From assembly GCA_019188255.1 (NCBI GenBank), contig JAETXT010000005.1, positions 3,968,001 to 4,032,000 on the forward strand: a stretch of DNA of 64,000 nt, written 5' to 3'. Below, one piece after another: positions 1-64,000 of the stretch. Position 1 is the stretch's first letter, and each line of letters opens with the position of its first letter. The stretch is from Verticillium longisporum. Its lineage: Eukaryota > Ascomycota > Sordariomycetes > Glomerellales > Plectosphaerellaceae. The notes under the pieces are model-generated. The model was not told the DNA's origin. It did no database searches and saw nothing but the letters and a program-made list of their open reading frames with translations. Position numbers and translations under genes: made by a program.

Positions 1-2148
1 AGTTCTCTGGCACTAAGGCCAAGCACGATGAGAATGGATGCTCGTTGAGAAATGGAGTAGTCGCCATCATAAAGTGTCTTGGCGAACCAGGGAGCCATCA
101 CCTTCGGCTGTGCGACTATGAGAGCTATCATGCTTTGTAGACGGAGCTCGTAAAAATTGGCAATGTCAAATTTGTCCTGAAGACCTACCAGTTGGGACGC
201 AAGCTCATCGGCGTGAGCGCTGACCTCGGAGCCGAAGTTCGCCTTTCGCCTGATCAATGAAGGGGATGTTTCTAAAGCCAACTTTTGCTTGTCATAGTTG
301 TCGTCGTCTCGAAGATATGTGATGAGGTCGCGGATGTACACGGGAGCTTTAGGCTTGTCCCTCCGGACAAGGGTAGCATCTTCGTCGGAATCCTCAGCGT
401 CGTCATCTGGCTTATTGTACGCCATGAGGTCATCATCTTCGCTCTCAGAGGAGTCTTCGACCTCTTCGATAATAAAACCAGTGTTCCTAGGAGGTAAAAC
501 CCGTCGGGTAATTGGTTTAGCTGGCGCTGGCTTGACATTCGGTTCCTCAGGCTTCATAGCTGAGGTTGAAACGAGAGGCTCGACTGGACCGACTTCGTCG
601 GCCATTGTGGGCAGTGACTTGTACCACTTTGCTTCCTCGCTGTCCATTTCATCTGTCTTGAAGTCGAGCTTGTTCTGGTTAGTGTCAGACAGTGAAGACA
701 ATGCCTCGCCGATTACCATGCCGAGTAGTCTAGCCTTCGCCTGAGTTGAGTTTAAGCGGTTGGAGATTGTTTGAAGGTAACTTCCGGATCTCATAATCAT
801 CTTCAGCTTCACAGCCGAAGCTCGATGGACGTAACCCGCGGTTAGGAGCAATACTTGGGCGTGGGCTAAACCATGTCAGCTCGGCTAGTAGACTGCAGGC
901 CTCTTTTGGACTGGTACCTTCTTGTTGTAGCATAGGCGAGTGCTTGATATAGAGCTGGTCACCGAATTGACTGAGACTCTTCTCTAGGACCTGACTTGTG
1001 CACTCCTTGTCTTTTCCGACGACGGCCACGACAGCTCGCCGGATGCCGATGGCCTCGCCGAGTCCTGCACCAGTAGAGTTTGTGAGCCATAAGACGAGAT
1101 GGTTCATTCTGCTATCGTTATTCGCCACAAGCTTTCCGAGAACACCGGCAGCTGCCGATATTCTTTTTCTCGCCTCAGGGGACTCGGATGAACCCAATGG
1201 ATTCAAGTGTGTGTCTGCAAGGTACTTGACAACTGCGTAAAGCATGCGTTTTTGCTCAAGCTGCGAGAGGTGGCCAAAAAGACGAACGAAGGCGTTTGTG
1301 CTGGCATCCGGACCTAGGAGAAGATCTTGGATAAGATGTTTGTTCATATGCTCCGAGTATCCTAGCCGGAGTCCGCGAACAAACAACTCGGCACATAGCT
1401 TTTCATCATCGGATGATGGACCGTCTGACACCCAAGCCACAATGCTTCTTCCCAGCCACTTGCTATAGAGCAATCCATCTGACACCCAGGCATTCTTGTG
1501 AGCGGAAAGCTCCTTTTGAATGATGGATTGTGCCTCGGCTGCGATGGAAACCAATTTCCCGCCAGCGAAGAAGCTCACCAGCTCATGGGCCATAGCCTTC
1601 CTCCGGATGGGATTATCAAGATGCGGCAGACCTGATGACCAAAGCGCCATCAACTGAAGATCTCCATCGAGAATTTTGGTGACGACTTGAAGCAGAATAT
1701 CGAGATTCATGGCTATGTCGGGTCTCTTGACTGATTGTCCATCAGCCTTGGATTCCTGTGTCAATGCCTTGACCCGCGCAACAAGAGCATTGACACCAGT
1801 GAGGTTACGGAGACATCTCAACAGAAGGGATAAATCTTCAGCATCCCCATCCCCAAGAACCGGCCAGTAGTTCGGGATAATCTCAGAGACAAGAACTTGG
1901 ATGACCCGGGCAGATTCGGAGGTCGGATCTGCGGTCTTGTTGTTGCGACTTGCCAGCTTGAGGGCTGAGATCAAGGTGTCATAGTCCGGTTGGCTCATCA
2001 GCTTCTCAAGGACCGTGCCATCCGAAGATGAGGTTTTGAGCTTGTTGACCTCATCAGCGGAGCTGGGCGACGGAGAGAGTCCGAACGGAGACCCAGACGG
2101 CCTCGGCTTCAGATATGTCTGGCTGACTGGTGTCAAGAAATCGTCCAT
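1..2148 (-). CDS. TEL2: TEL2/CLK2-like telomere length regulation protein (C-terminus cut by window edge)
   Basis: TEL2 is the scaffold of the TEL2-TTI1-TTI2 cochaperone that matures PIKK kinases (TOR, ATM/Tel1, ATR/Mec1). I start it at the ATG at 2148 (MDDFLTPVSQTYLKP); the longer open frame upstream looks non-coding. About 410 codons run to a 52-nt intron at 917..866 (GTACCAG ... TTTAG). Splicing it changes frame and joins MLQQE to AHAQVLLLTAGYVHR, followed by YLQTISNRL and LLGMVIGEALSS, which are typical of the family. An acidic linker (EEVEDSSESEDDD) precedes the conserved C-terminal domain from about residue 585 (PVYIRDLITYLRDDDNYDKQ, then SLIRRKANFG and ELRLQSMIALIVAQP). About 698 residues are visible and the frame is still open at base 1, so the end lies outside. 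It is divergent from UBA3 across 415 bp. No frame break was seen. Confidence 0.9.
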
Positions 2149-2563
2149 GGCTTGTTTTAGATAGTGTGTAACAGCGTGGCTCGTGATTTGACCGGTGTTT
2201 GAGATACGTGCGCGGATATCATTGCGCAAAGTTATGGTATAGTCTCCAGGTCTCGGAAAGAAGCAGCTCTTACGGTGTATCTTGTTGGAGAAGACGAGCT
2301 GTGACTTCGTCAAACGGCAGTGAGGTTGACCATTCGCACAGTGCGTTTGGTGACTTCCTGGGAAGTCAGTCGCCCCACCTCCTTCAGCACGCGTTGCTAA
2401 TCGATAAGCAAAACCCCATTTCACTGAGCTGCATCGGCTGGGGTTCGCTATGAGCTCACCGAAACCACCAAGAGCTGCCCCTCTATAGATGCGGCGACCA
2501 CCAGCATCGGCCTTTGCCATTACATCTAGCCCTTCTCAACCACACACAAAGACTAAGATCAAT
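2149..2563. promoter_or_regulatory. Divergent intergenic region between TEL2 and UBA3
   Basis: These 415 bp separate two head-to-head housekeeping genes and must hold both promoters. An open frame crosses it on the minus strand, but its translation does not resemble the TEL2 N-terminus. I see no clear TATA box. Confidence 0.5.
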
Positions 2564-4080
2564 ATGGTACAAGCTGAAGTGGCTTCAAGGCCAGTTGATG
2601 AAACAGCAAGATGGTATGCGCCCGCGGTCTGATCTGCTCAAACAGGAGCTGACAATTCCGTCGCAGGACCTACCTCGACACCATCCGCAAGAACCCCGGG
2701 CCCTTCACCGATCCAATTGCTGGTACGCAAGAGGCGATCGACCAGTTCGACCAAATCAAGGTCTTGTGCGTGACGACTTGCGCTTGAGGTCGTCATAATA
2801 TGCTAACAACTGTACAGGGTTATGTTCGTTGCCCGTCATGTCCTTCCCTGTCCAGTTGCTAACCCCAAGTAGTGGTGCGGGAGGTTTGGGATGCGAGATT
2901 CTCAAGAACCTCGCCATGTCCAAGTTCAAAGACATACACGTGATTGATATGGGTAAGGTGCTCCGTGAGGGTGAAAGCCCCACGACGCCTGGCTGACCTC
3001 CGTGCAGACACAATCGACATCTCGAATCTCAACCGACAATTCCTCTTTCGAAAGTCTGATGTTGGCAAGTACAAGGCGGATATCGCAGCCGAGTTTGTCA
3101 TGAAAAGAGTCAAGGGCGTCAATATCACGGCACACAGCTGTCGTATCCAGGACTTCGACACCGACTTCTACAAGCAGTTCCAGTTTGTTATTTGCGGATT
3201 GGACAGCATTGAGGCACGGAGGTGGATCAACGCCATGTTGGTGTCCATAGCCGAGGAGGGAGAGGATGCAGACTGCCTGATCCCCATGATTGATGGCGGC
3301 ACCGAGGGCTTCAAGGGACAGGCGCGTGTCATTGTGCCTTCCATCACATCTTGCATCGAGTGCCAGCTCGACATGCACGCGCCGAGAGCAGCTGTGCCGC
3401 TCTGCACCATCGCTTCCATTCCCCGTCAGCCAGAGCACTGCATCGAATGGGCGCACGTCATTGCGTGGGAAAAAGAGAGGCCCTTCCCTCAGCTCGACAA
3501 GGACGACCCGGAACACATCACATGGCTGTACCAGAAGGCAATCGCGCGCGCAAACGAGTTCAACATCACAGGCGTGACGTACGCGTCAACACAAGGCGTT
3601 GTGAAGAACATCATACCCGCCATTGCTTCCACAAATGCCATTATTGCCGCCGCCTGCTGCAACGAGGCATTCAAGCTTGCCAGTTCGGCCGCGCCTCCGC
3701 TCGGCATGGAAGAGAACTACATGATGTACTCTGGCAACGACAGCATCTACACATACACTTTTAAGCACGAGAAGAAGGACGACTGTCCCGTGTGCGGCCA
3801 GCAGGCGCGGCCACTCGAGGTCAAGCCGACGATGACACTGCAAGAGCTGGTGGATTCGCTGGCGGTGCGGCCTGAGGCGCAACTCAAGAAGCCATCCCTC
3901 CGAGGCGAGGGCAAGACACTGTACATGCAGTTTCCTCCGTCGCTTGAGGAGAAGACGAGGCCGAACCTCGAGAAGACTCTGGAGGAGCTCGAGCTTGTGG
4001 ATGGGCAGAACGTAGTGGTGACAGATCCCGCGTTCCCTCTGGAGTTCAACTTTTTCCTGCGGTTCAACAAGAACGGTTGA
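2564..4080 (+). CDS. UBA3: NEDD8-activating enzyme E1 catalytic subunit (UBA3-like)
   Basis: UBA3, with ULA1/APP-BP1, adenylates NEDD8/Rub1 and passes it to UBC12 for cullin modification. I infer five exons: 2564-2613, 2667-2765, 2818-2823, 2873-2952 and 3008-4080, giving 435 aa, close to the fungal norm. Exon 1 joins exon 2 as [18 protein letters not shown]. The ATP-binding loop reads [18 protein letters not shown] and depends on a 6-nt exon (GGTTAT). Next come [17 protein letters not shown], then the catalytic cysteine in [25 protein letters not shown] as part of the zinc site, and a C-terminal E2-binding ubiquitin-like domain ([14 protein letters not shown] to FFLRFNKNG). The order of motifs is that of UBA3 rather than UBA1 or UBA2. 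Confidence 0.93.
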
Positions 4081-4332
4081 GGAAGGTCTTGCGCTGAGCA
4101 TGGAATGGGACACCTATACATAGATGACATGACGAAATGACTTCCCTCCCAAGACAGGGCCTGACGATATGACGATGGAACGTTGGTATCATGATTTATT
4201 TTGGTCTTCCTGAATCCATTCCATTCCCCATGCCAGAAAACAAGCAAAACACCGGATTTCTACCTGTAAAAACAAAGGGTATGTACAATAAGGGTCCCGC
4301 CGCGCCACCTGTATCGAAGCCCCGTACATGCA

Positions 4333-5519
4333 TCACCTGACCATGTTGATGACTTGCTGCTCGAGACGCGCACACTTCTTCTTCATCGTCTTGATGGCCT
4401 CGAGAAGCAGCTCGTCGCTGTCCCACTGACCAGTGGCGGCCTCAATGGCGAAGATGAAGTGGTCGCGGCGCCGGCCGAGCTTGACCTTGCCCTGAAACTC
4501 GGCGTGGCGCAGGCACTCGCGCGAGACGGTGTCCTTCATGGCGTCGCGGACGACGGCCTTGCGCTCGCCCTCGTGGCCCTCGTAGCCGGAGCCGGGTGTG
4601 CGGGCCTCATCAGCAGAGACGCGCTCAATGCCGATAACGCCGGCGGGGATGCTGCGGGCGAACTTTCCGGCGGCGGCACCTAGGAGGGGGCGGGTGAAGG
4701 TGATGTTGGGGAGGAGGCGATAAGAGGCCATGGCGACGGGTGAGAACTTTGCGTGGTCGGAGCCGATGCCCTTGTGCATGTGCATGTCCATCTCGAGGAC
4801 CTGGCCGGGACGCAACTTGGCGAGGAGGATGTCCGGGTTCGTAGGGCGGACAGTGTTGAGGGGCCCGTCAAAGTACTCGAGCTGGCGGCCCGAGGGCACA
4901 TACTCGATGTCGGAGGCGTGGACGTGGGCGTTGCGGAAGGCCTTGGTCGGGTCGATCTCGCCGGGCGCGGCATCGGGGTTGCGCGTGCACTCGATACGGA
5001 GGCGAAGTTGGACAGTGTTGTAGTCAAAGATGTCGCCGGGGGTGCCGTCGGGGTTCTTCTTTCGCCAGCGGAGGAAGTCGCGCAGGCCTGCCTTGTTGGC
5101 TGTGAAGGGAACGAGACCCAGACGGTGTGCTAGGACCTCGTCTTGGATGACTGAGGTGTTGTTATAGATGTAGACCGTCTCGATGGCGAGGGTAGGGATT
5201 TCGGAGATGAGGATGCGACGGAGCGCATTGGCGATGGATGCGTCGACACCAATGAGGGAGAAGGATGACTCGGAGGGAGAGAGCTGGTGATAACGCACGC
5301 GAAAGTTCTCGCGGAACGTGTCAAGTGACCAGCTGTTATCCTCGCCGGGATAGTTGCCGGGGAAGTCGGTGGAGGCTACATCGTAGACGACCTCTTTTTC
5401 AATGCTGACTGTCTAATAGCGCAGGCGCAATCAGTGACAGCTCATTATGCAGATTTCTTGCGACAACTCACGTTCCGCTTCTCCAGCTCAGCAGCGGTGG
5501 GCGTCACGTATGGAGCCAT
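4333..5519 (-). CDS. RPC40: RNA polymerases I and III subunit AC40
   Basis: This is the alpha-like 40 kDa subunit shared by RNA polymerases I and III, which pairs with AC19 to nucleate assembly. There are two exons, 5519..5472 and 5412..4333, with an intron starting GTGAGT and ending TATTAG; the product is 375 aa. The start is MAPYVTPTAAELEKRN. Family motifs include DASIANALRRILISEIPTLA, NNTSVIQDEVLAHRLGLVPF, CTRNPDAAPGEIDP, DPDILLAKLRPGQ (here NPDILLAKLRPGQ) and DHAKFSPVAMASYRLLP. PAGVIGIERVSADEARTPG and DTVSRECLRH mark the C-terminal half. It is convergent with UBA3 (252 bp between stops). A run of five C in FTRPLLG is read correctly, so not every C run in this window is faulty. Confidence 0.95.
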
Positions 5520-6342
5520 GGTATCTGTGTGGTGGTGCTGGGCGCCGTGGGTGTTGGTGACGATGATCTCGGGATGCGCTGGGAAATTTTTCGATTGGGA
5601 CCCCTCAAGACTGCCGTTATCTTATCGGTACAATCGACGCTGGCGTGCCTTCATCCTTCCTGGTTCAGGTACCTTGCCTGGTGGGGCACCAAAGTGCGAG
5701 AAAGATTCTAGGTACAACAGTTTCTTACGTCATCCACCAGCCCAGTGGCAGAACACTGGGATGCCAAATACGGGACTCCATCGTCGACTTGCCATCGACA
5801 TGGATGGTATGAATTGCAATAGCGTCAATTCGCATACCTGAACCATTTGTGTCCAAGGTTTTGCATAACGCTGCGATCTCATATTCACACGAGACATCGT
5901 AGCTGCTTCGACCTCGTTGCCTACATCTGTTCGGAGGACTTTGGCTGGTTAGCTCGATCCAAAACACGTAGGACTTCGACGCTGGAGTGATGTCGCTTTC
6001 TGTTCGATCGACCGACTAGCTTCCTGCCACTTCAAATGAACAGGCCAATTAAAATTAGACGAGCTCAAAATCTTGTTCGGCATTGCTTTGGCGGTTCAAT
6101 TGCGCGCCGAATTCGAGCCATGGCAAGTAAGTGTGGATACGAGTGTCACCTAGCATCGACTCCAGCGCCATATCAAATCTGATTCCTCACCTGGGCCCTT
6201 CATTCTCGAGACCGGTTTCCTCAAATCAAAACGATGGACTGTACCAATGTTGTCTCTAGTGGTACTCTCATTCAGTCGCACAACACCTTCGCTCACAAAA
6301 CAGACGGACAGACAGACATGACGATTGCAAACAACACAAGAC
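5520..6342. other. Intergenic, no gene seen
   Basis: About 820 bp lie between the RPC40 start and the 3' end of the next minus-strand gene. The short open frames here have no recognisable family and no plausible splice joins. It should contain the RPC40 promoter. Confidence 0.5.
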
Positions 6343-6895
6343 TCATATCCCAAGTCCCGCGACCATCTTGGCATGAATCACCTTCCGGTTGCCCTCACAC
6401 TGCCCCTTGACGGTCCCCACGAGAAGCCTCGAGCACTTGATCGTCACAAATTCTTTCATCTCCAGCCCCTCGCCCTCGCCCTCAATGGTCCACACAGTCT
6501 CGAGCACGATGCCCATGGGACTCCGAATCCGCACGAAAAGCCCACCGGCGAGGTTCGTGAACTCATAGGTACTGACAATGTCCGAGTCCCAAAGACCCGC
6601 GGGCAACGTGTGGACGATGTCTGTGACCTGATAGCACTTGGTGTCGCCGAGGGGCGTAATCTCCGCGGGCAGCGGGGCAGGAGAAGGGCTCGCGATGAGT
6701 TCAAACTTGGACATGGCGGGGAGCACTGTATAACGTGCTCGTGGTTGTGGAGCATGGCAATGGCATCAGTGCGTGTGGCGGGTGACGGGATTGGGGTGAT
6801 GTGAGTGAGGCTCTGGGAAGTGTTGAGGAAGCCTGGGACAGTATGAGTGAGTGTACGTTGTAGACTTGCGGGGCGCGGCGTGACGTACTAGCCAT
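6343..6895 (-). CDS. Small DUF7053-like protein, frame broken once
   Basis: This is a fungal protein of unknown function that resembles the DUF7053 family. Exon 1 is only 7 nt (ATGGCTA, 6895..6889), followed by a 56-nt intron (GTACGT ... CCCAG, 6888..6833) and exon 2 to 6343. Splicing gives MASFLNTSQSLTHITPIP and then DAIAMLHNHEHVIQCSP, the usual start of this family. The continuation (MSKFELIASPSPAP, CYQVTDIVHTLPAGLWDSD, FVRIRSPMGIVLETVWTIEG) lies one frame away. One more base in the G run at 6718-6721 would join them into about 165 aa. I infer a homopolymer error or a recent indel. An alternative is a shorter protein starting at an ATG inside the second frame (MSKFEL). Function is not known. 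Confidence 0.6.
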
Positions 6896-8229
6896 GGTTG
6901 CCGAATTACGATGCTATCTTACTTCAGATGTCGGGGGTGATGGGATATGCTCCAATTAAGCCGAAGGGTGATGCTGTCTCTTAAAAAGTGATGCTAGATA
7001 TGATATACGGATGTCTTTTGGCCAACGAAAGTAGGCATTGGCGTTGACACACGAGGCGTCTCAAGCCGAGCGTCCCTGCCGTCATGACTGACGCGCGGTG
7101 TCCTGCGCACGTCGATCAGGGGTTGAGGTGGGTCCTGTTATGCTGGCCATCTATGCTCCACAGCGATGGATGCTTCTAAGTACATATTGATCTTAAATCC
7201 AACCTTACCTTCCCAAGCTCGTATGCCGGAAAGTCAAACTGAAAGTTCCGGGTCTTCGACCATATTCCTTGATTATTTGTAATGATCACGAATCGAACAA
7301 TTGTTCCAGCGCATCGCGAAGCCCAGTCAGCCACCGCCTTGGTGAACTGAGGCGGTTCTATCCGTCACAATTCATTATCATCTCGAATATAATGCTTGGC
7401 ATATCGGAACAAGCTTGGCAATTCGATTGCACTTGAAGCTAGTGTATGTCGCTTCTTCGGACTTCCTACAGTATGCATCGGGGCTGCCCTCCTAAACAAA
7501 CATGTAAGGTCCATCGCATGGTGAGACGAAGAAGATCATCTATTGTGGCGCCAAAGAAAAGAGTATGGCTTGAGATGAAGGATTGGAAACAAGTGATAAA
7601 CAGCAAGTAGTTGATGTAGAAGAAAAGCAAAAAGGATTTCTCCTTATTGCCGTGTGCCGGTCTTGAACCCTCCGTCCCTCCACGCGCTTTCTGGCCTGCG
7701 CGCCCATCGCAGTTAGGGGGATGCGATTTTTGGGTATTTATTTAGGGTCACCCCTGGGACCACTGCACCATGCGTCACGGTGCGGTGATCCCTGTTGGGA
7801 AAAGGTCAGGTTGCGGGTGGTTATAACGTGCTGTACACAGGGCAGGGGAAGGAGGCAGGAGCTCGCTGCCAGGGGATACAGTTTGGGTGAAGAGTGGGTG
7901 ATTCAACATCACTTTTGACATGAAATCTGCTGGCTACCAGAGTTTTTCACCATGACCATACGACGCACCAATGGCCATGCTTTTCAATTGGCTGTGGATG
8001 CGACCATTGATGATGTGTTTCACAAGAAGGAACCCGCAAGCACCAGGACAAAACTTCGCCGAGGCAAGTAGATACGCGCGCTGTACAAGTCTAGTTTCGA
8101 AGATCAAAGGCACATCATCTCTCAACACCGCTAGTTCTAGACATCGACATAGGCGTACTCCTACATTCTCTGGGTATCTAGTCATCTCTCCGTACATAAT
8201 GTAGCATCATTCACACACACTCAGATATC
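6896..8229. other. Intergenic, no gene seen
   Basis: About 1.3 kb contain only short open frames without family resemblance. No tRNA, repeat array or transposon end was recognised. Confidence 0.45.
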
Positions 8230-9525
8230 TTACTGCCCTCGTTCACCTTCGTCCTCCCAAGACCACAGCATCTTCTCGTCCACACTATACGTTCTCTCCT
8301 CCGTGATGATCTTCACCACATCCATCAGAACCCTCTGTTCAGGGCGATCCTTGGCACTATTCGTCATCATGCTCCCACAGCAGCCCTCAACCTCGCACAT
8401 TAGGGAGTCCCCGTCATGCTCACCGTTCCCAGCGGGGCAAGTCCACACAATCTCGCGGCCCGCAACTGCCGCCCCGACGGTGAGAGTTTGGTGGCCCCGG
8501 AGGATATGCTGCCTGTGAAACGGCTGGCGGCCGAGCACCTCAGCCTTGCGGAGGCGGACGTCGACAGTTACGACAGAGAGGTAAGCCTTGCGCGCTAGCC
8601 ACGACTCGAGATCCCTGACGCGGAAATAACGAGCTGCGGCGTGTAAAGATGCATAACGTGGAAGATTGTGGCCTGCTGAAGCAGACCAGAAGAGCGGGTA
8701 GAGGGCTGTGCGGAAGTAGGCGAGAAGGTCGGCGAATGTAGCAGGGTCGGTGTCGAGGAATAGGGGATTTGTACGCGAAGCGACATGTTGGGAGATGAGG
8801 TTGCGGAGGAGAGGTGACTTTCGGAGCGTTGTGCGAGTCGTCTGGAAGAGACGTTCGCCAACTTGAATGGCAACATATTCAGAGAATGGGGATATGGGCG
8901 CTTGTGAACCGTTTTTCGAAGGCGTGATCTGGACTGGAGACCTCTTGGTGGTCTTGCTCCTGTCGGGGACCCTGTCAGTGCAATCATCTGGCTGGCTATC
9001 TCTTTGGCTTTTCGGGGTGTGCCCTGCAACAGCAAGCTGCTCTTGTCGTCGTTTCTCCTCTCCTGCGATGGCCGCGATGACGATGTGGTTATCAGTTCGA
9101 GGATCCCAGGTCCCGCTGCTCATCGAGCTAGAATTACTTGCACTCAGCACAATAACGCTCTCCCGTAACTCCTGACTGAGCCATTCGCGAGCCTCCGAGA
9201 CTTTTTCAAGCGGCGACAGGTTGTTCGTGAGCTGGACGCGACGCTGTTGTAAAACTTTTCCGGCCGTGGCTTCATTCGAGTTGCCCTCGCTGAGAAGCTT
9301 GGCGATGAGGTGGTCAGCTTTGACTTCATCTAATCGGACTTCCTCTTCAGAGCGACGCTGGGAATGCCGGTCAGTAGATTGATGAGAGGGTGAAGCCGAG
9401 TGAGAAATGCCCGGACATACAGCAGGCTCAAGATAGACGTCCTGACCGTTCTTCGTTGGAATAAGACGGAGGGAATAGCGGCCGTCACCGACACGCTCGA
9501 TACCAAGCTCGATACCAGATTCCAT
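8230..9525 (-). CDS. BTB/POZ-domain protein
   Basis: A single exon encodes about 431 aa from the ATG at 9525 (MESGIELGIERVGDGRYSL). The N-terminal half is polar and low in complexity, with a helical stretch (SEEEVRLDEVKADHLIAKLL). A BTB fold of the potassium-channel tetramerisation type begins near residue 230: YVAIQVGERLFQTTRTTLRK, SPLLRNLISQ, FLDTDPATFADLLAYFRT and AARYFRVRDLESWLARKAYL. The C-terminal part has a cysteine group (CEVEGCCGSMM) and ends WSWEDEGERGQ. BTB proteins of this layout often act as adaptors for CUL3 ubiquitin ligases, but the sequence alone does not show that here. It lies 236 bp downstream of the PEX1 stop, in the same direction. Confidence 0.75.
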   Translation of the reverse strand: MESGIELGIERVGDGRYSLRLIPTKNGQDVYLEPAVCPGISHSASPSHQSTDRHSQRRSEEEVRLDEVKADHLIAKLLSEGNSNEATAGKVLQQRRVQLTNNLSPLEKVSEAREWLSQELRESVIVLSASNSSSMSSGTWDPRTDNHIVIAAIAGEEKRRQEQLAVAGHTPKSQRDSQPDDCTDRVPDRSKTTKRSPVQITPSKNGSQAPISPFSEYVAIQVGERLFQTTRTTLRKSPLLRNLISQHVASRTNPLFLDTDPATFADLLAYFRTALYPLFWSASAGHNLPRYASLHAAARYFRVRDLESWLARKAYLSVVTVDVRLRKAEVLGRQPFHRQHILRGHQTLTVGAAVAGREIVWTCPAGNGEHDGDSLMCEVEGCCGSMMTNSAKDRPEQRVLMDVVKIITEERTYSVDEKMLWSWEDEGERGQ

Positions 9526-9761
9526 GGTAATTTTGGTGATCAAGGAATTACGTCAAGGAAAAGACGAAAGTGTTGAGTCTACATCGAGGGGGGCAGCCAC
9601 GACATCCGAGGGGTATGACTACGTAGGATTGAACAGGAAGGCGTGACGCGTCCAGGAATTCCGAAGCAAGGAAGGAGCCAAATATTCAAGACCGATCATT
9701 ATGATCAGAAAATACAGTAACAACATCTGAATATACAATTCACTCATCGGCTTCGCGTACA

Positions 9762-12700
9762 TCACATCAAGCTGCTCCGCCCCCCAATCTCCATGCTAGG
9801 CTGTCCATCCTTCATCTCTCCGCTTCGGCCCACGACGAACTCGTGGTAGATTCTCTTCAGCCTGTTGCGCTCCTGCGCGCTTATCGACGCCTTGGTTTCC
9901 ACGAGCGCCTTGACAAGGTGCTTCCACCCAACGACGACTTCCTTGTCCTCCACCGCCGCCTTGACCGCTTCCGGCTGCTGCGCACGCCTCGCCCTTTTGC
10001 GCGCTTGCTTTATTCCTTCAAGCTTGGCCATGATAGCCGCCCTCTCGTGGAACTTGTTCGGCTGGATCAAGGACGTAGATGACGGCTCCTCGGGCTCGCA
10101 GTAGGGGAACTGCACGTAGCTCGGAACAGATTCGGCCTTGTGGACGCCGTTTGTTTTGCCGTTCGCCACAGGCTCGTTATGGCTGTCATCTTGGAGCACA
10201 TCGTGAATGGCCTCGAGTTGCGCGTTGGAAATGAGGCCTTGAAGGTCGGCACCCGAAAAGGCCTCGCAGCGACGAGCAATTTCCGTCCAAGCCTCATCAG
10301 ACTCTGACATTTCGGGGTCCAACTTGACCTGCTGAGAAAGAGCCTTGAGGATGTCGACGCGGTCTTCGAGGGTCGGGAGGTCACACAGGAGGGACTTGTC
10401 GAGACGACCAGGACGAAGCAAGGCCGGGTCGATGAGATCTGGCCTCGAGGTAGCGGCGAGGACGTACACGCCCGAGAGACCTTCAGCGCCGTCCATAAGA
10501 GTAAGGAGCTGGTTGACTACCCTGTCTGTCACACCTGTAGAGTCGTGGCCGCGCTTGGGTGCGATCGAATCGAACTCGTCGAAGAAGAGAACCGACGGCT
10601 TGGCTGCTGATGCTCGTTCGAACAAATCTCGAACACTCTTCTCGGATGCACCTATGTATTTGTTGAGGATCTCAGGACCCTTGACACTGATGAAGTTCAA
10701 GCCGCATTCGCCTGCTACCGCACTCGCAAGCAATGTCTTACCGCAGCCGGGATAGCCATAGAGAAGTAGACCTGAACGGAGACGGAGTGGGCACTTCTCG
10801 AAGACCGGCGCGTACTTGGTGGGGTATAAAAGCGTCTCCAGAAGCACCTGTCGTGTCTCTTGAAGACCACCAATTGAGCTAAAGGTGGTTGTCGAGCTCT
10901 GCAGCGAGACGTCGCGAAGAGATGTGGGCGTGAAATCTTTCAGAGCATTGTCAAAGTCCAGCCGGGCCAGGCGAATTGGCCCCAGCTTGGCGTCCGGCTT
11001 AGAGGAGTTGTCTACCGACCGTATCACGGCCTCGTGCTGTGCTCTTTCAATGACAACGCTAAGATCCTTGGGCATGTATCCATCAGTCAAGCCAGCAATG
11101 TCCAGGAAATCGAGATCAGAGTCCAGTATGAAACGTCCAGGCTTTCTCCTGGTATTCTCGCGACTGCCTTGGCTGGCGCCGTCCATCCAGTTGCTTTCTT
11201 CGGCCGCAGCGCTGCCATCGGCCGTCGTAGGACGGCTTCCATCGTGCGAGGGCGCCGCATCAATATCAGGCGAAGTGGCTTCTTGCTTGACAATGGCCTC
11301 TAGAACCTGGCGTCTCGCGTCCTTATTCGGCGCCTTGAGCTCCAGAACCTCTCGAAAGACATTTGCTCCCACAATGATCTCGTTGAGCGCCTCTTTCCCC
11401 TCCGCTGTTGCTAGGAGCACTACTCCGCTCTCGGCACTGCAATACTGCCTGACCATGGAGCTAATGATCTCGCTGACCTGACGGCTGCGACCGTTGTCCG
11501 TTGTCTGGAGTTCCGTCTCTGCGGGGCACGATGTGTCGGGGTCGTCGAGGATAATCACAGCCTTGCCGCCGAACTTGGCACCCCAGCTGGCCGTCAGGAA
11601 CAGCTGATTCAGAGTTGATCTGATGGAGGCCATTCGGCTTTCGTCGTTGACAAGCTTTTTGCAGGAGAAATAGGTAGTGTGGAAAAAGGAGTCTTCGCGC
11701 AGCCTCTGCGCCACGTATTTCGCAACGGATGTCTTGCCGGAACCCGAGGCACCGGTCAAGAGGCTCGTCGATAGGTTCGACAGGTGGGACTGTAGGTCCA
11801 GCAGCAGCTTGTCGATGCTAACAAGGAGACCATCGTATGAAGGCAGGGGCTCCGCAATGCTGTCCTCGGTCATCCATGCGGGGCGTGGAATAGGGGCCTG
11901 AAACTCGATGGGAGTTTTTTCGCTGATACCGAGGGTCCACCTGCCCGGTTCCTTCGAGTCAGACGAGCTCGGTGCCGGCTCGAACTTGATGACACCACCC
12001 TCCCAGCCCTGGGGGCTTTCCAGGCCGTCGTACAACCCGAACAACGTGCCGTCAGTGAGAGGACCCGCAAGTAGCGACGAGGCCTTCTGAGAGCCTGCAT
12101 AGATGTGCCTGAACGTCTTTGCAGCTTCTTCCCTCTCGGCCTTTGATTCCGAACCAAACTTGAGGCCCTCGCTTGTCTTTTTGGATGTAGCAAAGGGATA
12201 GACAGCTAGCTTCTGCACCGCTTCCCGACCCACAGGTTGCGAGGCTGCCTCTATCTCAATGATGCCACCCACCATGCCGGTGATGCCCAAGGCCGCGCAT
12301 AGAGGTGATGACAGAGCAGCAGGCTTGCTGTCCGGCGGATCATCCCACGCACGCAGGTTGGCGACCACTTTTGTCGCCACATGCGAAGTGACCGGCGCCG
12401 GGTCGTCCGCCTGGGGCCGAGGCGTGTTCGCCACGCTCCCAGACTCGCGCAGCACGGTCACCAGCACATAGTTGACACCAATGAAGCCACGGGCATGCTG
12501 TAGTTAGTGATCTACCCAGATGCTGAAATCAGGCGCCACGACCTACTCTTCGAACCAGACGAGGCTCGTATTACTGTCGTCACCCCTGAGGGTGATCTTG
12601 TACTTGCGCTCGCGCGTGCTCTTCTACGGCCGGAGCTGGTGCCGCTGCGGCGCGACTTGGATGTGCTGGCAACGCTGCGGTTCTCGGACGAGGACTGGGT

Positions 12701-13443
12701 CGTTTTCGGGCGGGTCTTGGGGGCGACGATGACCTCGGCGTCAGGAGAAATCTTGGCAAATGGGTAGTCTGCTGGCGGAGGAGGGTCGAGGGAGATTGTC
12801 TTTATACGAGCGGTGGAGGTCGGAGAAAGGTGCAGAGTCAGGGCGTGGGCTGGCACGGGCTGGCCTGAAGCGGATTTGAAAGCTGGATTCGGCAGCGCGC
12901 GGACCTGGGAGAGGAGATTGAGCTCCAGAAATGTGGCATGAAGCTCAATAATCTCCCAGTCTTCGGGAGTCAGAGGCTCGAGGTTGATGGTGTGGACCAG
13001 CGGGGGTCGACGTGGATCGAGGCTGTGACCTTCTGGCCGTCGGTCAGGCCTAGGGTATTGGCGAGGGTCGCGTCTATCTCGACAAGACCAATGTCCTGGT
13101 CGCGAGAGGAGGGGTTCCCCCTTATGCCATTGATGCCGTCGCGTCCGACAACGGGTGTGACCTTGCGCTTGCTGGGCATGCCTGTCCAGCCGACGAAGAT
13201 GGACTGCGGCGCGGCGGAAGGGGCACCGCCCGTCTGGGGGTTCGGTAGGAGAGCTCGACAACTACATTTTGAGCAGGCTTTGAGGTGTCAGCGCAATGTC
13301 TTGCTGTTCCTCTTGAGGTAACATACAGTATTGATATTGACCAAGAGGGAGACCAGCGAGGAGGGGAGGTTGACGAGACAGTTGCGCAGGTGAACGAGCG
13401 ACAGCTCGGCTGGTGTGGATTGGGCGTTCTTGCGGGGTGCCAT
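9762..13443 (-). CDS. PEX1: Peroxisome biogenesis AAA+ ATPase Pex1, N-terminal third with several frame breaks
   Basis: Pex1 forms a hexamer with Pex6 that pulls ubiquitinated Pex5 out of the peroxisomal membrane. I start it at 13443 (MAPRKNAQSTPAELSLVHLR). A 49-nt intron (13326..13278) joins NINT to PAQNVVVELSYR; a second (12546..12498) precedes GFIGVNYVLVTVLRESG. The intact 901-codon frame carries D1 with Walker A TGASGSGKTS near residue 534, and D2 with Walker A GYPGCGKT near 864, Walker B LFFDEFDSIAPKRG and TSRPDLIDPALLRPGRLD. Total is about 1195 aa, a normal length. The N-terminal domain (IFVGWTGMPSKR, HTINLEPLTPEDWEIIELH, WFEE) is in correct order but split over frames at 13236-13240, 13002-13006, about 12621-12632 and 12491-12493. 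Each is curable by one base, and three of the four are G/C runs. Confidence 0.88.
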
Positions 13444-14401
13444 TGTGAGATATGGCAGGGAGATACAGCGCCCTAATTTGGAGTGTTAACGATCGGTGTT
13501 TGGAGCAAGAGGCATGCTCAAGCAAATGTCGCGCTCAAGCTCGTGGTGATCGTCAGTCGAGCTTCGAGTCCGAACCTTGCGATGCAGAACACGACCGGTT
13601 GCATGTGCCGACCGCCGAGGCATCTTCGGGACTGGCTAACAGTAGTGGGTCCTGAGACTGCCTGCAGCTTGGGGTTCTGCGGGGTACAGCCAGCGACCCC
13701 GGTCTTAGTCAGCGAACTCGGTTACGGCTCCCATCCCCTTGACGGCCACTGAAGCTATGGGGTCGTCAGAGCATCTTCATCTGGTACCCAAGACTTATCG
13801 ACACTGCCCACATTAGCACTTTTCTCTTCTCTGCTCGCTTTTCTATGGTTCTCTTCTTTCTGACGACTGCTACTCTACTCCTCCCGGATGGAGCGTCTTA
13901 ATGGCATCCTTATGTAAGGGTGATTTGATATATATGTAGGCACTACTTGCAGTGCCACATGAGGATGCACCAATATGAGTGAGATAGCTAGGTTTGGTTT
14001 TGCATTGGTTTTCTAGGATGGAAGTCCGTATACTAGAGAACTAAAGCTCTTACCCTTGGGTGGTGTCTCTCACACAGCGTAATTCCTCTATAGGCAGTGC
14101 GCCGTAATTTGTCACGCGCAGAACTGGTCATTTGCCCAAGCATCGTCTTCTCAAAAGGAGGGGGAGTCAAAAATAAAATGCCCATCACACACCTGCTTCG
14201 GGCGACGGCTCGGCGGTCAAACAAACGAAGCAATGCAATCGTGTCTACTCGACATACATTCGCCAACGGAAAGGCTACTCATCACCTAACAAAGTTCGTA
14301 TTTCCCTATCCCAACGCCAGACCCCCGAAAATAAAACTCGTCAACATCACCCCGAGCAGGGCTCAGGAAAAAGACAAGCCCCTGTCCATAGACCCCGCTC
14401 C
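13444..14401. other. Intergenic, no gene seen
   Basis: The 958 bp between the PEX1 start and the MCM7 stop hold the PEX1 promoter and MCM7 3' region. No coding signal was recognised. Confidence 0.45.
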
Positions 14402-17084
14402 TCAAGCATCCTCACTGCCCTCACGCTCGGCATCGTTGCCAGAGGCGTTGATGAACACAAGTCTCGTCATGTTGCCAGCAGTTTGCCAGACCTGTCGGCC
14501 TTGTCAGTACAATCGGGTTACGTGTAGTGGACAAGGGTATACTCACATCGAGGCTGTTGTACTCCTCCAGCGCGGCGAGCCACTGATCCTCCGTAAAGCC
14601 CTTGGCGATGACTCTCTCCTTGACCTTCCTCAAGCTCAGCACGCCGTACTCGTCGTCATCGTCCGCATCGTCGGGCCTGCACGCGCCACTGTCGGCCAGC
14701 GCCTTGACCATGTTGTAGATTCTGCTGTTGGGGTTGAGCCTCTGGCGGCCAGTGCCCTGGTCGGCGGCGAGCGACTCCTTTGAGGCCTCGAGGAGACGCA
14801 GCGCCTCGTCCACATCGTCCTGCTCGACAAGGTTGCTGAAGCGCAGGCGCGCGAGGGCCTGGGCGATACGAATGATGCCGAGAAGAGTTCGCGGCGTGAC
14901 GTGGGTGAACTGCTCGCCCTTCTTCTCAGCGCGGCGCTGGGCCTCGCGCATGCGGACGTACGTCTTGCTGACGTATTCCATGACGCCCGCCGTGACGACT
15001 GGGCGGTAGGTGCGCGCCTGGGCAATGTAGGAGCGGACTTCATGAGGGCTGAAAATAACATCGTCCTCACCGGCGACGGGGGTGGCGAGAGTGCATGTGC
15101 ACGTAGGCGACGTGCTTGGCAAGCTGGGCGTCGGACTCGCGGTTTGGCGTGTCAAGGATCAGGAACATGATATCGAAACGCGAAAGAAGGGCGGCGGGGA
15201 GATTGATGTTCTCGACAGGTGAGAGGCGGGGGTTGTATCGGCCGTAAAGAGGGTTAGCTGCGGCAAGAATGGAGGTGCGGGCGTTGAGAGTGGTGGAGAT
15301 GCCGGCCTTGGAGATGGAGATGGTCTGTTGTTCCATGACTTCGTGGATGGCCGTGCGGTCGTTGTCGTCCATCTTGTCGAATTCATCGATGCAGCAGATA
15401 CCATTATCGGCGAGGACAAGGGCACCGCCCTCAAGGACCATCTCGTCAGTCACTGGGTCACGGATGACGGCGGCTGTGAGACCGACGCCACTGCTACCAC
15501 GGCCAGAAGTGTACACGCCGCGCGGCGCGACCTTCGAGATGTACTTGAGCAGTTGGGACTTGGCCACACCAGGGTCACCCATAAGGCAGACGTTGATGTC
15601 ACCACGAATCTTCATGCCGTCCTTGACCTCCTTCGTCACACCACCAATGAGGAGCAGGAGCAGAGCCTTCTTGACATCGACGTGGCCGTAGATCTCGGGA
15701 GCGATGGACTTGGCAAGCAGCTCGTACACCTGTCCAGATTGCCTGTACTGCTCAATCCTCCGCACAAGCGCGGGATCAATGATCATCTCGGAGTAGGCCT
15801 TCTTGTGCTGCAGAATATAGTGAGCCTCGAGGTATGTGTCGGTGAGGAGGCCAGCCTTCATAGCCTTGAAGCCAGTGTAGGGAGTGGGCATGAAGATGCC
15901 GGATATGTCGACAACGTCGCCAGGGTTCACCTTGCGTACGGAGGAACCATAGCAGAGAACAGTGAGTGTTCGAGGGATCTGGCCGATGGGAACCTGTTCA
16001 GCCATTTCCTGAACCTTGACCTCCTGGAAGGGGAGGAACTTGGACGCTCTCGATGATGGTTGCAGTTGGCTGCGCGACTGGTTCTTCTTGCACGTCTCCG
16101 AGGGACACATGGTCAAGGGAGTGTGCTGCTTGTCGGTAACAGGCTGGAAGATTTCACTGCCACAGCCCTCACAGTAGTAGGCGCTGACGGAGACGACAGG
16201 CTTGACGTCGGACACTCGGGTTGCGATGGCGCGGACCGTGATGAGGTGGCCCAGGTGCTCGCCGCGTACATCACGGACAGCCATGGCCTTAGACTCGTGA
16301 TCGACAGTCTGGGTACGGGGCTTGAAAGCCAGGGTGTAGCGGCGCGTCAGTTCTGCGGGGAAGCGCTCGGCAGCGGCAGGAAGATCGCCGTTCGTGACAG
16401 CCACATCCATGGCCTGGTTATGTTCTTCTCGCCGCCTCATGACAACATCGAGAACGTCTTCCTTGAAGCTTTTCACATGTCAGCAATGTATAATTGGAGC
16501 AGTCGAGTCGCGAGGGGTCAGACGTACGACTCCTTGTTCGTTGGCGCCGGCATCTGAGAGTCAATGGCTCTCGAGAAAATCTCGACATAGTGCTTGGTAT
16601 TCAGTTCGACCGATTCGACCAGCTTGAGGCGCTCGCCTGTGTCGGCTTCCAATGACTTCTCCCACTAGATTCTGTGTGAGTTCGTCGCTCGATGCACAGC
16701 GCATTGGGAAATACTGACCCCGTGAAGGTCGTCCAGGTCTAGCATGACCTCGTTGATCTTGCGATCTGCCAGCTCTTGCAGGATAATCTGATACTTTGGC
16801 TGGGGAGTGCGTGCCTCTTTCTGGCGGCGGCGCCTCTCCTCCGCAACCTCGTCGTCCTCCATGACATCGTCATCTTCGTCAAAGTCATCCTCATTTATTG
16901 TTACGTTGCCGAGGGCATGTGTGATGGTCTGCTCGGGAGTGGCTTTGAAGTCATTGAGGAATGACTCGAAGGCGGCTGCAGTGTTTGTAGTCAGTACTTA
17001 TCGCCATGTCAATGCTGAATCGCGGGGAAGTGTACCGAGCTGTGCCTCGTACTGGACTGGCGCCTTGAATTGACGGAGCGCCAT
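14402..17084 (-). CDS. MCM7: DNA replication licensing factor MCM7, one frame break
   Basis: MCM7 is one of the six subunits of the replicative helicase. Five exons are inferred: 17084..17036, 16975..16719, 16664..16528, 16468..14547 and 14491..14402, giving about 818 aa. The start is [17 protein letters not shown] zinc site has CEGCGSE and CPSETC. The ATPase core has Walker [13 protein letters not shown], Walker [10 protein letters not shown] and the arginine finger SRFD. The C-terminal lid region is [22 protein letters not shown], and the last exon gives [19 protein letters not shown]. Between HMHSRHP and VAGEDDV the frame changes at a G run on the plus strand (15078-15082). One base fewer, or two more, restores it. 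MCM7 is essential, so a sequencing error is likelier than inactivation. Confidence 0.92.
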
Positions 17085-18907
17085 CGTGAGTTGTAGATGG
17101 GCAGATACTGTCAGCAGAGCTTGTGATCCGTCAGAGAAAGTAGATGGAGCCGCTCGATGCGATGCGAAATGCAACAATGGGAAATGCGCGTCGCAAGAAG
17201 CTCTGTCGGTGGGGGGCTGAGATGCGGGACGGAGGACGGGATGGATTGGATGGACGTCGCTGGTTGTTGGTTGCCAAGGGGTTGCCCGGTCTCACAAATT
17301 GGAATGCTGGTAACGCGAGAAGACGCGTTTTCTCGCGTCGCGTGTGAAGCCGCCCACCACTACAGGTTTAATGGGATTATGACTAAGCCAAACGATGGGC
17401 CACGAATATGGCTACTACCATCCTCTCGTTTATGGGAAGTCCTACGTATTCCAGCTGCCCATCCCCACTGGGTCTGGGTCAAATTGCCTTCGAACGGTGT
17501 CGACCCCAATTGCTATCACAAGGCCTACTAAAACCGACCATCGTAGTTATTTCCCTTGGCTGGCTTCCAGCATTGCGCCCCGCGGTATATGTCATGTTTC
17601 ACCAGGGAAGAATAATATCACAAGCTGAAAGATGACAAGGGCGGCGAATGCGCGAGGAATTACTCATAAATCTGGCATGAACAGTCATTCTTATGTCTAT
17701 CGGGGCATGGATCCCGTAATCTCGTCTTGTAGACGTTTTTGTATCAGACATATGTACCTGGAACACCGGAGGCCGCATCACGCTGGTGGCCATCGGGGGG
17801 TTATGCGCACATAACGTGATACGTCTGTGAGCACGACTATTGGCCTTTAATCTTGCCTGTTCGACTAGGTATCTCATGGAGTGAAGCCTGTCCGCTACAA
17901 AGTATGTCACAGGAGAAGAGTGTCGAGACATGATGCCGAATGCTTTGCGCACGTTAGAACGCTTGTTCTTCAGTCAAACCCAGAGGAGCAGGCGTTCGAA
18001 GCAGATCGCGGGCATTGCAACTCTCCAGTATTATGATGCCTCAAGTACAACCACCCTCTAGCGCATAGCCTGGTGCTCCAATGCAATCAAGGCCCAAGCT
18101 CAAAACCTGCTGTGTGATAAAATTGTGCTGCGAGACCGAAAGGATGCACTTTTGAGAAGCTCCGGACCATAACGTGTACGCCGACCGGTTTCCCAGGATC
18201 TGCGCGGCATCCTTGAGTCACCCTAGAAAAGGTACAGTTCCTTCCTCGTTTGCAAATGCCATTCACGGGTTTCTATATCACTTCGCCTGGGGGGTTAAGA
18301 TGACCTAAGTCGAAAGCTAGTTGTGGCCATGTAGTACGGGATGGAGGAGGTAAAGCGGATTAAGATTTGCACACGGCTCGTAGTGGAGTCGAGCAACATC
18401 GTGCACTGGGGGCAAGTCTTGAGGTGTTTTTTCAGCTGTCCCTGACTCTTGTGTTATTCATACCAATAGAGCACTGGAGCTGATCTGGCATAGCCGAACT
18501 GGTTTTCTTCATCTTTTGTTTCGACTTCAAGGTCGTTACGTGGGCGACTTGAGGCCCTTCCAAAGAGCCCCGTGCATGGTGGTGACAGTGATGAGATTTG
18601 TCTCCTAGACATGACTCCAGAAACCCAACGACATGTAGCGCGATATTGATGTCAGATCAACACCAGATGTTTGGCACGTAAAGCATCCGCAGCCGACACG
18701 GAACAAGAACCACGTCACTAACAGCTCACATACGCCACAGAGCCTTGTCTAAGGGCGAAAGTGGCAAACTCCATCGCCAGAGCAGCACATCAACGACACA
18801 TCACTTGGAAGCAGAAGACGAACGAGATGAAACAGAAACCATCCATATGATACAGTATACATGCCAGAGACCATGGTACATCTAACTCTACAGAGTGACA
18901 AGCCGCT
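17085..18907. other. Intergenic, no gene seen
   Basis: About 1.8 kb upstream of MCM7 and downstream of the next minus-strand gene. Short open frames only, with no family resemblance, tRNA or clear repeats. Confidence 0.45.
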
Positions 18908-20387
18908 CTAAATGCGCGAATGCAGCAGCGCAGCGCGCTCAATCTCTCCGATGACGCCCTGGCCGCCGAGCGTCCACTTCTCCGTGACGGTCGTCTCGTT
19001 GACGAGGGACCGCAGCATGCCGCTGGCGGCCCAGTACTCCATGACGGCACGGGCCTCGGCCTTGGAGACATTGTCGACGTGGAAGACGTCGACCTTTTCG
19101 AGGACCTCGTGCACGCGAGCATCATAGTCCTTGCGGTAGGGGTCTGCCGTTGGCAAGTGTTTGCCGGCGGCGGCTGCAGACGAGCGGGCGAGGGCGAGGT
19201 CCATGCTCGGCGAGCGAGGAGCGTTGCTGCGACTCGTGGCGCCAATGACCGCGCCGCCGTTGGCGAAGGGAGTCTTGCCCGAGAGAGCGTCGGTGAAGAG
19301 GCGGACGAGGGTCAGATCGTGAGAGTGGACGAGGTTGAAGGACGGGTCGCGGTATTCGCTGATCTTCATAATGTGGGAGAGGCCGTCGAGACCGAGGAGG
19401 ACGGGCGGACGGCCAGGTACGGCAGTAAGCTCGTACCAGAGGGCCTTGAGGACGGGCCAGGCGTAATCAGGCTCCTTCGCAGCAGTGATGAGGTCGGCGA
19501 GCGTGGGGTCCTCAGGGAGGTGGAGGAGCTGCAGGTGGCTATAGTTCTTCGAGGCCTTGTACTGGGCGAGGATGTCGTGGTTCGCCTTGATGATCGTCTG
19601 TAGAAGGTGGAAGCAGTAGACAGGTTGAGTGAACTCGACGGGGGTCGTCTGGGGCACGGGCGAGTACTCAGTGTGCGCATTGGTGAGGTCTTGGGCTGCT
19701 GAGCTGTCAGTAGATATTCCAAACGGAGAGAGAGAGGGGGTTAGAGCACTCGCCTTCGGGGATGTGGATGACGACCCAGTTGTTGAGAAGGGCGTGGGAC
19801 ATGGCTTGCATCAACAGCAAGCTCTTGCCCGAGATACGCTCACCCGTCAAGACGGTGCTCAGCGTCTTCTTTTCCGCCGCCGCCTCGTTCAACCTCTCCA
19901 TCATCTGCACCGTCTCCTTCCTGACGAGCATGTGCGGCTTGCGGAACAGGCCCCAGTTCTGCGTTGTCTTGAAGGCTTCGAGGGCGCGCAGCTGGTCGAT
20001 GAGCTTGTCGGGCATGCCGATGATGCGACCGAGGTTTTCCTTGCTGACCATGGCGGCGGCATCGGCGACGGGCAAGCCTGTGACGACTGCGGCGTTGTTG
20101 TTGCTGAGCTGGATGCGCTTACGGAAAGCCTTGCGCTCGCCCGGCTCAGGCTTCTTGAAGCGGACAACCTCGCGCTTCTTCTTGGAATTCTGGCCAACCT
20201 TGCCCTTGCGAATGTGTTTTCCGATCACCTGGCGGGGCTTGTTGCCGACAACCTTGGACGGACCGGCGGCCACGGCTGTCGTCGTCGTGAAGGGGGCGGT
20301 CCATGTGATGATGGGGGTGATGCGGTCGGCCAGGCGCAGGCCGGAGGTCGGCCGCGTCAGGCATCTTGTGCAGTTGACAGACGTCAT
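18908..20387 (-). CDS. Mitochondrial small-subunit ribosomal protein mS29 (DAP3/Rsm23-like)
   Basis: This is the GTP-binding mitoribosomal protein mS29. Two exons (20387..19755 or 19754 and 19695..18908) give about 473 aa. The N-terminus MTSVNCTRCLTRPTSGLRL is basic and free of acidic residues, as expected for a mitochondrial presequence. The body has VVGNKPRQVIGKHIRKGK, RALEAFKTTQNWGLFRKPH, a P-loop LTGERISGKSLLLMQAMSH, and NNWVVIHIPEAQDLTNAHTE, which spans the intron. LLGLDGLSHIMKISEYRD and VEYW-like AVMEYWAASGML follow. The intron (19753..19696, 58 nt) begins GCGAGT after GAAG and so is a GC-AG intron; a GT donor inside it would not keep the frame. The gene is divergent from RRS1. Confidence 0.88.
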
Positions 20388-20780
20388 TGCGGCCGGGTAT
20401 CGAGATCGTAGAGGATGTCGATTGGGGGTGCTACAAGTCCATTCGGGGTCGGGCCGGTAGCTCGTCGAGGTTCGGACGCCAGGTTTGGAACTACAGCTTG
20501 GACGTTGAGAAGGAAATCTCGAGACGATAGGTGCACCCCCGGATCGCGTGGTGGAGCGCCGCAATACTGACCTGCCATTGGCTGTGGCAGCTCAGCCGGT
20601 AATTCGGCGCTAGCTGATCCGTCTCGTTATCTTATCGTCACTTCCGACCCTCCAAAATTTCAGTCCCAGAAAAGTTCACGATCATTTGCCCGCCCGCCGC
20701 CCGCCGCTGCCCGTCTGAACCAACCACTGGCGTACCGTCAAGAGCTCTCTTTCCGAACGTCGACGACAACCTCCTTCAAA
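20388..20780. promoter_or_regulatory. Divergent promoter between mS29 and RRS1
   Basis: The 393 bp separate the start codons of a mitoribosomal and a ribosome-assembly gene. The segment close to RRS1 is pyrimidine-rich with repeated CCGCC words (about 20690-20715), as usual for fungal growth-gene leaders. No TATA box is obvious. Confidence 0.5.
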
Positions 20781-21433
20781 ATGGCGACCACCGACTCGAA
20801 AGCAAAGCTTTCCGTGACTGTCGACCGTGCGACACCGTACTACTTCGACCTCGGCCTCCTCCAGGCTACGGACCCCAACCCCTTCAAGATCACCTCGTCC
20901 AACATTGAGGAAGACCTTGCCAGCATTGCCCGCGATGGCGCCCAGGGTGCGACGGCCCTCCTAAAAACGAACCAATTCGTAGTGTCCACAAGACTAACAT
21001 CAATCCAGTCATCATCAACCAGCTCATGACCGCCTGCCCCATCACGGCCACCCCCGAAGGCGTCCTCCTGACCCTGCCCCCGCCCTCGACCCCTCTGCCC
21101 CGCGAGCTGCCTGTGCCCAAGGCCAAGGAGCCGACAAAGTGGGAGCGCTTCGCCGCCAAGCGCGGCATCAAGCCCAAGACGCGCGAGCAGCGCCGCAACC
21201 TCGCCTTCGACGAGGACACAGGCGAGTGGGCGCGCAAGTGGGGATACAAGGGCCTCAACAAGAAGGGCGAGAACGACTGGCTCGTCGAGGTCGACCCGGC
21301 CGCCGAGGCGCAGCGCAAGGCCGGCACCGAGATCCGCGGCGACGGGCGGCGCGAGAGGAAGGAGAAGGTCAGGAGGAACGAGCGGAAGCAGAGGAAGAAC
21401 GCGCGCGAGTCGATGCAGACGGGGAAGAAATAG
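20781..21433 (+). CDS. RRS1: Ribosome biogenesis regulatory protein RRS1
   Basis: RRS1 works with RPF2 to load the 5S RNP on nuclear pre-60S particles. Two exons (20781-20946 and 21009-21433) flank a 62-nt intron, giving 196 aa. The splice joins IARDGAQ to VIINQLMTACPI. Hallmarks are PYYFDLGLLQATDPNPF near residue 20, LPPPSTPLPRELPVPKAKEP, TKWERFAAKRGIKPKTREQR, FDEDTGEWARKWGYKG and DWLVEVDP. The end is a basic, Arg/Lys-rich tail that should be nucleolar. The length is short compared with yeast (203 aa) but normal for filamentous fungi. The frame is intact. Confidence 0.93.
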
Positions 21434-22363
21434 GTCGTGGTCGCTGCTCGGCAGAGAGAAAGGGCCGTTGCCGTTCTCGGAAGGGCGCTTGCCTGATAGG
21501 AGGGTGCCAGCGAATGGGCGCATGTAGGCGGCGGCATGAGTCGGATGGCATTGCGGTGTTTCGGCGTTGGTACGGGAAAAGTGTACCCCGGTTTTTCATC
21601 CTTCAAAGGCTTGCTCTGATACCAGCAAAATCATCTTGTCCATCTCTCAGTCCGTCGTGCCAGCGTGCCGAGGCATCATTTGCAGCCAATGTGATCAAGT
21701 AGATCATGTCACTTGTAGCCAACAGGTCAACGAAAGACGACATTCGGCTCATCTCGATTCATCCACCACCAGGAAGGAGGCTCGGATAGTTGCCTCCATG
21801 CCGCCATTATCCCGTCCACCAGCTTCCGTGGCAACTCCTCATGTTGTATTATACATAAATCCATCAGCAGACCGCCCGACCTCATGTTGCATGCGCTCGC
21901 TCTTTTCGTGCCACCCAATATCACGCATTGTATCGCATTCTCCAAATGTCCACCGCTCCTCTGTTATCCGCGCGCCTTTGCCAAACATGAAGAAACATCG
22001 CTAAACTCTCGTGACAAAACGCAGTTTTAGAAAACACGCACGACCAAGAGACCAGAAGGGAGGAGACAGAAATCACAAAGCCAGCACTGCGTGAGTGCAC
22101 ATAGTCTAGCGCCCCGTCGAGGACTTCGGATAGGCCAAGACAATGGTGGACGGCGCTGCCGCCAAGCCTTGAGCAGAGGATACACCTTTGATGCGAGTGA
22201 GCTAAACACGTATTGCCTGAATCGTCGTAGCCATCAGAAAGAAAGTGGCCAGGCGTCGTGTCGTCGTTGGATTGGTGCTGAGCCATGTACGTGCAATGCC
22301 GCCCGGGTATTGTAGAAGAAAATCAGACAAGAAAACAGACGGGTATTCAGGGGAGGGGGGGAC
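21434..22363. other. Intergenic between convergent genes, no gene seen
   Basis: About 930 bp between the RRS1 stop and the RhoGAP stop. It should hold both 3' ends. No further coding signal was recognised. Confidence 0.45.
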
Positions 22364-24748
22364 TCAGAAACCGAGGGGCGAGAGTGGCTTGATGGGCGAC
22401 AGTGGCCGAAGATCTCCCGAGCCCCTTGGTGCGTCTTGGTCGCTATTAATGGTGAGCGTTGTCGACATGGTCAAGTTGCACCCGACGCTACCATTGGAGC
22501 CATGCGAGTCGGAGAGTGGTAGGGCCTTCTTCTTCAGCCGCGTTTTGGGTTGTTGGTCCTGGCCCTGACTAGATTGTTTACTGCTCTCTGACGACGAGGC
22601 GGCTCGGTCGACCGCACGCTCGTCGTTGGTTGCCGGGAGCTGCTCGTCGGGGACAGGTTTGCGTGACTCGGAGACACCCCGTGGAGGGGTTGGTTCAGTA
22701 GTAGATACTCCTCTTCGATATATTTCGCCTCAGCTTTGCAGCCTTTCCAGCACTCGCGCCAATCGCAAACCAAGAACCGGAAGCAGAATGCGTCAATCTT
22801 CATGCACGGCTGAAAGCAAATGCACAAGTTGCGAAAGTCCATCTTGTTCTTGTCTGAATGTGCGAGCAAGAGACTGAGATGACAGGTGATGGCGAAGAGC
22901 AGGTAATAGTTGAAGGGCGAGAGGTTGGAGAGTTCGTCGATCAGCAACTGGGGAACCTTGTCGGAACCAGCGCACTCTTTGGCAACCCTCTCCTGAGCGG
23001 CCTTGGGGAAGAGCTCATCGGGAAGCTCGCGCAACCAGGCCTTGAGCATGGAGCCGATGATGTTGATGTCGTACAGATCGTCCTGCTCAAACAGATTGAC
23101 ATCCAATTCTAGACGCCAGTTAGTTTCGATTCCGCAAGAGGATCGCAGTAAGACAAACCTTCATCAAATCTCCTTTGCCACTTCTTGATTTGAGGCCCGC
23201 TGCCCGGAACTCGGTAGAGACCTTCAACGTCGCAGCCCTTGTAGTTGAGGTAGTCAATCGCGCGCCACGGAAACGCTGGCATCCAGAACTCGGTCTTATC
23301 CCTAGAATCCTCCAGCTTCCGTGATATGCGCGTTCTCCGGGTCTGTTCGACTAAAGGGAGGTTGATGACCTTCAAAGCGTAGTGTTCGTCATCAATGATG
23401 GGCTCCCGCTCTGTCGTGCTCCCACTACGTATGCTCTTGCCGAATAGTCCTTTGCTAATCATGTCTGCGGCTTTGAGGTTCCTCAGCCCACCAAAGAAGC
23501 TTCCATTGTCGCGAACAGAAGGTGAGGCGTGTTGTCGCGATGGTTCTCTGTCACGCTGATTCTCTTTGTTGCTCTGGTCTCGTTGTGGTAGAGGCGGAGC
23601 ACGGTCTTCTGACCTGTTTCTTGCGGCAGAGTTCATCTTGTTTGTGCTGTTGCTGCTGAATGACCTATCGGCCCCCTGTGGTCGCGCCATGAGGCCTGGA
23701 CTGTTGTTGCCTAGAGGTGCCCTCGTAGATTCTATAGCCTGGACTGGGGAGTGAATGGTCTGGCGGTACTCTTTGGGACTGGGAGTAGGAAGCTCGTTGT
23801 CACGGGCTGATTTGGTCCGTCCCAGTAAACCAAATGGTTTCGGCTTGTTCTTCTTAGACAGATTACTTTGGGAGGCGCTGGTGGTGTATTCTCCCGTGGA
23901 GGAATGAGTCAGGCTGGATTGAGGGAGCTGAGAGGTGGAAGACTGCTGAGCAGAACGTTCCGGAAGAGAGGTGTCTGTCACGCAGAATGTACACAGTTAG
24001 CGGGTGCGCGCAAAGAAGGGATCGTGACGAGCGAAACAAGACGCCGGGCCATGTGGCCTGGAGATGGGACCGGCGCCGTGCCTGGCGCATGCACATTCGC
24101 ATTGGAGAGGGGTTTCAGCACAAGGGGGGGAATCAAGGAACGCGCACGCGCGCGTGCAATTGCCCATACCTGAAAGTTTTGCAGACTTGCTGCTGGGGAC
24201 GGAGGTGTCAGTGCCTCGCGATGCGATCTCGCCCCGCGACTCGGAGCGTCTGTGCTGTTGCTGTAGTTGTTGCGGCTGCCGCTGCTGAGTGGATTGTTTG
24301 TGGGTCGGTTTGGACGACTTTGTCAAATTGAAGAAGAACCCGCTCTTGGAGGGGCGACCCTGATCGCGGGGCTGGGATGGCTGCGCGGTGTTGGACTCGT
24401 GTCGAGGGGCAGGGCGCGGATTTGGCCGCGTGGGGGTCTCGGCAGGCTGATGGAACGCAGAGGTGATCGGGGGTAGTTTTGGGGGTCGTCGTCGTCGTCG
24501 TCGTCAAAGTCTTCGAGGGCGCGCGAATGAGCGTGGGAGGCGGAAGCATGGAGAGAAGCCGAGTCGGGTTTCTTGGGCGAGAATCTACTGAATGGGGAAC
24601 GTGGTGTTCTGGGGGACGAGCGGTGGGAATCTGCGCTCGGGAGAGAGACGACTTGAAGAGTTTCAGCGGAGCGCGGGTGGTGCTCGTCCCCGGGCAGGGC
24701 GGAGTGACCCGACAGCGTCAGCGGCTGCGGTACGGGTTTGCGTGCCAT
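22364..24748 (-). CDS. RhoGAP-domain protein, BEM3-like, with two frame breaks
   Basis: A GTPase-activating protein for a Rho/Cdc42-class GTPase. Three exons: 24748..24170, 23974..23159 and 23108..22364, about 713 aa. The first 350 residues are Ser/Pro-rich and probably disordered, with an aspartate run (EDFDDDDDDD), a Gln-rich part and SKSGFFFNLTKSSK. The RhoGAP domain contains FWMPAFPWRAIDYLNYKG, the arginine finger in GLYRVPGSG, RRFDEELDVNLFEQDD (across an intron), SMLKAWLRELPDELFP and KMDFRNLCICFQPCMKI. The domain resembles BEM3 more than SAC7. The frame breaks at 24481-24485 (after the Asp run) and about 22686-22689 (LLLNQP to RGVSESRKPVP). One extra C/G at each restores a product ending PIKPLSPLGF. 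An intron of 195 nt is longer than its neighbours. Confidence 0.82.
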
Positions 24749-24958
24749 TTTCGGCTGGTGCCTCTCTGCCTCACCCTACTGGGAGTGCTCTGCGGTGGTA
24801 CGCTGTTTTATGCAGCGCTTTGCTTTCCTCGCTTTGCTTTGCCTGGCGGTGGTGGAGTTGGTATGAACTGTCTGGACTGGGACAGGCAACCGGGCGCTGC
24901 TGGTGATTGAGGTACAGGCTTCCCACAACCTGCAGTTCGATACAAAGAGGTGCCGGTG

Positions 24959-24981
24959 GTTGTGTGTGTGTGTGTGTGTGT
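24959..24981. repeat. TG dinucleotide microsatellite
   Basis: About eleven copies of GT/TG in a row, in non-coding DNA upstream of the RhoGAP gene. Confidence 0.95.
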
Positions 24982-25524
24982 CAAGGTCCTGGTCAGGCAG
25001 GTGAGGTCCAGGTCCAAGGCTTGAGGTCCGAGATTCGTATTGAAGGGTTAGGCCTGATTCGTAGGGGCGCCGCAGGAGGGGGTTAGGTGATGTCTCGAAT
25101 TGGGCGCGCGCTGGGACGTGTGATGGTGAATCCGTCGGTTGGGCTCGGAAGAGAATCCAGGGGTGGTCCGGTGTTAGGATACCGAGGCAGACTGGGAGAG
25201 GGGTGTAGCCATGAGAGCAACAACAATGCAAGAAAATTGATATCGGCCAGAGGACGAGTCAAGTCAAATTGGGGTTTGAGGTCCAGAGGCCAGGTATAGG
25301 GAATCGAAAAGATGATGTAGCAGCGGTCCCTAAGCCAAGGCAACGACTGACCTGGCAGAAACAGGCGGGAATGGCGTGGCTTGCCAGATTGCTGCCGGGG
25401 CCACGAAGAATGCCGCGAGGGAGCAAGTGTCGGGCACTGAGTAGGTGCTTCTGTTCAAGGTGTTGTGCAGGGTCCTCGAAGGAGAGCAGCAGAAAGTGAG
25501 AGGGCCAGGGTCGGGACCAGGGCC

Positions 25525-25550
25525 GGTCAGGGTCAGGGTCAGGGTCAGGG
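25525..25550. repeat. GGTCAG tandem repeat
   Basis: Four copies of GGTCAG followed by GG, with degenerate copies just upstream (gggtcgggaccagg). Confidence 0.9.
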
Positions 25551-26046
25551 AGACACGAGACAACCCGCTGGATGGGCAAGGCAAGACAGGTCACGTCGAA
25601 GAACAGGCTGGCGCGGAGGGATAGATAGCGATCCAAGATGAGCCTGGAGAAGCGCCAGGTGGAGTTCGGGGCAGGAGTATGGTTTCTTGCTGTAGTCGAT
25701 GATATTGCGCAGGGTAGCGGGTGCGAATGAAGCACGCAAATGCGATACGGCTGAATGATTGTGTGTCTGGGCTCCAGGCCGTGGGGACTGCAAGGAAATA
25801 CCAAGTCTCACTTGCTCAGAGATGTGCGAAGCTGTGGGTAACTATGGTGTGTTCAGAGATCGATGATCTTTTGATACTTTGTCTCCCACTTTCTGACTCT
25901 TTGATGCCTGGGCGTGTGCAGGCCCTCTACCTGCATGGTAGGTGCTTGGCATATGGCAAGTAACAAGGAGATTCGATGGGTGGTCAAAGGCTGCTGATTG
26001 TTCTGTCTATAACAAACTTTCTCTTGTGAGTGACGAGGCAGCTATG

Positions 26047-26100
26047 TAGGTACCTATCTACCTAGCTACCTAAGGTAGGTACCTAAGGTAAGGTAGGTAG
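26047..26100. repeat. AGGTACCT/CCTAAGGTA repeat cluster
   Basis: Overlapping GTAGGTACCT, CTACCTA and CCTAAGGTA words fill about 54 bp. A 24-bp piece (26076-26099) is identical to 60980-61003. The core AGGTACCT is palindromic. Confidence 0.85.
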
Positions 26101-29100
26101 ATGCATCCAGACGATGCTTCTCTCTGTTGAGCCTGCGAGCGCAGGCGGCAGCAGGAGCTGGAGGGGCAACGACGAGTGAGGGGTGCACACAAGAACAATG
26201 GAAGACGAGGGAGAAAGAGAAAGCGCCCGGGATTCGCACAGGCACAGGCCGAAGCGCAGGCTCTGCCACACATACAAGCACAAGCACTTGTCACAGGCAC
26301 ATGGCCCGCATCACGACCACTGAGGAATTCTGAAACACCACACCAAAGCTGCACCGCTTTCAGGGGTTGTTTTAGTGCGTGTGCTAAACGCCGCGCCACA
26401 ATCGAACCCACTCGCCCACTGTAACAGGAACAGCACTGGCACTCCACTTCTGTGCCAGATGCCCACCGCTCTCCCCTCTTGTGTGTCTCGCGTGCACCTG
26501 TCCACGACGACGACGATGCACGATGGAAGCAGGGCGGGGTTTCTCGAGTGGACTCGATGGGCTCGATATCAGAAAGCCAAGACGGTGGTGATCCTGATTC
26601 ACAGAGAAAGATCTGGGGTAAGCGGCGTTTGACTCGCCTCAGCATTGTCACCCAGCATTGTGGGATTAAAGCAAGTCCATTACGAGTCTTCATCTCGCCA
26701 GAAGTCCCAGACCCAAGTCCATGAGCCAGATGCTGGTAGAAGCTTCGCTGAGGTTAAGGTCAGCCCACAGGAAGTGCCGATCATGTCATCTACGAGGCCA
26801 CAGCAGCCCTCGCCCGCCGAAAGTCGTACACTCCTGAAAAGTTCTTGTTGGATTGGCTCCTGTTGCCAAATCAGCATGACGAAGACTGCCGAACAGCCTC
26901 GTTGCCGTGTCTCCCGTTACCCAGGTAAATATGGGCTCTGCCACATAATGATCCGACCGCCATCGGCTCCCTTCATCACAAATCACTTGTGTCATGACGA
27001 GCTCCCACTTCAAGCGTGGCGACCCGCGGCATCGGAACCTGGGCAGCACAAACAGTTACCTATTCTGAGAACTGGAGCCAGACTTCCGAAGGACCACAGG
27101 CCCCGTGACAACCTCACCCAGCCGGAAAAACAAATGTTCAAAAAGGCTGCACATGCACAGCATTTGTTCGGCATTGATTCAAGCCACTTACAGTAAAGGC
27201 TGAAGGCACCGTGAGAGCTTATGCAAGCACTGCTCCGCTGGATGCAACTGAATGTAACCCACATGCCAGCCTATCTCATGTCCTACAATCCGGAGATCCC
27301 CCAACTCCAATCATTGACTTCTGACCAGGCCAGGTTTGGCACCTGCCGTATTCGCCAACAGGTCTACTCCGCCCGCCGTATTATTTCGCTCCTGACCCAG
27401 TCTCCGGATACGCAGGGTTCCTCGGTCTCGTCTCCTACACAGACTTGGAAACTCCAGATGACGCTACTCCAAGAGAGGTTTAGTCCAGGAACGTTGCCTG
27501 GTGCCTCGATCTTGAAACTCTCATTCGAGCCGCTTGCTATTGCCGGTAAGGCGCGGCGGCAGTAGCCATCGGGCAGGAAGACAGTTCTGTCTGTACCTAA
27601 ATGACCCATACCGATCGCGATGAGATGTTGCAGCTGAGGCTCGCATCAACGTGGCTGATGGGAAGGGAAGTAATTGTGAAACCCGCAATTCCGATCTTCA
27701 AGGCCAATCTGCCGGGCGGTGTTCAATGACGAGAAACAAGCTTGCGGGAGGGATTGGAAACAGGATTGAGCCTAGGCGGGCCAAGCCATATGACTCGTCC
27801 CGTGTGTGTCTCTGGTGCTCTTCGCTGGCTTATATCCCGTGCTCCCCACCAGAGCGCCGTAAACACTTGCACCCCTTATCTCGGATCCCCTGGCTCACAT
27901 CGACCTTGCTAGAAATCCACCACTGAATGCTCTGTCATGCCATTCGGGGTTCTAGATTCGTTGCACACGTCACGACAAGGCCGTCAATAGCATCTGGATC
28001 TCCCTCAGATTTACCGCCCGAGCACTACCTACCCTTGAACTACTGTTTCTAGAGATGCACAGCGCGGCAGCCACCTCACCAGCCTCATGCGCCTTTGAAC
28101 TGGAGCAGTGCCAACGCCGTCACATCGCCGGGGATCCGTCTCCACGCGCGCATTCGCCCCTTCCCCCTTCCCCTTTAATGCTTGCCGCTAGGTGCCTGCA
28201 CCCAGAGTCAGATCAGGCCGAAGAAACCAACTCCTTCGCATGGAGGAATTCCCCCTCATAACCCCTCAATCCATCGCTCCTTCGTGGTGGACCATGCCGA
28301 AGGACGCCAAATTTTGTGACATATCACTTCGGTCCCCATAATAGATCGCTCATCAAATAGGCTCTCGACACGATGGGTAGGCAAACGAGGTCGAGACACG
28401 CTGGGCACATACGTGTAGAGTGTTCTAGATCACTGCAACCCTGCACTGGCCACGATATGGGTCTATTTTGCGCCCATGCGGTTGGTTTGTCTCTCCTCTC
28501 CTACCATCGTTTATCCTGAGGGCTCCGCGGGCTATCGGCCACGAGGATGTAAAATCAATGTTGTTTGACCGACAAATCAGCGACTAGGTGTGTGTCATGT
28601 TATCGACGTCTTTGGTGTGATACCACACATCGGTGAACATCAAGAGAGCCCGTCGAGCTGGGCATATCAGTTGCCCAGTATTTCGTGACTGGTCACATGA
28701 GCAGGTGGCGATACTTGCCAGCGAGTCGCCGGCGACCACATCAATGAAGGTCTTGCTGCCAATGCTCCTGTTCGTTTCTCCTCAAATCTACCGATGAAAG
28801 GGACTCAAACGCTTGACCACCAGAAACATGTCTGCTACCTTGCAACAGGACTTGAGGCCAAAGCTCATCTTGGCTGTGTCTGTTACGTGGTCATAAACCT
28901 GGTCGTCGCTTCTCAACTAGACAGCAATATCTGCAGCTGTAAAATCTAGCACCTGGCCGTGCGTTTATATGGTCGCTGAGGGTCGAGTCTTGAGACTCAA
29001 CTCGAGGGTCACGCGTGGCCATTTCACAAGTTTGGTGATCCGAAAGATATTTGAACATCAGCTCTCATTAGCATTACATCTACATCGTAGCTAGATCGTG

Positions 29101-29145
29101 GACGTGACTCGTAACAGGTCCCGTCGACCGCATGCTGCGAAGGGT

Positions 29146-30745
29146 CTATTTGCTAACGCCGCCGCCGCAAGGACCGGAGTGGGTGTGCTCGTGGGCGCCC
29201 TCACGCTTGGTGAACTGGGCACGATCCGCAGCCCAGCGCCTCTGGTTCATGTCGACAGGGCCGAGGGACTCAAAGCTGAGGGCGTACTTGGCGACAGAGT
29301 TGGCAATGCTCTTGGTGTTGAGAAGGTAGGCCTCCTTGTTCAGGTTGTCTACGGTGTCTCCGGCCTTGTGGTAGTTGACATCGTACGCAACGCCAGCCTC
29401 ACCGCCGAAGAGACGCTGTTCCTCCTCGGTCTTGGGGACCTCGGCACCGGTGAAGAGACCTCCGGAGGGGATGCCGTTCTCGATGAAAGCGGCGTAATCA
29501 GAGCGGCCGCTGAACTCAGAAGGCACGTGAGCGGCTCCGTTGGCCTCGTAGAACTCCTCAAAGTCCTTCTCGATAACATCGGAGCCAGCGGGGCCGGTCA
29601 GGCCGAAGGCGCCGCCATCTCCATCGTAGATACCGTAGACGTAGTTGGGCGAAGCAATCTGTCGAGCGAACATTAGCAGATAGTACTTGGTCATTGAGCA
29701 CGTGTGTTGCGTACCATGTCGAAGTTGAGGTAGGCCCTCATCTTAGCGAGCTCAGTGTCAGAGCTGTTGAGCTGCTTGACGTAGTAGTACGAGCCAAGCT
29801 TGCCGTACTCCTCAGCACCCCACCACGCAAAGCGAACAGCGTTCTTAACCTTGAAGTGGGACAGGGCGACGGCAACGTTCAGGACACCGATGGAACCGGA
29901 GCCATCATCGCTGTGGTACTGTTAACTCCCGTTTGGCAAAGCACATGTATATGCAAAGAGTACTCACTTGATACCGGGACCAGCAACAACAGAGTCGGAA
30001 TGGCCACCGAGGACGAGGACATTGTCATGGTCACCGCCCTTGGTCTCGGCAATGACGTTGTAGTTGACGCGGTTCTCGACAATGGCATCAACATCAAAGT
30101 CAACCTCAACTTCGCCAGCCTCGAGCTTAGCAAGCAGCGGGACACTGTCCTCCTGGCTGATGCCAACGGTGGGGACATATTCGAGGAAAGGCGCGCCAAG
30201 GGTGGCAGAGAGCCCACCAGGGACGTTGTTGTAGATGATCAGGCCAATGGCACCAGCGGCCTTGGCGTTCTGCGACTTGAGACCAAAGGCGCAGGTGCCG
30301 CGAGACAGAAGGACGACGCGGCCCTTGGCCTCGGCGGGGAAGTCGCTGACAGCGCAACCAAGGCCGGGGACGTGGAACAGGGGCCCTTCTCAGAGCCGCC
30401 GGGGGTGTAGGTCATGATGCTGCTCTCGATCTTGGCACCGTCGACGGTCAAGGTGGACGTGCCGGTAGCGAAGATCTCGGAGAAGGGCTGCTTGACGACG
30501 TCGTAGTAGTCGAGCTTGGTGAGCGTCTCGTACAGGTAGTCGACGGTGGCGTTGTGGCCGCCGCTGCCAAAGGCACGGTTGCCGCCATGCGCGTCGGCCT
30601 GGTCCTGGAGCGCCTGGGAGCCGGCCATGAGGTCCTCGATCTTGACCAGCTCCTGCAGGGCTTCGCTCGAGACATACGGCTTGCACTTGGCCGCGCTGGC
30701 AAGCGCGGGCAGGGCCAGGGCCAGAGATGCGGTAAAGGTCCTCAT
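29146..30745 (-). CDS. Secreted or vacuolar M28 aminopeptidase with PA domain (Lap2/APE3-like), one frame break
   Basis: A zinc aminopeptidase of peptidase family M28. A signal peptide is clear (MRTFTASLALALPALASAA). Three exons are inferred: 30745..29968, 29910..29715 and 29658..29146, about 495 aa. After the N-terminal region comes a protease-associated domain (GTCAFGLKSQNAKAAGAIGL, PTVGISQEDSVPLL). The catalytic domain shows all M28 ligands: His and Asp in LGGHSDSV, Asp in GINDDGSG, Glu in WWGAEEYGKLGS, Asp in YLNFDM and His in NYHKAGDT. The ending GAHEHTHSGPCGGG resembles fungal leucine aminopeptidase 2 tails. The frame breaks in the GGGCCCC stretch at 30380-30386 (GSEKGP to LFHVPGLGCAVSDF); one more C restores it. 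It likely feeds on external peptides or acts in the vacuole. Confidence 0.87.
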
Positions 30746-31618
30746 CTTGAATCAAGGGAGCAAATCAGACTGCGACGGTCGGAGGAGAGGGAAGGGCGGA
30801 GCAGGTGACGGGAGGTGAAGGCGCAATCGATCGGCATTCTGGATTTGCGGGCGCGTCGCCATTTTGTACCTACATGCCAGAAAGCTTCTCCTCTCAGAAA
30901 GGAAGGCTGGCGGAAGGCAAAGACATGGCTTGGGGAACGGAAGCTGCAGAAGGTCGGCCAGGCATGCGGTAGCAATGCGGAGGGTCAAAACTGGGGTCGA
31001 TAGCGTCGAGGCGAGCATCCTAATGCGGCAGTTGTGAGACTCGTGTCGAGCATCATCAAGTCAACAAATCGCCTCACCAACTGGAGCTGCCTCTTCAAGC
31101 ATGCGCCGGCGGGTTCTCTGTGGGTTTGCCATGGGATCGTCTGTCGCTTCTAAGCAATTCGCCCGCGCCGGCATGTGACCCTACCCGTGCCCTTCAGAGG
31201 CCCTAGCATGTTAACGGCAGGTAGTACTTAGCTTTGGTGTGGCTGGACAGGGCCATGCAGGCACTATCGGCGTATCGAGCGAACTGCACAGCACTGGAGC
31301 CCACAGGGCAAGCGCGACCGTCCACTCATCGCTCCCCTCTTGCTGCTCAATCGGCACCCGGCGGCCGGTTACCCCAGCCTTGAGGCTTGGCAACCGCGCT
31401 GCATTACCTAAGGGGTGGCTTATCTCCATTTGGTCTTTCTAGAAGCACCTCAGCGCTTGACGTCGTGTCTTGCCCAACGCCCGTCCAAAGCCTGCCCGCC
31501 GTCTCATTTCATCGTCGATCATCTCACGACAACCCAGCTCATCAAACCCCGGTCGCACGCACTGGATTTCGCTTTTTCCCCACCTGTACGCAACACACAC
31601 ACACACACACCCAAAGCC
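30746..31618. promoter_or_regulatory. Divergent region between M28 aminopeptidase and BET2
   Basis: These 873 bp must hold both promoters. An AC dinucleotide repeat (31592-31610) ends 8 bp before the BET2 start codon, in its leader. No TATA box is clear. Confidence 0.5.
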
Positions 31619-32662
31619 ATGGCTGCAACCGTCGGCAGCCTGCCGGAAGAGCTCAAGCTTGTCACTGCTGCGCACGTCAGATACATCCAGAGCCTTGACA
31701 CCAAGAAGGACGAATACGACTACTGGCTGACCGAGCACTTGCGATTGAATGGCGTGTACTGGGGTCTAACGGCACTTCATCTCCTCGGCCACCCCGAGGC
31801 CTTACCGCGGAGCGACACCATTGACTTTGTCTTATCATGCCAGCACCCTAGTGGGGCTTTGGTGCAGCCCCGGGCATGATGCGCATATGCTCTCTACAGT
31901 CAGTGCTGTTCAGATTCTCGTCATGCTTGATGCCGTAGACGAGCTGGAATCTCGAGCCAAGGGGAAGGCTCAGGTCGGCAAGTGTGAGTGACCCCGATTG
32001 TTGACCTACAACCAACCGCAGGCTGATAATCCTGAGCAGTCATCGCAGACCTGCAGAACCGAACAACAGGCACCTTTGCTGGCGACGAGTGGGGCGAGGA
32101 AGACACACGTTTCCTTTACGGCGCTCTAAATGCGTTGTCGCTCCTAGGTCTCTTGGACCTCGTCGATGTCGGCAAAGCAGTGGAACACATTGTAGCCTGT
32201 GCCAACTTTGACGGTGGCTATGGCGTCAGCCCCGGAGCCGAGTCGCACTCCGGTCAAATTCTCACGTGTGTAGCTGCACTTGCCATTGCCAAGCGGCTGG
32301 GTGCTATCGACGTCGACAAGCTCGGCCGTTGGCTGAGCGAGCGTCAAGTCGAATGCGGCGGTCTCAACGGCAGGCCCGAGAAGAAGGAAGACGTTTGTTA
32401 CAGTTGGTGGGTCCTAAGTAGTCTTGCTATCATCGGACGGACTCACTGGATCGACAGCGACAAGCTCACGGCCTTCATCCTCCAGGCGCAGGATCCCGAG
32501 TTGGGTGGTATCGCTGACCGACCAGGAGACATGGTGGACGTATGGCATACTGTCTTTGGCATTGCTGGGCTGAGTTTGCTGATGTACCCGGGGCTCGAGG
32601 CCGTGGATCCTGTCTACTGTATGCCGAAAGCGACCATTGAACGAGTTCTGGGTCAGCAGTAG
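31619..32662 (+). CDS. BET2: Geranylgeranyl transferase type II beta subunit, two frame breaks
   Basis: BET2 with BET4 and the Rab escort protein prenylates Rab GTPases. Two exons (31619-31983 and 32040-32662) flank a 56-nt intron; the product is about 329 aa, a normal length. The start is [14 protein letters not shown]. Prenyltransferase repeats are seen as [79 protein letters not shown] and [20 protein letters not shown]. Zinc ligands fit Asp and Cys in KEDVCYSWW and His in VWHT. The frame breaks at G runs 31853-31856 and 31872-31874. One G at each turns the local reading into [14 protein letters not shown], the classic family sequence, continuing with [15 protein letters not shown]. Confidence 0.9.
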
Positions 32663-34825
32663 AACCCAATGTCAACTTGTTCAGAACCGGAATGGCCGCC
32701 CTTCTCTGATCACCGCTGCACGTCCTTGAACCACCTCGCACTAGACGCACGGGAACCCGTCCGTGACCCAAGGTCTTGGGCCCGGCAGTGGGGTTCGGAG
32801 GATGCATCAGATTAAGTGTGTTACCGTTCCTGCAGACTCCCTACCCGTCGTTGCATCCAGATCTCTTGGCGTCTGCAAGTGCCTGACGACGTGGTCAGAT
32901 GTCAATTGGTGGACTCAGTAGGTTTGGGAATCTGCGCCGGGCCTCACGACCACACTCGACCTACGAGGCTGAGCATCGTTGCTCTTTCCCGTTTCCGTCC
33001 CTCCGACACCGCCCCTCCCGCGCACCCGGATGGCCTCCCCAACGATGGCTTACCTAAAAGCTTTTAAGTGTGCCGTCAAAGCCACAATATTTTACTCGGC
33101 CGAGGGCAGAGGAGACGCCTTTCTAGGTACCAGCCTAAACTCCTTCCCTCCTCTGCGACTTTGATGCGGCTGCGCAAGTCAAGTCGCTCATGACGTCCTA
33201 CCACGATAGGACAGTGGATTGACCCTGCCCGTTTTCCTGATTCTTCAGTGATTGACCTGCACCATGACTGCTCAACGATGACGTCGACATTACACGGCGG
33301 TCTTACTACGGCTTGTAGTCTATATCTGTACCTCCTTCCTCTGCTGCATATGCCTACGTGAGGACATTGCAAGCACGTCAGCTTAACACGCATCGCAGGA
33401 CGGTCATTCCTTCAGCAGGAACAAGCCCACACGGAATGCGGTGGATTTCGGTAGCTAACTGACGCTCGAACTCGGTCAAAGGGCTCATTCTGCATCCAGA
33501 TATGGTTCTTGTGCACCTGGTTGTACATCCGTCCCCCTACAGTTGTCTTGATAGACACGCCCTTGTGACTGCCTTGTCTTGGTGCCGATAACGGCCCCAC
33601 TTCGGCCCCGCTTTCGGAGGAGATGGCAAGCCCCGGGATCTCGGTTTTGATAATAGAACGAAGACAGGCAGGAGCGCGAAGCTTTCTGTCGACCAATTTC
33701 GAAATTGACTATACTTTTTCACGGCTTGTGAAGTCAAGGATAACGACTGTCATCCGAAGCCAGAGCTCATCGGTCCATACCGTACCTCAACTCGTATCTA
33801 CCAGTTAGAAGCACGGATACTGCCTCACCGGCTGGTATGTTGGCTGTTTCTCTCCCCCCTCTAGTCTATCAGCACACCTTTCCTTCGCAGGGCCTCCTTG
33901 AGTTATGGTCTTCTTTGATGGCGTGTCCTTCGTCGAGACGGGTAGCGAACCAGTCCCAGAGGACCCATTTCTCCATGGCGAAATATCTATACCACATTTA
34001 CCCTTCGTCCTTAGGGCGAGCACTTATCCAGTTTGTGTACAGCGCCATCTTGTTTTCCCTCACTCATGTCTTCATCAAATGGATATAAGCCACATGAGCC
34101 ACATTGTTTAGCGTGCCAAAATTTTCGGCGAACCCAGCGTGTCTCGACATGACAGCCCGGTCCACACGCCACCCCCGCATTGATCCCATCGTGCCTGCGA
34201 TACAATCTCATACCCAAGAACCACTTTCCTCAATGATCTTCTACTAATCATCCTGCTCAGGCAATTTCTGTCCAAGGAAACATCACGGTTTTGCCAGCAA
34301 GGCTCGAGCAGTCATCACAGCTACTCTTGTCCCTCCCTGACCCAGCATCGAGCGTAGAGCTCAGATTGACGCAGCTATGTACTCCGAAGTCTGTCCACTG
34401 TACGATGCCATTGGGGAAGGCTCAATGCATCAACGAGGCGCCCTTGGGCACGATGCAGGTAAGCTGCTTCGTTCAACCGGTCGTTCCTCCCCGTATGATC
34501 CTCGTGGTCGCTCCTGAAGCGTTAGTCAAAGCAAGTCATCATGTTCAACCCTCATCTTGTTGTTAGACCTTGTCTTCTCATCCTCTTGACCATGTTTCCA
34601 ATCATTCGCCTTTCACTCTCTCTTGATCGAGTTTCGACCCATCACTCGCTTCTCTTGCTCTTTGCTGTCAGATCCCGCTTCTCTCATGTGATCCTTCTCT
34701 TGTATCCCAGAATACAGGCCCCTGTCTCTGGCCTTATCCCAGCATAAAGCTCTTGGCTTTGGAGGCTATCATCAACACTCATTCATACGGTTGTTCGTAT
34801 CTTTGTACTAAAGACTGTTCAGAAT
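32663..34825. other. Intergenic, no gene seen
   Basis: About 2.2 kb between BET2 and the zinc-finger gene. Only short open frames. The last 300 bp before 34826 are pyrimidine-rich (CTTCTC, TCTTGCTC words), as in fungal leaders. Confidence 0.45.
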
Positions 34826-37742
34826 ATGGATCCACCGTTGGCCTCATCAACAACAAGCCAAAATGTGCCCATCGGCTTTCACCCCAAACCTCCCAGCCAT
34901 GACGGCTATCATCCGCTGGAAGACCCGCAACTTCACGCCGCGAATTTCGACCTTGGCCTATCTGAATGCCCTTCAGAGACACCACATGACTTCTTTTCTC
35001 TTTCAGGTGCTCCGCTTCCAGCGGTGCCTTCGGTAGTATCCCCAGTGGTTGCCGTGCGCCTTCCACTCCAAGCGGGTAACGTAAACGCAAGGATTCACGA
35101 TCACGTCAACAAGAACAACAGTAACGCTAGCACCCCCCTCAAGACCACTTCTGCTGTTATTTCCAAGACGCGCAACAAAGCCAACTTTCCTTTGGTGTGC
35201 TACCTTTGCGACAACGAACCCAAATACTCCGACGTTTCCCATCTTCTCACTCATCTTCTGTCCCGTGGTCACGCCAGAGCTAAGGGCAACATCGAAGTCA
35301 GATCCCACATCCCGGGGACGTCGAAGCTGCCCAGAAATTCGCAGCGTTTCAAAAGTGGCAGGACGACAACGGAATTGGGGCTTTGCTGAGTGAACGTTTC
35401 CTGGACAAGAACAACAAGAAGAAGGAGAAGGATCGCGTCGAGGCGGCAAAGCGCAAACGCTTCCTTGAACAGCAGCGTACAGTAAGTCGACACCCCACCT
35501 CAATCGTAGCTTCTTCGGACCAAGTCTTTATATGAATACCCCGGATCTGTGGTCTTCGCACTGATGTTCCTTCCACAATCTCTAGACCCCGGTTTTCACT
35601 GACAACTTGTAGTCTTCGAAAAAGCGCAAGAACCTGTTCTTGCCACACATTCCGACAGAACTCATGGACGACTTCAATATCACGCCCAAGAGCGTCAACC
35701 AGGACTTCGATGGCCTGAATCCCACGGGAAGTCTCGACCGAAATGTGACTCCAGGCTTCCTGGCGGCCCAAGATCTTACCTATCTGGGTCCCGTCTACAG
35801 CGATTACGACAACTCCCGCGTGTCTGACTACGTAGACAGAAGCGATATGGTTTCAGAGTACGCATCTGACAATGATGATAACGTACGCAGGGTTCCGGAG
35901 CTCAAGGGTCAGTATTGGCCTGGCATGCATCTGTTCGATTCCGCAACCGAAGAGGGCAAGAAGAAGCGGAACCAGCGCAAGGATGATTCCGTGATTCAGC
36001 GCATGCGAATCGGCTCGGATGCCATTAACCCAACAGAGATGGTTACTGATATGATGATGAACTTTGAACGCTATCGTCACATTGATGAAGACCCTTCCGA
36101 CGACGAGGTCAGTCCGGTACGTTGAGTGTTCCCATAGTCTTCATACCCGACCCCGGTCCCTCCACGATGCCAGCTAATCGCGGACTAATCGCGGACTTCA
36201 GCTCAAGGGCTCTGCGTCTAAAAAGAAAACATTCATCCACAAGCCTTCAGTTGTCCCTGAGCACATCCTCAAACGAAGATCCAAGGCTCTCGCTACTATG
36301 GGTGGACGCCTATCTACGCCTACCAAGTCGACCCCACGCAAGAGTACCCCCCGCAAAAGCACCCCGAGGAAGTATACACCTCGAAAGCAAGCTGCCGTGA
36401 AGACCCCAAGCAAGAAGCCCAGGAAAGCTCGTGGCCAGGCTACTACTAAAGTAGTCGCTGATAAAGAGGGGACCGGAGAGCGGCGTCCAAAGCGTGGTAG
36501 CGCTACGCGAGCCAAGTCAAGGATTGCTGCACAGGCGGAGCAGGCAGAACACGACATGTTTGACGATCGCGATTCAATCGACCAGGAGTTTGAGATCGAT
36601 TCACCTGATGAGACCCCGATCAAGACCAAATTCAAGAAGGAAACTGCTCGGCGCACCACCCGAAACGACTCCCTACATGCTTCTTACAAGCATTCTGCCT
36701 CGTCCACCGTCGAATCGACTACTGTCAGCACTAAGAACGAGCATGGTGTCTACCAGGATGACGGAGCAAACTTGCCTGGTGCGCTTTCCTGCTTCGTTCC
36801 TATACTCAGAGGCTAAAATAGTGCAGGAAATCCTACGTCTGGCGTGGCGGGCAGGCTTTCCAGCGACTCCAGGCCGGGCGATGCCGTCGCCTATAACCCG
36901 CATCTTGACTTGGTATGTTGAATTTTCTTGCAATCTTTTTGACTTTTGACGTGGGTTGGATGTTCCTCTTCGCCCTTATCGCCGCGCAAAGAAGCGGATG
37001 CGTTTTCGTCCGCATCTTCGGTGGGGAAAACTGCATATGGTTTATGCGAAGAGAAAAAAAAGACAAAATCATTGACCGAATGAACACTCAGGGTATTTTA
37101 CAGCCTCAGCAGCCTCAGCAGCAACCCCAAGGAATAATGCCTCCTCAGTGTTTTGCCCATGGCATGCATAGTCACTGGGCACCAACTCCAGTCTTCAACG
37201 GCTTTGAGCCTCAAGTCATTCCTGGACATGGCATGATTCAACCTCGAGATTTCTACCAAGGTTATCAGCACCAGTCACTTCCGCAAAGCGGCCATAACCA
37301 GAGCTCCTTCTATCACCCCCACCCCCACCCCCACCAGCAGAGCTATGCCTATCCCGACCCGATGTTTCATGACGGCATGTTTCAAGACCGCTCTGGTTCT
37401 GTCAGATCTCCGCAAGTCATAACATGGAACACGGCCAACACTAATGAGAACACCAGCATCTACGGAGGACAGCCCTGGTCCGTGATCAGCGCCGCAGAGC
37501 GTGGATATACCTCCCACCAGAATACTGGATGGGTTGACGCTGGTCATGCTACAACATCTGCTAGTGCGGGTGTTCTTTCCGGAGGCAACCTGAACGCCAG
37601 TGTAAGCGCGATGTCGACAAGCGGCCCAGAAGCTTTAGCTGCAAGCCCCGTGGCCGGAGTTATCAAGCTAGACCCGGCACAGGAATCTACCGATGGCCAG
37701 TCCTATCACTTTGACGATGCCATGGAAGCCATGGGACACTGA
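34826..37742 (+). CDS. Putative nuclear zinc-finger protein with STPRK repeats; frame breaks and unclear 3' end
   Basis: I do not recognise a named gene. Exons 34826-35481, 35613-36116, 36202-36778 and 36827-36912 are supported by frame-consistent splices. Near residue 130 is one C2H2-like finger (FPLVCYLCDNEPKYSDVSH, HLLSRGH). The break at the G run 35314-35317 (HIPG to DVEAAQKFAAFQKWQDD) needs one G. Later parts are conserved-looking: DDFNITPKSVNQDFDGLNP, ELKGQYWPGMHLFDSATEEG and DAINPTEMVTDMMMNFERY. A basic block has tandem STPRK units (about 36316-36390), like SPKK DNA-binding repeats. A last exon from 36992 leads to an open Gln/His-rich tail (MNTQGILQPQQPQ to DDAMEAMGH) only if the frame shifts at the A run 37054-37061. 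A separate downstream gene is possible but would nearly touch the upstream stop. Probable role: DNA- or chromatin-binding. Confidence 0.65.
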
Positions 37743-38431
37743 CGGAGAAGGAGTGCTGACGCAGGGTAGATCACTATGCTTCTTGAGTCGAAAGCGTGAG
37801 CGGTTCCGGGTTCAAAGGGGCCTGCTTGACCGTAATCCCACAAAGTTACAGGAATTACATTCGCGCACGTTAATGACGCATTGATGAGGACTGTCACAGG
37901 TTAGTCAGATGCTGCAGCGAACAGCATTTCTTAGCCTTTCTGACTACTAACACTGGCTTGCAGTATCAGGTTTCGTGCAAGGTCGGCGCGAGCCACATTC
38001 TAGTCCCGGCTCACATTTCGTTCACAAAAAACCGTGTGCGATGTCCCTCGCAGGCCGAAGTCTCTGGGTGTTCCAGCAAAGTCTCTCAGTGCGACGGTAT
38101 CAGCTGGTCGCTGCCACGAACCGGCCAACACTATGGTCTCCTTTGGCAGCCGACCGCCGTACAGGGAGAGGAGTGCCTCCTGGCGAGGTTGGTGGGAGAA
38201 ATGCGTATGGGGCAAAGGAATAATCATTCTTTGGACGACTCGTACGGACTGAAAGACAGGAACTGATGACAGCTGGAAGCGAGGCGTTGAAACAGTTATC
38301 GCCGGCATTCGGCATCTGCAAAGGCCGACAGTCTATGAGACAGCTAGCTTACATTCTCCAAAAACGATACGATTTTGCTTCGATGATGCGACGTGACTGG
38401 ATTTGATGTAACTATGAATTCAGGGCTTGCT
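37743..38431. other. Intergenic between convergent genes, no gene seen
   Basis: About 690 bp between two stop codons. No coding signal was recognised; it should hold both 3' ends. Confidence 0.45.
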
Positions 38432-41400
38432 TTACAGTTGCTCAATGCTCGAGATTAGATGGTCCAGCTGATCAGCAGCGTCCACCTCATTGCCCGTCGT
38501 AAATAAATCGGACAAGAGACGACCAGCTCCCTGCAATCTGCGTATGCGCATATCTCTCTCCAGCTCGCGCGACTTGCGTGCGGCCACATTGATGACCTTG
38601 CGGGGATCCGCGCCAGACGCGCGACGTTGAGGCCATATGACCTGTGCGCGACGCCCTCAGCCACCTCGTAAAGGAACGTAATCTCCTCATCCGCGGCGGC
38701 GTCAACATCGTCATCGCCTTCACCATCAGCGCCGGCCTCGTCGTCAGGCGCTTCCCGCCCATCGGGCCTGGTGGCGGTGAACCGCATGTGCACATTCCGA
38801 ATGGGTCCGTCGCCGGTGGGATCCGCCATGCGCGCGAGGTTCTGGTAATGGGTGATGAAGAGCGTCGGGCACAGGAGGTTATGGGCGACGTGGTGGAGGA
38901 CGGCGTGGGCAATGGCGGCGCCGTCGTGGGTGGATGTGCCGCGGCCGAGCTCGTCGAGGAGGACGAGGGAGCGCGGGGTCGCGGCGCGCAGGACGCGTGA
39001 GGTCTCGGAGAGCTCGAGGGCAAAGGTGGACTCGCCGGCGAAGAGGTTGTCGCGGGCGCCCATGCGGGCATGGATGGCGTCGAGAGGCGCGAGAGTCAGG
39101 GCTTCGGCGGGGACGTAGGAGCCGATCTGGGCTAGGAGAGCGAGGAGCGCGAGTGCGCGGACGAAGGAGGACTTGCCTCCCATGTTGGGACCGGTGATTA
39201 GGTAGGCTAGAGGGGTCGGGGAGGCGAGGGCGGCGGTGAAGGGGATATAGCCGTTGGGTAACGTGTGGTCTGCGACCGGGTGGCGACCTGCGGTGACGGA
39301 GATTTGCGGCGGAGCTGAAGAGGGGAGGAAGGTGGGCTTGGTGTAGCCAGGAAGGCGGGCTACCCGCGCAAGAGACATGAGGCAGTCGAGCGTGGCGAGA
39401 GACGCGACGGCATCACGGAGAGGTTGGTAGGCGTCGTGGGCTAAATCGTGGAGGAGGGCGGCGAAGGCGGCATCGCAAGCCGAAGCGAGAGCTTCACGGT
39501 TCTGATCGCGGGCTGCCAGCAGGCGGACTGCTTCAGGGGTGTGGAAGCGGGAGAGCTTCTTGGTGCCGGAAATCTTGGCCCATGAAGCCGGCACGTTCTT
39601 GAGATCGGTGTTGAGTACCTCAATAAGGTATTCGATGCCGGCGACTGTGACGTAGTCGACGGGTTTCTTCCGGCCGAGCTTAGCGGCGGCATCGCGGCGA
39701 TGCTCGTCAAGTTCCTGCTCGACAGCTACGATGCCCATTTTGAAGTCCTGAATGTCTTCGTTCTGCTCGGCTTCGCGGAAAAAGTTGTACTTGTCATCTT
39801 TGCGAGCAGCCTCGGGGTTGATCTTGTCAAGATAGGAGATGATAGTGTCGAGGATGTGAGGAAGGGAGAGAAGTGCATTTGTGATGAGGGGAGAGTCAAA
39901 CCCGATATCAGAAGCGGTCTGGATGGTCGCGTACTGGGTCGCAATACGCTGCAGGGACTGCAGTACAGCAAGGAGTTCGGGGCGACTACACTTTGCGTAG
40001 TACATGCGGATGAGGCTGCGCTCGAGGTCTGCCTTTATACCGACAAGAAGTGCCTCGAGCTTGTCAACCTGTGGGGTGCCCTGGCCATTGGCGATTTCTT
40101 CGACAGCGGCGACACGCTCCGCAAGCTGACTATCGTCAAGCAAAGGGCGGCCAACCCACTTCCGCAGCAGTCGCTGCCCAAAGCGAGTTGAGGTCTTGTC
40201 GAGGGCCCAGAAAAGGCTACCATGTTCGGTGTGGTCGGTTGAATTACGATATACCTCAAGGCTCTCGAGGGTTGAGCCGTTGATCAGCATGTGCTGGCGG
40301 GTTGTAAAGCTTTGGAAGTATTTGGTCAGATCGAAGATATGCTCGAGGCCATACTCCTTTAGATGCGTGATCATGGCAGACAGACAGATAGTCACGGCCT
40401 CAGGCAAATGTAGGACCTTGTCGAGCAACAGTACCGCGGTCCCATTATCAGCCGACTCCGCTGCCGTATCCTTCATCTTGTCGGCGTAAAACTGAGTGAC
40501 GTGGGTGTAGGCCTCGGCGGCCATCGTTTTCGATCGCGGGACTCGCTCAACGCGGCTCCGATCGCCAAAGACATTGGTACTGCTGCCTGACAGGTGGCGG
40601 ATCATCTTATCTGTGCCCTTGGTGAGGTCCCCTACAATGACGAACTCGCAGGGAAATGTGCAGCAGGCGGGTCTCGATCTCGCTACGCATGAATCCGTCT
40701 TCAAAGTTATCGTAGATGATGTCACCCGTCGCCGGCTGGACTGCCACGATGCCCACATCGACCTTCTCGTCTGTGCCTTGACCTTTGGAAGGCGTCTCAG
40801 TAATACAGAGAAGATAGCCAGCGGCCGGGGCGCCATTATCCCCTTGCGCATCGAGCTCTCCATTCTCGTCAATGTATGTGCCTTTCGTGTAGACGTTGGT
40901 CAGCTTGCGCACGAAAGGCGCATTTCGGTTGTCGCCCGCCTTTTTCAGGGCAGCTGTCTCGATTTGCCGCACGACACCGACCTTGTGACCGGCGGCGACA
41001 AGCCTCTTGGCGTGTACGGGCAGCCGGTGAACGGGGATGCTGGCAGACGCGAAACGGTCGAGATGTGATTCGGAAGGATGCTCGTCGTAGCGGAACTTGC
41101 CAGGTATGCAGACAATGCTCAGCTCGCGGGCGGCGATTCGCGCATCCTCGCCAAAGAAACGAAACTTGTAGCCAACCTCAACGATGAGTACTGTGTCCAT
41201 GTGTTTGCGTTTGATGTCGAGGAACTGTATCTCCATGGGCGTGAGCTTCTTGTTCGCACGAGCGCCACCCTTTTTCGCGCCCTTGGGTGGCGGTGGTGCC
41301 TCTTCCTCATCGCCGTCTTCTCCGTCCTCATCTTCTGCGCCCTGTGTAGCCTCTTCAACGGCAGGACCCCGGCGACGCAGCATGCTGTCTGGGTGGCCAA

Positions 41401-41857
41401 GTTTCTTGACGAAACGTTTGTGAAGATCTTCTTTCCGTCTTCTGGCCATTTCTGCGTCTTCTTCTTCTTCGTCATCTTCTTCGAGTGGTACTGCAGCGTC
41501 AGAAGACGGTTCCACGCAAAGAAAGCGCTCTGTCCGCGATGACGGTTTCGGTGCAGATGGTCGGGCCTTGGACCCAAGAGGCGACGATGGTGCAGGGGTT
41601 ACTTCCCCTTCGGCCTCTTCCGAAATATCGGCCTTTCTCCTCTTCAAAGCCCTATTAGATCCATTGTTGACTCGGTCGGCGTCCTCCTCTAGCGGCCTCT
41701 TCCGGGAAGTCTCGACTGGCTTCGTCTTGTTGGTTTCGGCTCGCGATGGCGATTGCGATTGCGTCGTCGGCTTCTGTGAAGCAGCCACAGGGCTGCTGGC
41801 AGGCCTAGGCTGAAAGAAGCTTGTGAGGGACTTCTGTTTCTTCTCGGCTGGCGCCAT
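38432..41857 (-). CDS. MSH3: DNA mismatch repair protein MSH3, two frame breaks
   Basis: MSH3 pairs with MSH2 as MutS-beta, which binds insertion/deletion loops. One exon of about 1142 aa from 41857. The N-terminus has a PCNA-binding motif (QKSLTSFF, residues 8-15) and a long acidic/basic linker. The mismatch-binding domain begins [20 protein letters not shown] and [19 protein letters not shown]. The core has [12 protein letters not shown] and [20 protein letters not shown]. The ATPase has Walker [34 protein letters not shown] and Walker [17 protein letters not shown], then [12 protein letters not shown]. The frame breaks at 40651-40653 (LLHIS to [15 protein letters not shown]; two C more or one base fewer) and 38602-38605 (RLARIP to [14 protein letters not shown]; one C more). 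After the second fix the protein ends [13 protein letters not shown] at 38432. MSH3 is not essential, but the pattern matches the neighbours. Confidence 0.92.
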
Positions 41858-43797
41858 GATTGGATTCGGGAGCTAACTGGCGGGGATGGAGTTGAAGGGG
41901 CTCGGCCTGCACGGATCGGGGAATGTGGTGATGTCAAAATCGAGTCGCGTCTCGGGGTCATGGACGAGAGGTTCCAGGGTCTCCTGGGGTACGAAGGTAC
42001 TTTCTGCGCACGGACCATTTGGACTTCTCGGACCGTGTACGTACCTCACAATGGTGTTTCCTGCTTGCCTCCATCTACCTATCTCCACGATGATGCATTA
42101 TGCTGCTTCGTTTGTGGGCTCATGTTCATCCGGATATACTCAGTCGTTTGAACAAGTCTGAACTACCTTATGTCTATGACTTGATGACCACTGTTCACCT
42201 GACCCATGCCCCATAGTACAACCATGGAAGCTCCAACATTGACCGTCATGCGAGCTTGGTCTACCAAGTAGATCCTAAAGACGCTCGCGGTGATTTGGCC
42301 ATGCATCACAGCAATCGCAATCTTGACGTGGCGGTCTTTCTTCGCGGCACTTGATCCATCGCCAGCTTGAGAGCAGACTGCCGGCCGTACAGCTTGTCAA
42401 GCCTGTACAACAGATGAAGAGGCGCCTCGGCGTCGACCATGAAATTTCCGATGGATTCGGTGCCGCGACTAAGCAGCCTGCGCAGCGGCCTACCATTGAT
42501 CAGTATAGGATGAGGTTTCGACGAGGGGTCTTTCTGTGTCAGGCTGGGCCAGACGGCCTCGGCCGCCTGGTCATCTGCACTGGGACTAGCACAGCTGTTG
42601 GCCTTGGCTGAGGAGTGCTCTCCTCAGTTATGTTGGCGGCATCAGTCACGGAGCCGGTCTACCTGGTATGCCATCTTCGATGAAAGCGACGCCTGCACCG
42701 CGGCACAAGGTCTGTCAGCATAGTCAGCATGTTCTCCAATAACGCAGCTCTCACATGCAATACTGACATACTCGCATTCAGCTTGGTCTCACGGTATGGC
42801 GACCATATTCCCGGTCTTCTCTATTGGTTGCCCCTAGTATTGCCCAAGTCAACATTGTCTTCCACCTGCTCCTTGGGCTTTTCTCTGCTTCATTCATGAA
42901 TTCCTCAGCTCACACAAAGCAGTCAGACGAACCCCGCCCCTTTCCGTACTGAGTCTACGGGTCAAGCATACTTCTTAAGTTACACATGGCTGAAACGGAA
43001 GCTGACTAGGCTCGGCGTCTTGCAAACACACCGTCTTGTGGAAATTGGTCGCAGTCATGTTTTCAGTACGAACCACACAACCAAAACGCAACGGGTTGTG
43101 TTCATCTCACACACATATTGTCATGCCCTTCACCAGCACCCGTGAGCCTCAGAGCTAGGAACGGCCTCATTGAATATGTATCAGCCAAGACGGTACAACG
43201 ACTCCTCGTTCCGCCTTTTCTTGTAACCCTACATGCCCTCTGCATACTCTTTCAAGCGACCAACGTTGATGAATCGACGATCTAGTCTCTGATGTCCAGT
43301 CCACAGAGCCAAAAGCTAAATCGGCATCAAATATTGCTGCATGCAGCCACTGCAAACACCATTGGTTGGGGCCAGCTTGGTCCTATATTGGCCCCCAGAT
43401 CGCTATGCAGCACGGCAAACCCATTCGTGCTGTGCCGCTCAAGAAACACATCACAACATTAATGACCCTTTGCTCGAGAGGTTGCTTTGCTGTCAGATAA
43501 GCCAGTCAGCGACCTTCGTAAGCACTCTTTGTGGGCAACGTTGCCGTGCAGATCATCTTGCAATGGATGCACTCTGTCCTTCAGCTTTTGTTGAAACGGC
43601 CCAATGACGGTACAGCCGCATGGTTACTAGCTTGCGGGAGCCTACCTGAACGCGACACGACGCGAGGCTACGAGGTGCATGAGAGGCAACTGTTTGCGGG
43701 GAAGCATTTAGACGGTATCGTAGAGCGTAAGACGGCGGGAAGTCCTTCCAGGGCTTTCAGGGAGACGATCAGTCGCGATTCTAGGGATGAAAGAGGA
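41858..43797. other. Intergenic, no gene seen
   Basis: About 1.9 kb between the MSH3 start and the promoter of the secreted-peptide gene. Short open frames only, no family resemblance. Confidence 0.45.
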
Positions 43798-43805
43798 TAT
43801 AAAAG
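43798..43805 (+). promoter_or_regulatory. TATA box of the cysteine-rich peptide gene
   Basis: TATAAAAG lies 102 bp upstream of the start codon at 43900. It is the clearest TATA box seen in the window and fits a regulated, high-level gene. Confidence 0.65.
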
Positions 43806-43899
43806 GGGCAGCGCTTTGAGTTCCGCCGTCAGCATGATCAAATCAGCTCTCAATCCCAAGCACCACACACCCCAATAAAACAACTCTCATCATTTTATC

Positions 43900-44367
43900 A
43901 TGCGCTTTGCTGGCCCCATCCTCTGTATGCTTCTCCTTGCCATCTCCGCCTCCGCCTCCGCCTCCGCCAACCCGGAGCCGGAAGCCGACCCTATGCCCCT
44001 CCCCGAGCCCGCTGCCGGTGCCGGACCGGCCCCGGCTCCCGGCACGTCTCTCTTCCAGCACGCCATTCCCGAGCTCCTCGCCACTCGCCGCGACGCGTTC
44101 ATTGCCGAGGACGGCCTGGATAGCGACGGGCAAGCGCCGGCCCTCGAGAAGCGCGCATGCAAGTACAACGGCTGTAAGTGCAACTCGCGCGGCAAGCAGT
44201 TCCGGTCGTGCGGCAACTGCGTGTGGACGGACAATGGCGCGTGGGCAATCAAGAAGAAGAGGGTCAAGAACCACATTTACGAATGTGCGCCCGACGGCGG
44301 GTGCTGCGACTACGGCCCTGCCAAGGACTGCGGGAAGAGCACGGCGAGGTGCTACGTCAGGGGTTGA
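43900..44367 (+). CDS. Small secreted cysteine-rich protein, Kex2-processed
   Basis: An intact 155-aa frame without introns. Residues 1-23 form a signal peptide ([20 protein letters not shown]). A Pro/Ala-rich propeptide follows and ends with a Kex2-type site LEKR at residues 82-85. The predicted mature peptide is 70 aa with ten cysteines: [37 protein letters not shown] and ARCYVRG. An even cysteine number fits five disulfides. A basic stretch (IKKKRVKNH) lies in the longest loop. The layout (signal, propeptide, dibasic site, small cysteine-rich core) is that of fungal secreted antimicrobial or effector-like peptides. I do not recognise the family, and no activity can be assigned. It stands alone next to a long gene-free region. 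Confidence 0.8.
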
Positions 44368-47300
44368 AGGAGACAGATGGAAGAACCCGGATGGATGTCG
44401 TGTAGGGATCCTTAGGTTTGTACTGAAGCTCCGCCGTTCAGGCTTTGATGAGAGCTTCAATACCCATGTTCATTTCGGGAAATGCCTGATGACGCTGTAA
44501 ACGTGATTTTTCTAAAACCCACCATGAAACCTTGCCGGCAAGACAGCTGTACGAGAGTCGAAATAACCTTGTGATGCTGGAAGGAAGTGTGTTTCCTTCA
44601 GCTGTCGGAGACATCTTCTGTGAGTGAAGATGGCGGTTACCATGTCACTTTATCAGGCCTGGGTGCCTCAGCATATGACCGTCGTTGACGACGTGTGTGC
44701 CTTGCTCTTTGCCGATGAGATGACATACTCGTACCTCGTCGACAAAGCAAAGACTGCGTTCACATCTTACTGGCTGGCCCCTCTATTTTGTAGCTCGGTA
44801 TACGTGCGTTGGTGATGAATTCGTTGTCTCTAAAGCCTATTTCGTGACAGCCCGATATATTCGAGTGTACCCTACACTGGTAGATATGTCATGCCTTGAT
44901 ATTTACGGTACTCACTTCGCAAGTTTACACGTACTGTTAGGCTTGAGAATATTGTGCTCGTTATTACCGCCATTACAAAAGTTGGACCGAGTTTAGGTGA
45001 GTTGATGGGCGCGTGGACGCGATGACTCTACACTCTTAGGACTGACCGTAGCTTGTGTGCTTGTTCTCTGCGTTGCCCGACACGTTCCACATTCATATTC
45101 TGGGTATGTTTTTAGCCGAAAAATTGGTCTCACTGTCTATAGAACGGTACCTTGTACACTTGACATCATACATGAACTTTGCTTTATCGCATTGAACTTT
45201 AGCTCCCTCCCCACACAGGCAGCAGCACATCGAACACGAAATTGAGTTTCGTATCTTGAATCTGTGAGCTGTTTTAGTGCACGAGTATCAACTACGTCAC
45301 CCGAACTAGGTATGCATTGTTGCCCCAAGATGTCTTGCAAGCCTTTCGCTGGTTCGAGGGCAGTTCCTAGTAGTGTAATCCTGTCATGGGATACGCTATC
45401 GTCCTGAGCTGACACGTCGTGGAGTCAAAGCGATTCATGTTGATAGCACGGAACTCCCATGCTTGCGATACGTGACAATTGTACGCCTCGAGATGATCTC
45501 ATCTGCTCAAACCTGGGCGCCGTTGACTAGGAGGTATCCATCAGCAGCTCTAACAGTAGGCAAGCCGGGCTTTTTCGTGATGTCCAATGCAGGGCCTCGA
45601 AGCGGTACTCCTACAATCAGGGTCTACGCCTCACCTGGACCAAGGCATTATCGCCGGACACGTGGAGTATGTTGCCATCAGGCACCACCAGTTTGATGCC
45701 CGGCAGAACGTCTCCACAGCCGGCCACACCGGAACCGGACTCGCGGCCGTGGTGCCTTGGTGTTGTGGCTGCCGAGTTCCGCTGGCAATCATACGCTTTA
45801 CAACCATGATTACCAATTTGTCAGACCACCCAGAACACGTTGGTCGCCCAACTTCTCGTCTTATGGTCCTTGGACAGGCCAAGCGAGAAGAAACAAGCAC
45901 GCCCGGCCCCCTCGGTGAACCTATACGCACCTGCCAAGCGAAGCGGAGCACATGGCGTTGTCGTAACATGACCATGACCCACGATAATGAGACGAGACAA
46001 CATTATGTCGTCGAGACAGGCGTCGCAGACCAGCCAGACAAAGCCAGAGCCAGAGCCCTAGCCCCCCAATAGACGGACTAGAGCTCGACCGGGAGGTCCA
46101 TCGTTGCCGTCTCATCTCGTCCATGGCCCATTGGCAACCGAGACTCATCCTTGATCCAACCTAACCCGAGACAGACCTGAAAGGCTACCCTCTCACCTCA
46201 CCCCACCTGCTGGGTTTCTGTGGCCCAGGTTTAAAACCTTGCCGAGTAATGCGTTGCATCCACGATAGAAATTGGTAGGGTCCCCTTCCCCCGCAACACT
46301 GAAGTAAGGCAGGTAGGTTCAAGCCATGGCGCTGGTCCTGTTCGCCAACGACAAGCGACAGCATGGACGACCTCAGCCTCGGGTTCGTTTCGTGAAGTGC
46401 CGGCCACTCACTCGTGGGCTCGGACCCGGTGGCGCTCATGACCATCGACATAGGCGCACCCAATAGTTCGCCCGCGCACAGATCCCCATTCCAGCCCGAG
46501 CACAAGGCGGACTTTTTTTTTTTTTTTTTTTAACAGAATGAGTCCTCCCCACAATAGCTCGACGCCCACCGCTCGGGAGGCAGACTTCTCAAAGGACCAA
46601 TGTCAAAGAGACCTGTCACATCAGTCGTTAAGGATAGTAGGCCAGACAGCCAAGCTCGCCCCGGCCCATCATCTGCCACGCGCCGGGCTCGAACGAGCAT
46701 AAGGTTTGGAGGGCACTTGCACGACCTTCAGATGACAGCTGCCATTCGCATCCATTCAAGCGCTCTGGCGGCACACCCTTGTGCGTGCGTCTTGTCCCCT
46801 CCCATCCTCAAACCTACACAACGCTCTGATGGGGGCGTGCTGCCTGGTCGCTTTATACAGGGGCGGTATCCAGTATGTTTCGGGCGGCGCCCGCGAGACG
46901 CTATTGACAGCGAGCAATGGATGAATAGAATCGATGACAAAAAGACCTTGTGGCGTCGGAGGGCCACGAGTGGTGTTGCTTGGGCCGACGCCGATGCGCC
47001 GGATCCCGCGCCCCGGTTCAGCTGAACTATCGTGCAGAACCTCCTTCCCGTTTTCGGTGGTGAGACACGCTCTTCGACGGAGATGGTTATGATTACGGAC
47101 TAGGGACGAATGCCGGTGCTCGGGAGTGTCGCCAGGTGGATAAATGTGTGCGAAATCGTCGCCATGTCCGCTGAAATCGCGGACAAAGCTGAACCTCAAA
47201 GAGATTGTCAATGACGATAGGGCCGCGCTTGTAGTGTCGTCGACTCCACGAAATAGTCCAAAGGCGGACGCAGCCCGTTGCCGTTGCTTGGCCAAGTTAA

Positions 47301-50300
47301 CGTGCGCAGACTCGAGGTAAGTTGCCATGTCGTCAAGGCGCACGCACCATCCCGTTCTCTCATCCCACGCGAATGATAAGGCCAAGCATACATACCGTCA
47401 TCTGTTTCCCGAGTTGCTGATAGCGTGGATGTTGGAAGATAGATGGCCACGGGGGATAGTCCCCCCACGATCATGAGGAGATTCTGGCACCTGTGACTCC
47501 TCGCCTATCTTGGCTCCCGTCGACGGCTATTCCGTGCATCCCGTATGCTAATGGGGAGCGCGTGTTTTCAACTTGATGCAGGCACGCTGGACCTGGTTAA
47601 CTCGCGACCCTGTTCATCGACACCCTGTAAATCAATTGCCTCCCGTTGGTAAATTGCTTTCCCCACCACCCGCCCGCGACACGACGAACTGGGTCGAACC
47701 CGGTTGTAATGAGGCATCGGAGTAGATACAGACACGATACTGATACAAAGGCAGCCAGGGCCTGAGGTGACATCAATCTCCCAAACCCCACGCCTTGTTT
47801 TCTAGAAGCAGCATAGATGCCGGTAGTTCAGTTGATGGAAATGAACCAGGCCACTGTTTCGCCCTAATCTCATCTCCCGCCGGGGCAACACTACGACGAC
47901 GCTCCCCGACAGTAGCGGCTTCGCCACTGAAGTGCCTACCAACGCCATTTCACCTGCAGGAATAAACCACGGATTGGCCCGTATCAGGGTTGGCTTGGCG
48001 GAGAGATTAGTAGAGCCTAGCGGCCTGGCGGGCGGGAAGTACTGGGGCCGAAGACGGTGCGAAGCTTATTGATTGGTTTGGCGATCCATCAAGACCAATT
48101 GAGTCCGGTCCAGTTGGAACGCCGCCGTGTGCGATTTTTGGGCATCAGTGGATGGCAAAGAAGTAGGCCGACTGCCTGGGCTAAGTTCATTGCCATGTGC
48201 CTCGGACTGCCTTTGCGCTACCTGGTGCTCCTCGGGACGAAGACCCTGAATCGGGCGTGAACGAGCGAGCGTGGCGACATCTTTGCAACCATCAGGGTCG
48301 GTGTGGGTAGTGAACGTAGCATGTCTGCCTTTCCCACACTGTTATCGCGTGGCTTTGGTTTCTGGATGCTTCTTGGCCAGTTTCTCTACTGCGTTGCCAG
48401 TGGGAAATGGCCAAATCCAGTAGCTTCCTCGGCGACTTGGGTGCCCAGCGTCGCATCATCGTGGGGCCCTGAAACCTTCTCGAACGTCCAGCGCACAACG
48501 GACTGATACCTTGGGTACCGCGGATGTTCCCTATTGGGTCGGTCGAGGACCTTTGTGGAGGCTTGCATTGGTACCTGCGCAAGGGTCAAACGACCTGGCC
48601 GTCTTGGGACAAAGGGCCAGAGGCGCCCCGCGGCGCCGGTCTAACGGGGAGGACCTTGGGGTGTTGCCGGGTCCATGGGGGCAAACACTGTTAGGGCCCT
48701 TGAACCCTGGACAACATCCTGGTATCCTAGACCGGGTCTGTCTTCCCAGGCCCTGGTCTTGCCACCTGCCAGGCCTGCTTCCCGAGCCTTCCCTCTTTCG
48801 ACAAGCTGGCGTTGGAAGGCCCAGACATAGTCTCGACTCGAGGACGGCGGCCGATACTCTGGTGCTGGGGACAAGGGCCCTCGCAAACGATCAAACACCA
48901 AAGGGCGAGCAAGCTGAACTGAATCGGTCGGTATCTGCTCGTTGAACTTCCCAATACTAGTCATTATGCCTTCCCCAACATTATGTGACTTTGGCTGTCT
49001 TCCGTTCCGGCCGATGTACTGGTGTCGGCGATATCGGAAGCATCGTTAATCCAACTACCTAGCAAGGGCTCGATCTGCTCGTGGGACTGCTCAGTATTCG
49101 CGATCAATGCCCATCAGCACGCAACGTCGGCAGCCCCAAAGGCCTGGCAGGCACTTTCTTCCACTGTATCTGTCAGTGTGGGACACTCCGACCCCGGGTC
49201 CCAGGGCCCAAAGATGGATGAGACCCTACACCTCACCATACAGGGTTCGCTCGTTGCGGAGGATTTTCATGCCAAGCCGAGCCATCGTCTTCGCCTCGGT
49301 GTGAGCTCTGGCTCCCGCCATCGGACCGCCCAACCAGCCCTAGTCCAAAGCTCTCACCGGTTCACCCGGCCCTTTAGATTTCTCAGATGTTGAAGCCTGG
49401 GCATATCGAGCCACAACAGCCTGTAGGACAGGCTAAAAGGCCCCGAGTTCGTCTGGATTTCCAAGGGCCCCTTGGCGACCTGTCTGCGATCTTCGAGATT
49501 TATGTCAGTCTGCGGCGAAGACCCTGGACAAGACCTGCGGATACTAGGATGAGAGCCAGGGACAAAAATTCGCTTTAAATTGACGGACAGGGGCCCCCTA
49601 CCTTTAGTCCCCTACCAAAATCCGGGGCAATCATCGTCCTCGGATTGTGCCCTCTTTTGGACTCGATCGCCGACGTGGCCGATGTTCCCCATCGGCAGGA
49701 TTCCCCATCCTATAGCCACCAGACGGACGAATGCCTAGCAAACACCACCACCGCCTCAGCTTAAAAAGCTAGCACGAGTCGGACGTGGCATATGAGAATC
49801 CGCGAGACGAGCCAAGCACTAGGATCCGATGTCCAATTCGCCTCTCAGGCGTCAAAGATGGTCCAACCCCGCCTCGCCCGCATCTGATGGAGCGAGATTC
49901 GGATTTGGGCCCAGCCAAGCTGACGATCAGCCACCAAGCGCGATAATCTTCGTGTACCTTGTTTCTTCTCCTCAATCATTGCCGAATAGAGGTTGTCGTA
50001 CACTTCCTCAAGCATGATCGGGCATCCGATGCTTTGGCAACGCCAGGAAGCTCGGTCGGTCGGATGAGAAGACCATGAAAACTCTGCACTCGTATTTGAC
50101 TTAGCCCCCAACTGGTGGAAGAAAGGCCGGGTAAAGGAGCCGGAGGGTGTTCGCAATTCGGTTAGGATTCACCAGTTCCGTAGGTTTGGGACCATGGCCT
50201 CGATTTTACCTTTGACCGACCCAACCACCACGTAAGGTGCAGCGATTGCGAGGGGCGGGTTGAAACGTATTTGCATCCAACCTAGTCGGCGGAGTCAAAG

Positions 50301-53300
50301 GATGACCCGTCTGGCTGGCTGACAGGTACTGGACAGCAGGTACGGCAAAGGACCAGGAGCAGTCAGGCTTGCATGACGCCAGTTGGCGTCTTCAAGCAAC
50401 CAGAACCCACGTCAGTTCCATCCCAAATACGACTAGTCACAATCCTCCATTGTCCCCGAAACATCGATGGTTGGGTCCGATCAGCGAAACCCACAGTCCC
50501 AGGTCGCCAAAAGTGACAGCGTCGACTTGCCGGTTCCGCGAAGCCTTCTGCAGGGGGGCTGGTCACCATAGTTTGGCCGAGAAAATCCAGCCGATGGTCG
50601 AGGCAAGCATGGGTTTCGGCACTGAATTCGAGCCATAACCACGTGCTCGCCATCTGATGAGAGGGGACCTTGAGTAATCCACTATAGTAGAGGTTGGCCT
50701 GCAGAAGCAGTCAGTCGGCCCATGATCCAGAGAGGGCAAAGGTGCGCCTTGGAGGTCGCGCATGTGGGTAACTTGTGCAACCAGTCCTTGCATTTTCTGG
50801 GCTTGGAGTCGACGTTCCTGCATGTTTGTGTTTGTTCCTGCATTTGTGTGCAGACAAGTGCATCAATATGCAAGCGTTGGTAAACCTGATGGAGAAGGTG
50901 GCCCATGCAAGGTACTGCGGCCTGCAGATTGGATGGTCAGACTCAAAAGTACCTCATAACTGGAGATACTTGTGAAAAGCCAACGGCTCGTGCCCGATAG
51001 TGTTGCTCTGTCGGCCCTCAAGGTTGCATGAGAGGCTGGACTCTTCCCTGTCCTTCCTACGAGCGCCGGGGAATGAAGATCACCACTCGGGCGGCGTGTG
51101 AACTTGGCCCATCTAGGCAAGTTGTGACAGTGGGCTGATCAGTTGCATGTGTGTGATTATGCAAACCCATGCATATGATTGTGACCGCTCCAACAGTCCA
51201 CCCAAGTCATAGCAATTGACCAGCATGTGGAAGCGTCCTAATGCAGGTGGCGTGGCCCTGGCATCGACATAAGTCGGATGCATGTGGGTCGTAACGAGCA
51301 TAATAACGACGCGGATCATAGGACCGGCCGATTGTCGTCAACACGCCATGTACTGATAAAGTAGCTGCAGCACAGCCCCAGAGCTTCCTTGTTGTGCTGC
51401 GCGTTGTCTAGCTTCGCTTGTACTTGTAATGCCTACTGTGTCCGAGTCGCACTTTGATGGAGTCGGTTCCAGCAGTCGATCTAATGCATCCCACATTGTG
51501 CCTGAGTTATGCAGAGCTAATGTCTCAACTAAAGATTAGCGCGTGGGCGACATGGCTTACGTAGTTCAGTTCGGTACAAGTGCGGGCGTCACGGGCGTCT
51601 TCCAGTGGACGCGGGCCAAACCGAAGAAGGGCCAGCTCCATAGCGTTGGGCATCGGAAGGCATCATAGCCGTAGTTTAGCTGGTTGGAGCTGGTGACTAG
51701 AATCTTTCTGGGGGGTGCAGCCGCACCGCTTGGTCGAGCCCGCAGTACAATAGTCGAAGATCAGAAGTATTAGTCAAATAAATGGAAAAACCTAAGCATC
51801 ATCAGCAGAACCTGTTTGGGGGTGGTTGGCACCATACTTCGAGAGCCAGCGACTCCAACTGGCCAGCGCTCAAGTTGGTTCTGCTTATTATCTGATGAAA
51901 TGTCACCCTTCAGCTATGTGTATCTCGCGCTCAGGTTCGCTGAAAGAAGTCGCCAGGTCGCGGGTTGGTGGCGTCACCGGCGCGGGTACCTTACAGACTG
52001 GGCGCGCTGTTGAAAAGCATGCGAGGCGATTTGTCGACCGGGGTCGGAGACCAAATTCGTTCGGTTGGCGTCAACTTTGTGTGCACGCAGGCACATTGCT
52101 GTCTGTTGTGGACTTTGCCGGCGCCAGCACTTCAGCCGGCGACCCAAACGCAGAGTCCATACCATGCTGAGCGAATGAAGGGAAGGTGTCCATTGAGAGT
52201 TTCATGTTTCATCATCTGTCCAGCGCAGCCCGCATTGCATCTATCGTCCGATTCGACATAGCGGCAACTCGGCGTGGTCGATGGGCCGCAGCTCATCATT
52301 CGATCGACTCATCGTTCAGCAGGGAGTCTCGGAACTCTCCATATTCGTTTTCTCTCTCTTGCGTGTGGTGCGGTACCTCCAGTCACTTGAGCTCAGGTGG
52401 TGGGAATATCCTTTCGTATTCCTGAGGCGCCATCAATTGACTTCGAACCGTCGTCCGACGTGGGCTGGTGTCCCCATTGAAAGACCAAGGGGCAAGGCCC
52501 TGAGTCGGTAAAGTTAACGACGGCCTCTGCCGATAGCTGACTGCCTTTTTGTAATGGTTGGTTGGACTGGCATCATCGAAACTCGACATTGGCTTGCTTG
52601 ACTTGTCTTTTGAGGGCTTTTGTGTGCACGCGCATTCCGCAGGGGCTGGCTTGTAGACCAGGTTGGCTTGGACAGAGACAATATGTCATGATGCGGCGGG
52701 ATGGTGGAGGTGACAGGCAACAAGCATTGGTATCATTAATGGATGACCGACAAGACCATGGAGGACCCTAGATCAGTGCCGTTCCACAGCCTGTACAAGT
52801 ATACCTACCTACGTACAGACAGTAGACGCGAGCTCATGCTCAGTTTACCGGGGGCTGGTCCTTCACCCTCGTTCCCTGACACCTTCCCGTGGCGGGAGAT
52901 GGGGGCAAACAGCAAGGAGGGCAAGTCGAGGCAAGGGCTGCCTTCCCTTGGGTGTCTGGCAAGACCACGATGACCCAGGCAGCAACGATGGGACAATCCC
53001 AAGAAGCTCGACGAAGACGACCAATGTTTGATGCATTTGGTATGTGCCATGTTGGCCGCTCTATCAAATACCTCTGGTATTGTTCTTCAATTCCCAACAT
53101 CGTCTGATCAGCTGCTTCAGTTGCCGTTGCCCCATGGTTGACAGCAGCCACTTGTCGGTCAGCAATATTGGCTGATGAACGTAGATGCCCTCTATCACCC
53201 GGAATGAGAACTCTACCTGAATGAGGCATTGGTAGCAACGGACGGCGGCATGTCTTCATCCTCTCCAATGACGACATAGCTCGTCGATAAAACCGCGTCC

Positions 53301-56300
53301 AACGACGTATCGATCACAACAGCCGCCCGGTTGTTGATCTGATCACACAAAAGCGCGCGGCCGCTAATAATATTTACTGTTGAGTGGCGGGTCGGGCTAT
53401 CAAAGACTGAACACCCCTTCCAAAGAGACGCATCGCCATGGCCGCTCGGTGATAGGTGCTAGATGGTTTTCGGTGATGACCAGTCAGATCTAGTGACCAG
53501 GTACATTGAAAGCACCAAGCACCGACCGAGGGCTGTCGCCTTTGATCATGGTGGTGCAAGTCGCGCGACGTGTCTGCAGATCTGGTTTGAGAGATGTCCA
53601 TCCCCATTCCCGCTGACAATCGGCCCATCGGAAGCTTTGGGCGATCAAGGTGAACGAGAATTGACAGCCACGCTCAGCTCCTCTCAAACGCAGCCCAGTA
53701 GACCTCCATACCGTGCGGGCAGGACGCGAGACGGTTTGCAAAGACCAAAGCATGAACTGGACACGTCCTGCTTTACGCCCCCAGCTTCTCTCTTCAATGC
53801 CTCGGGCTTATCCGTCTCAGAGATCAATATGAAGGGAGTCACGCCTGCCACGGGCTGCACAGTGCAGGACGTTTCGTCCTCTCTCGGAGAACATGCACCT
53901 GAGCGTCAAACGCGGTCCAGCTGGAAGCATGAAGGGGTCACGGTTTGCCACTGAGAACGGCATGCACTTCTTCTAGGAGCTCGGGTTTTGTCGTCATCCT
54001 GGCAGGAGGCCCTAGAGAACCCAAAAGGAAGTATCCATTGGAGAGCGGCGCTTCCGCGCGCGCGAGAGAGCACCAGCGTGATGCGCGACAGGTCCAGTGA
54101 TCGGCACGCAGGCGGCGCAACGCCCATCGGTGGGCTTGTGATCAGCACTCAGTCACTAGCTAGAGGCTAGTGCGCGTATTCATTACTTTTGTGCCTTGCA
54201 TAGGCCCTCGGCGACACGACTGGTCGATCGTCGGATTGTGTGAGACTTGGAGGCCACCAACCGAATGCCTGTGCCCACCTCCTGCGGTTAGACAACACGG
54301 ACGACGCGCGCGCACAAGGACCCAGCGGACGAATGCCAATAGAGCGCGCCATTTGTGCAAGCTGGATGGCTGGCGCTATTCATCTGAGCACATATTATCC
54401 ACACCTTGGAGCCTATCAGAGCACCAGCGAACGCGAGCCCCGGGCTTATGCAGAGCCGAGTTACATGGGGTCCAGCTTTTTCAATTCGCACTTGTCTCTC
54501 AGCGCAGCGGGATGTTTATGAAAATCTGGCCTCTGTCGTCTCATCCCTCTTCACAATCATTAGTGGATCCAGGGCCACGCAATGTACCTTTCCCGGAAAG
54601 ATACATGCGCCGTTAGCGATGCAGGCGAGGATGGCCATGGCATGTGCCTGCTCGCCAACAAGATGCGCGACCGTCGATAGCACGATGCCGCTGGGTTCCT
54701 GGTGATGGATGATCTGGGTGCTACTCGAGCATGCAACGTCTACACAATGCGTCCTGTGCTGACGGCTTGCGCGGCAATTTCGTCCGCAGCTGGTACCGTC
54801 CTGCCTCGACTCGTACGCTGCCCGTCGTGTAGAGAGGCGCAAAAGAGAATGGCCTCTCTCTATTCTGGCAGGCCGGGTCAGTCCTGTGAACAGTTTCTCT
54901 TTCATGACGATTCGCCCTATGTCCACTTCTCGTATGGACTGGTGGGTTCACATATGCATCGGCATAATCGATGTCCACATCGTATTTTCTATGGGAGTAT
55001 TTTTTCCTGGCAAGGTACCTCGACATTTACCCACCTCGGTACGCTGGGACTGAAGAGACGACGCCAGGTGGGCGAGAGACGACAAGAGACAGGTCACCAG
55101 TCGTTGGAGGGTACCCGTCATATCGCGGTACATCCGGGAGGGCTGGTGTCGCGGCCAGATTTAGAAAGGGCTAGTGACTGCGCCCCCCCAGGCCCTCATC
55201 AGGCACCTCTCTCTGTTCGGGCAGGGCAGGTTGTGTGTGCCTGCAAAGTTTGGTTGAGGGAGCCCTGTGTGGGTGCAGACGCGGGTGGGAGGAGCGGAGC
55301 ATCACAGCTACTCGCACCACCAAAACCGCCGACGACGACAGCGAGACCTTTCGCCATCGACCGACCAGCACAGTGGAGAAGGATGCGGACGTGGACGTGG
55401 TGGGCCAGCCCACCACACCCATCTGAAGTTTCCACTTGCCCCAGACACGCCGACGGAGACAGGGGTGAAGGGTGGGCACTCTACTGCGCCGTCTTGCCCG
55501 CCCTCTCGTTCCTGGGTCGGCATCCCTGCACCTTCAGAAGTGTTCCCTGACCCCTGTCAGACTGAGTGAGACATGGGCGGCGGGGAGGGTCGGGGGACGT
55601 TCACTGGCAAGACTGGGTCCGGCGTGCCGATGCCAGGTCCCCTCCATCTACCTATCGATGACTTTTATCGCTGGGGCCCATCTGGGTTGATCAATGTGGG
55701 CTCTCGAGATACATATCCCCCGTCACCACCCACGCTCGCTCTCTCTGCCTTTGGTTTGATTCCTAGCAATCCATGATCGACAGTCTTGTCTCTCGACCCT
55801 GATGTGCCTGTGCGATCCCTTTTCTTCTTCATGACCGCTCGGTTCCTCCTTCTTTTGTGACTCGAACACATCATTCTTTGGGACTCTTCATATATCGAAC
55901 AGCCCCGTCCATCCTTTCAACTCACACGCAAGTAACCGTTCCGCCGCATCAGTCCTCGGTATAATCAAGAACCAACCACACGAGACTATTCGGACGAGTT
56001 TCATGTACTACAATCCCATCACGATATTTCGAGTCGTCTAGACAGTGTCCTTGTCCCATCAAGTCACCGTCGTCCAATCCTTATCGCTAGGAACCGAACA
56101 AACACCATCTTTAGGCAAACCACCAAACCCCAAGCAACCACGACACCAAATAGTTCCACGCTCAGGAACGTGTAAAGTAACAATACCATTATACTCGCAT
56201 AATCGACCCGAAAACATCACGCATAACGACTGCTTCACTCGCAAGATAACTCATCAACTGGTAGGTCCACGCCCGTATCAGACAGCTGTGTGCCCACCTG

Positions 56301-56302
56301 CC
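44368..56302. other. Gene-poor stretch of about 12 kb
   Basis: No open frame here has a recognisable family, motif or convincing splice structure, on either strand. The longest (54702-55550, 282 codons; 46756-47385, 209 codons) have composition and residue order like chance frames in GC-rich DNA. The sequence is not AT-rich and not full of TA words, so it does not look like heavily RIP-mutated transposon DNA. The right end must hold the promoter and leader of the MSN2-like gene. Confidence 0.5.
46513..46531. repeat. T19 homopolymer
   Basis: Nineteen T in a row in non-coding DNA. It could be the tail of an old reverse-transcribed insertion on the minus strand (A-tail), but no target-site duplication was recognised. 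Confidence 0.9.
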
Positions 56303-56353
56303 ATGATTCCTGGGAAGTTAACCACCAACAGCTTTCAGACGTCAAGGACCGAA

Positions 56354-58423
56354 ATGGACCCCAACATGATGACAGCACAGCCCTTCTTCTTTTACACGCC
56401 CGAGGCTAGGACCGACAACAGGCATCACGGGCGCTTTTCTCAGCAGCACCCCCAGCAGCACATGGCCATGGCCCAGCTCCCCGTGTACCCCATGGTGCCG
56501 ACACTACCTTCGACCCCCATGTACTCTCGCCCAAACTCTTCGTGCTCCCAAGTGACGGCGCCGCCTCCTACCCTCTACAGCAACGGCCCCGGCGTCATGA
56601 CGCCCGTGGCATCTCCGCAGCCTTCTCACCAGAAGCCAACCATCCTGCTGGAGACGGACGGTATGGACGACAACCTGTATTTCCCCTCGACACCGCCTCT
56701 GTCTAGTGCCGGTAGCAGTGTCAGTTCGCCCAACACATGCGACATGCTGCAGACGCCCATGAACCCCATGTTCTCTGGACTGGACGGTCTCGAGGACCCC
56801 AAGGAGATGCTTGAGCCTGTGGAGAGCGTAGCTCTGGACTGGTCCAGCTGCGGCTCTCCTCCGATGACGCCTGGTAAGCCCTTTCCGCAACATTGATTCC
56901 CATTTTCACTATTTGCCCCAGCACCCGTTTTTCATTCCCTCTTGCTCCTTTCCTCCATCTCTTGGGTGGACACGCCTCCATTTGCTATCGGGTTGTGATG
57001 GGAAATCCAAATTGGGCTACGCTGGCGGGACCCATCGTCTTCTTCCCCGACCCTGGTTAGCGCTTGCCCAAGTCCAGGCGTGAATGGAGCCAACTTTGAT
57101 GACTCTTGCCTTGCCTATCTCATTGTCACGCCTCAGGCAAGCAGCACAGTCGATGGAGCAAGGCCCGAAAGGCGGGAAAAGGAACCCACCACAGAACAAA
57201 TGCGCTAACCAGTTTTGGCAGTGTACCTTGGTCAAGCTCAGGCCCTGTCGCAATCTCGCCCTCTCAAGGTCAGCTCGCCAAACTTTGCCCCAGCTTCAAC
57301 GCAAAACACCACCAACTCCGTTGCAAGCGACCTTCTGTCGTGCCCCTCTCTGTCGCCCTCGCCTTCGCCTTATGCCAGGTCCGTCGCTTCTGGACAGGAC
57401 GTTGACTTTTGCGACCCTCGCAACCTGACCGTTGGCACTGCCACCCTGACTGCGGCGACCTCCAACCCCACGCTGGCAGCCGAGTTTCCTGCCTTCCCTA
57501 CGTCGTCCACTGCTATTGCCCCCCCCGTCGCTGCGCCCAACTTCGACTTCAACCCTGCTACTCCCCACGGTCTTCCTTCCTTTGAAGACCTCTCCGAGTT
57601 GGAGTCGGACGACGACTTTGTCAACGACTTGGTGAACCTTGCCGGCACTGACGTTGCCTCCTCGCGGCCCCGTGCCTGCACAGGCTCCAGCGTCGTGACT
57701 CTTGGTCACGCTAGCTTCATCGGCGACGACGATTTCAGCTTTGACGACGACGCCTCTTTCATCACTGGCGCCACCAGCCCAGTGAGCTGCCACTCTGACG
57801 CCGACTCTCACCAGGATAAGCGCCGCCGGGTCTCCGAGGAGGACTCCATCCCTACCATGGACGTTTCCGCCGACTCTGCCACGCACGCCTCGATTCAACC
57901 CCAGCCCGCTGCTGAGCCTACGCAGAGCACAGGCACTTCTGAGCGGAGGGAGTCTTCCAACTCGGATGGTGATGCCTCCCCATCCGCCACCACGCCCCTG
58001 CCTGCTCCCACGAACCGACGCGGCCGCAAGCAGTCTTTGACCGAGGACCCCTCCAAGACGTTTGTCTGTGAGCTGTGCAACCGTCGGTTCCGCCGCCAGG
58101 AGCACCTGAAGCGTCACTACCGTTCTCTGCACACCGGTGACAAGCCCTTCGAATGCCAAGACTGTGGCAAGAAGTTCTCCCGGAGTGACAACCTTGCCCA
58201 GCACGCCAGAACCCATGGCAGCGGCGCCATTGTTATGGATCTCATCGATGATGGCGGTGTTCACTCGTTTGACAACATGATGATTCCCCAAGCAGAGGAC
58301 TATCACCATCTCGGAAAGGTCCTCTTCCAGGTGGCCGCTGAGGTGCCCGGCAGTGCTAGCGAGTTCTCATCATCGGACGGCGAAAGCGACCAAGGCAAGA
58401 AGAAGCGCAAGCGAGCTGATTAA
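56354..58423 (+). CDS. MSN2/SEB1-like C2H2 stress-response transcription factor
   Basis: The two C2H2 fingers near the C-terminus are of Msn2/Msn4/Seb1 type: [20 protein letters not shown] and [20 protein letters not shown], with linker HTGDKP and the tail [14 protein letters not shown]. This class binds the stress element AGGGG. Two exons (56354-56873 and 57222-58423) flank a 348-nt intron, giving 573 aa. The splice joins SPPMTP to [17 protein letters not shown] choose the ATG at 56354 ([18 protein letters not shown]), which matches the family start; an in-frame ATG at 56303 would add 17 residues. The middle is Ser/Pro-rich with acidic patches ([26 protein letters not shown]) that probably activate. 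The end is basic (KKKRKRAD), a possible nuclear signal. The frame is intact. Confidence 0.9.
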
Positions 58424-59973
58424 GACCCTGCGCTCTCTGCATTTCTTCGCTTCAACACCACCAGGAGTGACACGCAGTGATCCCCCTGGTGCACGCCCCG
58501 TCACGATATCACGACTTCAGACATCAGCAGCATCTTCTCTCCAAGCCTTCCCCCACTAGCCTTGACGCAGATCCGGCCTTCGGGCTTGGATGACCTGCGT
58601 GACAGTCTACCATGGCGCGACACTGGGGTCGCGCATTAGAAGAATATCCATCATACGACGGCATGGATTGGTTTCAAAAGTGTTTTCCTTTTTCATTACT
58701 CAAGCGGCTTGTCATTTTCGCACTCCCCACCGGCCCTCACATGTATCATATGAATGTCAAGGTCTCCGGAAGATTCTTTTTCTGCGGAGGGCATGGTGTG
58801 GAGCGGCGCATCGTTCATAGTTGCATTGACGACCACAGACCGCTCGGCCAGCGAGGCGGCAAAGGGCAATTGGATCGGAAGGTTTAACGCGGCGTGTACG
58901 GTGGATTTTGTTTCACAAGAGCACAGACAGACAGAAAGGCATGGATCATGTTTTCTTCTTCGACTTGCACAGTCTTTGCTCGCTCCTCATGATCAGTCGC
59001 GCGTTTTCTTTTCGGTTTCGGTTTCGACCTCGAGTTTGGTTCAGCAGCATCTTCTTCTTTTACGCTCGTTGTAATTCCCTCTGTAGCAGGCGGTCCGCCG
59101 GGCAAGCAAACAAGCTGCCCCGGCAGGGTTGTCGGCCTTGGAATCTGCTCTTCTTGTTTACACTTCGTTGCTTCTTTCCTCTCCTCATGGATTTCATGGA
59201 TATATTCTGGCCTTGGAGAATTGGGTGTGGGTCACGTTGCACCGATTCGGATTTGCGGAAGCGTCAGAAGCGGCCACGGATGGTGCGAGTGCTGGTCACC
59301 GACCATCCGTCATCCCATTCTGCTCCCCGTCTCTTATCGGTACAAGCAAACAACGTGCCCTGCCTCCCTTGCGTCGAGGAGGAGTTTGTCCATATACATG
59401 TGGTGGCGCGAACACTAGAGCTTTGCCAGCCGGCATCTCTATGGCCAACCAGATAAAAAGAAAAAAAGAACCAAACACTTCTGCTGCTATCTCACCTCGA
59501 CCCTGCCGCTCTGTGACTTGTATCTCTGTCCACTGCTGACCTCACATGTCTTTGCCGCGGCCTTGGCCGTCAGACTTGGGGTGTCTCGGGGCATGTTTGT
59601 CGGACGTTGTCTCGTTCCGCACAACAGGTATGGTACGGTTTAGCTGCCAACCCCTCCCCGACTAGCCCCCGCCCGAGGGGCCGAGGAATTGGTCACCGTC
59701 AAGGTCACTGGGTCTGTCCGGGACAGATCGGTGTGCGAGAGAGAGAGAATATTGCATGTCTCATCGTTTCTTTGCAAGTTTGCCTTTGGAGACAAAGGGT
59801 CGGTCCCTCGTTCGTTCCACGCACCGGCTGGGCGATCCGACCGTGTCATAGAGGAAAGAAGAACCCCACCACGACGGGGTCGTTGGCTGCCCAAGTCACA
59901 ACGTATGTCTGTGTTCTTGTTGGTTGGTCACTTTCACGTCTTTGCCTGTCACTCGGGACTGTTTTTTTCTTCC

Positions 59974-59996
59974 TTTTTTTTTTTTTTTTTTTTTTT
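59974..59996. repeat. T23 homopolymer
   Basis: Twenty-three T in a row, in non-coding DNA, after a shorter T run at about 59962. Confidence 0.95.
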
Positions 59997-60028
59997 GCCA
60001 CAAACAAAACTTCGAGGGGCGGGAAAGG

Positions 60029-60047
60029 GAGAGAGAGAGAGAGAGAG
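60029..60047. repeat. GA dinucleotide microsatellite
   Basis: About nine copies of GA, 32 bp after the T23 run. Confidence 0.9.
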
Positions 60048-60439
60048 TCTGGGCCTTTCGCGTTAGAGTCAGTCGATCAATGTTTGTTTTGCCATGTCAT
60101 TGACGTTTGACCGCGTTTTTTTTTTTCACTTGCTGCAGGTCGCGACGCAAGGCAGGGAGGATGCGGAGGCGGGGGCGGGGCAGGTTTTAGGGAGAGGGGT
60201 CAGAGGTTTGGTGCGATGCTCCCTTGCGTTTTAGGGAGGGGCTCGCCGCGCGCGCCGCCGCCGCCGTGTCGTGTGGTATGCGGTTGACGTCTGGCGGCGG
60301 GGGTCCCGAGTCAGCAGTCCGCGTCCGAGGCTTACTTTTCTTTTTCTCTTGACAACGCTCGGGGCTTTTCGACTGTTCGGGTCTTGTCTGGGACTTTCTT
60401 TACGGGACCGTTTGTGGGTGGGTGGCGAGGTTTGGGCAT

Positions 60440-60505
60440 CTAGGTGCCTCACCCTAAAGTACCTAGGTGGGTGTGTTCCAGAGCCTACCTAAGGTACCTG
60501 AGGTC
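60440..60505. repeat. CCTAGGT/AGGTACCT word cluster
   Basis: Contains CTAGGTGCCT, GTACCTAGGTGGG, CCTACCTAAGGTACCTGAGG. It uses the same words as the clusters at 26.0 and 61.0 kb. Confidence 0.7.
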
Positions 60506-60963
60506 CTGCATGCTAGGCAGGGAGGTTTGGACCACTGGACGGCGGCACGCTCATGAGTCGAGCGTTGTGGGCGTGTCTGGCGTGTCTGGCGTAGCGGCCG
60601 TGGCGCTTTGGTTCTGGGATGATGGTTGTCGTGTCCACTTGGGCGCCGAGCGGCGGTGGACTTTGGAGGTCGTGCCAGGCACGCGACTTGAGGGTTGCAG
60701 AGCGCCCACCTACCAAATGGGGGAGGTTGGGCCACGAACATCGGGGCGTTGGGGAGGTTCTTCGTGTTGGGTGGGTGGTGTGGAGGAGATGGCTTCCTGG
60801 TCGGACCAAGGTACCTGATTAGGCCAGAGGGATGGACAGGCGCCTGACTTGGAGGCACCAAGGTCAGGTGCTGCCTTCAAGTCAGGCACAGCGTGCGGGC
60901 AGGGACGGCTTCGTCCGCGGTTCGGACCTCTGGTGGTGTTGAGCTCTAGGACGACCTCGGGGG

Positions 60964-61023
60964 CCTAAGGGTACCAACCTAGGTACCTAAGGTAAGGTAG
61001 GTAAGGTAAGGTAAGGTAGGTAC
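60964..61023. repeat. AGGTACCT/GGTAAGGTA repeat cluster
   Basis: Starts CCTAAGGGTACC and passes into a run of GGTAAGGTA units. The segment 60980-61003 is identical to 26076-26099. Confidence 0.85.
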
Positions 61024-62411
61024 TACGGAGGGGTTTAGCGCGTACATGTCTTCTTTTTAGCGAGGTACCTTCCTTTCTTTCATCGGGTCAGAACAAGTGC
61101 GGCAGTTGCGTAGGCGCCGTGCTTACCACGTTGCCGATGGCGCTTTCTTGCCCCTACTTCCATACCACCTCGCTCGGTGTCGGGGCACATTTCAGGGTGC
61201 CACTGCAGAGACGCCATGTGACGGGGCCATGCCACATCATCGACCGACCGATTTCTTATCAGGCAAGAGCAACATCAGGCGGCCCTCGTCATTAGCGCCA
61301 ACGCCGAGCAAAACGCCCGAGCCAGGTGCCGAGTCGGTCCTCTGTCCGGCGGTGGTGGGGCACCGGGGCCGGAGGCTTTCGTCAGGTTCCGTCAGCTGCT
61401 ACCGCCACGACGGTTGTATTCTACATTTTTACTTCAACCTGCATGTCCGACGCTGATTCCTGCATGCAGCAGATTGTAAAGAATGATGGGCATGAGCTGC
61501 CATTGGTGTCGCCAACCCGGTAACCTCACCTCCTCCTGAGCAAGCCTCGACCACTGCAGAGGCTTCGGTATGTGATGAACAGCTCGTGACTTTCCTCAGA
61601 CAGAGAGAGATGCAACGGATCAATGGTCGCTGCCGATATCAGGCGTGACCGCTATGGCCCTCTCGCAAGAGTGCCTCGGCAGTTGCAATGCTACGTCGGA
61701 GCAACTGGCGTCTCAGCAACGTGCATACCCGCATGATTATTCCACGTGAGTATAGGCAGCTTGCAACATTGAACGTGGATCAAACGCTTCCTTGTCAAGC
61801 CAGGTCGACCCATGAGACATGATCACCAGCTTTTCCAATATGCTCCGTCCACAGCCTTGGCCGACACCAACCTCTCGGTACCCTGCATTCCCGATGGACC
61901 TGTTCTTCGGGTCGTCGCGATAACATCCGAGGTGCTGCAGGGAAATTCTCATTGACACGAAAACATTGATGTTGAACGCTTTGAATGGTCCGGTGAACCA
62001 CGACCGGAACAGTGGCGCGTATTTGTCGTCATTGGCCATCCCACGTCACAAAGTAGGTGCTCAACCACCTGATCTGATATTTCGCTGGGCCATTGGTACA
62101 TGCTACTACTGATACGGTAAATTTTGGTAGGCCGGGGCCCTGGTGAAGAAGTAATCGAGCACAATGGACGCCTGGAGACGAGCCTACAGTCCGCTTTGGT
62201 CACAAAGTCCTCATTGCTTGGCTGTCGTTATCAGCAACAGGTGTGGAAGAGCAAGACGCGGACGCAGGCGACAGTAGGCTCAAGAGCAGGAGTATCTCAA
62301 CTCGGATATTCCAGGGTTCCCCTAAGATCGTGCCAAGATCTCGAGATTTTCATCAGCAAGCAAAACTGCCAAAAAATGAGTTCTCGTCATGCGAGATGCG
62401 TCAGGAATTGA

Positions 62412-62485
62412 GCCCAACGGGGGGGGCTCGAACCCCCAACCTTGAGATTAAGAGTCTCACGCTCTACCGATTGAGCTAGCCGGGC
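62412..62485 (-). tRNA. tRNA-Lys (anticodon CUU)
   Basis: Read on the minus strand: acceptor GCCCGGC, D-arm GCTCAATCGGTAGAGC, anticodon stem TGAGA/TCTCA with loop CTCTTAA (anticodon CUU), variable AGGTT, T-stem GGGGG with loop TTCGAGC, then a run of C and acceptor GTTGGGC. No intron. The A and B boxes look good. The C run after TTCGAG is 8 long where a five-pair T-stem needs 6, so the molecule has two extra bases between T-stem and acceptor. This is a run-length error or a defective copy. Confidence 0.88.
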
Positions 62486-63247
62486 AGGCAGGTTGCTTGT
62501 TGATGGAGCCCGGACCTCGCAGTGGGAACTATGTTGTGGGTATCGTGGGTCCACGAACGGTTTTCATCGCGTGTTTAGGGTGTTTTGCAAAAGTGTCCAT
62601 CATATCTCAATCGGATCTATCGTACTCTTCGAGGGTCTGTTGAAGTAAGTTCTTCTGTTGAGTCATTCTAAATAGTGCGCCTCTCTGTGGCCTATGGTGC
62701 TCACATGTCCGATCCGTAGACTGATAAAGCTACGCTGCCGTGATTCATCTTTACTTTACACTGCACAGATGCAGGCCATACTTGAAGAAGGCCAAATAGG
62801 CTGTAAATGTTTTAAGTGGTAACAGGAAAGTAGTTGGAAGGCTGAGCCTCTGGCTGCGCTCCTTTCCGTGAGAATCAGTGAGTCCGGCAAAATGTTCTCC
62901 GTGCGCTAGGTCAGGATGGTGAGGTCACCGACACTCCTGTAGGAAAGGTTCAAACAACCAGTACGCAATGTTGATTTGAAGAACTTTGTGAGTCCCCTCT
63001 CAGTTGATACTTGTGTTTTGCAGCTAGAGACTACTTAGATCCATCCGTCGGTCTCTCTACCATCTGATGACTTTGGATGAGGTCGACGAAAAAGTACTCA
63101 CGTAAATGTACGGCTTTTGATCTTTGCCGTCATGGCTAATCTCTTTGAGTACCTCTACTACCAGTATTGAGATTTTGATCCTCGCAACACTTAACAGGCC
63201 TTCCGTCTGCAAAGTTTGCTGTTTGTAGTGACCCAGTAGGTACTAAG
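62486..63247. other. Intergenic, no gene seen
   Basis: About 760 bp between the tRNA and the coding relic. Lower in GC than the gene region. No feature recognised. Confidence 0.4.
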
Positions 63248-64000
63248 ATGTCCACCAACTACAAGACTACCCGGTAGATCAGCCGCAACGGGAAGTCCAA
63301 GAAAGACCTGGGCAAGGAATTCATATACACCAGAGAACGATGCAGGTATGCTGAGCGTCGGCTAGCCGAAATACCAACGTCATCCCAAATATACGATGAG
63401 CATGTCCGCGCAAAAGTCCTTGCCCTGATTCCACCCGTCCTGTTTTGATAACTCCCCAGGAACTCAGCTGCCTCACATGACGCAGCCGTTGAGAAGCGCG
63501 ACGTTGCATAGAACCTCATCTGCCACGGATGGCCCGACAATGTTCATGTCTATACACCACCAGAGGGCTTGGACTACTCGGCCGGTCTCGACGCCCATCT
63601 CAATATCGCTGCGTCCTAGTGCACGTTAGTCACCTACTATAAGATCAAGGGCATCACTATTTGCAACGACGTGAAGACTACCTTCATTCAAGGATACAAA
63701 CTCCCATCTCACCGATGGAGACCTCAGAGAAACGACATTGCCTGGACAGTCCACACCATTATCATTACAGCCTTCCGAGTGATCTATTCTGGGTCAAAGC
63801 AGGACTTCAGCTCACAGAAGAAGAGACCGATCGCACCCAGATCTGTGCGACAACCAAAACACACTGCGACGACGGAAAGCGACATGATCCGTTCATTGGA
63901 ACACCGTAAAGCTGACAAACAAAAGTACAGGACCAAAACCACGGACACAGACCTGATACCGAACGCACCAATATCCGCCAAAGCCAACCAGGCTGAGGCA
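63248..64000 (+). pseudogene. Degenerate coding relic with five in-frame stops, open at right edge
   Basis: One plus-strand frame from the ATG at 63248 (MSTNYKTTR) stays coding-like to the window end (about 250 codons) but has stops TAG, TGA, TAA, TAG and TAG. Stretches between them read smoothly: GKSKKDLGKEFIYTRERCRY, YDEHVRAKVLALIPP, VYTPPEGLDYSAGLDAHLNI, VTYYKIKGITICNDVKTTF and DTDLIPNAPISAKANQAEA. All five stops can arise by C-to-T change from CAG, CGA or CAA, as RIP would cause. The family is not recognised; a transposon-encoded protein is one possibility. The last third is basic and Gln/Thr-rich. Confidence 0.4.

What the first reader, a model, noticed from the sequence alone, without database searches (positions are those of the whole stretch)
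6343..41857. Conserved genes repeatedly lose frame at C/G runs
Eight of about sixteen genes (DUF7053-like, PEX1, MCM7, RhoGAP, M28 peptidase, BET2, zinc-finger gene, MSH3) change frame about fifteen times in all. In each case the family-like sequence resumes at once in another frame. Nearly all sites are runs of 3-5 C or G, and one more base usually cures them. Systematic undercalling of C/G homopolymers in the assembly is the simplest reading. Mass decay is unlikely, since MCM7 and BET2 are essential in yeast.
Basis: partly seen in the sequence, partly recalled or inferred. Interest (0 to 1): 0.75.

Follow-up and report, generated by a model that had tools for sequence, protein, structure and literature searches.

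The report
Nanopore assembly errors in fungal genes
The apparently broken essential genes in this hybrid plant-infecting fungus are almost certainly mistakes left in its draft genome sequence, mostly runs of one letter written too short, and not real gene loss.

Summary
In detail: 11 of the 13 listed sites are frame breaks in the sequence given. Site 12491 is misplaced; 22686 is unsupported. The genome (72.01 Mb, 16 contigs) fits the allodiploid Verticillium longisporum strain PD589, published as an Oxford Nanopore R9.4.1 assembly. Records under V. longisporum and V. albo-atrum encode full-length MCM7, PEX1 and MSH3. The homeologous copy on contig C10 is broken too: 6 of the 11 sites in both copies. 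Of 12 MCM gene copies, the window's included, 9 carry breaks, and three of six genes are broken in both copies, which real null alleles could not allow. Length disagreement between copies rises steeply with C/G run length: 3 of 233 at four, 5 of 44 at five, 5 of 12 at six or more. Best explanation: uncorrected nanopore homopolymer undercalling. A second error class was missed: one-base losses outside runs and ~130-base scrambled patches, one putting two stops in PEX1. Ordinary artefact, low interest.

The parts
6718..6721 (-). DUF7053 gene: frame break at a G4 run (C4 on the coding strand); the homeologue has a longer run and stays in frame
   Evidence: PF23155 split over two frames, profile 2-42 and 35-167
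12500..12630 (-). PEX1: scrambled patch with two in-frame stops by substitution and a frame change near 12617-12624; the homeologue and the V. albo-atrum protein lack the stops
13002..13006 (-). PEX1: frame break at a run of five, in both copies
13236..13240 (-). PEX1: frame break at a run of five, in both copies (the copies differ from each other by one base here too)
15078..15082 (-). MCM7: frame break at a run of five, identical in both copies; full-length 818-aa proteins in V. longisporum and V. albo-atrum records
24469..24473 (-).
30380..30383 (-). M28 peptidase gene: frame break at a run of four, both copies (frame reading only)
31853..31856 (+). BET2-like prenyltransferase: frame break, run shorter than in the homeologue
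31868..31874 (+). BET2-like prenyltransferase: frame break at C4G3, both copies (frame reading only)
35311..35317 (+).
38602..38605 (-). MSH3: frame break, run shorter than in the homeologue
40651..40653 (-). MSH3: frame break, run shorter by two than in the homeologue
41271..41275 (-). MSH3: window copy in frame; the homeologue is one base shorter in this A/T run and is broken there

Best explanation
The frame changes are consensus errors in a nanopore-based assembly, very probably V. longisporum PD589. The raw reads report homopolymers of about five or more bases, C/G above all, too short, mostly by one base; short-read polishing did not remove all of them. Because the error depends on the local sequence, it often strikes both homeologous copies at the same run and sometimes only one. 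Scattered one-base losses outside runs and ~130-base scrambled patches are a further part of the same consensus noise. Shown: the breaks, the full-length relatives, the second broken copy, the dependence on run length. Inferred: the identity of the assembly, failed polishing, and the cause of the patches.
For: (1) MCM7 (818 aa), PEX1 (1211) and MSH3 (1145) are on record in full under V. longisporum, and in full under V. albo-atrum; W matches the recorded V. longisporum MCM7 at 99% on either side of its break. (2) Both copies are broken: 6 breaks in W and 4 in H over 19.0 kb of coding sequence of three genes. (3) Among twelve MCM-domain gene copies in six pairs, the window's MCM7 pair included, 9 have at least one break and three of six genes (MCM7, MCM6 and L019/L020) are broken in both copies at the same site. 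(4) C/G runs flanked by identical bases differ in length between copies in 3 of 233 (longer copy four), 5 of 44 (five), 1 of 7 (six) and 4 of 5 (seven or more). (5) Of 1-2-base W/H indels, 3 of 5 in the three genes lie in runs of five or more, against 0 of 65 outside ORFs (Fisher p = 0.0002), so the coding indels do not look like the evolved ones. (6) Of 14 breaks present in one copy only, 13 are losses against the sister copy. (8) Homopolymer indels causing frameshift errors are described for nanopore consensus sequences, and R10.4's gain over R9.4.1 is put down to homopolymers (PMC9262707, passages).
Against: No reads were available, so no run length was measured directly. Several breaks are not at homopolymers: in L018, L004, L006, L008, and MCM6 in both copies. 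The published assembly was polished with ~76x short reads, which should have removed most such errors. My idea that polishing fails where the two copies are nearly identical found no support (4 of 21 against 6 of 35, p = 1.0). None of the 65 short indels outside ORFs lies in a run of five or more, although errors should fall there as well; run-length differences do occur elsewhere in the window outside the three genes. For breaks shared by both copies the direction of the change cannot be read from the DNA comparison. The link to PD589 rests on species, size and contig count, not on an accession.
Confidence: 0.95

Rival explanations
1. Real pseudogenisation of one subgenome after hybridisation: duplicated genes are free to lose one copy.
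For: The genome is allodiploid with a collinear second copy, so one broken copy could be tolerated. W-only breaks exist, and PEX1 in W has two stop codons by substitution.
Against: 6 of 11 sites are broken in both copies, as are three of six MCM genes. Coding indels differ in kind from non-ORF indels. In the four gene pairs analysed, differences outside the patches are mostly synonymous (192 of 260), so the genes look constrained. The two PEX1 stops lie in a patch with the signature of noise.
Confidence: 0.03
2. Programmed ribosomal frameshifting or other recoding at C/G runs.
For: Several breaks are shared at the same run in both copies.
Against: V. longisporum and V. albo-atrum records give MCM7, PEX1 and MSH3 as full-length predicted proteins. 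H is in frame at five of the same sites. I saw no common motif beyond the run, but made no test for one.
Confidence: 0.005
3. Unrecognised short introns or misassigned frames.
For: MCM7 and others do have short introns, and site 22686 may be a misassigned frame.
Against: At the protein-checked sites the matches in the two frames abut or overlap with no room for an intron, for example MCM7 residues 611 and 612 ending and starting at 15079 and 15080.
Confidence: 0.01

Closest known systems
Homopolymer indel errors of Oxford Nanopore R9.4.1 consensus sequences
   Same: Losses concentrated in runs, rising with run length, frameshifts in conserved genes, the same run hit in two copies
   Different: Here they survive in an assembly described as short-read polished, and are joined by scrambled patches that are not homopolymer errors
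Verticillium longisporum PD589 genome assembly (PMC8406199)
   Same: 72.0 Mb, 16 pseudochromosomes, allodiploid; window and genome agree with this
   Different: Identity inferred from species, size and contig count; no accession was seen
Gene loss after hybridisation
   Same: Broken members of duplicated gene pairs
   Different: Both members are often broken at the same place, and the indels do not look evolved

Membership tests
Nanopore homopolymer consensus error | Breaks sit at homopolymers, risk rises with run length | tested here: met
   Copies disagree in 3 of 233, 5 of 44, 1 of 7 and 4 of 5 C/G runs of 4, 5, 6, 7+, and in 6 of 131, 3 of 26, 2 of 2 and 0 of 1 A/T runs; 8 of 10 breaks in three genes at C/G runs, 1 at an A run, 1 in a patch. 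Not met by several MCM breaks
Nanopore homopolymer consensus error | Broken copy is shorter, not longer | tested here: met
   13 of 14 breaks present in one copy only are losses (seven of seven in window and homeologue, six of seven in the MCM copies; the insertion is in the L004 patch). Not tellable for breaks shared by both copies
Nanopore homopolymer consensus error | Same locus intact in other data from the species | tested here: met
   P0001, P0121, P0241 under V. longisporum, full length; P0002 also, but with a short out-of-frame stretch of its own
Nanopore homopolymer consensus error | Accurate reads show longer runs | not testable with these tools
   No reads available
Pseudogenes after hybridisation | Second copy intact | tested here: not met
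   H also broken in MCM7 (1), PEX1 (2), MSH3 (1); three of six MCM genes broken in both copies
Pseudogenes after hybridisation | Indels like those of neutral sequence | tested here: not met
   3 of 5 against 0 of 65 in runs of five or more
Verticillium longisporum PD589 | 72.0 Mb, 16 pseudochromosomes, two subgenomes | tested here: met
   72,013,526 bases, 16 contigs; six MCM genes in two copies each; paper sections

The most novel reading that the evidence does not exclude
The ~130-base scrambled patches (PEX1 in W; L004, L007 and L020 among the MCM copies) are real clusters of mutation in single homeologues of a hybrid fungus, rather than consensus noise: short stretches with 116-138 differences per kb from the sister copy, rich in transversions and blind to codon position.
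Probability: 0.04. Interest if true: 0.6.

Novelty: not a real feature. Interest (0 to 1): 0.1.

Why it matters
As biology, little. As a warning, it is useful: gene counts, gene-loss estimates and subgenome comparisons drawn from this sequence would be biased, since about one break per 1.9 kb of coding sequence was seen in the three genes checked (ten in 19.0 kb), and stop codons in the scrambled patches would pass for true gene loss.

Tried and rejected
Gene conversion from a paralogue as source of the patches: rejected for the two patches tested (PEX1, L004); in the whole genome each search returned only itself (100%) and its homeologue (89%). The L007 and L020 patches were not searched.

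Polishing failure by read confusion between near-identical copies: tested by local divergence, no support (p = 1.0).

Deficit of long C/G runs as proof: the run-length spectra show only a mild drop and I had no control genome, so I do not use them.

A density scan for further patches flagged three places in the window (54799, 56889, 60311) besides L004, L006/L007 and L019/L020. I looked at 54799 and 56889; they look like ordinary divergence. 60311 was not looked at. The scan did not flag the PEX1 patch at its threshold. L007 and L020 were taken as the corrupted members by my recollection of conserved MCM sequence, not by a call.

Papers: four searches seen as listings (the last, for Apollo with polishing, nanopore, assembly, fungal and frameshift, found none). 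PMC8406199: passages and sections 5 and 16. PMC7482064: passages. PMC9262707: passages. The Apollo paper is not held. That MCM2-7 and BET2 are essential in yeast is recalled.

The protein searches list only the best 120 of 4609, 693 and 726 hits.
Full report
What was checked. The window is G000:C12:3968001-4032000 of a 72,013,526-base genome in 16 contigs. Its MCM7 has a close relative on contig C10, and the surrounding C10 region (L009-L016) aligns with nearly the whole window in four collinear pieces at 85-94% identity. I call the window copy W and the C10 copy H. The MCM-domain search found 15 matches that resolve into twelve gene copies in six pairs at 94-95% identity; I take them as MCM2-7, of which MCM7, MCM4 and MCM6 were named by searches and the rest by inference. 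So the genome holds two subgenomes. The best MCM7, PEX1 and MSH3 hits are named Verticillium longisporum, an allodiploid species. A published V. longisporum assembly, strain PD589, has 72.0 Mb in 16 pseudochromosomes; the two others in that paper have 15 (PMC8406199, sections 5 and 16 read). I take the window to be from PD589; this is inferred.

The observation. I read all 13 listed sites in three frames in W and H and located the runs. 11 of 13 are frame breaks at a C/G run. Five are in W only (6718, 24481, 31853, 38602, 40651); six are in both copies (13002, 13236, 15078, 30380, 31872, 35314), of which the first three are protein-checked and the last three rest on frame reading. At 24481 the run that differs is 24469-24473. 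Site 12491 is not a frame change at a run: PEX1 changes frame at about 12617-12624, inside a scrambled stretch with two stop codons made by substitution. Site 22686 is not supported. All eight genes keep at least one confirmed break.

Checked against proteins. MCM7 (818 aa), PEX1 (1211 aa) and MSH3 (1145 aa) are on record in full for V. longisporum, and in full for V. albo-atrum. Ungapped tblastn of the V. longisporum proteins gives 6 breaks in W (MCM7 1, PEX1 3, MSH3 2) and 4 in H (MCM7 1, PEX1 2, MSH3 1) over 9,517 and 9,528 coding bases. Of these ten, eight are at C/G runs, one (H, MSH3) at an A run and one in the PEX1 patch. The yeast MCM7 structure sequences are matched by the two frames at 188-626 and 633-753. 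DUF7053 is one Pfam domain split over two frames. The prenyltransferase and RhoGAP domains are found in separate pieces.

Is it error or evolution? First, in the three genes 6 of 14 observed C/G runs of five are at a break, 0 of 3 of six, 1 of 84 of four, 1 of 346 of three; for A/T runs 1 of 35 of four, 0 of 12 of five, 0 of 2 of six (run counts; assignment to breaks mine). Second, for C/G runs with identical flanks in W/H and in the five other MCM pairs, the two copies differ in length in 3 of 233 (longer copy four), 5 of 44 (five), 1 of 7 (six) and 4 of 5 (seven or more); for A/T runs in 6 of 131, 3 of 26, 2 of 2 and 0 of 1. Some of the longest may be true differences. So the effect follows run length and is not confined to C/G. 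Third, 1-2-base W/H indels lie in runs of five or more in 3 of 5 cases in the three genes and in 0 of 65 outside all ORFs of 100 aa or more (p = 0.0002). The zero cuts both ways: it shows that evolved indels look different, but uniform error should have left a few there. Fourth, 13 of 14 breaks found in one copy only are losses against the sister copy.

Beyond the window. The twelve MCM copies, ten of them outside the MCM7 pair, give a wider test. Over the stretches of about 3.6 kb held, 9 of 12 copies have at least one break: L002 and L003 (MCM7, that is W and H), L008 and L017 (MCM6), L019 and L020, L018, L004 (MCM4, by its pair L005) and L006. In L001, L005 and L007 I saw none. In three of six genes both copies are broken at the same place. 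MCM2-7 are each essential in budding yeast (recalled), so these cannot all be true.

What did not fit. Some breaks are not at runs: the single-copy losses in L018, L004, L006 and L008, and the shared MCM6 site. Also, four coding patches (PEX1 in W, L004, L007, L020; 526 bases in all) carry 67 substitutions against the sister copy, 116-138 per kb, while the rest of the ORFs analysed has 23-41 per kb. In the patches transitions to transversions are 23:44 and codon positions 1, 2, 3 are hit 20:19:28; outside they are 174:86 and 32:30:198 (p = 2.5e-6 and 2.1e-7). A 1:2 ratio and indifference to codon position are what random base errors give. Caveats: I set the patch limits by eye, found the PEX1 and L004 patches while viewing breaks and stops, and found L007 and L020 by a density scan. 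No donor sequence was found for the two patches searched. Their length is near one 150-base read, so I suspect a polishing fault; that is inference.

Mechanism. The PD589 assembly was made from R9.4.1 nanopore reads, assembled with Canu and polished with short reads by Apollo. Nanopore consensus sequences are known for homopolymer indels that cause frameshifts, and R10.4's gain over R9.4.1 is put down to better homopolymer calling (PMC9262707, passages). The PD589 BUSCO score, 97.9%, is below the 99.1 and 99.3% of the PacBio strains. Why polishing left so many errors is not settled; confusion between near-identical copies found no support.

Verdict. Confidence 0.95.

Noticed in passing
12500-12630; L004 (coding nt about 550-665), L007 (838-955 by L006 numbering), L020 (2320-2465 by L019 numbering): Scrambled patches of ~130 bases in one homeologue, rich in transversions and blind to codon position; the PEX1 patch has two stop codons.
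   Followed up: partly
17821-17822, 53394-53397 and 63441-63602: Breaks in collinearity between the window and its homeologue: about 137 and 166 bases more in the homeologue at the first two, about 160 bases more in the window at the third.
   Followed up: no
P0002 (V. longisporum MCM7 record): One of the full-length V. longisporum MCM7 records has a stretch of about ten residues that differs from P0001 and P0003 and matches another frame of the same DNA, so other assemblies of the species may hold small frame errors too.
   Followed up: no
43879-44367 (+): Small cysteine-rich ORF with a signal-peptide-like start by my reading; probably secreted. Not studied.
   Followed up: no
62410-62485 (-): tRNA-Lys (CTT) found by ARAGORN.
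   Followed up: no
L008 nt 2133 and L017 nt 2127 (coding strand): MCM6 is out of frame at the same place in both copies although the sequence there is not a homopolymer and differs by one base between the copies.
   Followed up: partly
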